Assembly (NCBI GenBank): GCA_947561395.2
Contig: OX387189.1
Span: forward strand, 20,894,329 to 20,958,328
DNA: 64,000 nt
Reading direction: 5' to 3'
DNA from: Buxus sempervirens
Taxonomy: Eukaryota > Streptophyta > Magnoliopsida > Buxales > Buxaceae
Below the pieces are notes generated by a model. It did not search any database. It was not told the DNA's origin and saw nothing but the letters and a program-made list of their open reading frames with translations. Below, piece after piece: positions 1 to 64,000 of the stretch (positions are counted from its first letter, which is position 1; every line of letters begins with the position of its first letter). The position numbers and the translations under genes were made by a program.

Positions 1-39
1 AAACATGCCAAGTAGACACTCCACACCTCCATGTACACA

Positions 40-161
40 GTTCCGGCCTACTCAGGGTTTCGGAAACTCTGAAATGACGGCCTACTCAGGGTTTCGTCAT
101 CCAATGCAGGCCTACTCCCCGGGTTTCTGCATTGACAACCAGGCCTACTCAGGGTTTCTGG
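40..161. repeat. Four hairpins with constant loop and variable stems
   Basis: Four copies of the loop GCCTACTCAGGGTTT (the third reads GCCTACTCCCCGGGTTT) are each flanked by a different but self-complementary stem. These are TTCCG/CGGAA (41-45, 61-65), ATGACG/CGTCAT (74-79, 95-100), AATGCAG/CTGCATT (103-109, 127-133) and CCAG/CTGG (139-142, 158-161). The spacing is about 30-36 bases. Arms that change together while the loop stays fixed suggest selection on a folded strand, or an expansion mechanism that copies by fold-back. Confidence 0.85.
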
Positions 162-766
162 CTGCTCTACACCGGTCGTGGCAACACACAAGGCCATGCA
201 ATTTCAACAACCAACAATAACATCACATTACTAAGCTTAGACTCTGGATCCAGGACAAGCTAGACCAAAACAGTAAAACATCGTATAATCTCAATACCAA
301 TATCAAAGAAAAACCATTCATTTCATATCATGTAAAACTCATCACAATTCATCACCTGTCCCTCTGGACCAAGCAGTACCTCAAGTACATTCAGTAATTT
401 CTCATTTCCGTAACACAATTCATATGGAAGTAAAACTCAATGCATTCATACCAAGGAAATCCTTTCAATACATTTAAAGTTTCCAACAAGCGAAACCAGA
501 AATACAATAACTTCTCAATCAAAACAGTGTATAGAACAAGGAAAAGTAACTGGTAACTCTTACTAGTTTGGTGTCCGGCACAATACTCATAAGTAACCTA
601 AACTCAACTTAAAAACTCTTAAGAGGTTCACTAATTTTTCCTCTAATAATTTCATAGGCAAAATGGTTTCCCAGGTTCCTAACCAAGTGAGTAGTGAAGT
701 GGTTTAACCCCTAAGTAATGCAAATACTCTTGGTCAAATCAGAAATTCCATTTCAGTAAGCAAAAT

Positions 767-1050
767 AGGTCTGCCGCTCACTTACTGAGGTGGGCGCGAG
801 GTGAGCGCCAGTCGGCGGTGAAGAAAAAGGGTAAAATCGACCTGCCGCTCACCCGACGCTAGGTGAGCGTGAGATGAGCGCGAGATGGGCTTGAGGTGGG
901 CGCGAGATTCGCGCGAGATGGGCGCATCGTTTTCCGCTGAGCGCGAGCTGAGCGGCAGCCGGGCGCGAGCTGAGCGGTGGGTCGTTTTTAACGGGGCGCC
1001 TACCTCTGAGGTGAGCGCCGGTGAACGCGAGGTGAGCGGATACCCCCTGT
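767..1050. repeat. GC-rich block of GAGCG/CGCTC words in LTR I
   Basis: The block is much richer in G and C than the surrounding LTR. It consists of degenerate repeats of words such as GGTGAGCGCGAG, GGTGGGCGCGAG and GCCGCTCAC, in both senses. Comparable GC-rich blocks of different wording occur inside the other Tekay-like LTRs here, near 9757-9920, 12890-13085 and 62040-62305. Confidence 0.7.
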
Positions 1051-1924
1051 GATTTTCATTTCTCTGTTATTTTGAGATCTACATGACTGGCCGGTTTGTG
1101 AACCTCTGTAATTACTCCAATACACTCCTAATACTCCCAGAAGACTTCCCAACCATATTTGGAATTAATCTAAACACTTTCATTTTCAAATATAAAATTA
1201 AATCCGGAGACTCTGTTCATGTAATTTCCCGAAAACCAGAAAACCAGAAAAACTCATACTATCAGTTGATATATAAAACATGCATCAGAATAATCTCGAG
1301 AGAAACATAAAACACAAAACCCCAATTGTAAAACCGTGCTACTCACAAGTATACGCTTAATCCGAGAAACAAAAGCTTATTCCATAGCCGGCCGAGCATG
1401 ACTTCCGGCTACGCGCGTGGATGCGAAGGTCGCCGAACTGATCCCCTGCTCGCGAGAGGAAAAACCCACTGAAATCTGGATCTCCAACTCCACTAATCCA
1501 GTCGTAGCTCTCGCGGTTCTCATCTCTTCCCAGAGAAACCCTAATCGCCATAGTAGCCGCAAAACACCAAACCTCTTCAGTTATAAAAATATGATGCGAG
1601 CATTCCAAACCAAAAACCTAATTTCCCCTTTAGTATATATACCTTCCACACGCTCCCATGCGTATTGCCGCACGACAACCTTTTAAAAGCCTTGATCCTG
1701 TGCATGCTCGCCCACTGAAAACCCTACATTTTCCCGCATCCACTTAAGCTTATTCTCTTTGACAACTAATGACCACAAATCTCCAGCAATAAACAAATTT
1801 TGATTAAGCCTGTCCATAAATCCATGTGTTCATACTTTTGCATATATTTTATTTTACCTACTATTTTATATTGTTTATTATTTTTATTTTTATTTTTTTT
1901 TCTACTCAAAACTGGGGTCTTACA

Positions 1925-2524
1925 TCATCTCAAATACTTATCATCTTTGTGAGTCCTGCAATGGCACGTGTTTTGTCGCTTTTGTCGGTTTTACCTCGTT
2001 AACATCAAGTTACTGGTATTTATACATGATCATATGTTTCATCGCCTTATTTGTAATTGCCATGAATAACTTGGATTTCTCGTCTTATCGTTGATTAATC
2101 GAATACCTCATGACTATTTGCTTATATTGGACTGTTTCAAATTGCATGCACCTGCTACTTGCTGAGATGTAAATCTCACTCCGTTTTCCCCTATTTTTCA
2201 GGTTGCTTGGAGAGATCGCGAAGATGGGGTTTTAATTTGATGGGTAGAAATATAATTGGTATTAATGCCACATGTTGATTAGATAAACTTTATTGTAAAC
2301 AGAATTGATATTATTGAATAAAGAATTGTTGTTATTGGCCACCATAACTCTGATGTAATTAATTTGTAAATTTTAAAATTATTGTGAATCTTGGTTTGTA
2401 TCTGACCCCAGCTTCGTGGTAACACCTCGAGTTTGGTTGTTGAACCAGACTTGGGTTGTTATAGTAGCGAACCGGGTTCGGGTTAGGTGCCGGTTTGCAC
2501 TGACCCGGGTTCGGGGTGTTACAG
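1925..2524 (+). mobile_element. 3' part of a Tekay/Del-like LTR (element G)
   Basis: It ends in GGGTTCGGGGTGTTACA, the usual Tekay/Del 3' LTR end. The last hundred bases closely match the end of the solo LTR at 9158-11515, including AACACCTCGAGTTTGGTTG, and the TGAGAT...ATCTCA hairpin and TTTTTCAG stretch are in the same order. Its left part is displaced beyond the window by the LTR inserted at 1924. On the right the sequence returns to a minus-strand Tat-type LTR in the middle of a GGGCC-rich stretch, so G was inserted into that LTR. Confidence 0.8.
2163..2178 (+). other. Conserved LTR hairpin TGAGAT-GTAA-ATCTCA
   Basis: This is a perfect 6-bp stem with a four-base GTAA loop, followed by a pyrimidine tract and TTTTTCAG. 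The same hairpin, with stem bases changed in pairs, lies at the equivalent place in the related LTRs at 11008-11025 (plus), 19674-19689 (minus) and 11669-11685 (minus, one G-T pair). Confidence 0.7.
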
Positions 2525-2851
2525 GCCCGGTAGGCCCTAGCCCGTGGTCTCGGTCAAACCATGCTAGATTAAACCATCCTGCCACAAATCAGTCTTTTGG
2601 GTGGGCCACATTGGGTTTGACCCAACCGGTTCGGTTCATTTGCTTAAATTACTCATTAATACTCCATTGTGTTTGTCGGGCTTGGTGGGCCCCGTTGGAA
2701 GGCCCACAAGTGTTCCTGGTTGGACCGGTGGTCCATGTCCCATGCTGGGTTTCCGGGTGACCCGAAAACCTTAATGGCTTACTTTGTTTAAGTGAAAGAA
2801 TATGACAAAATGACAGAAATCATGAAAGGCACCAAATTAGATTTTTAACAG

Positions 2852-3005
2852 TGTAGCCGACCTTGCTGGTCAGCTACACACAACTTCACTTGTAGCTGAC
2901 CTAAGGTGTCGGCTACACATGCATACACATATAGCCAACCCAAGTGGTCGGCTACAAATAAACTCATGCTGATCCAACTTTAGTTGTCAGATCAGCCTAT
3001 AAAAT
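2852..3005 (+). promoter_or_regulatory. Palindrome cluster plus TATA box, antisense to LTR H
   Basis: There are four short palindromes: TGTAGCCGAC/GTCAGCTACA at 2852-2878, TGTAGCTGAC/GTCGGCTACA at 2891-2917, a weaker one near 2930-2955, and GCTGATC/GATCAGC at 2968-2996. A TATAAAATGGG box follows at once, at 2998. The box points along the plus strand, against LTR H. GGGCC/GGCCC words lie upstream (2525-2770), as in many plant promoters with TCP/site II elements. The corresponding sites in LTRs 3710-7736 and 16264-22183 keep the palindromes but have a decayed box. That it works as a promoter is inference. Confidence 0.5.
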
Positions 3006-4280
3006 GGGTTTTCCGGATTTCTGGTTAAGGGTTGGGATTGTGGGCTTCTAGAGGGTCTCCAGTAGCTCAGTGGGCCCTTGTGAAGGCCCACACTGGTTCA
3101 GGGGGGGTGAGAAATCATTCCAACACTTGGTCTTTTATGGTCTTTTGCAACAAGGGAAGAGGGGAGAAGGCATGGGAAGTTGCCTTCTCCCATTTGAGCC
3201 TCATACAGCAATTAAACAGGGACCAAGATATCCCTATCTTGGTCTCTTAATCCTCACGAACAGCAAGTGCAAAGGCCAACCCACAATGTAATTAGTAGGG
3301 ACCTAAGCATGCTTGAATTCAAGGAAGACTATCATGCACATTTCTTCATACCAGGCATGGGGGGCAGCAGATTTCCGGGCTCAAATTCATCCAAAAGGAG
3401 CTAGTAGCATGTGTGTAGGTGACCTAACATGCTACTAGGGTGGGGGGAGGTGCATGCATGCATTCAAAGTAGTCAAGCAATAGCACATTTCATATAAACA
3501 CGAACAACAACTAAATAAGAACTTGCTGTAGCAAAGCAAGGATAGCAGCTATTGAGAAGGATTGCCACATGCTAATGAGGGTGGGAGGTGCATGGGGATT
3601 GGGTGAGGGCTTGCATACATGCTTAATACTTAATAGGTGGGGTTTGGGGTGCCAGTGAGGGGGGAGAACCCTGCTGTAACAGAAACCATGAAGTAAGGTG
3701 TGAGCATACTGTAAGCACCTCATTTTTGCGCTCCCGGAAAAGCCGAAAATGTAAGACCCGGCTAAAAAGTCAAACCCTAAGGGGTGAAAAATTGACTTTT
3801 TGATCAAGTGATAATTGGCTACCTTGCTTTATCTCAATGGATAGAGAATCCTGACACGAGTCCAACGCAACTGAGTTTGCTGGAATCGGAGTTCGGATAA
3901 AGGTTCTGTGGACCGGTCAAACTTAAGGATGAGCCGAAAGTTGACTTTTCCTCGAACCCCGTGCCAAGTGCTTAGCCCTATGTCATTGGATAGAGGGCTC
4001 CGATACGAGTCTAATGCAATTGAGTTTGCTCAAATCGGAGTTCGGATGAAGGAGATATGAGCTGTCGAAGTTTCCGCGCAGCAAAACCGGAAACTGCACA
4101 CGTGGCGAAGAAACTGCCCACGTGGCAGCCAACGCAGAAAAATATCTCGGGGACTAAATCTTAAATATCCAAAAATCTCAGGGACTAAACCAAAATTCGT
4201 AGGGGGCAATCCGTAGATATCCAAAAGTGTCAAATCGGTCGAATCGGTCAAGTCGAGGGGCAAATCCGTAATTTTTCGAT

Positions 4281-4510
4281 TTGTATCCGACCAAATATGT
4301 CGGATACAAAGATTTTATCGGCGAGATTCGCGCCGATCGCCAGACAAATTTGCGGCGGCATTAAATTTCGGAATAATTATGTTTTGTATCCGGCATTTAA
4401 TGCCGGATACAAAGAGAGGAGTGTATAGCCGGCCATGAAGGCCGGCTATGAAGGGTTGCTAGTGTATCCGGCATACAATGCCGGATACATTAAGTTTTCT
4501 TATAAAAAGG
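4281..4510 (+). promoter_or_regulatory. U3 palindrome array and TATA box of LTR A
   Basis: Four palindromes precede a TATAAAAAGG box (4501-4510). They are TTGTATCCGAC with its complement around a 7-base loop (4281-4309); TTTGTATCCGGCATT with its complement around a single T (4383-4413, a near-perfect 31-base palindrome); ATAGCCGGCC/GGCCGGCTAT (4425-4449); and TGTATCCGGCAT with its complement around ACA (4478-4489 for the right arm, left arm from 4463). The last ends about a dozen bases before the box. This fits dimeric transcription-factor sites in an LTR promoter; the factor is unknown. Confidence 0.65.
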
Positions 4511-6529
4511 GGGCAGCAGCCCCCTTCCTGATGGTTGGATTTTTTTTCGGCCTTGAACCTTCTTTGCCCACCCTTGCCTCTCCGAATCCCTCTCTTCTCA
4601 ACCTCCCTTGCCTCCACCACCTCTCCACACCACCCTAGAGTTGCTCCACCTCTCCTTCTCCTCCTCCTTCACTTGAACCCAAAAACAAGAAGAGAAGCCA
4701 TTGCTGTTGCTGTCAAGAGGAGGAGTTCCCGGCTGTGGTGGTGCTCCAAGAGGATCACATATTTCCACCAAGAAGTTTAGAACACTAAGGTAAGGCTCCC
4801 TATCCCATTGTATTCAACATACATTAAAGCTGAATTTTTCTACTGTTTTTTTTTTTCATTTTTCTCCTCTCTTGGCATGAGCACTTCCATGGTGGCTCAA
4901 CCATGCATTTACCACCTTTTGCATGGCATGAATGCCACCACCAGTAAAAAGCCCACGTAGGCTCGTAGGGAAGCACGTGAGTCTTTTCTTTTGCACCATT
5001 TTCAGTGTCCTTTAGTTGTTGTCCATGGGGTCATCTTGGGCACTCTCTTAGAGGAAGTATGTTCCTTGATTTTCATCCAATTTATCCCTATAACAGCCCC
5101 CATTCCCTTCTTGTCTCTTCTCTCTTCTCCCACCTTCTTATATCTTTTTTTGGGGAAAGATAGTTGCTGGGCATAGCCTTGTTCTAATGTTTTTATTATT
5201 TCTTTTTGTTGCTGTAATATGCTTGCTTGAACCTGCTGTTTTTTTTACTAAACCATGCATGCTATGGATTACGTGTGCTGACCTTGTCCTTAGCCTTTGC
5301 TGTTTTTTTTATATATATGTGTGTAAGCATGCTCCCCCGCTCCCCCTCATCTCGTAACCCCCTAAGAATGCTTGCATGAGCTGCTGCTGGGAACAGCAGC
5401 AGCATTACCACTCACTTCCTGCCATCCCCTTACACTTGCTGTTTTGTCATTGCCGTGTGCACCACACCCACCTTGGTGTTTAGCCCCTAAGAGCCATGCA
5501 TGAACCCCTCTGTTTCCCTCTTTTAGGTTATGTTTCTAGCACTTTTTGGCATGTTTAGATACTATAGTGGCTGCTGTTCCTCTCTGGTACAGCAGGTTCT
5601 TTTTTTTTTTTGTCTTACTTGCTTTACATATGTGCACAAGTTGTGATTTGCTGTTTGGAGCCTTGGCCCAGGTATGCATGCTTTCCCCCACCCAATATCC
5701 GTGCATTCCCAGCCCCTATTACATGCTAAGCCCTCATTTAACTAATGCTGTACATCTACCTACAGCAAGCCCTTTTTAGCCTCTTGATAGTGCATGCATG
5801 AGGAGCCTTTTCACTTCGTTGGATTATTATGATAAGTGACCCCACCATAGGCTTTTTTAATCCATGAGCATGGTGCACCTGAGCCGCTGCTGGAAGCAGC
5901 AAGAGCACCTCCATCCTCGGCATATTACCTCCATGCATACACTTAGAACTCGCTTGGAGGTTTGCTGGTTCTACATGCATGGCTTGCTTGCTTATTTACT
6001 GCCTTTTTTTTGTTTTGTTGCATATACATACAAGCATTATCCTTTCCTTAGGAATTTGTTGTCTTTTTATGTACCAGTACATGCTTCCCTTCTCTCTAAA
6101 TCTAGTGCCTTGAGGTTTGCACCCCACCCCCATATTTGAGCATAATCCAAGTCCTATTAACGTGAGCATGTGGGTGGGTTTTAGCCTACTGTTTCAGTTA
6201 CGGGAGTGGGCTCCCCTCTTTGGTATGATTTACTGTTTTTCCCTTGGGGTTTAGCCCCTTCTATTGACTGATATTTCATGTGCTATAACCTATATTGCTT
6301 TGTGATGATCCTGTATGTTTTCGGTGGGCCTCGTCCTTAATCTTGGACCATGCACCGATTGGTTAGGTGGGAACCGGAAATTGGGGTGTCAAGGCCCCCA
6401 TGCCACTGCTGGAATTATAGAAAGGAAGTGAGGAGGGGCAGCAGCCCTAGGCATCTCCTCTTCCCCTTTGATTTTGCTAGAACACCCCCAAAGGGAAGCC
6501 AAACAAGGCTTCTCCCCAAGTCTGAACCA

Positions 6530-7450
6530 ATGTGGGCCTTATCCGGGGCCCACATGACTTGTAGAAGACCCCTAGGAAGCCCCTGGAAGCCACCCCAATG
6601 GCCAAAGCCCGAAAAGGCCATTTTTGTGGTGATCCGGCAACTCAAGCCGGATCACCTATGGCTTGTGTATATCCGGCAACTAAGGCCGGATACACACAGA
6701 AATATAGTTTTTATGCTTTTTGGGGTTCCTTGACGAATTTTGAGATGGTTCGAACCAAACCAAGTGAACCAATAGGGTTTCCGGGCTGCCCGGAAACCCA
6801 ACTTGGGACATGGACCGCCGGTCCAACTCGGAATACCCGTGGGCCTACCAACGGGGCCCACCAAGCCCAGTAAATCCTAAAGCATGCAAAATAAACAAGC
6901 TAAGCAAAAGTCACTTGATCGAACCGGGCGGGCCAAACCCAATGCGGCCCACCCGAACCTTGTGGTGCGGAATGATGTTTAAATTGCGTGGTTTGGCCGA
7001 GACCCAGGGCAAGGGCCTATTGGGCCCACCAAAGTCCACTAACCACACCAAGTGAGGGTTTAACCCTAACTGCATGGAATTTGGGCTCTCAAGCCCAAAG
7101 CTGGATTATGGGCCCCAAGCCTGATGTCCAGAATACCTTGGCCAATTTTAAGAAGGTAAATTGAAAATACTTTGGCATCCACCATGGGGGCCCACTCAGG
7201 GGCCCGCCAACCAATGCAGACCAACCTCTTGCATGAAAATCACCTAAAATTCCAACTTAAACAATTAAGTAAAATCAACTCACTAACCTAAACCCAAAGG
7301 GCCTCCTAGGACTAGACAGAGGCCCACCAGAGGCACGGGGGCTTAACCTCGCCCACCAAGGACATTGTGGGCCTTCCAACGGGGCCCACCCAATCCGACT
7401 CAGATCACCTAAAATAAGCAAGATAAAATCAATTAAAGGGACCCACACCA
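6530..7450. repeat. GGGCC/GGCCC-rich stretch of LTR A
   Basis: About fifteen GGGCC or GGCCC words, many within GTGGGCC, GGGGCCCACC or TGGGCCCACC, are spread over 900 bases. The same stretch recurs in LTR P (18480-19060), in H in reverse (2525-3090) and in LTR D (31190-31560). GTGGGCCC-like words match the known binding preference of plant TCP factors (site II elements). The DNA shows only the density; factor binding is inference. Confidence 0.6.
6633..6697. repeat. Second palindrome pair in LTR A
   Basis: Two palindromes, GTGATCCGGCAACTCAAGC with its partner GGATCAC and GTGTATATCCGGC with GCCGGATACAC, stand next to the GGGCC-rich stretch. They correspond by position to the palindromes at 2852-2996 in LTR H, where an antisense TATA box follows. 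Here the equivalent of that box, read on the minus strand, is CACAAAAATGG and looks decayed. Confidence 0.55.
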
Positions 7451-7669
7451 CTTGAGTTGTCCCGACAGACTTAACCAATTTGCATATCGGATTAGGAATC
7501 GGGTGAGAGACCAAAGCAAGCTGACTCAAACCAGGGAACCCACAAGACCCGTCATCCGACGGGGTGGACTAGGGTGTCTACGGACTTCCCCAGACTGCAA
7601 CCGAGAACCGACTTAGAATCTCAAGCCGCAGACCAGGCCTTAATAGACAAGATTAGGCACCCAGGTGTC

Positions 7670-7700
7670 CGCCTGCACCCCATCAGGCGGTGGCGACTCC
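7670..7700 (+). other. U5 hairpin with primer-site copy, LTR A
   Basis: CGCCTG/CAGGCG pairs around the loop CACCCCAT (7670-7689) and is followed one base later by TGGCGACTCC (7691-7700). Those ten bases equal the first ten of the primer-binding site that Tat elements carry after the LTR. The LTR ends only 36 bases further on. Confidence 0.7.
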
Positions 7701-8339
7701 GAAATTTTCCCGTGCAGCGTTTCCGACGCATGCACACATACTTAGGGGGGCTGGAAATCACCTGGGAAGGGGGGTGAAGGAGGGGAGCTTTCATGCATGG
7801 TTAGTGGGTTGGATTATGAGTGTAAATAGGTAAGAGAACTTGCTGGGAACAGCAGCTGTCCTGGGGGTTTAGGTGGGCTAAAAGGGGCTGTAACCAACAT
7901 CAAAAGAAGATGTGGGAGGGGAGCCTTCATACGTGCTGCTAGGGGACTGAACTAAGAGAGGGTGTGGGGGGCTTAAACATGCTGGGACATCAAGGAGATC
8001 AGGGGGAAGGGGTTGAGCTAACACTATCAAAACAACAAGAGAAATAAGTAAAGAAAATGACATGTTATTAGCACTAAACAAAGCATGCTAAGGTGTTTGG
8101 GGGGTGAGGGTCATGTTAAGGGTAGGAAACAGTAGCAAATCAACCAACATATCGTCCACTAAACAATGAATGAGAGGAGTATTGCAGCAAATGCAAAAGT
8201 GAAACAGTGGGTGAGAAAGGGGGGAGCTACTGTTGTCACCAACAACAACCTATGCATGTTGTGATAGTGTAGACACCCCAAATTACACTACATAAAAAGA
8301 TGAATAATTGGCCAAAATCATAAAAAACAAGTTTTTCTT

Positions 8340-8654
8340 TTGTAACCGAAATCAAATTTCGGATAAAAGGTTCTCCCTTTGTATCTAAAAATAGATTTCG
8401 GATACACACTTGTTTATTTGTATCCGAAATATTGCTTCAGATACTAATGTTTTGCTCCAAATTGGAAAATCCCGACAGTTTTCACTTATTTACTGTTTTA
8501 CCTCTGTCTGAGAAGTGAGGATTCCCGAATTTAACCTTCGAGATTAACCATATTCTTCCAAGTCCATGCATTAGGGTTAACTTGGAGGGTTCTAGACATA
8601 TTTTTGTGTCTACCATTAGGGCTCCCTTTGCCCTAGCTCTTGCCTATAAATAGG
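8340..8654 (+). promoter_or_regulatory. U3 palindromes and TATA box of the B 5' LTR
   Basis: Palindromes built on GTAACCGAAATC/GATTTCGG, GTATCTAAAA/TTTCGGATAC and GTATCCGAAA/TTTCAGATAC occupy 8340-8440, and a TATAAATAGG box follows at 8645-8654. The 3' LTR has the same layout with one palindrome more (56810-56931, box near 57131). Here the palindromes are about 200 bases upstream of the box, not adjacent as in LTR A. Confidence 0.6.
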
Positions 8655-9157
8655 AGGCCCCTCCTCAAGCAAATGGCTCGAAAGTGGAGATTGAAGAGCT
8701 CCAAGTAAGGAAGGGAACCCCTGCCTCTCTACTTTCAGAAATCCAGGTATGTCTCTTCTCTTCTTTTCTTTTCTTTTAATTCTAGGATTATTCTGTCTTC
8801 TCCTTTCTTCTATAGAATAAGGCCTATGTGTGGTTGTTATGTAGCACCCCAGATCCGGGTCTGCCTTATCACGGCACCGACCCCTCCCCGAGACCTACTT
8901 ATGGGTCCAATAGAACCCGATAAACACAATTTCCTGGGCAATTACAATGTAATTATCATAGTGCATATCTAAAGAAGCATGGAATAAAAATTTTCCATCC
9001 AACAAAAGATTTCCTGTATTACAATATCCAAAACATGATATCTGTGCATACAAAATACAACTAAGGCAACTAAATGCTCACAAATTCTTTCCGAATTATA
9101 CAGACATATATAATAGATAGCTCCCAAAGTGTAAGTCCAAAAATATTATTTACATCC

Positions 9158-11515
9158 TGTAAAACCCCGAATTTTCCTTAAATAATAAATTAAATTAGTA
9201 AATAATATTACCCAGAGTTATGATTGATAGAAACATTTTAATATTGTAGGGGGGTGATCAACTTAGCGGAGATCCAGAATTAGACGCAGATCTGACCGTC
9301 CGATCGTGAGATATCGAGGTATGTATTCTGATTGGGCAAGGTGTATAGAAGAGTTGCATGGGAGATGCATAGGATCAGGGGGTATAAATATGTATAAAGA
9401 ATTAACCTAATTCATATACATGTATTGTCGCGCGTATTGAAGAGCCGCAAGCGACGACTGTTCAAGCGACCAAGGGAAGAAGAAGGAGAAGAAGAAGGAA
9501 GGGCTGGGCGTGCGTTCATCGTCCAGAGGATTTCTCTGTGCAGGAGATTCGCCATTGTGCAGAATAGAGAAGGAGGAATCAGTGTATAGAGGTAGGTGAC
9601 ACCGTTTTGGTTTTAAATTCGGATTTATCTCTGTTTAATCGCAAACGCATGTTTCTATGATATGTAAAGTTGTATTTAGTTAGCTAAGCATGTTATAAAT
9701 ACATTAGAATGAGTTTAGACGAGAAAAATCGTGATTTAGAACTGTTTCTGCTTGATTTGGTGAGACCGCCGACCTCGACTGTGCGAGGCGCTCATCGGCG
9801 ATCTTAGGCGCTGGTTAAAGATTTGAGGACGCCGTGGACCGCGGGACGACGGACTGTGGGCGCTCGAATTTGCACTACCGCCGACTGATGACCGCCCGGA
9901 GCGATCCCAGGCGCTCTCAGTAGAATTTCCAATTTTTCATAATTTCGAACCTAATTCAATTCTAAACTATTTTTAGACAATTTTAATGATTAATTAAGGT
10001 ACTTTAAGACCAAAATAAACTACCTAAATCCCTGTTTTACAGAAAAACAAATTAGGGAGATATTTAGGACATTAGTTGCCAAGTTTTGAAGGTATATGAG
10101 AAATGTTATTTTGGAAAAGCCTAACTACCATTTGATTATCTAAACACTTCTAAATGGCATTATAAATCAAAAGACATTATAAAGAGAATTCAGAATCCGA
10201 ATGACTGAATAATGAAGTAAATGCACAGATATAACCATTATATGCCGCTAGGCACCAACCCTTATAGAATTATGATACTTTAGGGAATTTTGGAGTCTAG
10301 TGGGCATAGCTGGTTATGGATCCATAGTCGTAGCTAGATAGCTGAGGGATATGTCATTTGGGTTGAGTTACTCCTATATGCGACGCGCTTCCTTTGCAAG
10401 TTAGTTTGTCTGGGAAGGTCCTATGTCTGGAGGGACACCCCGGTGAGCCGCTGGTGATTCCCTGTACATGTGGATAAGCAACCACCTCCATGTATTGATT
10501 CTGGTGCTGCATGCTGGTGGTACATGCCAACTCTGATGGGTACGTGTGCAATAAGTCGGTGACTACGGCTCTTGTCTAAGCTGCGCTGCATGGGGCTTGA
10601 GTATCATTAGTAGCATCGCTCCTAAGTCGCACGGTGGTATAGCAATTGGTTGAGAATCATCTCAAAAGGTTTATCTATCTTTGTGAGTCCTACAATGACA
10701 CTGAAAACACAACACTTGATATGATTATTATTCTTATTGTGCACGTGCAGGATGCATGTGATTGGGATATTGGTTGGATGTGACTGCTTAGTACATCCTG
10801 GCAATGTATGGATTAAGCTACTGATTTGGCTATTGAGTTCTTATATTAAAACTTGCTGAAAATTATATATAGAACTGTTTATCAAACTGTTTTGTGTTCA
10901 TGAATGGTATAAATGATTATGCGAGCCTGATTTATCGATGTTGCTTAATCGTGCATGAAATGTTACTTTGCTTATATTAACTGTTTAGTCATGCATGTGT
11001 TACCTACTGAGATATTCGTATCTCACCCTACTTCTATTCCATTTTTTCAGCTGATACGCGAGAGGGGGATCTCTTAGACTTCCAGGGAGAGATAGCCGAG
11101 TATTCGCCGGAGGATTATTATTATCCAGATCTTGTCTGAGGTGGATTGATGTTATAGACTTAGCATTTTTAATTGGTTTATTATCATTTATTGGATTTGA
11201 TGTATGAGAGAGACAAGAGAGAGTTAGTAACCAGTTCATTCTACCAGACTTTGATACTATTGACTGATGGTCAAGCTTTATGCTTGTTTGAGGATTTTGA
11301 TCTACACTTCCGCACGTACTTGTTTCCGCAACTCTGATAGAATAATAAATTGACAGGATTTTGCTTTCTTTGGTCTGGTATGTTATTGATGTTGTAATTG
11401 ATATGGGCCAGTAACACCTCGAATTTGGTTGTTGAACTAAATTTGGGTTGTTATAGTAGCGAACCGGGTTCGGGTCGGGTGTCGGTTTGAACTGACCCGG
11501 GTTCGGGGCGTTACA
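9158..11515 (+). mobile_element. Solo LTR, Tekay/Del-like (element N), TSD CATCC
   Basis: It begins TGTAAAACCCCGAATTTTCC, ends GGGTTCGGGGCGTTACA and has exact 5-bp repeats CATCC on both sides (9153-9157, 11516-11520). The 2358-base length and the absence of a primer site or coding domain mark it as a solo LTR left by LTR-LTR recombination. Its 3' end is nearly the same as that of element G (2419-2524), so they are one family. A GC-rich block lies at 9757-9920. It was inserted into LTR M in the opposite orientation. Confidence 0.92.
11008..11025 (+). other. Conserved LTR hairpin TGAGATA-TTCG-TATCTCA
   Basis: This is a perfect 7-bp stem with a TTCG loop, a tetraloop sequence known to be unusually stable in RNA. 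A pyrimidine-rich tract and TTTTTTCAG follow. It lies about 500 bases before the LTR 3' end and is the counterpart of 2163-2178. Confidence 0.7.
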
Positions 11516-11997
11516 CATCCCATTTACAACTCCCTAACAAAATACAATATCATAAAGGAATCCTACTGTGGGTAGTAGTAGTAGTCCTCGGGTCTATAGT
11601 CTGGATCTCCCTCTATGCATGGCTCACTAGGAGGATCTGAAAACAAATCCGGTAAAACAAAACACGTGTGAGACATAAAGTCCCAGTAAGCAGCAAACAT
11701 GCATGGATAGAAACAGTTTATGCAGTTTTATAACAATATGATCACATTCACAATTATAAAATGTAAATCTCAAGTAAAAGCATCTCAATCGGATAATATA
11801 TGAAATTAAATCAGCAATTACAATCAAATACGGCAAGTATGTCTTGTTAGGACTCGTGAGTTTGCATGTCTCTAAATTAGGTTAATGTCCACTGTCCATT
11901 TGCCACCTACACGACTTACAGAGAGAAGCCTAGCTAGGGACATCTCAACATGCGGAGCACCCTCGTATGGGTTGGCAAGTGACAACCAAAGCAATAA

Positions 11998-12358
11998 TCA
12001 AGGCTAAGTGGAATGCCCCATCCACTGCCGAACAGAGTTGCCGCAGCACCTCTGTTCCCCGAGAGGGCCTTACTGATTCCCCACAGTGGAAAGCTACATG
12101 GACAAGGAAAATTAACGCTAACAAGCCAACACCAGCACACTACTAGACTCATTGTAGATCCACACTAAGAATAATGTCCAATTAGACAACTCACAACTCA
12201 AAACAAACCAATCAAATCAAATCCATAACCGGTGTGCAATCCAAGGCCAAGTGGAATACCCCATCCACCGCCAAATCACAACATAAACCAAGTGGAATTC
12301 CCCATCCACTATCACATCAACCGAGGCCAAGTGGAATTCCCCATCCATCGCCAGTAAA
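11998..12358. repeat. Hairpin repeats of LTR M (AGTGGAATTCCCCATCCACT units)
   Basis: Four units of the form AAGTGG-AATNCCCCAT-CCACY occur at about 12005, 12245, 12293 and 12328. The arms GTGG/CCAC pair around a ten-base loop, and GGC/GCC often flanks them. The cluster takes the same place in LTR M that the constant-loop hairpins take in LTR I and the 29-base repeats in LTR Q, just beyond a shared stretch ACGACTTACA...CTAGCTAGG...CGGAGCAC. Confidence 0.65.
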
Positions 12359-12889
12359 ACAATAAGTCAAAAGCCTTATCAGGTCATATAAGGGTTTTTC
12401 AACATCATTTTCATAAATCCAAGCCAATCAAAACGAAGGTCATAAAATCCTCAAAACACATTTTCGATGAGTGGGATGATCTTAGGAATCCCAAATAAGT
12501 CACCATACCAAAATTCAATGGATTCTGAGACAAAAAGTTTTGGACCTCAAAAATATTCCAAGTCTGGTTGAAAATGTTGACTTTTCGGTGTCGAATTTTT
12601 CTAGACAAATGTACAAGGATTTTGGGGCTCAAATTCTGGTTGTAGTCTATTGGAGGGTATACAAATCATCTAGAATTTTTTGGGCTTCTGAATCACTCAT
12701 TTGGATATCAAACTCAAAAAGTGGCCATTTTTGAAAATCGGGAAAACTGGAAATTTAGGCACAAACTGAAAAGTAGACTTTTTATTGGTTGGGAATTGGG
12801 CCTTGAGAGTATTTTTATTGGTTCCAAATAGGGGGTAAAACCTTATTTACATGTAAAGACTTAAGTAAATTGAGCAATAAATACACAGG

Positions 12890-13085
12890 GGCGATTAGTT
12901 TTAGCGCTCGGACGTTGAGGTTCAAGGTTCGGGCATTGAGGTTTAAAATGCGCGTGCCCAGGTTTAAAACAAGGACGACGTGCTAAGGTTTGACGTTCAC
13001 GCATTAAGGCAATACGCAAGGCAACGTTCACGTGTTCCATTTGAACGTGCGCGCGTTAAGGTTCTAGATTAATCGCCCAGGTTAA
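12890..13085. repeat. Repeated GCGCG/TTGAGGTTC words in LTR M
   Basis: Degenerate repeats of words such as GGACGTTGAGGTTCAAGG, GGGCATTGAGGTTTAAAA and GCGCGTTAAGG, mixed with CG dinucleotides, stand out from the AT-rich neighbourhood. They are the counterpart of the GC-rich blocks in LTRs I, N and L. Confidence 0.55.
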
Positions 13086-13744
13086 TCCTGATTTGCAATT
13101 TAAGATAACAAAGACTTGTCTTTTGGGGGTTTGGCTTAGGATTAATCGTAAATTTTCAAGATTAATCGCCACCTCGGGATTTTATATATTTTTGGCTATT
13201 TTCGACTCAAAACTCATACAACTCCTTCCTAACCTTTCCAACACCCAATGGGATGATCATAAATCATCCCAACACAATTAAAAACACATTCTAAAACCAA
13301 GATTCATTCCAAATCCTCATGAACACCCATCAAACCCTAATCCGAATATGATCAATTGAGGTAGTAAATCCATGGCAAATCAATGTAAAACTAATCAAGA
13401 GCATTATACGATCAAAACCTATGAATTTTAGAAACAAGTAGCAACATGTCAGATCATTTCTTCAATAAAATCAAACCCTAGAGAGAGAATACAAATTTTT
13501 GGTAATTCATTTTGTTTGGAAGGGTTTGCTACTTACATGTTAATGGAGAAGCAAAACTTCTCTTCAAGCTCTCCTCTTCTTCTTCTTCAAGCTTTTCAAG
13601 TGAGCTCTCACTCTTCTTCTTGTTCTATACGTCCAAGGCAAGAGAAATGGGTTTTCAAACACTTAATTAGAAATTAGGGCATCCTTTTATATGCCCAAGT
13701 TTTGTGTCTTTCAAATCTGCCCCTAAACAAGGCTTTTATTCAAC

Positions 13745-15050
13745 TAAAACCCTTGGGGGTACCTAAGGCATACCAGGGGTACCTTAGTGTTATTCGAGTG
13801 GGGTACCTTGGTATTACGTGGGGGTACCTTAGTGTTAAGTGGGGTGTTTGCCTTAGCCACTTCAAAAGGCATGCTCTAGGGATGCTTGGGGGTACTTTAG
13901 TTATACAAGATGGGATACCCTAGTGTGAAGTGGGAGAGGGTACCTTAGTGTTTCAAGGGATTTACCTTCGTCATTCTAAAGGATAAACTTTAGATAAGGC
14001 AAAATAGTGGGGGGTACTTAGCTATAGAAGGGGTGTACCTTAGTTATATGAGGGGGTACCTTAGCTATATAAGAGGTTATACCTTAGGCAAAATAGTGGG
14101 GGGTTACCTTACTTATATAGGGGTTACTTTAGTTAGACAAAGGGGGTACTTTGGCTATATAGGGGGTGTACCCTAGGTAAAATAGTGGGGGTACCTTACT
14201 TATATGAGAGGAGTACCTCTAGGTAATGTAAGGGATGTACCCTAGGTAATGTAAGGGATGTACCTTAGTAATATAAGGGGGTACTCTAGCTATACAAAGG
14301 GGGTACCCTAGCTATATAAGGGAATGTACCTTAGGTAAACAAGGGGGTACTTTAAGTAAAACAGTACTTTAGTTAAAGGGACACCTTAGGCAATACAAGT
14401 GAAGTACCTTAGGTATAATTAGGGGGTACTTTAGGTATTCGAATGGGGTACCTTAGGCAATATAGTGGGGTACCTTAGCCAATATGAGTGAGGTGCCTTA
14501 GGTAATATAAGGGGGTACTTTAGGTATACATGTGAGGTACCTTAGGCAATGCAAGGGGATACCTTAGGTAAACACAGGGGTACCTATAGGCAAACACAAG
14601 GGGATACCTTAGGCAAACACAGGGGTACCTTAGGCAATTAAGGTAGGATACCTTAGGTGAAATAGTGGGGTACCTTGGGTAATACTTGGGTGTACTTTGG
14701 GCATAAAATGGGGGTACCTTAAGGAATAATTGGGTGTACTTTGGACATACATTGGGGGTACCTTAGGTAATACTTAAGTGTACTTTGGGTAATACTTTGG
14801 GGTACTTTGGGTAATACTTGGGGGTATCTTAAGTATAGAAGTGAGGTATCTTGGGTATACTTAAGAGGTTATTTGGGTATTCTTGAGAGACACTTAAGGT
14901 ACACTTGAGAGGTACCTTGGGCATTCTTAAGAGTTACTTTAGATACTCTTAGGGGATAATTTGGGTACACTTGGGAGGTACCTTGTGTATATTCTGAAGG
15001 TACTTTAGGTACACTTAGACTAATTGGAGGGTACCTTAGCCAATTGAAAT
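13745..15050. repeat. 1.3-kb minisatellite of GGGGTACCTTAG-like units
   Basis: Several dozen degenerate units of about 20-30 bases share the core GGGGTACCTTAGG, with variable A/T-rich tails such as TAATATAAG, TATATAAGGG and CAAACACAA. The core contains the palindrome GGTACC. Unit length and tail vary continuously along the array, and toward the right end the core drifts to GGTACTTTGGGTA. The array lies inside LTR M. A shorter array of the same core is at 60954-61115. Confidence 0.85.
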
Positions 15051-15629
15051 TGAGAAATAACATTATCTAAGCTTACCTTAATAACCTTCAATAGAGATCA
15101 ATTTGATTTCCCCCAATTCCTTAAGCTTGATCCACATCCACCTCACCTTCATAACACAAACGCTTAATTAGTCTAATAATCATACTTTAAGTAATTAAAC
15201 TTAATAATTAAGGTATAATCTGGGTCGGGGTTTTACATGTTACCCAAACCTACTTCCAAATACCTCAAGACTACTCTCTAGTCATAAAACGTGAAGAGAG
15301 AGCTAGGGGAAAGGGAGACAGGTGGATCCGTAGGGCAGACCCCCATATATTGTAATCTTAGAATTGTGTAGTTTTAATGTTTTGTTTAGATTGTATGATT
15401 GCTTATTGATGAAATATGGAGGAATACCATAGATCTATGATGTTCATAGCATTAGATCTCATTTTCCTCCTAGAATTCGATTTTTTACATTGTTTTCTCC
15501 CCTTTTATGTTTATTCATGTTTTTAATCATTAGGCTAGGATTTTGGATCTACCATGATCTATATGATAGATCTGAAATCATAAGCCTTAAAGTAACCTCT
15601 AGGGTTTCATGAGGTAATTTTTGTATAAT

Positions 15630-16263
15630 TTTAATTTTTGAGAGAAGACCCTATCGTCTAAACTCTCCCTTTTGATGATTTTTGGGTGTATCTGGCTTAG
15701 GTCTCTCAACCAATGGGTAATCTGGACTAGATCTGTACACTAGATGATTCGGATTTATTTTCAAATATTCTGAGGTGATTTTTGTATTATTCTAATTTTT
15801 GAGAGAAGACCCTATGGTCTAAACTCTCCCTTTTGATATTTTTGGGTGTATCTGGTTTAGGTCTCTCAACCAATAGGAAATCTGGACTAGATCTGTACCC
15901 TAGATGATTTGGATTTATTTTCCAATATTCTGAGGTGATTTTTGTATTATTTTAATTTTTGAGAGAAGACCCTATGGTCTAAACTCTTCCTTTTGATGTT
16001 TTTTGGGTGTATCTGGTTTAAGTCTCTCAACCAATGGGAAATCTGGACCAGATCTGTACCCTAGAACTATTTGGATTGATTCTTCAACATTAGGTGATCA
16101 TTTCTGAGTTATTTTAATTTTTGAGAGAAGACCCTATGGTCTAAACTCTCCCTTTTGATGTTTTCTGGGTGTATCTGGTTTAGGTCTCTCAACCAATGGG
16201 AAATTTGGACCAAATCTGTACCCTAGAACTGTTTGGATTGATTCTTCAACATTAGGAGGTCAT
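15630..16263 (+). repeat. Tandem ~161-base repeats in the B 5' LTR
   Basis: Copies beginning near 15640, 15801, 15961 and 16123 share GAGAGAAGACCCTATGGTC, TCTCCCTTTTGATG and GGTCTCTCAACCAATGGG. A fifth copy continues beyond the inserted LTR at about 22210. The 3' LTR has four copies (57755, 57916, 58078, 58240), so the two LTRs differ by about one unit. The related solo LTR at 46502-48324 has one such block. Confidence 0.85.
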
Positions 16264-16845
16264 TGTAAGAACCTTGTTTTTGCACCCCTGGAAGTGCTGA
16301 AAATGCAAAACCCGGCTAAAAGGTCAAACCCTGAGGGGTCGAAATTTGACCTTTTGATCAAGTGATAATTGGCCGCCTTGCTTTATCTCAATGGATAGAG
16401 AATCCCGACACGAGTCCAACGCAACTGAGTTTACTGGAATCGGAGTCCGGATGAGGGTTCTGTGGGCCGGTCAAACTTGAGGGTGAGCCGAAAGTTGACT
16501 TTTCCTCGAACCCCGTGCCAAGTACTTAGCCCTATGTCATTGGATGGAGGGCTCCGATACGAGTCTAACGCAATTAAGTTTGCTCAAATCGGAGTTCGGA
16601 TGAAGGAGATATGAGTTGTCGAAGTTTCCGTGCAGCAAAACCGGAAACTGCACACGTGGCGAAGAAACTGCGCACGTGGCGATGAATGCAACGAAATATC
16701 TCAGGGACTAAATCTCAAATATCCAAAAATCATCAAATATCTCAGGGACTAAACTAAAATTCGCAGGGACCAATCCGTAATTGCTCAAAAGTGTCAAATC
16801 GGTTGAATCGGTCAAGTCGAGGGGCAAATCCGTAATTTTTCGATT

Positions 16846-17113
16846 TGTATCCGGCATTTAATGCCGGATACACTTGCCTCTCTTCATATCCGGACTCAAA
16901 TGTCGGATACAAAGATTTGCTCGGCGAGATTCGTGCCGATTCCCCGACAAATTCGCAGCGGCATTTAATTTTCGAAATTATTATGTTTTTTATCCGATAT
17001 AATATGCTGGATACAAAGGAAGTGCAGTGTATTTGGCATAATATGCCGGATACAAAGGAAGTGTAGTGTATCCGGCATTAAATGCCGGATACATTAAGTT
17101 TTCTATAAAAAGG
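16846..17113 (+). promoter_or_regulatory. U3 palindrome array and TATA box of LTR P
   Basis: Five palindromes precede a TATAAAAAGG box (17104-17113). They are TGTATCCGGCATT with its complement around one T (16846-16872); ATATCCGGACT/TGTCGGATAC (16886-16910); two weaker ones near 16990-17015 and 17028-17055; and TGTATCCGGCATT with its complement around one A (17068-17094). The last ends ten bases before the box, as in LTR A. Confidence 0.65.
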
Positions 17114-18254
17114 CAACAGCAACCCCATTTCCGGGGTTGGCTTGGTTTTGGCTGTTTTCCACTTCTTCTTCCCCACGAACCTTGCTCCGAGATCCCTCCT
17201 CCAAGCCCTTCCTTGCCTCCATAACCCCCCAAGCACAACCTTAAGACTCTCCCACTCTCTCCTCACTTCTTCCTCTTGATTTTCACTCAAACCCAAAGGA
17301 GGATTTGCTGTTCTTGGTGGCACAAGGAGAGGTTCCAGCCACTGTTGAGCTTCAAAGAGGAATCTCTACACCACACAAAGGCTTCAAAGCCCCAAGGTAT
17401 CATTCCTTACTGCCATTTACTCCACATATATGAAAATGAGGTGATTTCACGAAACTTTTAAAGGTTTTGTTTTCTTGCTTGAAGGCTGCCCTTTAGAATG
17501 ATTTTTCATGTGTCTTCTCCTCTCTTCCATCATATAAAATACCTCCTACAGTAAGGGGAGTGGGCATGGCTTCAAGGGAGGAAGAGGGTCACCTATCTAG
17601 GATCTTAATGGTTCTTTAAAGCTCTCTTTCGGCTACTGGTTTAGCTCATTTAAATGGGGAGTTTGTTCTATTCACTTGTATATCCAATGTACCCCACATA
17701 AGCCCCCTTTATCCCTTCCTTACTTATGCTTTTGCTTCCATGTAGGTTAGATTTGATATGTTTTCTTTGTTTCCAAAGCATGCATGCATACACATCCCCC
17801 CTCACCCACTAGGGCCATGCTCGGTCATTTTGCGTTAACATCGATAGCCACCTCATGGCTCACGTGAGCACACTCACATGCTTTACTTTTTCATGCACCT
17901 GATTCATAAAAATGCACACACACTCATCATTGTTTAAAAGTGTGTATCTTAGCCCAGGTTGGTAGATCTCCCTTTGCTTGGTGCACTTGCTGGTGCGTGG
18001 AAGATGAAGGACCAAAAGAGGGACACAAGGTCCCTGTTCATTGCTGCTAATGGTGGGAAGGGGAGGAGGCAACTTCCCCTGCCTTCTCTCCCTTTCCCTT
18101 GACTTCACAAACCCAAAAGAGCTCAAAACGGGGTCTTCTCCATCTCTTTGAGCCTCTGTGGGCTCACACAGGAGCCCACACAATCCCTGGAACACCCCAA
18201 GGAGCCTAAAAACCCAACCCCAATGCAAAAATCCGAGAAAAAGGCTTCTGTTGG

Positions 18255-18362
18255 TTGATCCGGCAACTTAGGCCGGATCAACTGAAACCCATGTGTAACC
18301 GGCTAAAGATGCCGGATACACTGAGCCTTGTGTGTAACCGGCATCTCAGGCTGGCTACACTA
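18255..18362. repeat. Second palindrome cluster of LTR P
   Basis: There are three palindromes: GTTGATCCGGC/GCCGGATCAAC, GTGTAACCGGC/GCCGGATACAC and GTGTAACCGGC/GCTGGCTACAC. Their arms mix the words GTATCC, GATCC and GTAACC, which shows that the word drifts while pairing persists. They are the counterpart of 6633-6697 and 2852-2996. Confidence 0.55.
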
Positions 18363-19673
18363 CGAGAATGTCATTTTTGCTATTTTTGATGATCTTTGCT
18401 ATTTTTTTGGTTTGATTGATCAATTCGGATAAACCAGAAGGGTTTCCGGGTCACTCGGAAACCCAAGATGGGCCTTGGACACCTGGTCCAAATTGATTTC
18501 CGGCAGGGCCTTCCAACGGGGCCCGCCAAGCCCAACAAACTTATTGTGCTTAAATAAGATAATTAAATTAATTGAGTGGGCCAAACCCCTTGAGGCCCAC
18601 CAAAGCCCAAATTGAAGCATGCAGGCCTAGATTAATGTATGGTTTGGCCGAGGCAAAGGGCAGGGCCTATCGGGCCCACCAAGCCCATTAACCAACCAAG
18701 GTTAGGGTTTCAAAACCCTAACTCAAGAAGTCTTGGGATTTCAAACCCAAGCCCAGGTAAAGGGCCCCAAGCCCAAGGCCTGGCCCATTTTGGCACGGAT
18801 AATCAAAGATAAATTAAATCATTTGGCAACCAATAGTGGGGCCCACTTACGGGCCCACAAGGCAATCTAGACTCATTATTTGCATGGAAATCAAATTTAA
18901 TCAAACTGGAATTTCAAAATAAAATCAAATCCATTTGAACCAAGCCCAAAGGGCCTCTCAGGCTAGACCAAGGCCCACCAAGGGACACGTGGGCTCAACC
19001 AAGCCCACCAAGGAATCCGCGGGCCTTCCAACGAGGCCCGCCTAATCCGACCCACATCACTTTAACTAAAAAGATAAAATCAAGTAAAGGGACCCACACC
19101 ACTTTGGCGGTCCCGCCAGACTTAAACCAAATTGGAATGCTGGATTAGGAATCGGGTGATTGAGAGACCAGAGTTGTGATGCCCCGGACCCGGACATGTT
19201 CACTAAAGGTATATGCCGGTTCCTTGACATCAGGTGAGGTCCCAGAAATGCATTTCTAAGTTTTAACAACTAACCAAACAATTATATTTTAATCCCAACA
19301 TTTTCAAAAAAACGGCTATATAACGTCTGTATTTATAAGAATGGGCTAAGCCCTCAAACCAATACCTGATAAACACAATATATATAGATAATATACATCA
19401 TTCAAAAAAAACTAAGCCATCCAACATCTACAGCTTTAAAGTAAAGTTTACTAAGGTTTTCACTTCTCTTCTCTCTTTCTCATTTACAATTTATACACAA
19501 TCCAAAAAATAGACGACTACATAAACACACTGCCAACCCTATCCAGGATAATAAAAATCCTCTGGGTTGTAGTCGTCATCCAGCCCGTTAGTTCTGCCTA
19601 CCTCAATTTGTGGTTGCTCTGCAGATTTATCTGAAAACAAAACTGGTAAAAACAAAACACGCTTGAGACTAAC

Positions 19674-19689
19674 GTCTCAGTAAGCAGCA
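19674..19689 (-). other. Conserved LTR hairpin, LTR Q (TGAGAC/GTCTCA)
   Basis: TGAGAC and GTCTCA pair around a four-base loop. Compared with TGAGAT/ATCTCA in elements G and N, both partners of the last pair have changed (T-A to C-G), which is a compensatory change. CAGTAAGCAGC follows on the plus strand as in LTR M. Confidence 0.65.
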
Positions 19690-20034
19690 TAATGCATGAT
19701 AAGAACATTTTATGCAGTTTCAAATAGTAAAATAGCATGATAAGGTACTATACAATCAAACGTTGACAACTCATGCTAAATCTATATCAATATCATGTAA
19801 TGACATTACTTTGAATTCTGTGGAATCATAAAACAGATAAAATCATATTAATCCAAATCACGATTTCAGTAAAGTCTCATGTAATAACAATGATGTAATT
19901 CACTTGTCCAATTCACCAGCTCACGACTTACAATGGAAAGATCTAGCTAGGATCGCTATTCCAAAGCGGAGCACTCCAGCATGAAACATGCATGAGCTGG
20001 CAGGTACAACCCAGTCCAACCATAGCAAGTTAAT

Positions 20035-20165
20035 GATTTCTTCAGACCATCGAGTTAGTGATCTTTATTAGACCATCGAGTTAGTGATCTCAATTAGACC
20101 ATCGAGTTAGTGATCTTTATTAGACCATCGAGTTAGTGATCTCAATGAGACCATCTAATTGACTT
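20035..20165. repeat. Tandem 29-base repeats in LTR Q
   Basis: About five units of AGACCATCGAGTTAGTGATC with an alternating tail (TTTATT or TCAATT) follow one another. They lie just beyond the shared CTAGCTAGG...CGGAGCACTCC stretch, the same place as the hairpin arrays of LTRs I and M. Confidence 0.85.
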
Positions 20166-20553
20166 TACGGGTTGCTGTGACACATTCTGAGGAGGATGCA
20201 AGTTCACAACCCCCGGCCCCTCATGAGCTAAGGTGAACTGCCGTCCTCAACCCCCCCAGTTACAAGAATCCAAGCTCCCAATGAAAACTAATAACAATAA
20301 ATCACAGCACCTAAAAAAAGGGAAAAGTGAGAGGTGGTGGATGGGCTATTCATTGTTCTTCTACCGAATAAAAGGAAGGAAAAGATGCCAAGTTGGCTTT
20401 AATGACCAGTATTCCCAAAACATTCATGCCGATTATACTTGGTTAGCATGTGCTGGTGTGAAGCATTTTTCCTTAAATCAAGGCCTTAGCTCACTTGACT
20501 GCAAAATCTAAATATTAGGTTCAAGATTAAAAGGCTCACTTTTTTGGTTGTAG

Positions 20554-20855
20554 GGACTTGTTTCTGCATACATGCCAATTGCTGCAGTTCTGATAAGCCT
20601 TGAAATTTCAGATGTGATATTCTCCTATGCTGCTAAACTTGGTATGTTTAAAGTACTTCTCCATTAACTCAAGATCCTTACACATTATTTGTTTCTTTAC
20701 TTAAAAATTATTGTTTTTGAGTATTTCTACTAATCTTGTATCATCAAGTGTGCTTTCCTAATCTTGTATTATCAGGTGTGTTTTCCCGTGGATTTACCCT
20801 TTTCTGCTCATCCGGTAGCTTGTGCAGTTGCACTAGAAGCAGTGAAGATTTACAA
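20554..20855 (+). pseudogene. Two-exon relic of plant GABA transaminase, captured in an LTR
   Basis: Exon 20554-20641 encodes SAYMPIAAVLISLEISDVI then AAKLG. After an intron with GT (20642) and AG (20775) boundaries, exon 20776-20855 begins VFSRGFT and, one base out of frame, continues AHPVACAVALEAVKIYK. This matches the C-terminal half of plant pyruvate-dependent GABA transaminase (POP2 type, class III aminotransferase), where the family reads SSAYMPIGA...SDVI...KLG.FSHGFTYSGHPV.CAVALEALKIYK. The intron phase agrees across the junction. A donor-like GTATT follows the second exon and a pyrimidine-AG site precedes the first, so the piece came from genomic DNA, not from a processed mRNA. The intron 3' end is partly duplicated (ATCTTGTATCATCA and ATCTTGTATTATCA). 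One extra base after GFT and the missing rest of the gene make it non-functional. Confidence 0.85.
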
Positions 20856-21369
20856 GTATTCTACTAAGCTGTTTTTCTCTTAAACATGAAATGAGTGGTC
20901 AGTAATTGCTATTGAGGAATTAAACTATACTTCTTGGCTCTTTAGCTCATAAACATGCTCATGAATCATGAGACAAACCCAATATCTTACATTTCTGATT
21001 TTGTGCTTTTTAAAATTAGAATAACCGAAAAACCTTAGGCTGCCAAGTATGGAAGCAAGGGTTCCAGTCTAACAACCATTTTAATCTAATACATGCTTAG
21101 ATCAAAACAGAATTCCAACGAAACAGAAACCCAACAAAAGTCGACAGAAACATAATCCCAACAGACATCGACAGAAACAGCACCCAACAGACATTGACAG
21201 AAATAGAAATTGACAGAACAGAAATCCAACAGAAATCAACAGAAACAGAAATAACCAGAACCAAACAGTAATCAAATGGAAATTTATCAAAACAGGATTC
21301 CATCGCAAACTCAACAGTAGTCAAATGAGCAAACAGAAATAAGAAAAACCCAACGAAAATTGATGAAAT

Positions 21370-21720
21370 CGAATAAACTATGCTACTTACTGATTTTCGC
21401 TCAATCCACGCATACTCTCTCTCTTTTCCTCTTCCTCTTCTCTTTCCCTTCTTCTCCCTCTCGTTTTCTCTCCTTCTCTCCACGATTTTCTTTCCTCTCT
21501 TCTCTTCCTCCACTCGTTTTCTTCCTCTCTTCCAACGAACGACCAAGAGAACAATTGCTTCCTCTCTTTTCTTCCCCTCCTCCACTCGTCTCCTTCCTTC
21601 CTTTGCTCGATTTCTTCCCCCACAATTTCGTCTTCTCTCGTCTTTCTTCTTCTAACCCTAACGAACCAAGCAACCCAAAAACCCCAATGCCCAATTCGTC
21701 AATTGCTTAGGTTTGTTTTT
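21370..21720. repeat. CT-rich low-complexity stretch in LTR Q
   Basis: A nearly pure pyrimidine run with TCTTCC and CTCTTT words gives long but meaningless open frames on both strands (Ser/Phe/Leu-rich or Glu/Arg/Lys-rich). I see no domain in it. Confidence 0.8.
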
Positions 21721-22085
21721 TTTTTTTTTTTTTCAACCCATGGATCCCATGAGCCGGTTCATTAATTGGAACCAACCCCCCCTTGAACCACTAAACTAAA
21801 CAACCCTTTTTAACCCACTACTAATGAACTAATTTAACCAAATGATTTCTCTTTTTTTTTTTTTTCTATTTGTTCTTATTTAATAATTTTAAATCTCAAT
21901 TCCAATTTCTAAAAATTTCTGGGGTTTTACAAGAGTTGACTCAAACCAGGGAATCCTATGGGACCCGTCACTTGACGGAGTGGACTGGGATGTCTACGGA
22001 CTTCCCCAGACCGCAACCGAGAACCTACTTAGAATCTCAAGCCGCAGACCAAGCCTTAGTAGAAGAACTTAGGCGCCCAGGTGTC

Positions 22086-22116
22086 TGCCTGCACCCCATC
22101 AGGCAGTGGCGACTCC
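22086..22116 (+). other. U5 hairpin with primer-site copy, LTR P
   Basis: TGCCTG/CAGGCA pairs around CACCCCAT (22086-22105), followed one base later by TGGCGACTCC (22107-22116). Compared with LTR A (CGCCTG/CAGGCG) the outer pair changed from C-G to T-A on both arms. Confidence 0.7.
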
Positions 22117-22787
22117 AAACAAATCCCGAGGCACGCATCGTTTTACGTGTGCCTCGTCGTGCGACCGAAATCGGGCGCGCACAGTCATTTTTGAGTTATT
22201 TTAATTTTTGAGAGAAGAACCTATGATCTAAACTCTCCCTTTTGATATTTTTTATCAACATGGGTGTATTCAGTTTATATCCCTCAATTAATGAAAGATT
22301 TTGACTAGATTTGTACCCTAGATTGTTCAGGTTTAATTCCCAATATTTTAATTTTAATTTTGTATTTCAGGGATTTAAATTAAATCTAGCGTTTTTTGGT
22401 GTTTTACTTTAGGTTTGCTTTCTTTAATTTTTATCTTGTTTTTTACTTAATCATGAAACCCTCAAGATGGTATATTCATATGAAGGGTCCAGAATTAATT
22501 GGGCCATTTATATAAAAGAGGCCATACATCTTGTTTGTTCTTTCCCATACTTTTAATTTTGTTTTTATTAGCAAGCATTTTTTCTAGCATGAACAATACT
22601 TGGCAACCACCTTTTGTTGATGAATGGGAGTGCCTAACACCATCCCCTATTCATAATCTAAGCCCCTTACCCATCTCTGGTTATTATTTTAAAGTAGAGT
22701 TATTTTTACTCTAGCTTTGTTTTTTTTATATTTTATTTGATGATTTTGGCGTCCACTCACACCTAAAAATTGAATGGTGGCGACTCC

Positions 22788-22868
22788 TCCTTTGTATGAA
22801 TACCGTGTGATGATAGGAAGTCATTAGGTTGATTTTCCATGTCTCACAACTGGCGACTCCGCTGGGGA
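22788..22868 (+). other. Primer-binding site of element B and its copy inside the LTR
   Basis: The primer site TGGCGACTCCGCTGGGGA (22851-22868) stands two bases after the LTR end. This word is typical of Tat/Ogre elements and is attributed to tRNA-Arg. Its first ten bases, TGGCGACTCC, also occur at 22788-22797 inside the LTR, 63 bases earlier, after the sequence CACTCACACCTAAAAATTG. The 3' LTR has the copy at 58808-58817. Confidence 0.8.
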
Positions 22869-23899
22869 TTAGTGGATTTAAGCCATGTTTTGTATTGGTT
22901 CATGTTTTATTTTTATTTTGAATGCTTGCTAATTTGTTTATTTCATTTGGGTATGTTTGATGTATTTTAAAGCTGATTTGTATGATTAGAAGACTCATGA
23001 AGATATGGCATGTATGTGTTGCTTGATTGTGTCTAGAAATATGTTTAGGGGGAGCCTATCTTCTAACATGATTTTGCTGTATTTTGTGATAATATGCATT
23101 AATTTGGGTTTTTAATGCTATGTGTTAATCATGAAAATTAAGAGTATGAAATCTAGGAGTTTAGTGGATATTTTTGGGGTTTTCAAGCATGTTTTCCATG
23201 AACAATTCTTTCTTGTACAATATGATTACTTACTGTATTTTTTATGACATGCTTTGATTTCAGGGTTTAATGCTATGTTTTGAACATGAAAATTATGAGC
23301 ATGAAATCTAGGAATTTAGTGGGTATTTTTGGGTTTTCAAGCGTGTTTTGCATGATTAATTGTCTTTGTACAATATGATAACATGCTTGTATTTTTTGGG
23401 TGTATAATAGTCATAAGCATATTTAGGTGTTTTCATTATCATGTTTTCTTGTGTTTATTATTTTCCAATATTATGTCATATCTGCCTTGGTTTGAGAATG
23501 TATATTGCGAAAAAAGAGTGGCAAGGAGCTGGGACGTTGTGAATGCACCTTTGATTTCAAAATGCACTTGAGTACTTTAAATCTTTTGCATAGCCTACCC
23601 ATTACCTATAGGAAGTTGAACCCGAATGTGTGTAGCTTGGCGCAACGAGTTCGTTATTTCGGAAAGCGAAAGTAAAAACATTCACCTTAGAACTTTGAGC
23701 TAATGATGTGATGACATTGTGGATCTTTGATTCTGGTTATCACTAGGCTTGAGATCTAAGTTGCCAATAAACCAAAACCCAAAACCCCTACGCTTGAAGG
23801 TGGAGAAACACTTTTTCAGCTAAAGTAAACAATTACGATGGGGAAATGGGTTTGTAATTGAGGGAAGGCCGTTTGCATGTTTCACTAGCCAAGGTATGA

Positions 23900-24001
23900 T
23901 ATGGACACCATATTGAAGGTAAACACAAGGTAACAAGGTAATATCAATTTTTTTTTTAGTTACCTTCATATCATGTAAAGTAAGTGCCATGGTGTCCATA
24001 T
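23900..24001. repeat. Fold-back with 13-base arms
   Basis: ATATGGACACCAT (23900-23912) is the exact complement of ATGGTGTCCATAT (23989-24001). A second inner pair, GAAGGTAA and TTACCTTC, is nested within. It could be a small fold-back element or a leader hairpin. No flanking duplication is evident. Confidence 0.6.
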
Positions 24002-24366
24002 GTTTGGGATGAAATGTTTCCCAATAAGGTTTGTATCCTAAGATTGGTGTATCCTATAGGAAGAGTTTTTTAACACTTCTCAGAAGTCATCATACCCAAA
24101 ATCCGTGTAGGAGGCAGCCAAAAATACAAAATTCATGAATATGGTGTCTAATTTTGGAGGGAACATGTACCCTCACGAGCATTCATGCATTTTTGCAAAT
24201 ATAGTGTCAAAAGCCAATTTAGGACTGTATTTAGAAGCCAAATTAAGGTGTACATTAATTGGGAATAAAGATAACATAATATGTAAAAATCTGGGGAACA
24301 GCCGAATAAAAAAAGGGCCATTTTGGCATTAACTGAAAACTCAGGTCGGTAAAACTGTATAGTCTT

Positions 24367-24526
24367 TGTATCCGAAATTTATTTTCAGCAAAAGGGTTTT
24401 ATGTGTGTATCCGAACACTATAAGTGTTCGGATACAATAAATCATGCCTTTAGCCAACCTGATATGTCAGATACAACTTAGAAACTTCCAGATTGTTCTT
24501 TTATCCCAACTTTTTTGAATATAAAA
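24367..24526 (+). promoter_or_regulatory. GTATCCG palindromes and TATA box upstream of gag in B
   Basis: A perfect palindrome, GTATCCGAACAC with its complement around TATAA (from 24408), stands between two weaker ones (24367-24388 and about 24453-24474). TATAAAA follows at 24520-24526. This copies the LTR promoter layout, but inside the element about 1.4 kb before gag. It may be a second sense promoter or a relic of an old LTR; no LTR ends are visible around it. Confidence 0.5.
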
Positions 24527-25139
24527 TGCCGAAAACATTGTAAATAACCTGTGGGTACCTCAAAATGAGTATGGAAAGATAATTTAAGTGTCAAAATGAT
24601 TTAACATAGGATTCAACCTAATCTTGGAACACAAAATCCATCTTTTCCTCTGAGCTTGAAGAAGATACATTAAAAGGAGATTAAAGTGTCATATTTCTTG
24701 ATACCAATTCATCTCAAAGATGTTTCAATCAAACTTTTGAACTTGAAAACAAAGAGAAACTTCCAAATGTGCTTAAGATTCTAACTTTGGGGTATGTACA
24801 AAATGTGGGGCAATAAGTCAAAGTTTGACTATATCTTTCATAACTTGTCCTTATGATAAGTTAGAGGTTAGTGTTACAATTGACTTATTTTCAAAGCCAA
24901 TTATTCAAACAAATCCTCGAGTGAAACTCATTAAAGTTCAAATTTTTAAAGAGATTCTTTAAGTCATACCCCAAAAGAATTATGAATGCATAGGTTTCTT
25001 GGGAACCTAAGATTCCCCAAATTTCTAAAAAATCTCTTTATGGGTCACTTGGAAACCATTTAATTTCAAGCAAATAAAAATTCAAAAAAAATCATAAAAA
25101 AGGGAAAATGATTTAAAATCAAAGTTCTTTGAAGCAAAT

Positions 25140-25760
25140 TGAGTTTCTTTTCAACTCAAAAGCTTTAAAGGAAATTCAAAATTTCAATGGGCCTCTTAAA
25201 GCCTTTGAATTTCAGATTTTCTTCAAATAACTCGTAGGCCTCTGAAAGCCTTTGAATTTCAGATTCTTTTTTTAACCCTTCATAGGCATCTAAAAGCCTT
25301 GGAATTTCGGAAAATCAATTCATAGGACAACTGAAGGCCTTCAAAAACTTCAAATTTCATGGGCCACAAGTAGCCTTTGAACTTCAAATTCTCATAAGCC
25401 CTAGGGAAGCTTGAGCAATTCCCTAACCTCATAGGCCTTCTAAAGCCTTAATTAAGAAACTCATATGATCTCTGAAAGCCTGAAATTTCAAAACCTTTTC
25501 TTCATAAGCCTCTAGAAGCTTGCGTGATTCTAGAACCCCTCATAGGCCCCTTGAAAGCCTGTGCAATTTCAGGAGGCTTTGGATGCCTTGATTCCAATTC
25601 ACATCTTGTGGGACATGCTGGAAGCCCTAAAATATTCCAACAAATTATTTGGATGGTCTTTTTTGTACCAACCAATTCATAAGCCCTTGGAAGCTTGAGT
25701 AATTCCAAGACACCCTGTGATTTATCTAAAAGCTTTTATTTTGGATATTTCATGTTCAAT
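25140..25760. repeat. Degenerate AGGCCTCTGAAAGCCTTTGAATTTC repeats (described in parts)
   Basis: A dozen or so imperfect units about 40-60 bases apart share CATAGGCCTCTGAAAGCCT followed by TTGAATTTCA or TTGGAATTTC. Within each, AGGC and GCCT can pair around a short loop. The array lies in the leader of element B shortly before gag. Confidence 0.7.
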
Positions 25761-25805
25761 GGGACATGTTGGGAGCCTTAAAATATTCCAACAATTCTTT
25801 TAACT

Positions 25806-25807
<2 letters not shown>

Positions 25808-25851
<44 letters not shown>
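25808..25851. repeat. AT dinucleotide microsatellite
   Basis: About 22 uninterrupted TA repeats are followed by an A/T-rich tail (ATAATAAAAATAATAATAAA). Confidence 0.95.
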
Positions 25852-25853
<2 letters not shown>

Positions 25854-25969
25854 AAAATAATAATAAAATACAAACTCATGTTCACCTAACTTGCATACAT
25901 GCATTCATAAGTGTGTAAATAAGCTATAAATTGGTATTGACATATTTCTTTCTTTTTCTTAATCCAGGT

Positions 25970-28300
25970 ACCAGTATACTTGCAACCATTACTCCTGTGA
26001 CCAAATCAAGGGCCCACACAATGAATCCAGCTGAGAATCAAACCAATGATCTTGCTCAAGACTTTGCTCAGCTGCAAGAGCAAGTTGTGGGGATCGCCCA
26101 AATGCTAGAAAACTTGCTGGCAACCCAAGCCCAAGCCCAGAACCAAGCCTCTACTTCTCACCAAGCACCACCACCAGAACCTCAAATACCAATTCCACCA
26201 TAGCCACAACCTCAACTTGAATTTCACCAACCAATTCCGGAACCTATACTGATCAGGGAGGACAGTGTTGAATCTGAGAAGAAGAAGGAAAAAGAAAGAG
26301 TGAGGGAGGAAATGGAAAGAAAGTTCTTGCATAGGCTGGAGAGTATCTAGGAGGAACTGAGGGAAGTAAAGGGGGTGAATAATTTCAGAGGCACCAATTT
26401 CGAAGACTTGTGCCTATACCCTGATGTCTGCTTACCAGCCAAATTCAAGTGCCCGGACTTTGACATGTACGATGGTACTGGTTGCCCCATGAGTCATCTG
26501 AAGCTCTATTATGGGGCCCCATGCTAATTTGGCTGGGATGACAGCATTCTCATCCAGCTATTCCAGAGAAGTTTGACGGGAGCTGCTTTGAGGTGGTTTG
26601 CCACCATGGATCATGGATGGATAAGGAGGTAGAAGGACTTGGCGGATGCCTTTTTGGCCAAGTATAAATTTAACTCAGAAATTGTGCCAGATAGGTACGA
26701 CGTGATGAGGATGAGCAAAGGTAGAGATGACTCAGTGAGGCAATATGCCAAGAGGTGGAGGGAGACTGCTTCTCAGGTCATGCCACCTATGTTGGAGCCA
26801 GAGATGATTTCAACATTCATTATTACACTAGGGCAACCGTTTTACAGTCACTTGGTGGGTCAGACTACCACCAACTTTGCTGCCCTAGTACAAGTGGCTG
26901 ATTGGATTGAAGATGGGATCAGATTCGGAAAGATAATTGATCATTCAGCCATGGTCAGTCAACAGGACCCCAACATGAAGAAAGGAAACGGGATTAAGAA
27001 AAATGGGAACAAAAAAGAGGGGGAAGTGAACATGGTACAGCAACCATCCATCCCCAAGAATCTTATCCAGATCAATGTTTCCAACCCTCTTCACACTCCG
27101 ATGTCATCGGCCCAATCCACCCAACAAGCACCCATAAGAGTTAATGTTCCAGCAACACAGTCAAACTAGAAAAGAGTTTTTACTAGGGAGGAAAGGGATG
27201 CTTGGATGGCATCGAGGAGGAATAGGATTCTTACCCCTATCCCAATGTCTCCATCCCAATTGCTACCTACTCTATTGCAAGCTGGGTATGTTGCCTTAAA
27301 AGAGCCAAATCTAAATGCATCCAAGGGGAGAAATTTTGACCCCTCCACCACTTGTGATTTCCACATGAGTGCACCTGGACACCCTACTGACAAGTGTTGG
27401 CCATTGAAGCAAGCCATTTAGGATTTGATAGACCAGAATACCCTGTCTTTCAATACGAGGGGTCCCGCTCCTCCTAGAACTAACATTGGCCAAAACCCTT
27501 TGCCCCAGCATCATGGGGCAAGCCCATCTAATGTTATAGGGGCCACTTTCTCTGATGAAATAACATTTGACCCATCTCAGTTAATTGCTCCTATAGGGAC
27601 TTTGGTCAAGGTTTATTTTACTAAATAAATGGGGGATGAAGAAATAAACATGATTTCCAAATGGAATGATCGTGCTGCTAAGGATATTAACTCCTCTTTG
27701 GACCGGGTCTCCTCCCTCATGGCCTAGATAAATATTGTGAAAACTCCCTTGGTTATCAATTGCAATCCACCCACTGTTTCTTCACCCATTCCATCAAAAC
27801 CACCCTTGGTCATCAATTGTGACCATGTTGCCACTTCAGTTACATCCTTACCCACTTTAGCTTCAAAGGCATCTCAACCACAAGCTTTCAAGCAACTTCC
27901 ACCCTTGGTTATGAATGTTCTTTCGACTCATGTTGTTACTAAATCCGTTTCTTCAGCTAGGTCCAAGCTTCCTCCCCTTGTGATAAATGTCTCGAAGCCT
28001 TTTTCTTCTGAATTAGCTGTACCATGGAATTACAGTGAAGGCTTCACAACCACAATTCCAGCGGTTGAGGTAGAAAACAGTAAAGAAGTGAACTTCATGA
28101 TGAGGTCAGGGAAATGTGTAGGAGAGGGAGAGAAACAAAAGGAAATTGAGAAGGAAAGTAAAGAAGCTGAAGAGGAGAGGAAAGTAAATGGAAAGGCGAA
28201 GGTAGGAGAAGAAACCCCTCAGGTAATTGACGGCGAGGCTACTAACCTCATCAAGATAATTAGAAAGAGTGAATTCAACATTGTTGAGTAGTGAAACAAG
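25970..28300 (+). mobile_element. gag region of element B
   Basis: The region encodes a Tat/Ogre-type Gag, the structural protein of the virus-like particle. The N-terminal part has a coiled-coil-like stretch (LAQDFAQLQEQVVGIAQML) and a proline- and glutamine-rich linker. The retrotransposon gag domain follows, with KFKCPDFDMYDGTGCPMSHL, RSLTGAALRWF and DSVRQYAKRWRETASQV. A zinc-knuckle-like segment, CDFHMSAPGHPTDKCW, lies near 27355-27405, and a basic/acidic tail near 28080-28290. It is related to the Gag of element C (37267-38778). It is a fossil with several breaks. Confidence 0.85.
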
Positions 28301-28489
28301 GTCCCTGCCCAGATTTCAATACTGGGATTACTGCTGAATTCAGAAAAGCATAGGGATTCTCTATTAAGGGTACTTCAAGGCGCACATGTGCCTAAAAATA
28401 TTGAACCAGACCAACTTGGTAGGATGGTTGGGCAAATTCTATCTCATAATGTCATATCTTTTTCAGAAACCGAGATTGCTAGATAACAC

Positions 28490-28840
28490 CATGTTGATCC
28501 TTTGCACATAACTATGCTTTGCAAGGGTTGCATGGTGGCGCGGGTTTTAATAGATAACGGGTCAGCTCTGAATGTCTGCCCATTAATAACATTTGTAAAA
28601 CTCGGTTTGGAGCATAATAAAATCAAGCAGAATGGGAGAATCATAAGAGCTTTTGATAGCTCCAAAACACACTTCCTAGGGGAGGTTGAACTGCTGGTTA
28701 CTATTGGATCGTATATATTCAGTATTACATTTGAAGTGATGGATATACTGGCGGCCTTCAACCTACTCCTAGGAAGGCCGTGGATTCACACGGCTAGGGC
28801 CATACCATCTAACCTCCATCAGAGAATAAAATAAATTCGA
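28490..28840 (+). mobile_element. Protease region of element B
   Basis: VARVLIDNGSALNVCPL fits the retropepsin active-site region of Tat elements, where the usual D[TS]G is often DNGS. A hydrophobic strand, FEVMDILAAFNLLLGRPWI, further on matches the family's GRPW segment. The aspartic protease would cut the Gag-Pol polyprotein. Part of the broken pol region. Confidence 0.8.
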
Positions 28841-29679
28841 GGGAAAAAGGTGATAACGGTCCTAGCCGAGAATTTGGTTCCTCCCATGGTGTCCCTTGAC
28901 GTACCCTAGATAAACATTGAAATGACTGTAGACAAAATGGCATTTCACTCTTTCCAGTTCGAAACTGTCAATTTCATACCTGGAGGATGTGAGGACAAGA
29001 AGGGTAATATGACCAGTGCTGAAAGGATGGTGGAGAAGGTGTTAAAAAAATATCACTTCCACCTAGGGAAAGGTCTGGGAGTTAATTTGAAAAGGAGATT
29101 GGAGCCGATAAGGGCGAAGAAACTAGTCCCTAAGGCAAAACTGGGAATGAAGCTGGGGAAATGGAGGAGGCAGAAGCAGATGGAGGAAGGAAACACAGAA
29201 AGAAGATTCCCTCATTTAAAGGAAACTTTTCCAAAACCTTCATACAAGATCCAGTTGTCTCCTCCCACGGATTAGTCTAGGCCTCCATACCGTAACATCA
29301 ATCCCTTTCAAAAGCCATATGTCTCAACCCTGCAACTCTACAACCCACCTTCTGCACTTGAGACAGTGGGCGAGCCTGGGCTACAGTTAGAATAGTAGCA
29401 AGATTTTTCTGAAGATGTTTTGGGGCTTTCTTCGCCATGACTGAAGACGAAAGAACTGAAGAAGATAAAAGGCTGCCTTTCATTGATTGGGTAGCAGTGA
29501 GAATTCCAGATGAGTTCATATCTGGATTGGGCCCCACAGCGGAAAAGGGCAGTACAATTTATCCGGTGATGATGGCATCGGATTCTGAGCTTGAGGAGCA
29601 GGCTTGAACCATTTCACCTACTCCAAAAGAATTTATTATGAACAATTGGGAGGAAACTCACCTTACCTTTGAAGCGGCG

Positions 29680-30909
29680 TTTGATTGGCAAACAGACGCA
29701 GCTTTCAAAAAAAAACTCCATTAGTGGAATGCCCTTTTCCTGAAGGTTTCAATGAGCCTTCATCTTCAGGAAAAACTTTTTTTGAAGGCTCTCAAAAAAA
29801 CCAAAAAGATTTTTCTATTTTTTCTAGAAAATTTAAGTTTTTCAAAAAGCTCGAAACCATTTATAAATCATATAAGCAAATGGAATTAGATCAGGTTGAA
29901 TATGACTTCGACCTCGAGCTCGACTTTGACCTAATAGGGATCGAAGAAGAGACTGAGGTCGAAGAAGACGACCCTCGTAAAGAAATTGCATATCAATTGG
30001 AGCGTCATGAAAAAGTTGTTCAACATAATATTGAGGAGACCATATCAATAAATCTAGGGACCAAAGATGACCCAAAAATAGTGAAGGTTGAGGCATGCTT
30101 GTCTGATGTGCAGTGTGATGAAATGTCACGATTCTTGGCAGATTATGAGGATGTGTTTGCATGGTCGTATCGGGATATGCCAAGATTGGATACTGACATG
30201 GTTGTGCACAGGCTACCAATTCTGCCAGGGGTTAAGCCGGTCAAGCAAAAGTTGAGAAGATTGAAACCGGAATGGACACTGAAGGTCAAAGATGAAGTGG
30301 TCAAGCAATTCCAAGCGGGATTTTTGGCAGTGTCCACGTACCCGGAGTGGCTTGCAAATATAGTGCCAGTACCAAAGAAGGATGGGAAAGTCAGGATGTG
30401 CGTGGACTACAGAGATCTGAACAAGGCAAGCCCAAAGGATGATTTTCCACTTCCACATATCGACATTCTAGTCGATAATACTGTTGCACATAGCCTGTTC
30501 TCATTCACGGACGGTTTCTCTGGGTAAAATAAAATCAAGATGGCAAAGGAAGATCAAGAAAAAACAACTTTCATTACACCTTGGGGTACCTTCCACTACA
30601 CTATCATACCATTTGGGCTTAAGAATTTTGGGGCAACCTATCAATGAGCCACGACAGCACTATTCCATGATATGATCTACAAGGAGATGGAGGTCTATGT
30701 GGATGATATGATTGCCAAATTGTGTGAAGAAGAGGACCATTTGACCAACTTGAAGAATGTGTTTGACCGACTCAAGAAGTACAGTTGACGGCTTAACCCA
30801 GCAAAATGTGTTTTTCAGGCTACATCGGGAAAATTATTGGGTTTTATAGTGAGAAAAAGAGGAATTGAGATTGATCCTACTAAAGCAAAGGTGATTATTG
30901 AAATGCCAT
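29680..30909 (+). mobile_element. Reverse transcriptase region of element B, first part
   Basis: The stretch shows Ty3/gypsy reverse transcriptase motifs in order: HRLPILPGVKPVKQKLRR, VPVPKKDGKVRMCVDYRDLN, KASPKDDFPLPHID, FTDGFSG, ITPWGTFHYTIIPFGLKN and the catalytic YVDDM near 30695. An acidic linker (DFDLELDFDLIGIEEETEV) precedes it. The coding sequence is interrupted at 30909 by the LTR inserted there and resumes at 44693 (after the duplicated GCCAT) with thumb-like sequence (REVRGFLGRIQYISRF in translation). A fossil with several breaks. Confidence 0.9.
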
Positions 30910-31656
30910 TGTGCGCACCTAAAAATCGTAGATCGCACATGGGGGGCACGTGACATTTGTGCGTGCCTTGGGACTTTCAGGGTCGCCACTGCCTAAGAGG
31001 TGCAGGCATACACGGGGATTGCTTATCCGGGTCTAAGTCTGGTCTGCGGCTTATTAGAGATCTAGCTAAGTCCTTGGTTACGTCCGGGGAAGTCCGAAGA
31101 CACCCCGGCCCCGCCCTGTCGGTCTAACGGGTCCCTCGGGTCTCCCTAGTTTTTTGAGTCAAGCTCACCCTTCCTAGACCAGCATGTGTCTTTTTGGGTC
31201 TGGTGGGGTCCTCTGGAGGTGTGGGCCCCTTTAATTTCATTTTTTTATCTTTTTACTTAAGTCGTCTGGGTCAGATACAGGCCCCGTTGGAAGGCCTGTG
31301 GGTTGCCAAGTTTGGGCTTTGGCCCAATAGGGTTATTGGGTAACCCTATTTTGGTTTGTTTAGGTTATTTAAGCAATTATGTATCTTAATGACTTAGTGG
31401 GCTTGGATTTGGCCCAATAGCATTTAAGCAAAGGCCTTGGGCCCATTTATTGAAAACGGGCTTGGTTTTGGGCCGGTCAAGATGTGGGCCCCATAGATGG
31501 GCCCAGGAGGCCTTGGTGGGTCCAATAAGGCCCATGGTCTACAAATGGGCTCAAGATAGCCCAAACAACTTTACAGAGTCGGGTCTAGCCGGCTCGGGTC
31601 GGATCAAGTCCAACCGGGTTAAAAAATTAGATTTTTTAAGTTAATTTTTAATTTGA

Positions 31657-31762
31657 CCGTATTTGCTATACGGTTTGGTCTGAACCGTAAATGCAATACG
31701 GTTCAGGCCTGGCCGTATAGTAAATACGGACATGCCCGGACCGTACTTTAAATACGGTTTTC
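31657..31762. repeat. CCGTATT palindromes in LTR D
   Basis: Four palindromes use the arms CCGTAT/ATACGG: CCGTATTTG/CTATACGG, ACCGTAAATG/CAATACGGT, GGCCGTATAG/AATACGG and GGACCGTACTT/AAATACGG. They hold the same LTR position as the second palindrome cluster of LTRs A, P and H, but with a different word. A weaker set, GCCCGTATTTGAAG and GCCCGTACTTCAAATACG, is at 44070-44115 near the other end. Confidence 0.6.
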
Positions 31763-32350
31763 ACCCGAATTTGCATTTTTGAGCTGATTTCAGCCGGGAT
31801 CATTCCGGTTGTCTTCATGGAGGTTCCGGCGACCTCTGTTGATATTTTTAGCATCTCCACAGTGTCTAAGAAATGCTTTCTTAACCCATATCAAACTCTT
31901 TTTATGGCGTCTTCAAGCAAGAGAGGGCTTCCGCCTCTTGATCATCTCCTTGGTTCTTGAAACAGGGAATCTGGAGGCACTTTTTTGGCACAGGTGCAAT
32001 CCCTTCTTCCTCATCCATGGAGGAATACCATGAGGGTCGAAAAGATCCAAGTCACCTTGTTTGTCCAACTCTCCCCATCATACTCGTACAGTCCATACCC
32101 GATTCGGTTATATGAAACACTCAAAAAGAAATGATAAACAAGTTACTCTAAGGTAGAAGGGAAAGAGGGGCAAAGATTAGGGGTACAAGTGATGACATAA
32201 AGAGGACAGAACCCCTCTTTTAAAATGCAATGAGCACATCAACATAAAAAAAATGAAGAGAAAAGATTAGTACAAGGAAAGCAGAAAAATGGATTTCCTT
32301 CTTTGGCACAAGGTCCCTCTCCTCCCACTGCTTCGTATTAGGAGGCTTCC

Positions 32351-34444
32351 TGTCAGCACCCCATTTTTGCACTATAAAATTGCCCAAGAAGCATATCTTA
32401 AACCGGCATATATGTGGGCACGTAAATTGAGGTTTTTATAGTGGACCCATCTTTTTGAAATAACAAGCCCATAATAAAGAGAATTCTAAGCCGATTCTGA
32501 TGCACGAAACCGTGCTCAAATCGGATGTCAAACGGCTAAGTTATGAATAAAATAAATAAAGGGTAGTTTGGGGATTTTTACAAAACCGAAATTGGATGCC
32601 ACATGGCAGCCATGTGTACGCCATGGTGGCTGCCATGTAACCAATGACAAATTAAAATTTTGTGGGGTTGTTTTAGTAAATAAGTAAGTTTCCTAATGGG
32701 GATTCTTATGCAAATAAATAACAAAGTTAATAAAAGTTTAAGATTAAAAAAAACAATAATAATAAAAATAAACATAGAGAAATGAGTTGGACGAATTGGT
32801 CCAACTCATATTCTCTTGAGATATTGAAACAAAGCTTAAAAAATATATAAGCCTAATAAAAATGTGGGACAAAATGGACTTTCACCAAACCTAATTGAAT
32901 GAGGATGTTTAAGAGAGGAAGAGGAAGGGTTAGTTGTTTAAGAAGAGGAAGGGTTAGTTGTTTAAGAGAGGAAGAAGAAGGGTTAGTTGTTTAAGAAGAG
33001 GAAGACGAAGGGTTAAGGGTTTAAGAGAGGAAGAGGAAAGGTTTGGGATTAAGAATTTGAAGGGGTGGGAATCCTCTATAAAAGGACTTGAAGTTGAGAG
33101 CAAAAGGGGGAGAAGAAAAAAGGAGAGAGTTCTTTAAAGCAAAGAAGGAAGAAAGAAAAAAGGTGGAAGAAGTTTGTGCAAGAAAAAGGGGGGAAACATC
33201 CGGAGTTGTGCTCACCAGTTTCCGGGAAATCGACTCCATACCAGGTTTTTATTTTTTTTTATTTGTTGATTCTTTAATCAAGTATTTTTTTTAGTATTGT
33301 TAAATTGTCAAAGTGAAAATAATACAAAGCATGTTATTGTTATGGCCGAATGTGTTATTTCATGTTAGTGTTGTTAAATAAAGCATGTCACGGTTATGAC
33401 CAAAAAAAAAAATTTCTGTTGAACGATTTTCTTTGGGAGTGGAATTTTGAGAATTTGATAAGCTATCATGCCTAATTTGCTATTCTGAAAAGTTCAAGGA
33501 TTTATAAAAGAACTTATTGTATTTTATGTTTAGTCCTTCTTTAAAACCCTTTTTTAAGAACCCCTAGGTTTCATTTATTATTTCTTTATTTCTTTCATGT
33601 TATTTCTTTAATTCTTTTCTTAATTTCTTAATTATTTTTAGATAATATGCTTAATTAACATATTTAACTATACTAACCAGATTTTTTTTATTCTTTTCTT
33701 AATTCTTAGATAATAGGCTTAACTACCATATTTAATTTTAATCATAAGCTTAAACATTTGTAACTTTTATTAATTTCTTATAACACTTCTCATCTTATCC
33801 AAATCCTTAAAAAATGGAAAAATAAAGTGTAATCTTCAATGATTAAATATGATTGAAATTTTTTACACATGCTTTGTGGAAATAAATTATCATAAAAAAG
33901 AAGAAGAAAACAATAAAAAATTATTGGGATAATGGAGCATGTTAATTCCTCTAATCTCTTGTATATATGAGAAAGATAAGATAAAAAAATTAAATAAAAA
34001 ATAAAAAGAAAAGAAAAAAATATATATTTTGAAGTAACCAAGTACATCGCTCCATGATAAAATGTTTGATATAGATTTCTTTATTTTGGATTTTTTATAT
34101 ATGTATTATACATGATGTAGTATAGCAACCTTCATTCCTCCAATATTTGTATACATGTGATCATAAAAAGAATAAATAAAAAATATATTAAAGATAAAAA
34201 AAACAGAAGAAGAATTAAATAATAGTAAAACAACCCAAATATTATCCAACTAATTTAAGGAAACCCATTTCGGTGGGGCAACCCAGGGTGTTCAAGGACT
34301 TCCCTGGGTTGTAATCGGGTCACTTATCCGGAATCACTGGTTCAGACCAAAAGTCAACAAGGTGTCTACCTGCACCATTTCAGGTAGTGGCGACTCCATA
34401 AAAGACATGTAACAAGCTTTTTCAACGCGCTCGAGGTGCGCACA
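32351..34444 (+). mobile_element. 5' LTR of element C
   Basis: This 2094-base LTR holds two strong palindromes: ACATGGCAGCCA with its complement (32601-32612, 32627-32638) and ATGAGTTGGAC with its complement around GAATTG (32782-32809). It also has a GAAGAGGAAGGGTTAGTTG minisatellite, a TATAAAAGG box at 33077-33085 and a U5 end with hairpin and primer-site copy. The 3' LTR repeats all of these. Confidence 0.92.
32905..33045 (+). repeat. Purine-rich minisatellite in the C 5' LTR
   Basis: About five units of GTTTAAGAGAGGAAGAGGAAG with GGTTAGTT stand upstream of the TATA box. The 3' LTR has about eight (41878-42110). A pure GA strand next to a promoter could form unusual DNA structure. Confidence 0.85.
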
Positions 34445-34465
34445 GCTTGGCGACTCCACTGGGGA
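34367..34465 (+). other. Primer-binding site of element C, preceded by U5 hairpin and copy
   Basis: The primer site TGGCGACTCCACTGGGGA is at 34448-34465, three bases after the LTR. Inside the LTR, TACCTG/CAGGTA pairs around CACCATTT (34367-34386) and TGGCGACTCC follows at 34388-34397, exactly 60 bases before the real site. The 3' LTR has the same hairpin and copy. Confidence 0.8.
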
Positions 34466-36079
34466 CCGACCTCACCCGGTTTGATTAGTTGGATTATAAT
34501 GGGTTTATTCTTTGCACATGTGCACACACTTGCACATGCACGCACACTCTTTTTGTACATATGCACACACTTGCACAAATGGGTCAAGGAAGATTTGCCG
34601 TCTTATTTAGTAAGTGTTGAATATACACAAGAACATATTCTGGGGAGTTCTGTCATAAAGGACGAGATAATTGCCTAATGAAATTGGTTTTTAAGTGGGA
34701 CCACTGTGACCCCTCCAATTACCTGGGAACTCTCCCGGAACATTGGTTTGTGTACCAATTCATCACTTTACTATATGAGACAGTGAAAATTACTTCCCAT
34801 GCACACATGTGCACTCACACACACTGTGGTTTCTTTAGATGCTTTGATATAAATTGTGTGGGGTGACACGTGCGAGGGAGCCCGCGTAGGTGATCCAATT
34901 GAATGATTACCAAAACCTAGATCTCTCTAGCAGCCACCCTTCTTTATCGTATAAACAAATTTTGGGATGGTATTAGCCTCACGCGCCCTTGGCTTGCCAG
35001 GGAAAGCAAGGTAAAACATCCCCCCAGGTATCTAGATTCCTATAGCGCCACTGGTTTCTTGCCGTGGTATGCGAGGGTCTAATACTTGGCTCAGAACCTT
35101 GTAGGCATTTGTCTCGGGCTGGGTACCCTTTTCCCACCTAATGCTCTGATACACCCTACTATGTGAATGTGAATGTGAATGTGAATGTGAATGATGAATG
35201 ATGAATGATGAATGAAGTCTAAAACCCAAGAGTCCATCAGGGGCAACAACCCTTGTCTTCTTTTGTATCAAATTGAGTAGACCCTAGATTCTGGGCTACC
35301 TCAGCCCTAAATTAGGGAGCTTACCTAAACTTTGATCAGGGGAACCACCCCAGATCCATGCATTGAGTCCTGAGAGCCGTGGGCCTCGACCCATTGAGTC
35401 CGTAGGAAGTATCTTGAGTCCGGATCAGTCTTTAAGCAAATGAAAGCAGGCCAGATCAGAATAGAGAAATTTGAACCCTAGATTTAGGCCTTTTTAACCT
35501 ACCCGTTTTGAATCAAATGTATCCTTTCTTAGAGTTCTCAAAAACCCTAAGATTGCATTCTCTTTCATTTTTTTGAACATCATGTAATTTTTGCCCTAGC
35601 TGGCAAGTTGTAAGTTTTACATCAACAGATGAAAGAGCAAATAAAAGAATAAGGCTGGTCAGGACTTGGGTGTGCTTCCTTACACAAGTATGTCTAGAAG
35701 TCGTGCCTTGACAGGCACCAACCCTTAGGATCACACACTTTTTATTTCAGTTTAATGCTTTAATTCTAATTTTAAATGGACAGAACAAAAGCATGAAAAA
35801 AAAGCAGTAAATCAATTTGCAGATGCTTGTTGGAAAAACCCCAATTTTCGGTTATGCAAAACCGCGATATCTGGTCACATTAGACCTCTTCCTTCTAATC
35901 CTGCTCTTTAATTATCCTAATATTAATACCTATAGGCGTTTCTTAAAGCACTCATGGATTGAACTCAGATCACACCCGAATGCATCTTATTCACAAGATC
36001 ACTCGGTTTTTGCCCTGGATCCAACGATCCAAATTGGTGGCGTTTGAAGATGGCCCCGTCAAGACCAACCCTTCAGATG

Positions 36080-36535
36080 AGCCCAGAGGCGGCTATTTTT
36101 AGCCCTTCCCCTGTGGAGACATAAGTCCAAAAATTGTGGTGCCTGGTGACCGATTCTTAAATCGGAGACCAACTGGGTGAACCCGGGTATTTGCTTTTTA
36201 GCTTACCCCCTACGGAGACATAAGTCCAAAAATTGTGGTGCCTGGTGATCGATTCTTAAATCGGAGACCAACTGGGTGAACCTGGGTATTTGCTTTTTAG
36301 CTTACCCCTGCGGAGACATAAGTCCAAAAATTGTGGTGCCTAGTGACCGATTCTTAAATCGGAGACCAACTGGGTGAACCCGGAGGCGGTTACTTTTAGC
36401 CCTTCCCCTATGGAGACTCGACTTGAGTCTAAAAATTGTGGTGCCTGGCGACCGATTCTTAAATCGGAGACCAGCTGGGTGAGCCGGGGTGTTGTTTTTA
36501 GCTCACCCCCTGCGGAGACATAAGTCCAATCCCGT
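36080..36535 (+). repeat. Five ~101-base tandem repeats in the C leader
   Basis: Units contain GGAGACATAAGTCCAAAAAT, TGTGGTGCCTGGTGACCG and the hairpin CCGATT-CTTA-AATCGG, then GAGACCAACTGGGTGAACC. The hairpin is kept in the copies with the full unit. Confidence 0.88.
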
Positions 36536-36594
36536 GATATTGAGTTCAATTCATTATAAGCAAGCTCCGGTTCATTAGGGCATGAGCCAAGAGG

Positions 36595-36975
36595 TTATCT
36601 TTCCTTGTCGTAAGCGACTAAAATAGATCAAATTCTTTAGGTTCTCTTTCCTTGCTGACTTGACGCAGCTAAAACAGATCAATCCCTTGGGTTCTTTTTC
36701 CCAATTGTCCACAAACGACTAAAACAGACCACTAGACATTGGGTTCTCTCTCCCAGTTGCCTTTGTGCAACTAAAATAGATCACTACCTTGAGTTCTCTC
36801 TCCCAGTTGTCCATAGACGACTAAAACAGACCAATAGACATAGGGTTCTCTCTCCCAGTTGTCTTTGTACAGCTAAAACAGATCATTCCTTCAAGTTTTC
36901 TCTCCCAGTTGCCTTTGTGTAACTAAAAAGATACATTTTCAAAGATTCCCCCTAAGTTGCTTCCACACATCTAAA
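36595..36975 (+). repeat. ~60-base tandem hairpin repeats in the C leader
   Basis: Seven or eight units carry GGGTTCTCTCTCCCAG, a small hairpin, and CTAAAACAGATCA. The hairpin stems vary in pairs: GTTGTC/GACGAC around CATA, GTTGC/GCAAC around CTTTGT, and GTTGT/ACAGC around CTTT. The last units decay. Confidence 0.75.
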
Positions 36976-37266
36976 TCAAATCACAAATTTGATCTAAATT
37001 GACCATGGCAAAGAAAAAATTAAGAATATGCAAATAGATTCCAAAAGCAAAAAAAAAAAAACAAAAAAACAAACAAACAAACACAAAAAATATGTAAAAT
37101 TGATTAATTGCCAAATAAATGCACTAACTTGTAAAATGATCAACAGGTATCCAAAATTGCTCCAAGAAGCCCATACAATCTTCGATCTCGCAAAAGATTG
37201 GATATGGATGCACAAGGAAATCAGACTCCGCTAGCTTAGTACCAAGCGGAATCTAGTGAAACCCAT

Positions 37267-38778
37267 GTGGTTAATGACCTAACCCAAAAGGTCGAAAACA
37301 TGACTATGGTTATTCAGTCCCTCATGGCAGAGATCAGGGATCTGAAACAAGTTCAACCAATAGTTCCGATCACTCAACAGCACCAACCACTACTTCCACC
37401 ACGAGCAGAAGTGCCAGCAGTACCACTTCCGCCACAACAAGCACAACCTCTACCTATGGCACCGCCACATCCGCCACCGCAAGCTGTTCGATTCCCACCT
37501 CCTGTGGTAGATCTTGTCCACCCGATACAGCAGCAAGAACAATTCGTGCCTGTCCAACTGGGGCAGGATGAACAAGACTGGTATAGAACGCTAGAAGCTC
37601 AATTCGAGGCCCGTCTGGCGGCCATGAAGGAAGATCTTTTGAAGCAGCTACAGCCAAACACGGTTCAGAGTGAGGCTACTCTGGAAAACCTCTGTTTTTT
37701 CTCAGACATACAACTCCCTGCCAAGTTCAAATGTCCTGAGTTGCACCAGTTTAATGGCACTGGTTGTCCACTAAACCACTTAAGGTCGTATTCTGGCGAC
37801 TTGTGCCAATACGCAAAAAATGAGAAAATCATGGTACAGTTCTTTCAGCGGTCTTTAACTGGGGCTGCTTATTATTGGTTTTTGAGCTTAGACAAAGCCA
37901 AGATAAAGACTTGGAATGATCTCGCTGCGGTGTTCATTCAGCAATATCATTTGAACAGCCAGATGGTTCAAACAAGGGCAGAGCTGCAAAGGTTAGCAAA
38001 GAAGAGTCATGAATCAGTTTGGGACTATGCTAAGAGATGGAAAGAGCTGGCAACACTAGTCCAGCCACCACTGCTAGAACAAGAGCTGGCGTCTTTGTTT
38101 ATAGCATCACTTGGTCAACCTTTCTTCACTCTATTACTGGGGCAAAGTTCTGCAAGTTTCAATGACTTGATTTTGACAGCTGACAGAATTGAAGATGCAG
38201 TAAGATCAGGAAAGATAGATAGCAGTGGGCAAAATGCCACTCAGAGGAGACCAATGGCAAATCAAAGCAATAGAAGCCAGGGGCAGGAGCAACCATGGAG
38301 AACTGAAGGGCAGGTCGTGAACTATGTTCAACCTACTCAACCTTATCACATCTCCCAGAGGTCCCTGACAACAGCTCCACAGAATCAGGGACAAATGGCC
38401 GTACCATATCAGGGTCCACCAAGAAGGACAAGAGAAGAAATGGAGGCAAGGCTGAAAAGAGTATTCACTCCACTTCCCTACACACCAGCTGAGTTACTAC
38501 CCACATTACTGAAAGGAGGGTATTTGCAAATCAAGCTGCCAAATCCTAGAACATTCATCGGCAAGAATTACAATCCTAATGAGAGATGTGGCTACCACTC
38601 AGGGGCACCGGGACATGACACCAACAGATGTTGGGATCTGAGGCATGATATCCAAGACTTGATTGATCAGAAACGCCTCACCGTGGACCCTCCTACTCCA
38701 ACCAACACACCAGCCACTGCTGTGACTCAAAACCCTCTTCCAGATCACAAGGGGGCATCTTCAAGCGGGACAAGTTGA
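37267..38778 (+). CDS. Gag polyprotein of element C (503 aa)
   Basis: This single uninterrupted frame encodes a Tat/Ogre-type Gag, which would form the particle and bind the RNA. Residues 1-30 form a coiled-coil-like segment (QKVENMTMVIQSLMAEIRDL). Residues 35-95 are rich in proline and glutamine. The retrotransposon gag domain spans about 145-320, with KFKCPELHQFNGTGCPLNHL, RSLTGAAYYWFLSLD, TWNDLAAVFIQQYH and VWDYAKRWKELATLV. A zinc-knuckle-like CGYHSGAPGHDTNRCW lies near 440. There is no protease or polymerase after it. It parallels the gag region of element B, whose enzymes could in principle have served it in trans. I chose the first ATG of the frame; the long leader has no competing frame. 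Confidence 0.9.
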   Translation: MVNDLTQKVENMTMVIQSLMAEIRDLKQVQPIVPITQQHQPLLPPRAEVPAVPLPPQQAQPLPMAPPHPPPQAVRFPPPVVDLVHPIQQQEQFVPVQLGQDEQDWYRTLEAQFEARLAAMKEDLLKQLQPNTVQSEATLENLCFFSDIQLPAKFKCPELHQFNGTGCPLNHLRSYSGDLCQYAKNEKIMVQFFQRSLTGAAYYWFLSLDKAKIKTWNDLAAVFIQQYHLNSQMVQTRAELQRLAKKSHESVWDYAKRWKELATLVQPPLLEQELASLFIASLGQPFFTLLLGQSSASFNDLILTADRIEDAVRSGKIDSSGQNATQRRPMANQSNRSQGQEQPWRTEGQVVNYVQPTQPYHISQRSLTTAPQNQGQMAVPYQGPPRRTREEMEARLKRVFTPLPYTPAELLPTLLKGGYLQIKLPNPRTFIGKNYNPNERCGYHSGAPGHDTNRCWDLRHDIQDLIDQKRLTVDPPTPTNTPATAVTQNPLPDHKGASSSGTS

Positions 38779-41309
38779 AGAAATCAAGCAAGGTTGCAAG
38801 GCGCAACCAACTCCCGGACATGGTTCTCCTCCAAGTCCACCATTTCGAGGCTAAGTTAAATTTTTTTTTTTGCACCGACTATCCCGAGCGGGATCAATCA
38901 TTTTGTAAGTGTTTTTGCATACCTTTACTTTCATGCAAACTTTAAAAACTTTTGAAAGAATAAATAAATAAATAAGAAAAAAATAAATAAAAATTGGCAA
39001 GTGCTTGGTCGATGATGACATCGCTCTGAGACCACTACCTTTTTGGCATGACCATGATCATGGAAAGATGCCAAGTTGCTCAAAGGTGTCTTCAGTTGGG
39101 TGCAAGATATTGCTCCCATGAGAACCTTTACTGAGCCAGTGGCCATCCTTTCCTGATCCAGACCCTGATTTTCCTTCCACACCTATCTTTACATTGGGCT
39201 AGAGCGATCCCTGAGAGCAAAGAGAGGAAAAGAAAAGGAAAGAAAAAGTGCCTAAACCAACTAAGGGTCAAGGCTGACTTTTGCATCATGTCTTTGAGAA
39301 AGGATGAGAGGCCATCCTTCTGCATCCTGAATCAATAATCGCTAGTCAAACACTTTGGGCTTGTTCGTGTTATTCAAATACCTGTATTGTGTCTAGCCAC
39401 CCCACACTGGGGCAGAGCCAAAAAGAATAAGAACAAAAGGAAGCAAACTATTCCTGAACAAAATTTGCATCGAATACCTAAACCAAGTTGTCACAACTTC
39501 TGCAAAATGATGAAAGGCCATCCTTGCTTATCTATCAAGTCTTCAAAACAAAATCCCTAGTCAAATCAGTTGAGCCTAATTTTTTTTTCTAACCCATTGA
39601 GTCATGAGCCCTAAACATAGTGCTTGGTATGAAAGAAGGAAAAAAAAACATGGATGTGCAAAAATGAAGCAAAAAGAAAATAGAAAGCACACTAGGGCAT
39701 ACGAATCAAGGCGGACACCCAAAGCAAATGAAAGAAAAGGGCAAGGAAAAGGCGAAGGTCGCAAAAGACCCAAAAAGAAAATGAAATAAATGAGAAGGCA
39801 TTGACAAGGCCCAAGCAGTCAAGAAAAGGTTCAAAACATTTGTAAAACTTTGAGCCATCTTCCCTTTCTTTCAAAAACCAAGACCTCAGACTTCGTTTCA
39901 TCCTATGAGAAAGTCCTTTTTGATTGCAGAAAATGTGACATTTGGATCTATGTAGATCAGTGATGAAGGAATTGTAGAACCTCTGAGAGTCAATGACGGC
40001 ACAAGTCAAGAAATTCATGAGAAATCCTGTCAGGCACACTGTCTCAAAACACCTCAAGCTAATAAGGCAATTTACCATGGTCATTGGTCTTGCCTTTGCC
40101 TTTTAAGCACTTGCACAAAGTTTCTAAGAAAAAGTTTTTTTTGAAAGAAAAAAAATTTGTTTTCATTTCATTCCTATGCATTCACACACAAAAATAACCA
40201 CGTAAGCCACAAGTGCTTACATTTTGAATTTCAGATACCTCACTATTATCTTGAGAAATTTGCAGGCCCACGTGAGGCGGGAAATCAAATGGTTTTGATA
40301 CTGGAGCTAAAAAAAAGAGCAAACAGGCAAAGGGAAAGAGAAGCAAACAAGGGGAATTCGCCACAAAGAAGATGAGTACACTCAAAAGGACACACAAGCT
40401 TCTCATCCAAGACCCCACCAGAGAATGCCGAAAAGAAAGCAAGAGAGGTGACACCTTTCTCTACAAATGCCGAGTGGAATTTTCCTTGTCAAGAAGAAGT
40501 GATTACCCAACAGAAGAAGAATACCAATTGAAGAGAGAGACATTGTCAGAACATGAGAACCTCAGATAGGCGAAAGAATGGCGCCATTCTACATAGAGAC
40601 ACACTGGGTGAAACAGAATGACAGATGAGAAGGCTCTCATAAAATTCCCAGAAGAATTTTCCTTTAAAAGGGAGTCTTACAAATCCCAGTGGAGAATCAT
40701 CAAGGACAATAAAGCTCAGGCAAGCTCAAGAACAAGAGGAGAAGACGTGTTTTGAAGATTTAAAGGACAGAGAAGGCCCTCATGTAATTTTCATTTTCCC
40801 ACTTTTGTATCATAGGACCTAAACCAGGATTCGGATTTCCTCGGTATGCTGGGCAGCAGTGACTCTTAGCCAAATAGAGTTAGGGGGTAGTGCACCTACA
40901 TGGGGGATAAAGAACTTCAAACTTTAAAAAAAAAAATTTAATAATAGTAATAAAAAATAAAAAAAAAAGTGAATAAATCTGAAAAGATAAAAGAAGAAGT
41001 CAAAAGTCAATGGAACAAACAAGAAGAAAAGAGCATTGTTGAAGCACTTTTGCATCAACGCCGAAACAAGTCGGTGAGTCTAAGTCCAACCAATCATTTT
41101 CAACTTAAACTAAAAAAAAGGGAACAATTCCAAACGCCCAACAGCAAGGAAATTCCCCAGAACTGGGAAGTGAGCCAAAGCGACGTAGAGCTTGCACCAG
41201 CGCTTCCACATCTTTGAAAACATTAAAGGACTTGACTCATCGGTTATGTCGATAGAAATGCAAAATGCAAAAATAGGGTTTTTTTTATTCTTCACCTTGG
41301 TGACTCTGA
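38779..41309 (+). mobile_element. Post-gag region of element C without pol
   Basis: Where an autonomous element has pol, this has 2.5 kb with no recognisable domain. Phrases such as AAAGGCCATCCTTGC, ACACTGGGGCAGAGCC and ATCCCTAGTCAAATCAG recur. The wording resembles the post-pol stretch of element B (CATACTGGGGCAAAGC near 49036), which suggests that pol was lost and the 3' untranslated part kept. A/G-rich stretches give several meaningless frames. Confidence 0.65.
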
Positions 41310-41323
41310 CAAAGAGGGGCAGC
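41310..41323 (+). other. Polypurine tract of element C
   Basis: CAAAGAGGGGCAGC immediately precedes the 3' LTR (TGTCAGCACC). Element B has nearly the same tract, GCAAAGAGGGGCAGT, before its 3' LTR. Confidence 0.85.
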
Positions 41324-43505
41324 TGTCAGCACCCCATTTTTGCACTATAAAATTGCCCAAGAAGAATATCTTAAACCGGCATATATGTGGGCACGTAAAT
41401 CGAGGTTTTTATAGTGGACCCATCTTTTTGAAATAACAAGCCCATAATAAAGAGAATTCTAAGCCGATTCTGATGCACGAAACCGTGCTCAAATCGGATG
41501 TCAAACGGCTAAGTTATGAATAAAATAAATAAATGGTAGTTTGGGGATTTTTACAAAACCGAAATTGGATGCCACATGGCAGCCACGTGTATGCCATGGT
41601 GGCTGCCATGTAACCAATGACAAATTAAAATTTTGTGGGGTTGTTTTAGTAAATAAGTAAGTTTCCTAATGGGGTTTCTTATGCAAATAAATAACAAAGT
41701 TAATAAAAGTTTAAGATTAAAAAAAACAATAATAATAGAAATAAACATAGAGAAATGAGTTGGACGAATTGGTCCAACTCATATTCTCTTGAGATATTGA
41801 AACAAAGCTTAAAAAATATATAAGCCTAATAAAAATGTGGGACAAAATGGACTTTCACCAAACCTAATTGAATGAGGGTGTTTAAGAGAGGAAGAGGAAG
41901 GGTTAGTTGTTTAAGAGAGGAAGAGGAAGGGTTAGTTGTTTAAGAAGAGGAAGAGGAAGGGTTAGTTGTTTAAGAGAGGAAGAAGAAGGGTTAGTTGTTT
42001 AAGAGAGGAAGAGGAAGGGTTATTTGTTTAAGAGAGGAAGAAGAAGGGTTAGTTGTTTAAGAAGAGGAAGACGAAGGGTTAAGGGTTTAAGAGAGGAAGA
42101 GGAAAGGTTTGGGATTAAGAATTTGAAGGGGTGGGAATCCTCTATAAAAGGACTTGAAGTTGAGAGCAAAAGGGGGAGAAGAAAAAAGGAGAGAGTTCTT
42201 TAAAGCAAAGAAGGAAGAAAGAAAAAAGGTGGAAGAAGTTTGTGCAAGAAAAAGGGGGGAAACATCCGGAGTTGTGCTCACCAGTTTCCGGGAAATCGAC
42301 TCCATACCAGGTTTTTATTTTTTTTTATTTGTTGATTCTTTAATCAAGTATTTTTTTTAGTATTGTTAAATTGTCAAAGTGAAAATAATACAAAGCATGT
42401 TATTGTTATGGCCGAATGTGTTATTTCATGTTAGTGTTGTTAAATAAAGCATGTCACGGTTATGACCAAAAAAAAAAATTTCTGTTGAACGATTTTCTTT
42501 GGGAGTGGAATTTTGAGAATTTGATAAGCTATCATGCCTAATTTGCTATTCTGAAAAGTTCAAGGATTTATAAAAGAACTTATTGTATTTTATGTTTAGT
42601 CCTTCTTTAAAACCCTTTTTTAAGAACCCCTAGGTTTCATTTATTATTTCTTTATTTCTTTCATGTTATTTCTTTAATTCTTTTCTTAATTTCTTAATTA
42701 TTTTTAGATAATATGCTTAATTAACATATTTAACTATACTAACCAGATTTTTTTTATTCTTTTCTTAATTCTTAGATAATAGGCTTAACTACCATATTTA
42801 ATTTTAATCATAAGCTTAAACATTTGTAACTTTTATTAATTTCTTATAACACTTCTCATCTTATCCAAATCCTTAAAAAATGGAAAAATAAAGTGTAATC
42901 TTCAATGATTAAATATGATTGAAATTTTTTACACATGCTTTGTGGAAATAAATTATCATAAAAAAGAAGAAGAAAACAATAAAAATGATTGGGATAATGG
43001 AGCATGTTAATTCCTCTAATCTCTTGTATATATGAGAAATATAAGATAAAAAAATAAATAAAAAATAAAAAGAAAAAGAAAAAAAATATATTTTGAAGTA
43101 ACCAAGTACATTGCTCCATGATAAAATGTTTGATTTAGATTTCTTTATTTTGGACTTTTTATATATGTATTATACATGATGTAGTATAGCAACCTTCATT
43201 CCTCCAATATTTGTATACATGTGATCATAAAAAGAATAAATAAAAAATATATAAAAGATAAAAAAAAAAGAAGAATTAAATAATAGTAAAACAACCCAAA
43301 TATTATCCAACTAATTTAAGGAAACCCATTTGGGTGGGGCAACCCAGGGTGTTCAAGGACTTCCCTGGGTTGTAATCGGGTCACTTATCCGGAATCACTG
43401 GTTCAGACCAAAAGTCAACAAGGTGTCTACCTGCACCATTTCAGGTAGTGGCGACTCCATAAAAGACATGTAACACCCTTTTTCCACACGCCCGAGGTGC
43501 GCACA
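41324..43505 (+). mobile_element. 3' LTR of element C
   Basis: This 2182-base copy is nearly identical to 32351-34444. The length difference comes mainly from about three extra GAAGAGGAAGGGTTAGTTG units. TATA box and palindromes are conserved. Confidence 0.92.
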
Positions 43506-44692
43506 CTTCCCTTTAAGGGAATCTCATTTGCATGCTCCAAAAGAACAAATATGTTAGGGGAAACTACAGTATAAACAATTACTAAAAAAAACTCAAAACA
43601 AAAGTTGTCGAAACAACCTTATTCTCATATATATTGAATACAAAGTGGTAAAAAGGCTCACCGCTCTATTACCTTTCTGATTAGAGGTGTGGTGGTTCTC
43701 CGAGTGATTTTGGCAGCGCTTCCCCGCTCCTGTTGATTTCCCAAAATGGGCTTGAAAAGGACCTCCTCTCTTTGGGTTGAAAGGGATTGAAAGTGAGGAG
43801 GGAAGGTGTAGTCTAGGGGTATTTTGGGAATATTTTTGGGCTGGTGGGGTTTTGGCAGAGCTTGGGCAGGGGTTGGACGTGGAAAAGGCAGAGAAAGAGA
43901 GGGGAGAGGCCAAGGGGGACCAGCTTACCCAAATGGGGGGCTGGCCCCCTATTTATAGGCATTTTTTACGTGCTCGTAATCCAAATGCGGGCGAAATATG
44001 CACATTTTCAAATCTCACCGAATCGGCCAACTATCGCCGTATGGGACGCGTGTCCCTCTTCTAGAAGGCTTGCCCGTATTTGAAGTGTGGGCATGCCTCG
44101 CCCGTACTTCAAATACGACCGAGCATGTTTTTTAAATGGTGGATTTCAAACCTTTTATTAAATTTGATTTTTTGCAAGATTTTCATCCGATTTTCTTTGA
44201 TTATTTTATTATAAAACGAGATTTTTTAATTAAAATATTATTAAAATATTTAATATATTAAAAAACACATTTATTTTATTTATTTTATTGATTTATCCTG
44301 CTTTCTGCTGCCTTTTTTCCACATGGGCAGTTTCTTTAAACTTCAACTGCCCATAACGTTTTCATCTTATGTCCGATTTCAGCAAACTTGGTGTCTTTGG
44401 AATCAGCTCGGAATGGGATATCCACTGGGATCAATTTGGGCAGCTACATTCGGGTCGAGCAAAAAGTCAACTTTTCTCTCCCTAAAAGTTTGACCGACTC
44501 ATAACTTCCTCATCCGGACTCCGATTTCAGCAAACTCAGGTGCGTTAGAACCGTGTCTAAATGTTCTTTTCAATGAGATGAAGTTTGATGGTGAATTCTT
44601 CTTAGATAAAAAAGTCAATTTTTGACCCCTGCAAGGTTTGACTTTTTGTTTTCTTTCTTTTAGGGGTGCAGAAATCAGGTGTCTACAGCCAT

Positions 44693-45600
44693 CACCTAGA
44701 ACAGAGAAGGAAGTTAGGGGTTTTCTTGGAAGAATTCAGTACATTAGTAGGTTCATAGCATAGTTAACTGCCACCTATGAACCAATTTTCAAGCTTCTAA
44801 GAAAAAACAGCCCAACAGTCTGGAATGATGATTGCCAACAGGCCTTTGACAAGATAAAGGAATCTTTGCACAATCCACCTGTGCTAGTGCCACCAACTCC
44901 GGGAAGACCACTGATTCTGTACTTGTCAGTTTTGGAAACATCAATGGAGTGTGTATTGGGACAGCATGATGAGACGGGCAGAAAGGAAAGGGCGATTTAC
45001 TGTCTGAGTAAGAAGTTCACAGAATATGAAGCCAAGTATTCTCCTTTGGAAAAGACCTGTTGTGCTTTAGTGTGGGCTACTCAAAGACTGAGGAATTACT
45101 TCCTCAGTCATTCCACATTATTGATATCCCGGATGGACCCTCTGAAGTACCTATTTGAGAAACCGGCATTAACTAGTAAAATGGCTAAATTGCAGCTCTT
45201 GCTTTCTAAATTTGACCTCAAATATATCACTCAAAAGGCAATTAAAGGTCAAGCAATTGCTGATCACTTAGCTGAACATCCCTTGCCAGACTACCAACCT
45301 TTAAAGACTAACTTTCCGGATGAGGCAGTGTTTTTTACTGAAGAAGAGGAAAGTGAAAGCTCCTGGCAGATGTTCTTCGACGGGGCCACAAACATGAATG
45401 GAAATGGAATTTGGGCAGTTTTGGTCAAGCCGGATGGGTCACATATCCCAATCGCAGTAAAGCTGAGATTTGAATGCACGAACAACATAGCAGAGTATGA
45501 GGCATGTATAATCGGGTTGCAAGCTGCTCTGGACCATGAGATAGAGGAATTTGATGTATACAGAGATTCGAGTCTTATCATCTTCCAAAAAACCGGTTAA
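44693..45600 (+). mobile_element. RT thumb and RNase H regions of element B
   Basis: After the LTR insertion the pol region resumes with connection-type sequence and the retroviral-type RNase H (ECVLGQHDETGRKERAIYCL, SPLEKTCCALVWATQRLRNY). A second, archaeal-type RNase H follows (WQMFFDGATNMNGNGIWAVL, FECTNNIAEYEACIIGLQA). Two RNase H domains in this order are known for the Tat lineage. Part of the broken pol region. Confidence 0.88.
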
Positions 45601-46501
45601 TGGAAAACCATAGATCACAAATTGATCCCATATCACCAGTATTTGGAAGAAATAAGCACCAAATTTACTCGAATTTCCTTCAGCTATATGCCAAAGGCCA
45701 AGAATCAGTTTGCAGATGCTTTGGAAACATTGGCTTCAATGATCAGTATTCCAAAAGGAGTAGATATCAAAATACTGGAAATTGAAGTCAGAGATGAACC
45801 AGCTTATTGTCTTGTTCTAGAAGGAGTACCAGAAGAAGAAGTACCATGGTTCCAGGATATGTGGAAATTCTTAAATGATCGGAGTCTTCTAGAAAATGAT
45901 ACTTCTACTGAGAAAAGGGCAATACAGAGATTAGCAAGACAATTCTTACTAAGTGGTGGGCAGCTATACAAGAGATCACATAATGATATTCTACTCAGAT
46001 GTGTTGCCAAGGCTGAGTCAGAAAGGTTGATTGAGACTGTACATGGAGGAGTCTGTGGACCCTATATGAATGAGCACATGCTTGCAAAGAAAATTCTGCG
46101 ATTGGGATACTATTGGTCAACTATAAAGTACGATTGTTGTGTACATGTTAAGAGGTGTCATCTGTGCCAAATATATGCAGATAACAAGCATGTACCACCA
46201 AGTGAGCTGCACAACATGACCTCACCATGGCCTTTCTCCATGTGGGGCATAGATGTCATTGGCATGATCTCCCCAAAGGCATCAAATGGGCACAGATTCA
46301 TTCTGGTAGCAATTGATTGTTTCACTAAATGGGTTGAAGCATCTTCATATGCAAATATCACAAGCAATCATGTTCTTAAGTTTTTGAAGCACAATATCAT
46401 TTGTCGCTATGGTCTGCCAAATGCCATAGTATTAGACAATGCTTCAAATATTAAGAACAAGGATATGAAGAAGTTGTGTGAGCAGTTTCAAATCACCCAT
46501 C
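45601..46501 (+). mobile_element. Integrase region of element B, first part
   Basis: After the end of the second RNase H (FSYMPKAKNQFADALETLAS) comes the integrase zinc-binding domain (VHGGVCGPYMNEHMLAKKIL, then CHLCQIYADNKHVPP). The catalytic core begins at MWGIDVIGMISPKASNGH and continues IDCFTKWVEASSY and RYGLPNAIVLDNAS. It is interrupted after 46501 by the solo LTR at 46502-48324 and resumes beyond it. Confidence 0.88.
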
Positions 46502-48324
46502 TGTAGACACCCCAAATTGCACTTCAAGATGAGAAAATAATTGAAAATATTAATTGGGATTTGAAACAGGTCAAAAAAGTATAAAATCTGGCCAAACTGG
46601 TTATGCCCGTATTTTGTTTACGGTCTGGTCATGCCCGCAGTTGATATACAGGCACGGCGTGCCCGTATTAATAATACGGGCAGGGCGCGTCCGTAATATA
46701 TATACGGGCACGGGGGTTTTTGTGCGAATTTATCCTTTCTCGATTTTGGAGCCTTATCTGCACCCAAATATCTCTCTGAGAGATTCGAATTCTCTCATTT
46801 ATCCCTTCGAAATCTCTTATTTATCCTATTTGGCAATGGATTGGCATTATCCTTATTTTTAACCCAATTTAGGAAGATCCTGGTATATCCTTCTGGACCA
46901 GCCATACCCCTGTGTTTGCCTATAAATAGAGGAGCTCTCCTCAAGCAAAAGGCCACGAAATTTTGAAGTCCAAGGAGCTCCAAGAGAAGAGAGGAATCCC
47001 TGCTACTCTGCTTCCTCAATCCAGGTAAGTCCCTTTTACCTTTTATTTTCTGTCTTCAATTCTAGAAGTAATAGGATCTTCTCTATTGCTGTAGAATAAG
47101 GCCATCTTTTATTCTGTATTCCTAAACTTGTCTCTAAGTACCTCAAGAGTCTCCCTAGCCGTAAAACGTGAAGAGAGAGCTAGGGGAAAGGGGAACAGGT
47201 GGATCCCTAGAATAGAACCCCATATCTGTTTTTCTCCTTTTTTTAGAATAAAGCCTTTGATTGTGTTTGTATAACCAAACCTATCTCCAAGTACCTCAAG
47301 AATCCTCTCTAGCCGTAAAACGTGAAGAGAGAGCTAGGGGAAAAGAGAACAGGTGGATCCGTAGGGTAGACCCCCATGAGCTCTAATCTGTGAGATGTGG
47401 CTGCTTTGAATATCCTGATCATGTTTTAATTGTTTTTATGTTGAATTTGAATGAATCTTATGAATCCATGATGTTTATAGCATGAGATCCCCACTTTTTC
47501 CTAAAATTTGGATTTCACCACTTTTTCACCTACAGCACTGTTTTCGTGATTTTTGTGATATTTGGCTAAGATCCTAGATCTATCATGATCAGTATGATAG
47601 ATCTGGATCCAGAAGTCTGAAAGTAACTTCTAGGGTTTCATGATATGGTTTTTGAGTTGTTTTTCATTAATGAGAGAAAACCCTACGGTCTAAGTTCTCC
47701 CCTTTTGATGTTCTTCATCAACGTGGGTATTTTTGGTTTTTATTTCTTGATTTAAGGTGAAATTTGGGCTATACCTATATCCTGGACTATTCAAGTTCAA
47801 TTTTGCAATGTTTTATAAAAATCATATTTTTCTAGATTTCTAGAATTTAACTTGAAGCCAGATTTTTGAAGTTTTCACTTTAGATTGGTTTTATTTGATT
47901 TTATCTCAATTTTGTTTTAATCATGAAACCCTAGGAATGGTATGATCATATTTGAAAGTTATAGATTAATCAGGCTATTCATATGAAAAAACCATACACT
48001 TTTGTCTTTTTGTGATTTTTTATGATTTTTATAGCAAGCCCTTTTTTCCTTTATTTTTAACATGAACAATGCCTGGCAACCATCTTGTCTGGATGAATAG
48101 GGGTGCCTAACACCTTCCCCTGTTCATAACCTAATCCCCTTACCTATCTCTGGTTTTTTTTAATAGGGTTATTTTTACCCTAAAATTGCCTTTTTAAGCC
48201 TATTTGATATTTTGGTGTCCATTCACACCTAAACAGAATGGTGGCTTTTTTGACTCTGTGTTTTTAACCAATCCTGTGAGATGATCGGGAAGTCATTGAA
48301 TTGATTTTTTCCCCATGTCTCACA
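46502..48324 (+). mobile_element. Solo LTR related to that of B (element E), TSD CCATC
   Basis: It starts TGTAGACACCCCAAATTGC, ends CATGTCTCACA, and has exact CCATC repeats on both sides (46497-46501, 48325-48329). The 1823-base length without coding domain marks a solo LTR. Layout and wording resemble the B LTR: palindromes, a TATAAATAGA box (46921), ACCTCAAGAGTCTCCCTAGCC phrases given twice, one copy of the GAGAGAAAACCCTACGGTC block, and the CAACATGAACAATGCCTGG stretch near the end. The U3 palindromes use GCCCGTAT instead of GTATCCG. It interrupts integrase. Confidence 0.92.
46602..46715 (+). promoter_or_regulatory. U3 palindromes of solo LTR E
   Basis: GCCCGTATT with its complement around AAT forms a 21-base palindrome at 46670-46690. 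GTCCGTAATATATATACGGGC and GCCCGTATTTTGTTTACGG are weaker ones. They lie about 210-320 bases before the TATA box, the same spacing as in the B LTR. Confidence 0.6.
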
Positions 48325-48329
48325 CCATC

Positions 48330-48911
48330 ACAAGTCAGCTCTATACAGACCAAAGATGAATGGGGCAGTAGAAGCAGTATAAAGAAGATAATTTAGAAAA
48401 TGGTAGTAAGTTACAGAGATTGGCATGAGATGCTACCACTTGCTTTACATGCTTATAGGACCTCAATCCGGACTTCTACTGCGCAACCCCGTATTCCCTA
48501 GTTTATGGAATGGAAACAGTTTTACCCGTTGAAGTTGAAATCCCATCACTGAGAGTGCTAATGGAAGCAGAATTGGAAGAAGCTGAATGCATACAGTCAA
48601 GACATGATCAACTCAATCTGATAAAGGAAAAGCGTTTGAAGGCACTTTGTCATGGCCAATTATGTCAGAAGAGAATGGCCAGTGCTGACAATAAGAAGGT
48701 AAAGCCCAGAACTTTCCAAAAAGGAAATTTGGTTTCGAAGAAAATTTTACCATTTTTGGAAGACCCTCGTGGGAAGTTTAAGCCAAATTGGGAAAGGCCT
48801 TATGTGATCAAGGAGGTCCTATCAGGGGGTGCACTTATCTTAACAGAAATGGATGGAAAAGATTTTCCTGAGCCGATTAACTCTGATGCAATAAAAAAGT
48901 ATTTTCCTTGA
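48330..48911 (+). mobile_element. Integrase region of element B, C-terminal part
   Basis: The pol region resumes with SQLYRPKMNGAVEA and then the C-terminal integrase domain (PVEVEIPSLRVLMEAELEEA, KPRTFQKGNLVSKKILPF, GKFKPNWERPYVIKEVLSGG). It ends DAIKKYFP, the typical end of Tat pol (NADRLKKYYP and similar). Confidence 0.88.
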
Positions 48912-49870
48912 TCGAATATTACTAGGAAATGATCCGAGGCCATTTTTCTTTATTTCCCAAGATTTTAATCCCTAGTCTAGCCAAGTCGAGCTTGTTCGTT
49001 TCTTTGATAAACCTAAACTGAGACTTACAGTTTCATACTGGGGCAAAGCTAGTTGGGGCAAAAACAAAAGAAAAAAGAGAAAGAAAATGAAAGAAATGGA
49101 AAAAAAGCAAGGAATAGTGGCAAATGAAAGCCAAGTGAAAAAAAAAAAGAAAGAAAGAAAATGAACAAATTCTTGGGAATGGGGATCATATTCATCATGA
49201 CTATAAGTCCAGTTGACCTATTTCCATGTTTGGAAAATTTTGAGCCTTTAATACCCTTTCTTTCATAAACCGAGCCTAGCCTTCATTTCGTCCTATTTAT
49301 AAGCCCTCGGTGATTTTAGTGTATTCTTTCAATGTTCAGAGTAAAGATTGGTGATGACGGAATACAAAAGCCGCCCCTAGTGAAAACCGGAACTGGCGCT
49401 AGGGGTAATATTGGCAAAAAAAAGAAAAAAAATAGAATCAAAGGTTGAGTTGATCATGTTGTCCAAGCTTGAAGTAAAATCAGTATGAGCACAGGAGATG
49501 GAACAGATTGGGAATAATGGGGTCAATTCTGGAAGAAAAGTCATTTGGGGATGACTCTAAAGGTCCTAGGATAGACAGATCTGATCTCTTCCTATTGCTT
49601 GAACCATCCTTTTCATCATTCAACTTGATTTTAATTCCTTTAATTATCTGCAATTAAGTGTTTTAGACCAAACTTAATTAAATAAATAAAAAAATTTATA
49701 TTTTGGCCAGTGATGAGAAATCAAATACTTTTCATAAAACCTTTGTTTTTACAAGCATCTGAGAATTCTAAGGCCAATAGTATAAAATCTATTTTTGAAT
49801 TAAATCCTTTGTCTTTCCACTATTAGAGTTTGCTTTTGAACAAAGGTATGAAAAAAAAAGAAATGCAATA
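48912..49870 (+). mobile_element. Post-pol untranslated stretch of element B
   Basis: No domain is visible. It contains A-rich runs (AAAAAAAAAGAAAGAAAG near 49139), CATACTGGGGCAAAGCTAG and TTGATTTTAATTCCTTTAATT. Phrases shared with the post-gag part of element C suggest a common ancestor. Confidence 0.6.
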
Positions 49871-49879
49871 AAAGGAGCT

Positions 49880-50830
49880 AGTCCCTATCCCCTAGCCTCT
49901 CCTCAAGCTCCCGAATCTGAGCCGCCTAAGCTACAATAATCCCAGAAGCTCCCTCTGCATCCGGATCGCTCAAAAAGGAGATGACCTCATCTGAAAGTGC
50001 CTGCTTGATCCTCATACTTCTAAGGCTAGCTAAAGCATCCTGGTGCTTCTGCCGTATCACTCGGACTTCAAAGCGATGAGCCTACCTCTACTCCTCAAGC
50101 TTCTCTTCCAAAGCAATGCGGCGAGACACCTGCTCGGCAAGTTGCCTCTCCAGATCAAGGCCTTGGATCCTAAGTTTTTGGGCCTCTCGTACCCAAATTT
50201 GTTGAAGCCGTTTGTGAGATGCTCTCTCAAAAACCAATATGTATTCGTAAGTGGGTGCAAGAAGAGCAGGAAGATCCTCTGGTACTGGGGCACGATTCTG
50301 AACCTGCTCTCTGATCCAGAAAAGGTAGTCCTTCACATGTGACTCAGAAACGACTGGGCTCCTCATGAAGCGCACATAGGACCCTTCCTTCATCAACCGA
50401 GCACATAGCCCCATGGTGGTTTGTGTAAGTGGCCCCAGGAAGTCCTCATATCCATCTGGGATCATGATCCCTTGAGTCCCTCCAAGCTGCCGAAGGACCC
50501 TCAGAGGAAAGTAGAGAACAGCAGATCTCAAGCCTACTAGAACCATGAAGTTCTTGTTTCTGAAGCTGATCACCGTCTCGGGGTTTGGCTGATAAGTGCC
50601 AGGCCATTTCACCTGATCATCCTGGAGAGTGCCCAAGAAAGTAAACCAACCATGTTTGCCACCTTGGATGTTAGGACACCCCCTGTTACTCATCAAAACA
50701 AGAACTTTCAATCTTGTGGAAAAGCGTCGATCAATCATCTCGATCTAACTCGAATGGTCAAGTAACCAAAGCTGCAAAAAGAGGGAGTATTTCAGTCCAT
50801 TTTAGCTTCACAAGAAAGTTGTAAAAAAAA

Positions 50831-50861
<31 letters not shown>

Positions 50862-51500
50862 GAAGAAAAAAAGAAGAAGAGAGATTTTACCTGTAGGATA
50901 GGGGCACAAGTGAGAAAGCGCTTCTTTTTCCTGAAATGGCAGTCAGTCAGGGCTTGATACATCTCTGCCAAGATCATAGGGGATAATCTCTCACGTTCCT
51001 TAACCTAGCATATGACTGAAATTAGAGCCAATTCAACCTCGTCGTCACCTCATGGAAAGAGTAGCTGGTTGACCACTATCAAAGTCAAAGCATTAAACCA
51101 GGCCTGCCGGTTTTCACCCCTTAAGAGTTTTTCAGTAAAAAAAGTCTTGGATAGGGTCAGCAAGGTGTCGGAGTCCCCTATATCCTTCTTCCATATACCC
51201 AAAAAAGTGGAAGCTTCTTTTTTGTAGCTAGGCTTAAGTGGCGAGTTCACCACTTTCTTTGAAAACCTTAGGCTAAGGATCGTTTCAATTTCCTCAATGG
51301 TCGGGGTCATTTCTTTATCACCAAATCAAAAAAGATTCAGCTGAGGTTCCCAATGACCAATCAAAGCCTCAATGATTTCCCATTTAAAAGGGATGGTAGG
51401 GATAAGCAGGATATGGCCTAAGTTGGTAGAATCCCACTGGATGCCCTCTTCAAGGGTCATGGAGTTAACCCACCTATTGTAGAATGAGTCTACAATGTTG
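49880..51500 (-). mobile_element. Antisense gene region 1 of element B (Tat aORF, PMD-like)
   Basis: On the minus strand the region encodes, in order, IPFKWEIIEALIGHWEPQL (about 51410-51355), MTPTIEEIETILSLRF (from 51310), a middle part with FTEKLLRGENRQAWFNALTL, and from 50738 a 216-residue open segment containing YFPLRVLRQLGGTQG and a coiled-coil tail (LDLERQLAEQVSRRIALEEK). The W.P.....ELTPTIEE....L pattern and the later LRQLG segment are what I know from the antisense frame of Tat/Ogre elements, related to plant mobile domain proteins. Such genes face pol tail to tail. Its role in the element is not established. It is a fossil with a few breaks; splicing cannot be resolved here. Confidence 0.7.
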
Positions 51501-51705
51501 TATCTAGTGAGATTAGGGGGTTTTTATCTAAACAGTTGTTTTGCAGGGGAAGCTTCATTAGTAGAAGATAACAGGGCGGAAGATGATCCAGAGGCTATTA
51601 GGGATGAATGGAACTTGTTAGAATCAAGTGGAGGGAGAAAAAACGAAGAAAGGGAGTTTTCTAAACTCAAAAAGTCGTCACAATGACGCACATCCCGAGA
51701 TACTT

Positions 51706-51908
51706 CTATTTTATACTCTGCTTAAGTGTATCTGAAATCTCAGTTCGGATATAAATATTGCCTTTCATATCCGAAATAATATTTCGAATACAAATTATAT
51801 TATGTGTATCCGAAATATTATTTTGGATACAAGCAATATTAAATGTATCCGAAATTTTATTTCGGATACAAGCAATAAGTGCATTTGCCGACCTATTATT
51901 TCAGATAC
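51706..51908 (-). promoter_or_regulatory. Palindrome cluster and TATA box before antisense region 1
   Basis: Read on the minus strand, five palindromes (51728-51752, 51767-51791, 51805-51830, 51845-51869 and a weaker one to 51908) lead directly to a TATAAAATAG box (51706-51715). The clearest is GTATCCGAAAT with ATTTCGGATAC. The nearest palindrome is a dozen bases upstream of the box, the same layout as in LTRs A and P. The antisense coding sequence begins about 200 bases further on. Confidence 0.65.
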
Positions 51909-52082
51909 ATAAAGAAAAGGAAAAAAAAGAGAGAAAAGCATGAAAAATCAGAAAACATTCCCTGTATTACCTGTGCACATTTCATAATTGTAAAAAATAA
52001 GAAGCAATGAATGTAAAGTTTCTTTTATATATAAATTTCATTTTTACAAAGATATTGTCAGTGTGTAAGATGTCCTAATCTA

Positions 52083-55030
52083 CTATCCCTCTGCAGGTCC
52101 ATCCCCACGTCCTCTACCGCGTCCTCTGCTACGGCCTCTGGCTCGGGGTCGCCGGCGCCCAAAGACATGTGTCAGAATACGATCAGCAGCGCAGCGCTCC
52201 ACCCGGCCCAAAATGGACTGAATTTGGTACCTATAGTTATAAGAGGAGTTGTCAGGGAGTGGACCAATAGGAGCAGAATCCGATGTAGAAGCCTCAGGCT
52301 CAACAAGAGCAGGCTCAACTAAAAGGATGGCCGCCTCAGGCTCAACAGGATCCTCAGTCAAAGTAGCCTCAGCTCCCACAGCTCCAGAAGCCTCAGCAGT
52401 AGCAGGAACAGGGACATCTAGTTTAATAGAAGTGAAGTTAGAAGCTGAAGCATCATGATCAATTAAAGAAATGAAACTGAAGCAAGCTTACCGGGGATAT
52501 CAGCAGTAGGAACCGTAGGATCAAGAACGGTCACAGGAGGTGATACACCGATAGGATCTGCGGTGGAAGCAGGAGCAGGAGATGAGGTGGAAGCAGGACT
52601 GGTGGCCGGGATGTCATCGAGATCAGTGGCATGAACTATAGACGAACCACAAACTGGAAGGTCTGGCTCAGCAGGGACATCATCAATATCCCCCACGGAG
52701 GTAGAAGGGCCTGGATGGTCGAATTCTTGAAAATCACAAATGGATAAGAATCAGTATCAATTTGCAGAAATAAAAGATACCAAAATCCTAAAGGAGACAT
52801 ACCTGATCATAGGCACGAGCTGGACTCCGTGGATAAGCCTACAAAACTCGAGCAATTTCTATTAGAGAGTCAGGGAAATACAGAAAGGATAAATAAATTT
52901 AGAGAGAACTATGTACCTGTCTAGTCCCAAGCTCAGCCTCCAAGTCCGAGATGCGGCTGTCCCTCTCTGCGACCAGAGCCTCCAGCTCTCTAATCCGAGC
53001 ATCTCTCTGAGATACTGTCGCATCATGCTCAGCAATCAAATCATCAGCAGCTGCTCGCTGGCCCTGAAACCGGTCCCTCAGAGCATTCAACTCCTCTACC
53101 TGCCAATGAAAAAGGGAATTAAAGTCATAAATACTGAATTGAAGGAAATAAGATGGAAGAGGCAAGAATAAACTTACAGTGTCGTCATGAACTCGGATGT
53201 AGATCCCACCAATCTCGGTCACTCCAGCACGAGTAGGCCGGTCCATCAGGCACCTAATAGATACCCTCCTGATCCACTCATCGTAGTCCTTGACTACCGT
53301 AAGTCCCTCTGCATCCTACCACTGATCAAACTGGTCAACATCAAACCCAGGTAGGAGGATGGTAGGACCAACAAGAGGAGGAAGAACTGGAATACGAGGT
53401 ACACCAGTGTGCTGATAATACAATCGCTCGCCTAGATACATAGCCCTACCAAGCCTCCCAAGGAAGCACTGGTAGGGCTGGCGTCAGAGATCTCGATCAA
53501 AAGCGTCATGTACTATAAGCTCACGAGCAAACACCGTCATCTACATCCTTAAAGCGTGCCAACAAGAGCTGCAAAGAAGAAGAAGAATGTCAGGAACAAA
53601 CAAGGAATGAAATAAAGAGACAAGAGATAAAGGGTTAAGGAATTTTACATTGGATCGTCGGGCACAGTCCAGGTGAACCCGAGCCGAACGGGGCTGACTC
53701 CTATCCGCATCCCTATCAAGCACAGACCACCGTATAGCTACGGGGAACTCATCAGCATCAGGCATAGGGGATGGACAAAAATATGTCATGTAGGTGTACA
53801 TGAATATCTAGCAAAAAAGAAACCAGTCTGGGGCGAAAAGATAAAATTTTGGAATAAAATAAAGCAAATGCATTCAATACCTGTAAGATTTGCCAGAAAA
53901 ATCTACAGCTAACACCATCTCCCCTCGGAGCGGCTAAACCTCGGATGGCTCGGCATAATTTGGCTAAGATAGTCTCGTCTATAAGCGGACCCCATGCTTG
54001 CTTTCTAGTCTGGCAGAAGTCTCTTAGGGCATCCAAGAAGAGAGGATTGACCGCAGTCGTGTCCTCCTGGACGAAACAGCTCCCAAGCATCAGCAAGAAA
54101 ATATGCCGAAATATAGGTGCAAAGTCCTCGTCCTCTGCAGTACTGGTCGCATGCCTCCCATCAAAGCGATCAATAAGGCTACAGCGTAGCCAGCTAATAA
54201 GAGTCGGCCGCTCCTCCCATCCCAAGCATCATTGGGTAAGACCGCATATCCTAGGAGAGAGCTGATGTCCGTATCAAAAGGACGATCCATCACAATAGTC
54301 CACCCCACCAAAGGGATGCTAGTAATCATAACAAAATCAGAAGGATGAATCCCAAGCTCAACATCTGGCAAATGGAAGGACTGCGTATCAGGAAAATATC
54401 ACTCCATCATGACATAGACAAGAGGGCGGTCAGCTCGGAATGAGGGAATAAGGGAATGAGTAGGACGTGGTTGAAGCGGCACCGACTGAACTCGCATCTA
54501 AGCGCAGGAGAAAGCGTCCGAACCAGCTCGTTGAACCTCCCCCAACTGTCTCATAGATGAGAATGCGGAGATGGAAGAGGAACATCAGCCCTGACGCACA
54601 TAGAAGGATGGCGATCCAAGCCACTAAGGAGCTCTGTGTCATGAAAAGATGCTCTCAACTCCTCTAAGAAAAGCGGAAGTCTGGAGCAATGTCCTCCTGA
54701 GTCTGATCTGAAGCTCCAACTCGGCCTCGGCCTCTACCACGGCCTCTCTCTCGGCCTCGGCCTCTACCCCGACCTCAATCGGGAGCCACAATGGGCTAAA
54801 AGTCAAAAGAGAAAGGGTGAAAGTATTTTTGACAAGAAAGAAGAGGAAGGGAAAGAAAAAGAGAATAATAAGTGGCCTACCTCAGCAGAACCCTCTCCAG
54901 AGCTCTCTCTGGAATCATCCAATGGCTCGGATAAGGTGGCACTCTGATCAAACTCGATCCTAGCTCGAGAAGAAGAAAGCTGATCAGCTGGATCAACCTC
55001 CTCTCGCACATGGGAACGACCTCTAGCCAT
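52083..55030 (-). mobile_element. Antisense gene region 2 of element B: plant mobile domain (PMD) gene
   Basis: On the minus strand, from 55030: an N-terminal segment (MARGRSHVREEVDPADQLS); PMD-like sequence near 54370-54220 (FVMITSIPLVGWTIVMDRPF) and 54220-53870 (FRHIFLLMLGSCFVQEDTTA, QAWGPLIDETILAKLCRAIRG), which fits the PMD pattern RAYLLYLLG..LF...YSWG...LA.LYRALC; a coiled-coil segment near 53110-52920 (VAERDSRISDLEAELG); an acidic Ser/Pro/Thr-rich part; and an Arg-Gly-rich tail (RRPRARGRSRGRGRGRG). PMD genes (MAIN/MAIL family) occur in plant hosts and in Ty3/gypsy and MULE elements. Coding segments alternate with non-coding ones in a way that could be introns. Integrity cannot be judged by eye. 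Confidence 0.65.
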
Positions 55031-56218
55031 CTACAGGCAACAGGGAAGTGTTTTATATTGCTGTTTAACTACAATTTTGTGTTTAATTGTTTATCAGGAA
55101 TTTTGACTTTAACCCCTAAGTATTCCCACTAATCCTAAAGATCTCTACAAGGCTTAATCTCTCCTAATTTTTTGTGATCTCAGGATTACCAGATGTACTC
55201 AGGAAAGCAGAACAGATATGCAGTACAAAAGCAAAGTGAAGAGACCAATATTGCATAAAAAGGTTTTAGTTGATCAGTGATCAAATCAAGAATTGCATGC
55301 AATCAGTCTCAAAGAATTTCAGGATACAAATCAAGAATTGTAAGCCTATTTCAAGGACTACCAGGATACCAAAGTATGGTAAATTTGGGTGGTCATGCAA
55401 ACTGGGGAATTAACATGGAATCCATAAGGCAAAGATTACCCAAGGGCAAATCATGGAAAGATCCTGGCAGTTGAAGCACCACCTTGATCAGAAGTACACT
55501 AAAATCAGATTGGAAAGTCAAGGTAGATTGCGAAAAAAGAAAAAAAAACAGAAAGAGAAAAGAAGAAGAACAGATCATAGCATGGTATTTGGAAATCTGA
55601 AAGTGAGCATTTGAAGTAAAAAAAAATTTTTTTTCATCACCGGCAATTCAGTTTGAAATGATCAAGAAGAATTTCATGCAATTCAATATGAAATAAGAAA
55701 TTCAGTTGGAAATCACCACCGGCAGGCAATCCAATGTTCTCAGTTACTGTCAATTTGAGGGCATAGGTTTGCACACATATTTCAGAGATTACCAAAGCTA
55801 CAAGCTTTATGCAGTCAATCAAATATTGAGAGATTCAAATAAAAAAGAAGGGGTGTTTCTCTTATTTGCTTACCGATACTGTTTGAGTGGCAAGAACAAT
55901 ATAGAAATGAGCAGCCGATTGCAAACGTCAAATGAGGAGCAAGGAGTGTAGCCTGAGTTGCCGAAACTGAGATGAACTCATCGGAGTTTATGCGACGGCG
56001 TCAAGCAGCGAGTTGTCGTCAAGAAGTTTGCCCAGAAGGAAAGGAAGTGAAAAGGGCTGAGCTAGGGCTTAGCCGCAACAGTGAGCAAATGATTGCCAGA
56101 GCTAAGGAAGTCGCCGGAGAAGGAAGGAGACGAATGTTCATCTGAGAAGGGAAGATCAGTGTCTGCCCTTTTCATTTGGAGAAGGAAACAAAATGTAGGT
56201 CACGATCGAGCACGCAAG
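55031..56218. mobile_element. Region upstream of antisense gene 2 in element B
   Basis: No coding domain is visible. Repeated phrases such as ATCAAGAATTG, AATTCAGTTTGAAAT and CACCGGCA occur. On the minus strand it would be the 5' untranslated and promoter-proximal part of the PMD gene. Confidence 0.5.
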
Positions 56219-56298
56219 TAATATAGCCTAGTGTATTTGACAATTCATGTCGGATACAAATAGAGGTTTGCATATCCGAACACCTATTTCGGATATAG
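56219..56298 (-). promoter_or_regulatory. Palindromes and weak TATA before antisense gene 2
   Basis: TGTATTTGAC/GTCGGATACA (56231-56258) and ATATCCGAA/TTCGGATAT (56272-56296) lead, on the minus strand, to GGCTATATTA (56219-56228). This repeats the palindrome-then-TATA layout, with a poorer box. The antisense start codon lies about 1.2 kb further on. Confidence 0.5.
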
Positions 56299-56699
56299 AA
56301 AAAAAAAAGAAAAAAAAGAGGAAAAAAAAAAGAAAAAAGAGAGAAAGAAGAAAAAAAGAAAGAAAAAGAAAAGGAAAGAAAAAAAAGGTATATACATATG
56401 TATATACTGTTGGTCAAAGGAAATATTCAGTCAATTTTTAATCTGACATGATGTGCTGCAAACTCAGTTTTTTTCAAAAAAAATCTTATATTTTGGTCTT
56501 GAATTCCGCCTCATAGCCATGAGAGCTCAGTGGAATTTAAGACAACTTGGAGAAATGCTCCCCTTAAAGTTAGGGCTTTTTGGCAAATCTTCACCCAAAA
56601 TTGTTTTGCAAAATTAAATTGAACAAAGAAAATCATGGTTAAGTACATGTCTGAGGAGTGCAATTTGGGTTTCTTTGCTGCTCATTGTTTTGCAATTCC

Positions 56700-56715
56700 A
56701 GCAAAGAGGGGCAGT
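56700..56715 (+). other. Polypurine tract of element B
   Basis: AGCAAAGAGGGGCAGT directly precedes the 3' LTR start TGTAGGCACC. It nearly matches the tract of element C. Confidence 0.85.
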
Positions 56716-58878
56716 TGTAGGCACCCCAAATTACACTCTATAAAAAGATGAATAATTGGCCGAAATCATAAAAAAAAAGTTTTTCTTTGGTAACCAAAAT
56801 CAAATTTCTGATAAAAGGTTCTCCCTTTGTATCCGAAAATAGATTTCGGATACAAACTTGTTTATTTGTATCCGAAATATTGTTTCAGATACAAAGAGTT
56901 TTGTTTGTATCCGACCTGTGCTGTCGGATACTAATGTTTTGCTCCAAATTGGAAAATCTCGTGAGTTTTCACTTAATTTACTATTTACCTCTGTCTGAGA
57001 AGTGGGGATTCCTGAATTTAGCCTCCGAGATTAACCATATTCTTCCAAGTCCATGCATTAGGGTTAAGTTGGAGGGTTCTAGACATATTTTTGTGTCTAA
57101 CATTGGGGCTCCCTTTGCCCAAGCTCTTGCCTATAAATAGGAGGCCCCTCCTCAAGCAAATGGCTAGAAAGTGGAGATTGAGGAGCTCCAAGTGAAGAAG
57201 GGGACCCCTGCCTCTCTACTTTCAGAAATCCAAGTATGTCTCTTCTCTTCTTTTCTTTTCTTTTAATTCTTGGATTATTCTGTCTTCTCCTTTCTTCTGT
57301 AGAATAAGGCCTATGTGTGGTTGTTACCCAAACCTACTTTCAAGTACCTCAAGACTACTCTCTAGCCGTAAAACGTGAAGAAAGGGCTAGGGGAAAGGGA
57401 AACAGGTGGATCCGTAGGGCAGACCCCCATATATTGTAATCTTAGAACTATGTAGTTTTAATGTTTTGTTTAGATTGTATGATTGCTTATTAATGAAATA
57501 TGGAGGAATACCATAGATCTATGCTGTTCATAGCATTAGATCTCATTTTCTTCCTATTTTTTTTTTAAAAGACTCATTTTCCTCCTAGATTTCGATTTTT
57601 TACATTGTTTTCTACCCTTTTATGTTTATTCATGTTTTTAATCATTAGGCTAGGATTTTGGATCTACCATGATCTATATGGTAGATCTGAAATCATAAGC
57701 CTTAAAGTAACCTCTAGGGTTTCATGAGGTGATTTTTGTATTATTTTAATTTTTGAGAGAAGACACTATGGTCTAAACTCTCCCTTTTGATGATTTTTGG
57801 GTGTATTTGGCTTAGGTCTCTCAACCAATGAGAAATCTAGACTAGATCTATACCCTAGATGATTCGAATTTATTTTCCAATATTCTGAGGTGATTTTTGT
57901 ATTATTTTAATTTTTGAAAGAAGACACTATGGTCTAAACTCTCCCTTTTGATGTTTTTTGGGTGTATCTGGTTTAGGTCTCTCAACCAATGGGAAATCTA
58001 GACCAGATCTGTACCCTAGAACTGTTTGGATTGATTTTTCAACATTAGGAGATCATTTTTGAGTTATTTTAATTTTTGAGAGAAGACCCTATGGTCTAAA
58101 CTCTCCTTTTTGATGTTTTCTGGGTGTATCTGGTTTAGGTCTCTCAACAAATGGGAAATTTGGACCAGATCTGTACCCTAGAACTGTTTGGATTGATTCT
58201 TCAACATTAGGAGATCATTTTTGAGTTATTTTAATTTTTGAGAGAAGACCCTATGGTCTAAACTCTCCCTTTTGATGTTTTTCATCAACATGGGTGTATT
58301 CGGTTTAGATCCCTCAATTAATGAGAGATTTTGACTAGATCTGTACCCTAGATTGTTCAGGTTTAATTCCCCAATATTTTGATTTCAATATTGTATTTCA
58401 GGGATTTAAATTAAATCTAGCATCTTTGGTGTTTTACTTTAGGTTTGCTTTCTTTGATTTTTATCTTGTTTTTTACTTAATCATGAAACCCTCAAGATGG
58501 TATATTCATATGAAGGGTCAAGAATTAATTGGACCATTCATATAAAAGAGGCCATACATCTTGTTTGTTCTTTCTCATACTTTTAATTTGGTTTTTATTT
58601 GCAAGCATTTTTTCCAGTATGAACAATACTTGGCAACCACCTTGTGTGGATGAATGGGGGTGCCTAACACCTTCCCCTAATCATAATCTATGCCCCTTAC
58701 CCATCTCTGGTTATTATTTTAAAGTAGAGTTATTTTTACTCTAGCTTTGTTTTTTTTATATTTTATTTGATGATTTTGGTGTCCATTCACACCTAAAAAT
58801 TGAATGGTGGCGACTCCTCCTTTGTATGAATCCCGTGTGATGATAGGAAGTCATTAGGTTGATTTTTCATGTTTCACA
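56716..58878 (+). mobile_element. 3' LTR of element B
   Basis: This 2163-base LTR is uninterrupted. It has three clear GTATCCG palindromes (56829-56931), a TATAAATAGG box near 57131, four ~162-base tandem repeats (57755-58300), and a primer-site copy (58808-58817). It differs visibly from the split 5' LTR, including one fewer tandem unit. Confidence 0.92.
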
Positions 58879-59989
58879 GACAGGGGGTCATGGGATAAGG
58901 GAGCATGTTAAGAGCTCAAAACAGTAAGCAAAAGGAGGAGGGAAGGGAACATATCTATGCACATACAAAATAACAACATTTAGATGGACAAAACAGTAGC
59001 ATGCTAACAAGTTGGACAGCAACCAAGTGAGGAGGGAGAGGGAGGCTTGCATGCATAGGTGGGTTTACATACACACACGCATGCACTCACAGTAGTCAGG
59101 CAAGCCAGCATGTCATGCACACACAAAGTGGAGAAAATAAAGCAGGCATGCTGTGGTAAAACATGGGACAGCAGCCATACGAAAGGGGGAAGAAACATGA
59201 TTATCAAGCTGGAAATTGCAAAACAGGGGTGGGGCGTCGGCTGCTGTCCCTGCATCAACTCAAGCCTATCTTGATATGGGCTTATATTCATGCATGCAAG
59301 CAGTTCTTTACACATTCCCAAACAAATAAAATAAGTGAAGCCTAGCCATTGCAAGAAAGCATAAAAAAAGCAGTGAAGAAGTGGGGAAGAAAAGGATATG
59401 AGAAGGGAAAGTGGGGGTTATGCCAGGGTACATTAGAGTGGGAAAACTGAGAAGGAACAGGCTCCTCCTTTAAATGAATGAGATGGAAACATAACCTAAC
59501 AGCACCTAAAAACCATGGAGACATGTAAGGACACCACTCATGCTCCCTTAGAACCAAATGTATGCCTTTCCCTACCTTTGGGAAGCTTCCATGTGGTTCA
59601 AATGGTATGGAAACATGCAAAAACCATGGTAGGTGGCAGATTGAAACAGATAGGAGCAAAGCATTCTTAAACTTTATGAAATACCACCAATCTCATATAT
59701 GTGAAGTAAGAGGTAGCAAGGAACAATACCTGGTTCCTTGACAAGCCTTTGGTGAGGTGTAGGTAGCTCCTTGAAGCCCAAACAGCAGCTGGACAGCCCT
59801 TCAATGCTCCAACAGCAGGTTACTCCACCTTTCACTTCGATGATCAAGAAGAAGAAGAAAGGAACAAGGGATTGGATGGTCTTAGGGTGATGTGGGGAGA
59901 TTGTAGAGGCAAAGGGGACTGCAAAGAAGGGGGTTCGGATCAACTAAGGTGGGTGAAAAGGGGGTAAGGCCAGCAACCCTTGGATACAC

Positions 59990-60210
59990 TAGCTTGAGTG
60001 TGTATTCGACCACCAAGGTCGGATACACTAACTTCCTTTTGTATCCGACATAAAATGTTGGATACAGACATAATGATTTCAGAAATTAAATTCTGTTAGC
60101 AAATCTATCGGAAAATTCGACAACATTTCGGTGGAGATTTTTTGTATTCGACATTTAACTTCGGATATGAACCAATTTATGTGTATCCGACCATATATGT
60201 CGGATACAAA
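59990..60210 (-). promoter_or_regulatory. U3 palindrome array of LTR H
   Basis: There are four palindromes: GTGTATTCGACC/GGTCGGATACAC, TTGTATCCGACAT/ATGTTGGATAC, TTGTATTCGACA/TTCGGATA and GTGTATCCGACC/GTCGGATACA. They correspond to 4281-4489 in LTR A, read on the other strand. The TATA box expected next to them is not recognisable, which fits the greater age of H. Confidence 0.6.
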
Positions 60211-60728
60211 AGGTGAATTTTTCGATATTTATAGATTTCCCCCCGGATTTGACTGATTTGACAACCGAGATATTTGCAGATTGACCCCTGGCTATTCGCA
60301 GATTAATCCTTGAGATATTTCTACATCAATTGAGTATTCGCAGATTCGTCCCTGAGATATTTATCTGCTCTCTCGCCGCGTGTGCTGTACTTTTGCCACG
60401 TGTACAGCTTTACATCAGTTGCATTAGAACTGTATCAGAGTCCTCTATTCATTAGGGTAGAGTTAAGCAGCTGATCCGGGGTTTAGCAGAAAGTCAATTT
60501 CTACTCCCCTTTAAGTTTGACCGGCCTGTAAATCCTTCATCCGGGCTCCAATTCTAGCAAACTCAGTTGCGTTGGAACCATGTCGGGATTCTCTATCCAT
60601 TGAGATAAAGTAAGGTGGTCAATTATCACTTGATCAAAAAGTCAACTTTTGCCCCCTTAGGGTTTGACTTTTCAGCTAGGGTTTGCATTTCCAGCACTTC
60701 CAGGGGCGCAAAAAATGAGGTGCTTACA

Positions 60729-60953
60729 GAACCCATACCAAACATTTTTATTTGATGGTTACTATTAATTGGTGGAAATTTTTGATACTTTGATTTATGT
60801 AATCCACGCTTTTGTTTAGATTTCATATTTTTCTTCCGCACTCTGATTATGAATAAATTTCAATTTTAATTATTGTCTGGTTTAGTATGTTTTGGGCCAC
60901 TGTTATTTTAACACTCTGAATTTTGGTTTGAGATTCGGATCCGAGGCGTTACA
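60729..60953 (+). mobile_element. Tail of a Tekay/Del-like LTR (element J)
   Basis: It ends CGGATCCGAGGCGTTACA and includes TTCTTCCGCACTCTGATTAT and GTTTTGGGCCACTGTTATTT, phrases also found near the end of LTR L (63536-63630). LTR H was inserted in it; the rest of J lies outside the window. Confidence 0.75.
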
Positions 60954-61115
60954 GGGATACCTTAGGCTTATATGGGGGGGGGGGTACCTTAGGCTTATAT
61001 GGGGTTACCTTAGGGTTATATGGGGTGTACCTTAAGATTATTTGGGGGTGTGGGGAGGGAGGTACCTATGGGTTCATTAGGGGTACCTATGAATTAATTG
61101 GGGCGTAACCTACGG
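60954..61115. repeat. GGGTACCTTAGG minisatellite, second copy
   Basis: Six or so units with the core GGGGTACCTTAGGCTTATATG lie between the tail of LTR J and the start of LTR L. The core is the same as in the large array inside LTR M (13745-15050), so this is probably what is left of another LTR of that family. Confidence 0.75.
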
Positions 61116-62039
61116 TGTAAAATCCCAAATTTTATTAATAAAATAATAAGTAAACAGATCAAGTTATTAATAATATGCAGGAGATGAAACATTGGTTCAA
61201 CCCGGAGGAGTACAAGGTGAACCGGAGGAAATTGGAGAACTTATCTAAGGTGAGTTCATGATTTTAGGTTAAGTATAATTTTTTAATATAATAACTTGGT
61301 TATTGCTGTAGAAAGTAATGGATAAAAAATAAAAATATAAGAATGAATAGAGGAGGTGATTGAACCCCAGAAAAGTGGGGGGTTGACCCGGATCGATTGG
61401 TTTATGGAGTTGTGTTTGGTTTAAAGAAAGTTTAAGGGCAAGATAGTAAAAAGGAGAGAAAAATAATAAAATAACCTAACACCTACATGCGCCTATTAAC
61501 GTTTGAAACAAATCAGCTGCACATCCATACCAACCTTCTTCCTCTATTCCTCTTCTCATCTTTGGTGTGATCAAACCCTAACCTACAAGCATCTTTTGGA
61601 GCAGATTTTAGAGAGGGAAAGGAGGATTTTTCGTTTAGAAAACTCAGGTAACAAACAAACTCGAAAGAAATCTGTTTTGGGAGATGGAACATGTTTTTGA
61701 ATTCTTAAAGATGCGATTTTTGATCTAGAAGAGATAGAGGCTTGCTGTGATCGATTGGATATTCTTTGGAGTGATATTTAAGTGCTATTAGGGGAGGTTT
61801 AAGTTCCAAAAACAAGTAAGTAGTCCCTTCAAAACTTAAATAGATTTCGTGTTTATTCGATGCTCATGTTTAATCGCATGTTTGATGATTCGTTTGTGAA
61901 CTATATTGTGTTTTAATTGCTCAAAATTGTTCTAACATGTTTATAAAGTATTCTTGATTTAGTACAGATTTGATGCTGTAGAATTCAAGTTTTCAATTTT
62001 TGAAGGATTTACGCAACTTTTGGGAAAAATCAAAAACTG

Positions 62040-62305
62040 TGTTTTGCGACAAGCCGCTCAAACCACCGCTCGAGCGCTCATATGGGTCTCGAGAAGCAGT
62101 TCGTGGGCGCTCGATGCTGCTCGAGCGGTATCGAGGGCACCCTGCCTGTACTTTTTTATTTTTCAGAAACCCGAAAGTGATCAAAACCCAGAAGGCGAAC
62201 ACCCGAAACATCGCTCGAGCGATGTCTCGAGCGACCAACCCTGAATCAACCCAGTTTTTATGTCGCCTGTGTGAGCGCCCGAAGCCACTCGAGCGACCAT
62301 CTGTC
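62040..62305. repeat. CGCTCGAGCG palindromes in LTR L
   Basis: GCTCGAGCG-like words occur about eight times, mixed with GTCTCGAG and GGGCGCTCG. The best is the perfect 18-base palindrome ACATCGCTCGAGCGATGT (62208-62225). It is the counterpart of the GC-rich blocks in LTRs I, N and M. Confidence 0.75.
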
Positions 62306-62694
62306 AGATTTTTGGATTTCTCCAACCAACCTAGTTTTTCACCACGAAATTGTTTTTATTCAATTTAAACCTATGTAACACTAAGTTTAGACTATTTAGA
62401 GATTGTTTGCATTGGCGGATGTTAAAAATTAATTTTTATAAAGATTTTGGGTACGTTATGCTAAAGAGGCTTTTTAACTGAGTGTCGTTGTTCCAAACAA
62501 TTCTCTTTTAAACGAAACTTGATTTTAAGAGTTCCTCTACCTGTATTTGGGTTATTTGAGTGTGTTTGGTGCATCGATGGATTCGATACACATCCGGGAC
62601 ATAGTTGCCCGTTGAAACCTAGAGTTTGGACATATGATTTGGTACCACTTGTGTGGATTTTTGGGTCACAATTGTGACAAGGCAAATGCCTGTT

Positions 62695-63060
62695 TGTTTA
62701 TTCCGTTGATGCGGATTTGTTATTACTGAGACGGTTGTATTTCCGCATGTGCGGGTATTGTTGAGAAATATGTCCAATCCCTGGTTTGGTTTTTCCACCG
62801 TTGAGTGGGCTTAGCAAGTGCATGGATCCATAGAATAGCTAGCAAGTGAAAAGTCTTCTAGAGTGGTTTGAATTCTGCGTCATAGGCATTCCATCATCTC
62901 GAGGATGGTACCGCTCTTGGATAGGTCGGTTGCTACGTTACCCACTCCAGGATAGGTTGGCCGTACATGCTAACTCATTCCAGTCCTCGGTTGGGTTCTT
63001 CCGTTAGGTGTCGAATAGCCAGTCTAAATAGTTGCGTCTGGTCCACCTGTAATTCGGTTA
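62695..63060 (+). repeat. Short hairpins and GGATAGGTNGG repeats in LTR L
   Basis: CCGCA-TG-TGCGG, CCAC-CGTTGA-GTGG and ATTCCG/CGGAT hairpins are followed by repeats of GGATAGGTCGGTTG and GGATAGGTTGGCC. The cluster lies where LTRs I, M and Q have their own repeat arrays. Confidence 0.55.
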
Positions 63061-63687
63061 GGTAGCATATTGGAACATAGCTACTTTCTTTCTCTGGTTT
63101 TCTTTTTCATGAGTCCCATGAGGTTGACTGTTTTGTGACTATTGCTATTTTCATTTAATTATCATTGTTCTGTATTATTGAGTTTAGTCTGAGTTATCAT
63201 TGCATATTTTATTATTACAAACTATTTGCATGACTACTTACTGACATGTTGTTTCTCACATTATTGTTTTATCGGTTTTGTTTTCAGATATTCCCGACGA
63301 GGAAGTTGCTGAGATAGACACTTCGGTGGATTACTCTGACTACAAGGAAGAAGATTACTTTATTCTTGTGTAGGATTAGGGATCTTTATTAATAAATTTG
63401 ACTTGGTATTTGGAGGGATTATTGAATTATTTTAGTTAGATGACTTTGGTGGATGATGATTATTTTATTTTAGTTGACCAGAAACCAGACTTTGATTAAA
63501 GGATTAATATTTGATGACTTATTTTTATTATTCTGCGCTTCTTGGAGAAAATGTCTTTAAATTCTGCACTCTGATTATAATTATTGAAATTATTTAAGTT
63601 TGGAATTAGTTGTTTTGGGCCATTATCCTAACGAACCAGATTTGGGTTTATGTTTTTAAATAAACCTGGATCCGGGGTGTTACAAAA

Positions 63688-63698
63688 TGGTATCAGAG
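63688..63698 (+). other. Primer-binding site of element L (initiator tRNA-Met)
   Basis: TGGTATCAGAG, the usual plant retrotransposon site complementary to the 3' end of initiator tRNA-Met, starts three bases after the LTR. Confidence 0.9.
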
Positions 63699-63845
63699 AA
63701 AAATAGGATCCTAACCCTAAGTAGTTGACCTTTAGGGTGTTTTTGGGATGTGTGATACGCTAGATAGTACCTTAAATGATTTTCTAGGTTGAGAGATCCT
63801 TTTTGCCTAAATAAATTTTTGCCTTTTTGCAATTGATCTTTCGCT

Positions 63846-64000
63846 ATGAATACTAAAACGAGAGGCAGAGGTAGATCAGCATTCGTTCCTAGGATGATGC
63901 CAACTAGGGAGCCAAAGCCATTTGAGGCCCCATTGGCAGAGCCGTGTGTAGACCCTCCAGCTGTGGGTCCGATGGAGCAGCCTATTCCTCCTCCACCACC
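63846..64000 (+). CDS. Start of gag of element L (partial, runs off the window)
   Basis: From the first ATG after the primer site the frame reads MNTKTRGRGRSAFVPRMM and continues with a proline-rich stretch (GPMEQPIPPPPP) to the window end. A short basic start followed by a proline-rich linker is typical of the N-terminus of Tekay/Del Gag. Only 51-52 residues are visible, so no gag domain or zinc knuckle can be seen. It would encode the particle protein of the element. Confidence 0.75.
   Translation, partial: MNTKTRGRGRSAFVPRMMPTREPKPFEAPLAEPCVDPPAVGPMEQPIPPPP

Follow-up and report, generated by a model that had tools for sequence, protein, structure and literature searches.

The question raised by this locus is what a recurrent palindrome is for, and what might read it. 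The stretch of Buxus sempervirens DNA analysed (64,000 nucleotides, hereafter the window) carries the LTRs A, P and H and a long element, B. The original prediction described palindrome clusters with arms GTATCCG and CGGATAC in the LTRs, before gag and before two antisense genes, several of them followed by a TATA box, and proposed that one family-wide factor switches genomic RNA and antisense genes together. All eight clusters were recovered, the pattern being stronger than first described, and the TATAAA distances claimed for A, P, the pre-gag site and antisense gene 1 hold as well (Table 1). Antisense gene 2, for which no box had been described, has a TATATT 7 nt past its array. The arrays constitute a cis module conserved among Tat/Ogre-like retrotransposons. 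This module sits before the LTR promoter, gag and the two antisense genes; in many cases a TATA box lies 11–12 bp past the last palindrome.

Table 1. Arrays, TATA boxes and coding regions in the window.
Feature	Position	Strand	Remarks
Array with symmetrically altered arms (GTAGCCG/CGGCTAC type)	2853–2955	-	39-bp steps; strand assigned from inverted relation to A and P
A U3 array	4283–4488	+	palindromes at 4283, 4386, 4425 (arms changed), 4464
A TATAAA	4501–4506	+	12 nt past array
A second array	6630–6693	+	TGATCCG..CGGATCA; ATATCCG..CGGATAC
B 5' LTR array	8342–8444	+	palindromes at 8342, 8381, 8420; TATAAA at 200 nt
P U3 array	16847–17092	+	palindromes at 16847, 16886, 16990, 17029, 17068
P TATAAA	17104–17109	+	11 nt past array
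P second array	18256–18358	+	~1.15 kb downstream of P U3 TATA box
B pre-gag array	24368–24474	+	palindromes at 24368, 24407 (29 bp), 24450; TATAAA 45 nt further (24520–24525)
B gag region	25919–27955	+	59% identity to L042 gag frame, 698 aligned positions
B pol pieces	44764–46503	+	RT_RNaseH and RVT_3 share a frame; integrase in next frame
Antisense gene 1 region, DUF7745 type	50088–51715	-	frames broken
TATAAA of antisense gene 1	51710–51715	-	12 nt past array
B array upstream of antisense gene 1	51728–51908	-	five palindromes, 39-bp steps
Antisense gene 2, plant mobile domain (PMD)	53806–54664	-	frames broken
TATATT of antisense gene 2	56220–56225	-	7 nt past array
B array upstream of antisense gene 2	56233–56296	-	two palindromes
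B 3' LTR array	56790–56931	+	palindromes at 56790, 56829, 56868, 56907; TATAAA at 200 nt (57132–57137)
H array	60002–60207	+	palindromes at 60002, 60041, 60144, 60183; no TATAWW within 220 nt

Palindrome unit, register and TATA distance

The unit is a palindrome of 25 bp made of two half-sites GTATCCGNN, each containing one CG, and neighbours lie 14 bp apart, which gives a 39-bp register. Ten exact GTATCCG-N(0–20)-CGGATAC palindromes are present in the window and none in 100 shuffles; with an 11-base centre and up to two arm mismatches, 28 sites were found, against none in five simulated sequences. Centre-to-centre distances in the window were 39 bp for 16 pairs and 78 bp for five, any other distance occurring at most three times. 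Per neighbour, 9.98 of 14 arm bases matched at 39 bp as compared with 3.43 at 38 bp and 3.50 at 40 bp. Across 73 in-register neighbours the arms carry 0.98–2.00 bits, the spacer 0.09–0.98 and the inner bases 9–17 0.05–0.70. The 29-bp palindrome before gag in B (24407–24435) preserves 14 bp to either neighbour, which suggests that it is the spacer that is held constant. The altered palindrome of A (4425–4449) stays in the 39-bp register, and altered arms also occur in three additional arrays, namely the second arrays of A and P and the array on the minus strand at the beginning of the window. The strict register, the 29-bp and altered palindromes, these three arrays and the pairing of bases 8–9 described below all go beyond the original prediction.

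A genome-wide search returned 30,737 exact palindromes in the 676-Mb genome, as against 25 for the control. All 50 distinct palindromes among the matches listed are 25 bp long; spacers among 50 listed arm-to-arm sites measured 14 bp in 34 cases and 13 bp in two, the other 14 beginning within a palindrome. An even spread, which had been named as one finding that would speak against the prediction, is not what the matches listed for contig C1 show: six of 50 listed palindromes fall into the first 3.37 Mb and 44 into the next 1.15 Mb.

CGGATAC-N(5–35)-TATAAA occurs at 5,591 sites genome-wide (backward control 1,045), and the opposite-facing TTTATA at 1,926 (backward control 1,389). Within this 5–35 bp range, 75 of the 100 sites listed have a gap of 11 or 12 bp; ten of the 100 (N=34) belong to another repeat. 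The 42 TTTATA control matches listed, reaching to C1:19.25 Mb, include 14 that repeat the same site in the reading TTTATAAA; among the remaining 28, 15 have N=11 and are apparently decayed next palindromes, and the orientation control therefore understates the contrast. A close TATA box is absent from the B LTRs, from H (Table 1) and from the LTR of a further copy, L036 (~160 nt), which counts against the reading of the arrays as promoter elements.

Element B and its relatives

Element B is Tat/Ogre-like, having a Ty3/gypsy pol with dual RNase H, laid out as in Tat elements, and an extra PMD gene. This pol layout excludes a Ty1/copia Sirevirus. A gag frame (26633–27166) shows a weak Retrotrans_gag match (E 0.01). 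In antisense gene 1, the stretch 50888–51715 is 72% identical to the gene 1 frame of L041 over 276 aa; as the aligned stretch begins at the TATA box, its start is non-coding. Antisense gene 2 is preserved in three pieces with 66–73% identity to gene 2 of L046, and its PMD match, weak in B itself (E 0.027), becomes clear through this identity to frames with PMD at E 2.9e-13.

The same array layout was found in seven further copies together with DUF7745/PMD genes. Such a gene was seen in B, L036, L037, L041, L043, L045, L046, L047 and L049, mostly copies selected by their arrays; around the top-scoring PMD/DUF7745 matches, in-register arrays were found at none of 20 loci, one of which (L029) shares 74% identity with gene 1, and this counts against a module read as proposed below. 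Two loci initially taken for antisense gene 1 arrays, L048 and L050, look like LTR arrays instead: they share the 104- and 105-bp gaps of A, P and H and gave no gene 1 match, and were excluded from the family comparison. Together, the other copies, the TATA distance of 11–12 bp and the genome-wide counts lend good support, at the level of sequence, to the claim of a promoter module common to genomic RNA and antisense genes.

A predicted factor and its alternatives

We propose that the arrays are proximal promoter elements which would be bound by a dimeric, sequence-specific factor reading the symmetric half-site, so that within an element the genomic RNA and the antisense genes would answer to the same factor, and that its preference at bases 8–9 would be family-specific.

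Bases 8–9 of the half-site vary from element family to family. Within palindromes (130 distinct 25-mers, all counts being inflated by related copies), base 8 pairs in 109 and base 9 in 81, with shuffled means of 65.8 and 44.9 and values reached by none of 2000 shuffles. Bases 10–12 showed no pairing in this set, and arm symmetry is weak, pairing exceeding most shuffles only at 3 and 4 among positions 1–7. Genome-wide, bases 8–9 read GC/GC in 6,434 palindromes, AA/AA in 369 and are mixed in 20. Similarity between LTR and internal arrays at bases 8–9 was 0.655 in the same and 0.371 in different elements (2 of 120 permutations as high), while the centre gave 0.398 and 0.384 (15 of 120) and the spacer 0.352 and 0.350 (48 of 120); this comparison covers five families, perhaps not all independent, L037, L043 and L046 being omitted as members of the L036 family. 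An earlier version using five inner bases gave 2.49 for the same element against 2.00 (rank 2 of 120). Against the proposal, L045 was not its own best match, and L041 and L047 were best only narrowly; bases 8–9 are unequal between halves in three of nine TATA-proximal gene 1 palindromes (L041, L045, L047).

As bases 8–9 differ between families and agree within an element, specificity looks family-matched. Of the original prediction, the shared module is well supported, whereas this variation speaks against a single factor with one specificity for all families. We consider a module read by a dimeric factor of family-matched specificity to be likely from the sequence patterns. The leading candidate for this factor, with chances slightly short of even, is the antisense-encoded DUF7745/PMD protein or a factor that it recruits, which would give a self-regulatory or anti-silencing loop. 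In its full form the proposal, put forward tentatively, is that antisense DUF7745/PMD proteins may be dimeric DNA-binding regulators of the GTATCCGNN palindromes of their own LTR, pre-gag and antisense arrays, with bases 8–9 co-evolving with the family. Searches of gene 1 found neither a known DNA-binding domain nor a solved relative (no PDB match for L041 gene 1 up to E 1), which weighs against this assignment. For the longest piece of gene 1 in the window, structure prediction gave a useless model (mean pLDDT 40.2).

The main rival, possible but somewhat doubtful, is that LTRs and antisense genes are driven by a transcription factor of the host whose arm specificity is fixed, bases 8–9 being incidental family signatures. 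A MYB-related protein that binds GGATA-like cores would be an example. The near-constancy of the seven arm bases across families fits such a factor, and so does L040, where pol lies between two sites, 19.1 kb from each other, that carry the same LTR-type linker: neither a DUF7745/PMD match nor an array was found within the 9.5 kb examined, so that the LTR site apparently can occur where these genes are absent. Incidental bases, however, ought not to pair within palindromes, yet bases 8–9 do, and they agree between arrays of one element whereas spacers and centres hardly do. Moreover, the arms themselves change symmetrically: GTAGCCG..CGGCTAC occurs 1,214 times and one-sided variants 1,271 times beside the standard form, where about 13 symmetric variants would be expected from independent halves, although amplification of related copies inflates the observed number.

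An unlikely explanation is that the arrays serve as nucleic-acid structures or silencing targets, either as RNA hairpins or as CG-rich repeats drawing small RNAs and methylation; the LTR palindromes of maize Sireviruses have reportedly been proposed as such a target. Every palindrome could form a hairpin, each half-site offers a CG, and arrays lie within the genomic RNA besides promoters. But the outer arms are mostly constant rather than covarying, bases 10–12 are unpaired, and structure alone leaves the 14-bp spacer and the 11–12 bp TATA gap unexplained. That a functionless 39-bp minisatellite unit was duplicated in tandem and spread by transposons is very improbable, since arms and register persist while spacers and centres have diverged and arrays are repeated at four promoter-like positions, even though tandem repeats are described as frequent in Tat and Retand elements in the portions available of PMC11963269.

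Comparison with known systems

Were the DUF7745/PMD proteins to act on these arrays, element-encoded PMD proteins would gain a function and an LTR retrotransposon a VANC-like loop; the coordination of genomic RNA with antisense genes in a 20-kb element would be accounted for, and the origin of host PMD silencing pathways may be revealed. With a defined target site that can be counted and has bases specific to each family, a PMD role becomes testable. Plant Gypsy elements frequently contain PMD genes, whose role there is called unknown in the available text of PMC9289625. PMD was reported in 57% of Ogre elements, with two PMD clades exclusive to Gypsy elements, and the available portions of these accounts mention no cis module (PMC6317226, PMC5418596). 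Host MAIN/MAIL1/PP7L are PMD proteins required for expression of genes with a common promoter motif; this DOWN motif (CATGCAGTTT) differs from GTATCCG, the palindrome bearing no resemblance to it, and direct binding is not shown for DOWN in the parts available (PMC7156037, PMC9899485). In Retand (TRP28) and Grande (gene23, which has its own promoter), antisense genes likewise lie between pol and the 3' LTR, with tandem arrays nearby and a proposed regulatory role; TRP28 takes the place of DUF7745/PMD, and the accessible portions describe no palindrome module common with the LTR (PMC11963269, PMC7264820). Among the top literature matches listed, mostly outside subscription journals, titles and abstracts showed no module of the present kind.

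The nearest known systems appear to be the palindromes of Sirevirus LTRs and the VANC proteins with their tandem target motifs. According to the available text of PMC2829016, Sireviruses (Ty1/copia) likewise carry, a short distance upstream of the TATA box in the LTR, many copies of a palindrome with a CGG-CCG core; members that bear env have it on the 5' side of env as well. In contrast, the arrays described here belong to a Ty3/gypsy Tat element, have CCG..CGG polarity, a 14-bp spacer and a TATA box at 11–12 bp, lie before antisense genes and gag, and show family-specific bases 8–9. In VANDAL elements, a short tandem motif in non-coding parts similarly differs between families, and VANC, a transposon-encoded factor with demonstrated binding, is proposed to co-evolve with it; however, VANDALs are DNA transposons with unrelated proteins, and the portions available do not present their YAGTATTAY motif as a phased palindrome (PMC5735166). 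The difference of the motif between families, as in VANC systems, is found here at bases 8–9 (2 of 120 permutations, five families).

Phased palindromes in the window and the genome

The window scan recovered, at the coordinates given, all of the palindrome clusters that the original prediction had assigned to a palindrome-plus-TATA module before LTR, gag and antisense promoters. Ten exact GTATCCG-N(0-20)-CGGATAC palindromes were present, against none in 100 shuffles; 28 sites had at most two arm mismatches at an 11-base centre (none in five simulated sequences), and three further arrays were located (table below). No in-register array was found in the nested element of the window, whose direct repeats are 97-98% identical. 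In the 676.5-Mb assembly, 30,737 exact palindromes were counted, with 25 for the backward-read control pattern. Among the matches listed, their distribution was uneven, 6 of 50 distinct palindromes lying in the first 3.37 Mb of contig C1 and 44 in C1:3.38-4.53 Mb.

Palindrome centres in the window were 39 bp apart in 16 pairs and 78 bp apart in five, every other distance occurring in three pairs or fewer. In 21 stretches totalling 198,334 bases and containing 65 exact palindromes, a neighbour placed exactly 39 bp away matched a mean of 9.98 of 14 arm bases, compared with 3.43 at 38 bp and 3.50 at 40 bp. The 73 in-register neighbours, kept at nine or more of 14 matching arm bases, a cut-off that somewhat favours the arms, carried 0.98-2.00 bits at arm bases, 0.09-0.98 in the spacer and 0.05-0.70 at inner bases 9-17. 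Among 50 distinct CGGATAC-N(1-31)-GTATCCG sites listed, the spacer was 14 bp in 34 and 13 bp in two; the remaining 14 begin within a palindrome. It is apparently spacer length that stays constant, because a 29-bp palindrome still lies 14 bp from its neighbour on either side. This places the centres of successive half-sites at alternating distances of 18 and 21 bp, and the 21-bp step would equal two helical turns.

Coordinates of individual features in the window
Feature	Position	Remark
Inverted, less exact relative of GGGTTTCCGG..CGGAAACCC	near 2790	after the 2853 array
Further array	2853-2955	changed arms
Lone palindrome GTTTCCG..CGGAAAC	4070-4094	213 bp upstream of A array
Further array	6630-6693	changed arms
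Second palindrome type GGGTTTCCGG..CGGAAACCC	~6780	after second array of A
Lone palindrome GTTTCCG..CGGAAAC, homologous to that at 4070	16624-16648	223 bp upstream of P array
Further array	18256-18358	changed arms
Second palindrome type	~18440	after second array of P
29-bp palindrome	24407-24435	
B gag	25919-27955	59% identity to gag frame of locus L042
G-patch match	28910-29272 (+)	weak (E 0.0012), downstream of B gag
Nested element	~32350-43505	
Gag of nested element	37240-38775	38% identity to L042 gag over 451 positions

TATA boxes, antisense genes and element layout

Genome-wide, 5,591 sites have TATAAA within 5-35 bp after CGGATAC, against 1,045 for the backward control; the opposite-facing TTTATA follows at 1,926 sites (control 1,389). 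The distance to TATAAA was 11 bp in 36 and 12 bp in 39 of 100 matches listed; ten others, at 34, belong to an unrelated repeat (e.g. G000:C1:908907-908953). In the window, the TATA box follows the array at 12 bp in A, 11 in P, 12 at antisense gene 1 of B, 45 before gag and 200 in the B LTRs. The antisense gene 2 array of B has TATATT at 7, and no TATA box was found within 220 nt after the array of H; the LTR of the related locus L036 has a distance of about 160. The palindrome-free promoter pattern TATAAATGCAACCNGCCTCGGGATTTG gave 493 genome-wide matches. Sixteen of these lie within the first 19.25 Mb of C1; among the 11 whose upstream sequence was covered, ten have CGGATAC 12 bp upstream and the other, L036, has a one-base variant of it at that place.

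The antisense regions of B matched DUF7745 (region 1, E 0.0017 and 0.0076) and the plant mobile domain, PMD (region 2, E 0.027), more weakly than Pfam's cut-offs. Related copies gave clear matches, to DUF7745 for gene 1 in L036 (E 7.1e-19) and L041 (1.5e-19), and to PMD for gene 2 in L036 (6.3e-14), L037 (1e-13), L045 (4.7e-12) and L046 (2.9e-13). By tblastn, B resembled related copies at 72% over 276 positions for gene 1 and at 66-73% for three gene 2 pieces. In L036, L037, L041 with L044, L043, L045, L046 and L047, the arrays of gene 1, of gene 2 and of the LTR again follow one another in that sequence; most of these stretches were selected for carrying arrays and so are informative on layout, not frequency. 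The gene 2 array of L047 is a single weak palindrome, and L049 has both genes with the gene 1 array alone seen. Gag lies about 1.4 kb downstream of the pre-gag array in B, and the L042 gag frame starts about 1.4 kb downstream of a similar array. A G-patch domain has been reported in some plant Gypsy elements (PMC9289625).

Sirevirus LTRs are described as having palindromic boxes both ahead of TATA and close to env (PMC2829016), and Retand as having antisense genes and tandem arrays (PMC11963269); PMD clades restricted to Gypsy have been reported (PMC5418596), and PMD is present in 57% of Ogre elements (PMC6317226); the present case adds phasing, antisense promoters and family-specific recognition bases.

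Family-specific bases and candidate factors

Because copies are related by descent, the following pairing and symmetry figures show concerted halves, not event numbers: in a set of 130 different 25-mers carrying no more than three mismatches in the arms, base 8, just inside the arm, paired with its partner in 109 (shuffled mean 65.8) and base 9 in 81 (44.9), values reached in none of 2000 shuffles, with no pairing at bases 10-12; palindromes genome-wide were GC/GC at bases 8-9 in 6,434 cases, AA/AA in 369 and mixed in 20, against about 3,080 mixed expected from independent halves; GTAGCCG palindromes were symmetric in 1,214 cases and one-sided in 1,271. B is mostly AA, with AAA beginning 6/8 LTR and at least 11/18 internal half-sites; the L036 group has GT/GA, L041 GC, and L045 and L047 are mixed. 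All nine copies compared share CTGA at the same place in the palindrome adjoining the gene 1 TATA box, which suggests descent from a single ancestral palindrome. At bases 8-9 the two sides of this TATA-adjoining palindrome are equal in B (AA), L036, L037, L043 and L046 (GT) and L049 (AT), and unequal in L041, L045 and L047.

The arrays are putative binding sites for a dimeric factor, adjoining the TATA boxes of LTR and antisense promoters. In five families, LTR and internal arrays agreed at bases 8-9 more within elements (0.655) than between them (0.371; 2/120 permutations as high). Palindrome centres barely differed (0.398 and 0.384; 15/120), and spacers had no within-element excess (0.352 and 0.350; 48/120). 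That the agreement is confined to the recognition bases suggests selection through a factor matched to the element instead of repeat-unit copying.

By analogy with VANC, the VANDAL-transposon proteins (PMC5735166), the obvious candidates for such a factor are the DUF7745/PMD proteins encoded by the antisense genes. Against them, gene 1 yielded no known DNA-binding domain, and in-register arrays were found at none of 20 loci around other PMD/DUF7745 matches; one of these, L029, is a 74% relative with two stops within the match. Nor were DUF7745/PMD genes found in the 9.5 kb examined of the L040 element (G000:C1:18389500-18398999), in which pol with dual RNase H lies between two sites 19.1 kb apart sharing one CGGATAC-TATAAA linker; L040 possibly uses a factor produced elsewhere. 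Another PMD family has paired same-strand PMD frames 3.42-3.45 kb apart (e.g. G000:C4:42315242 and 42318696); the 117 matches listed include at least 12 pairs of this kind.
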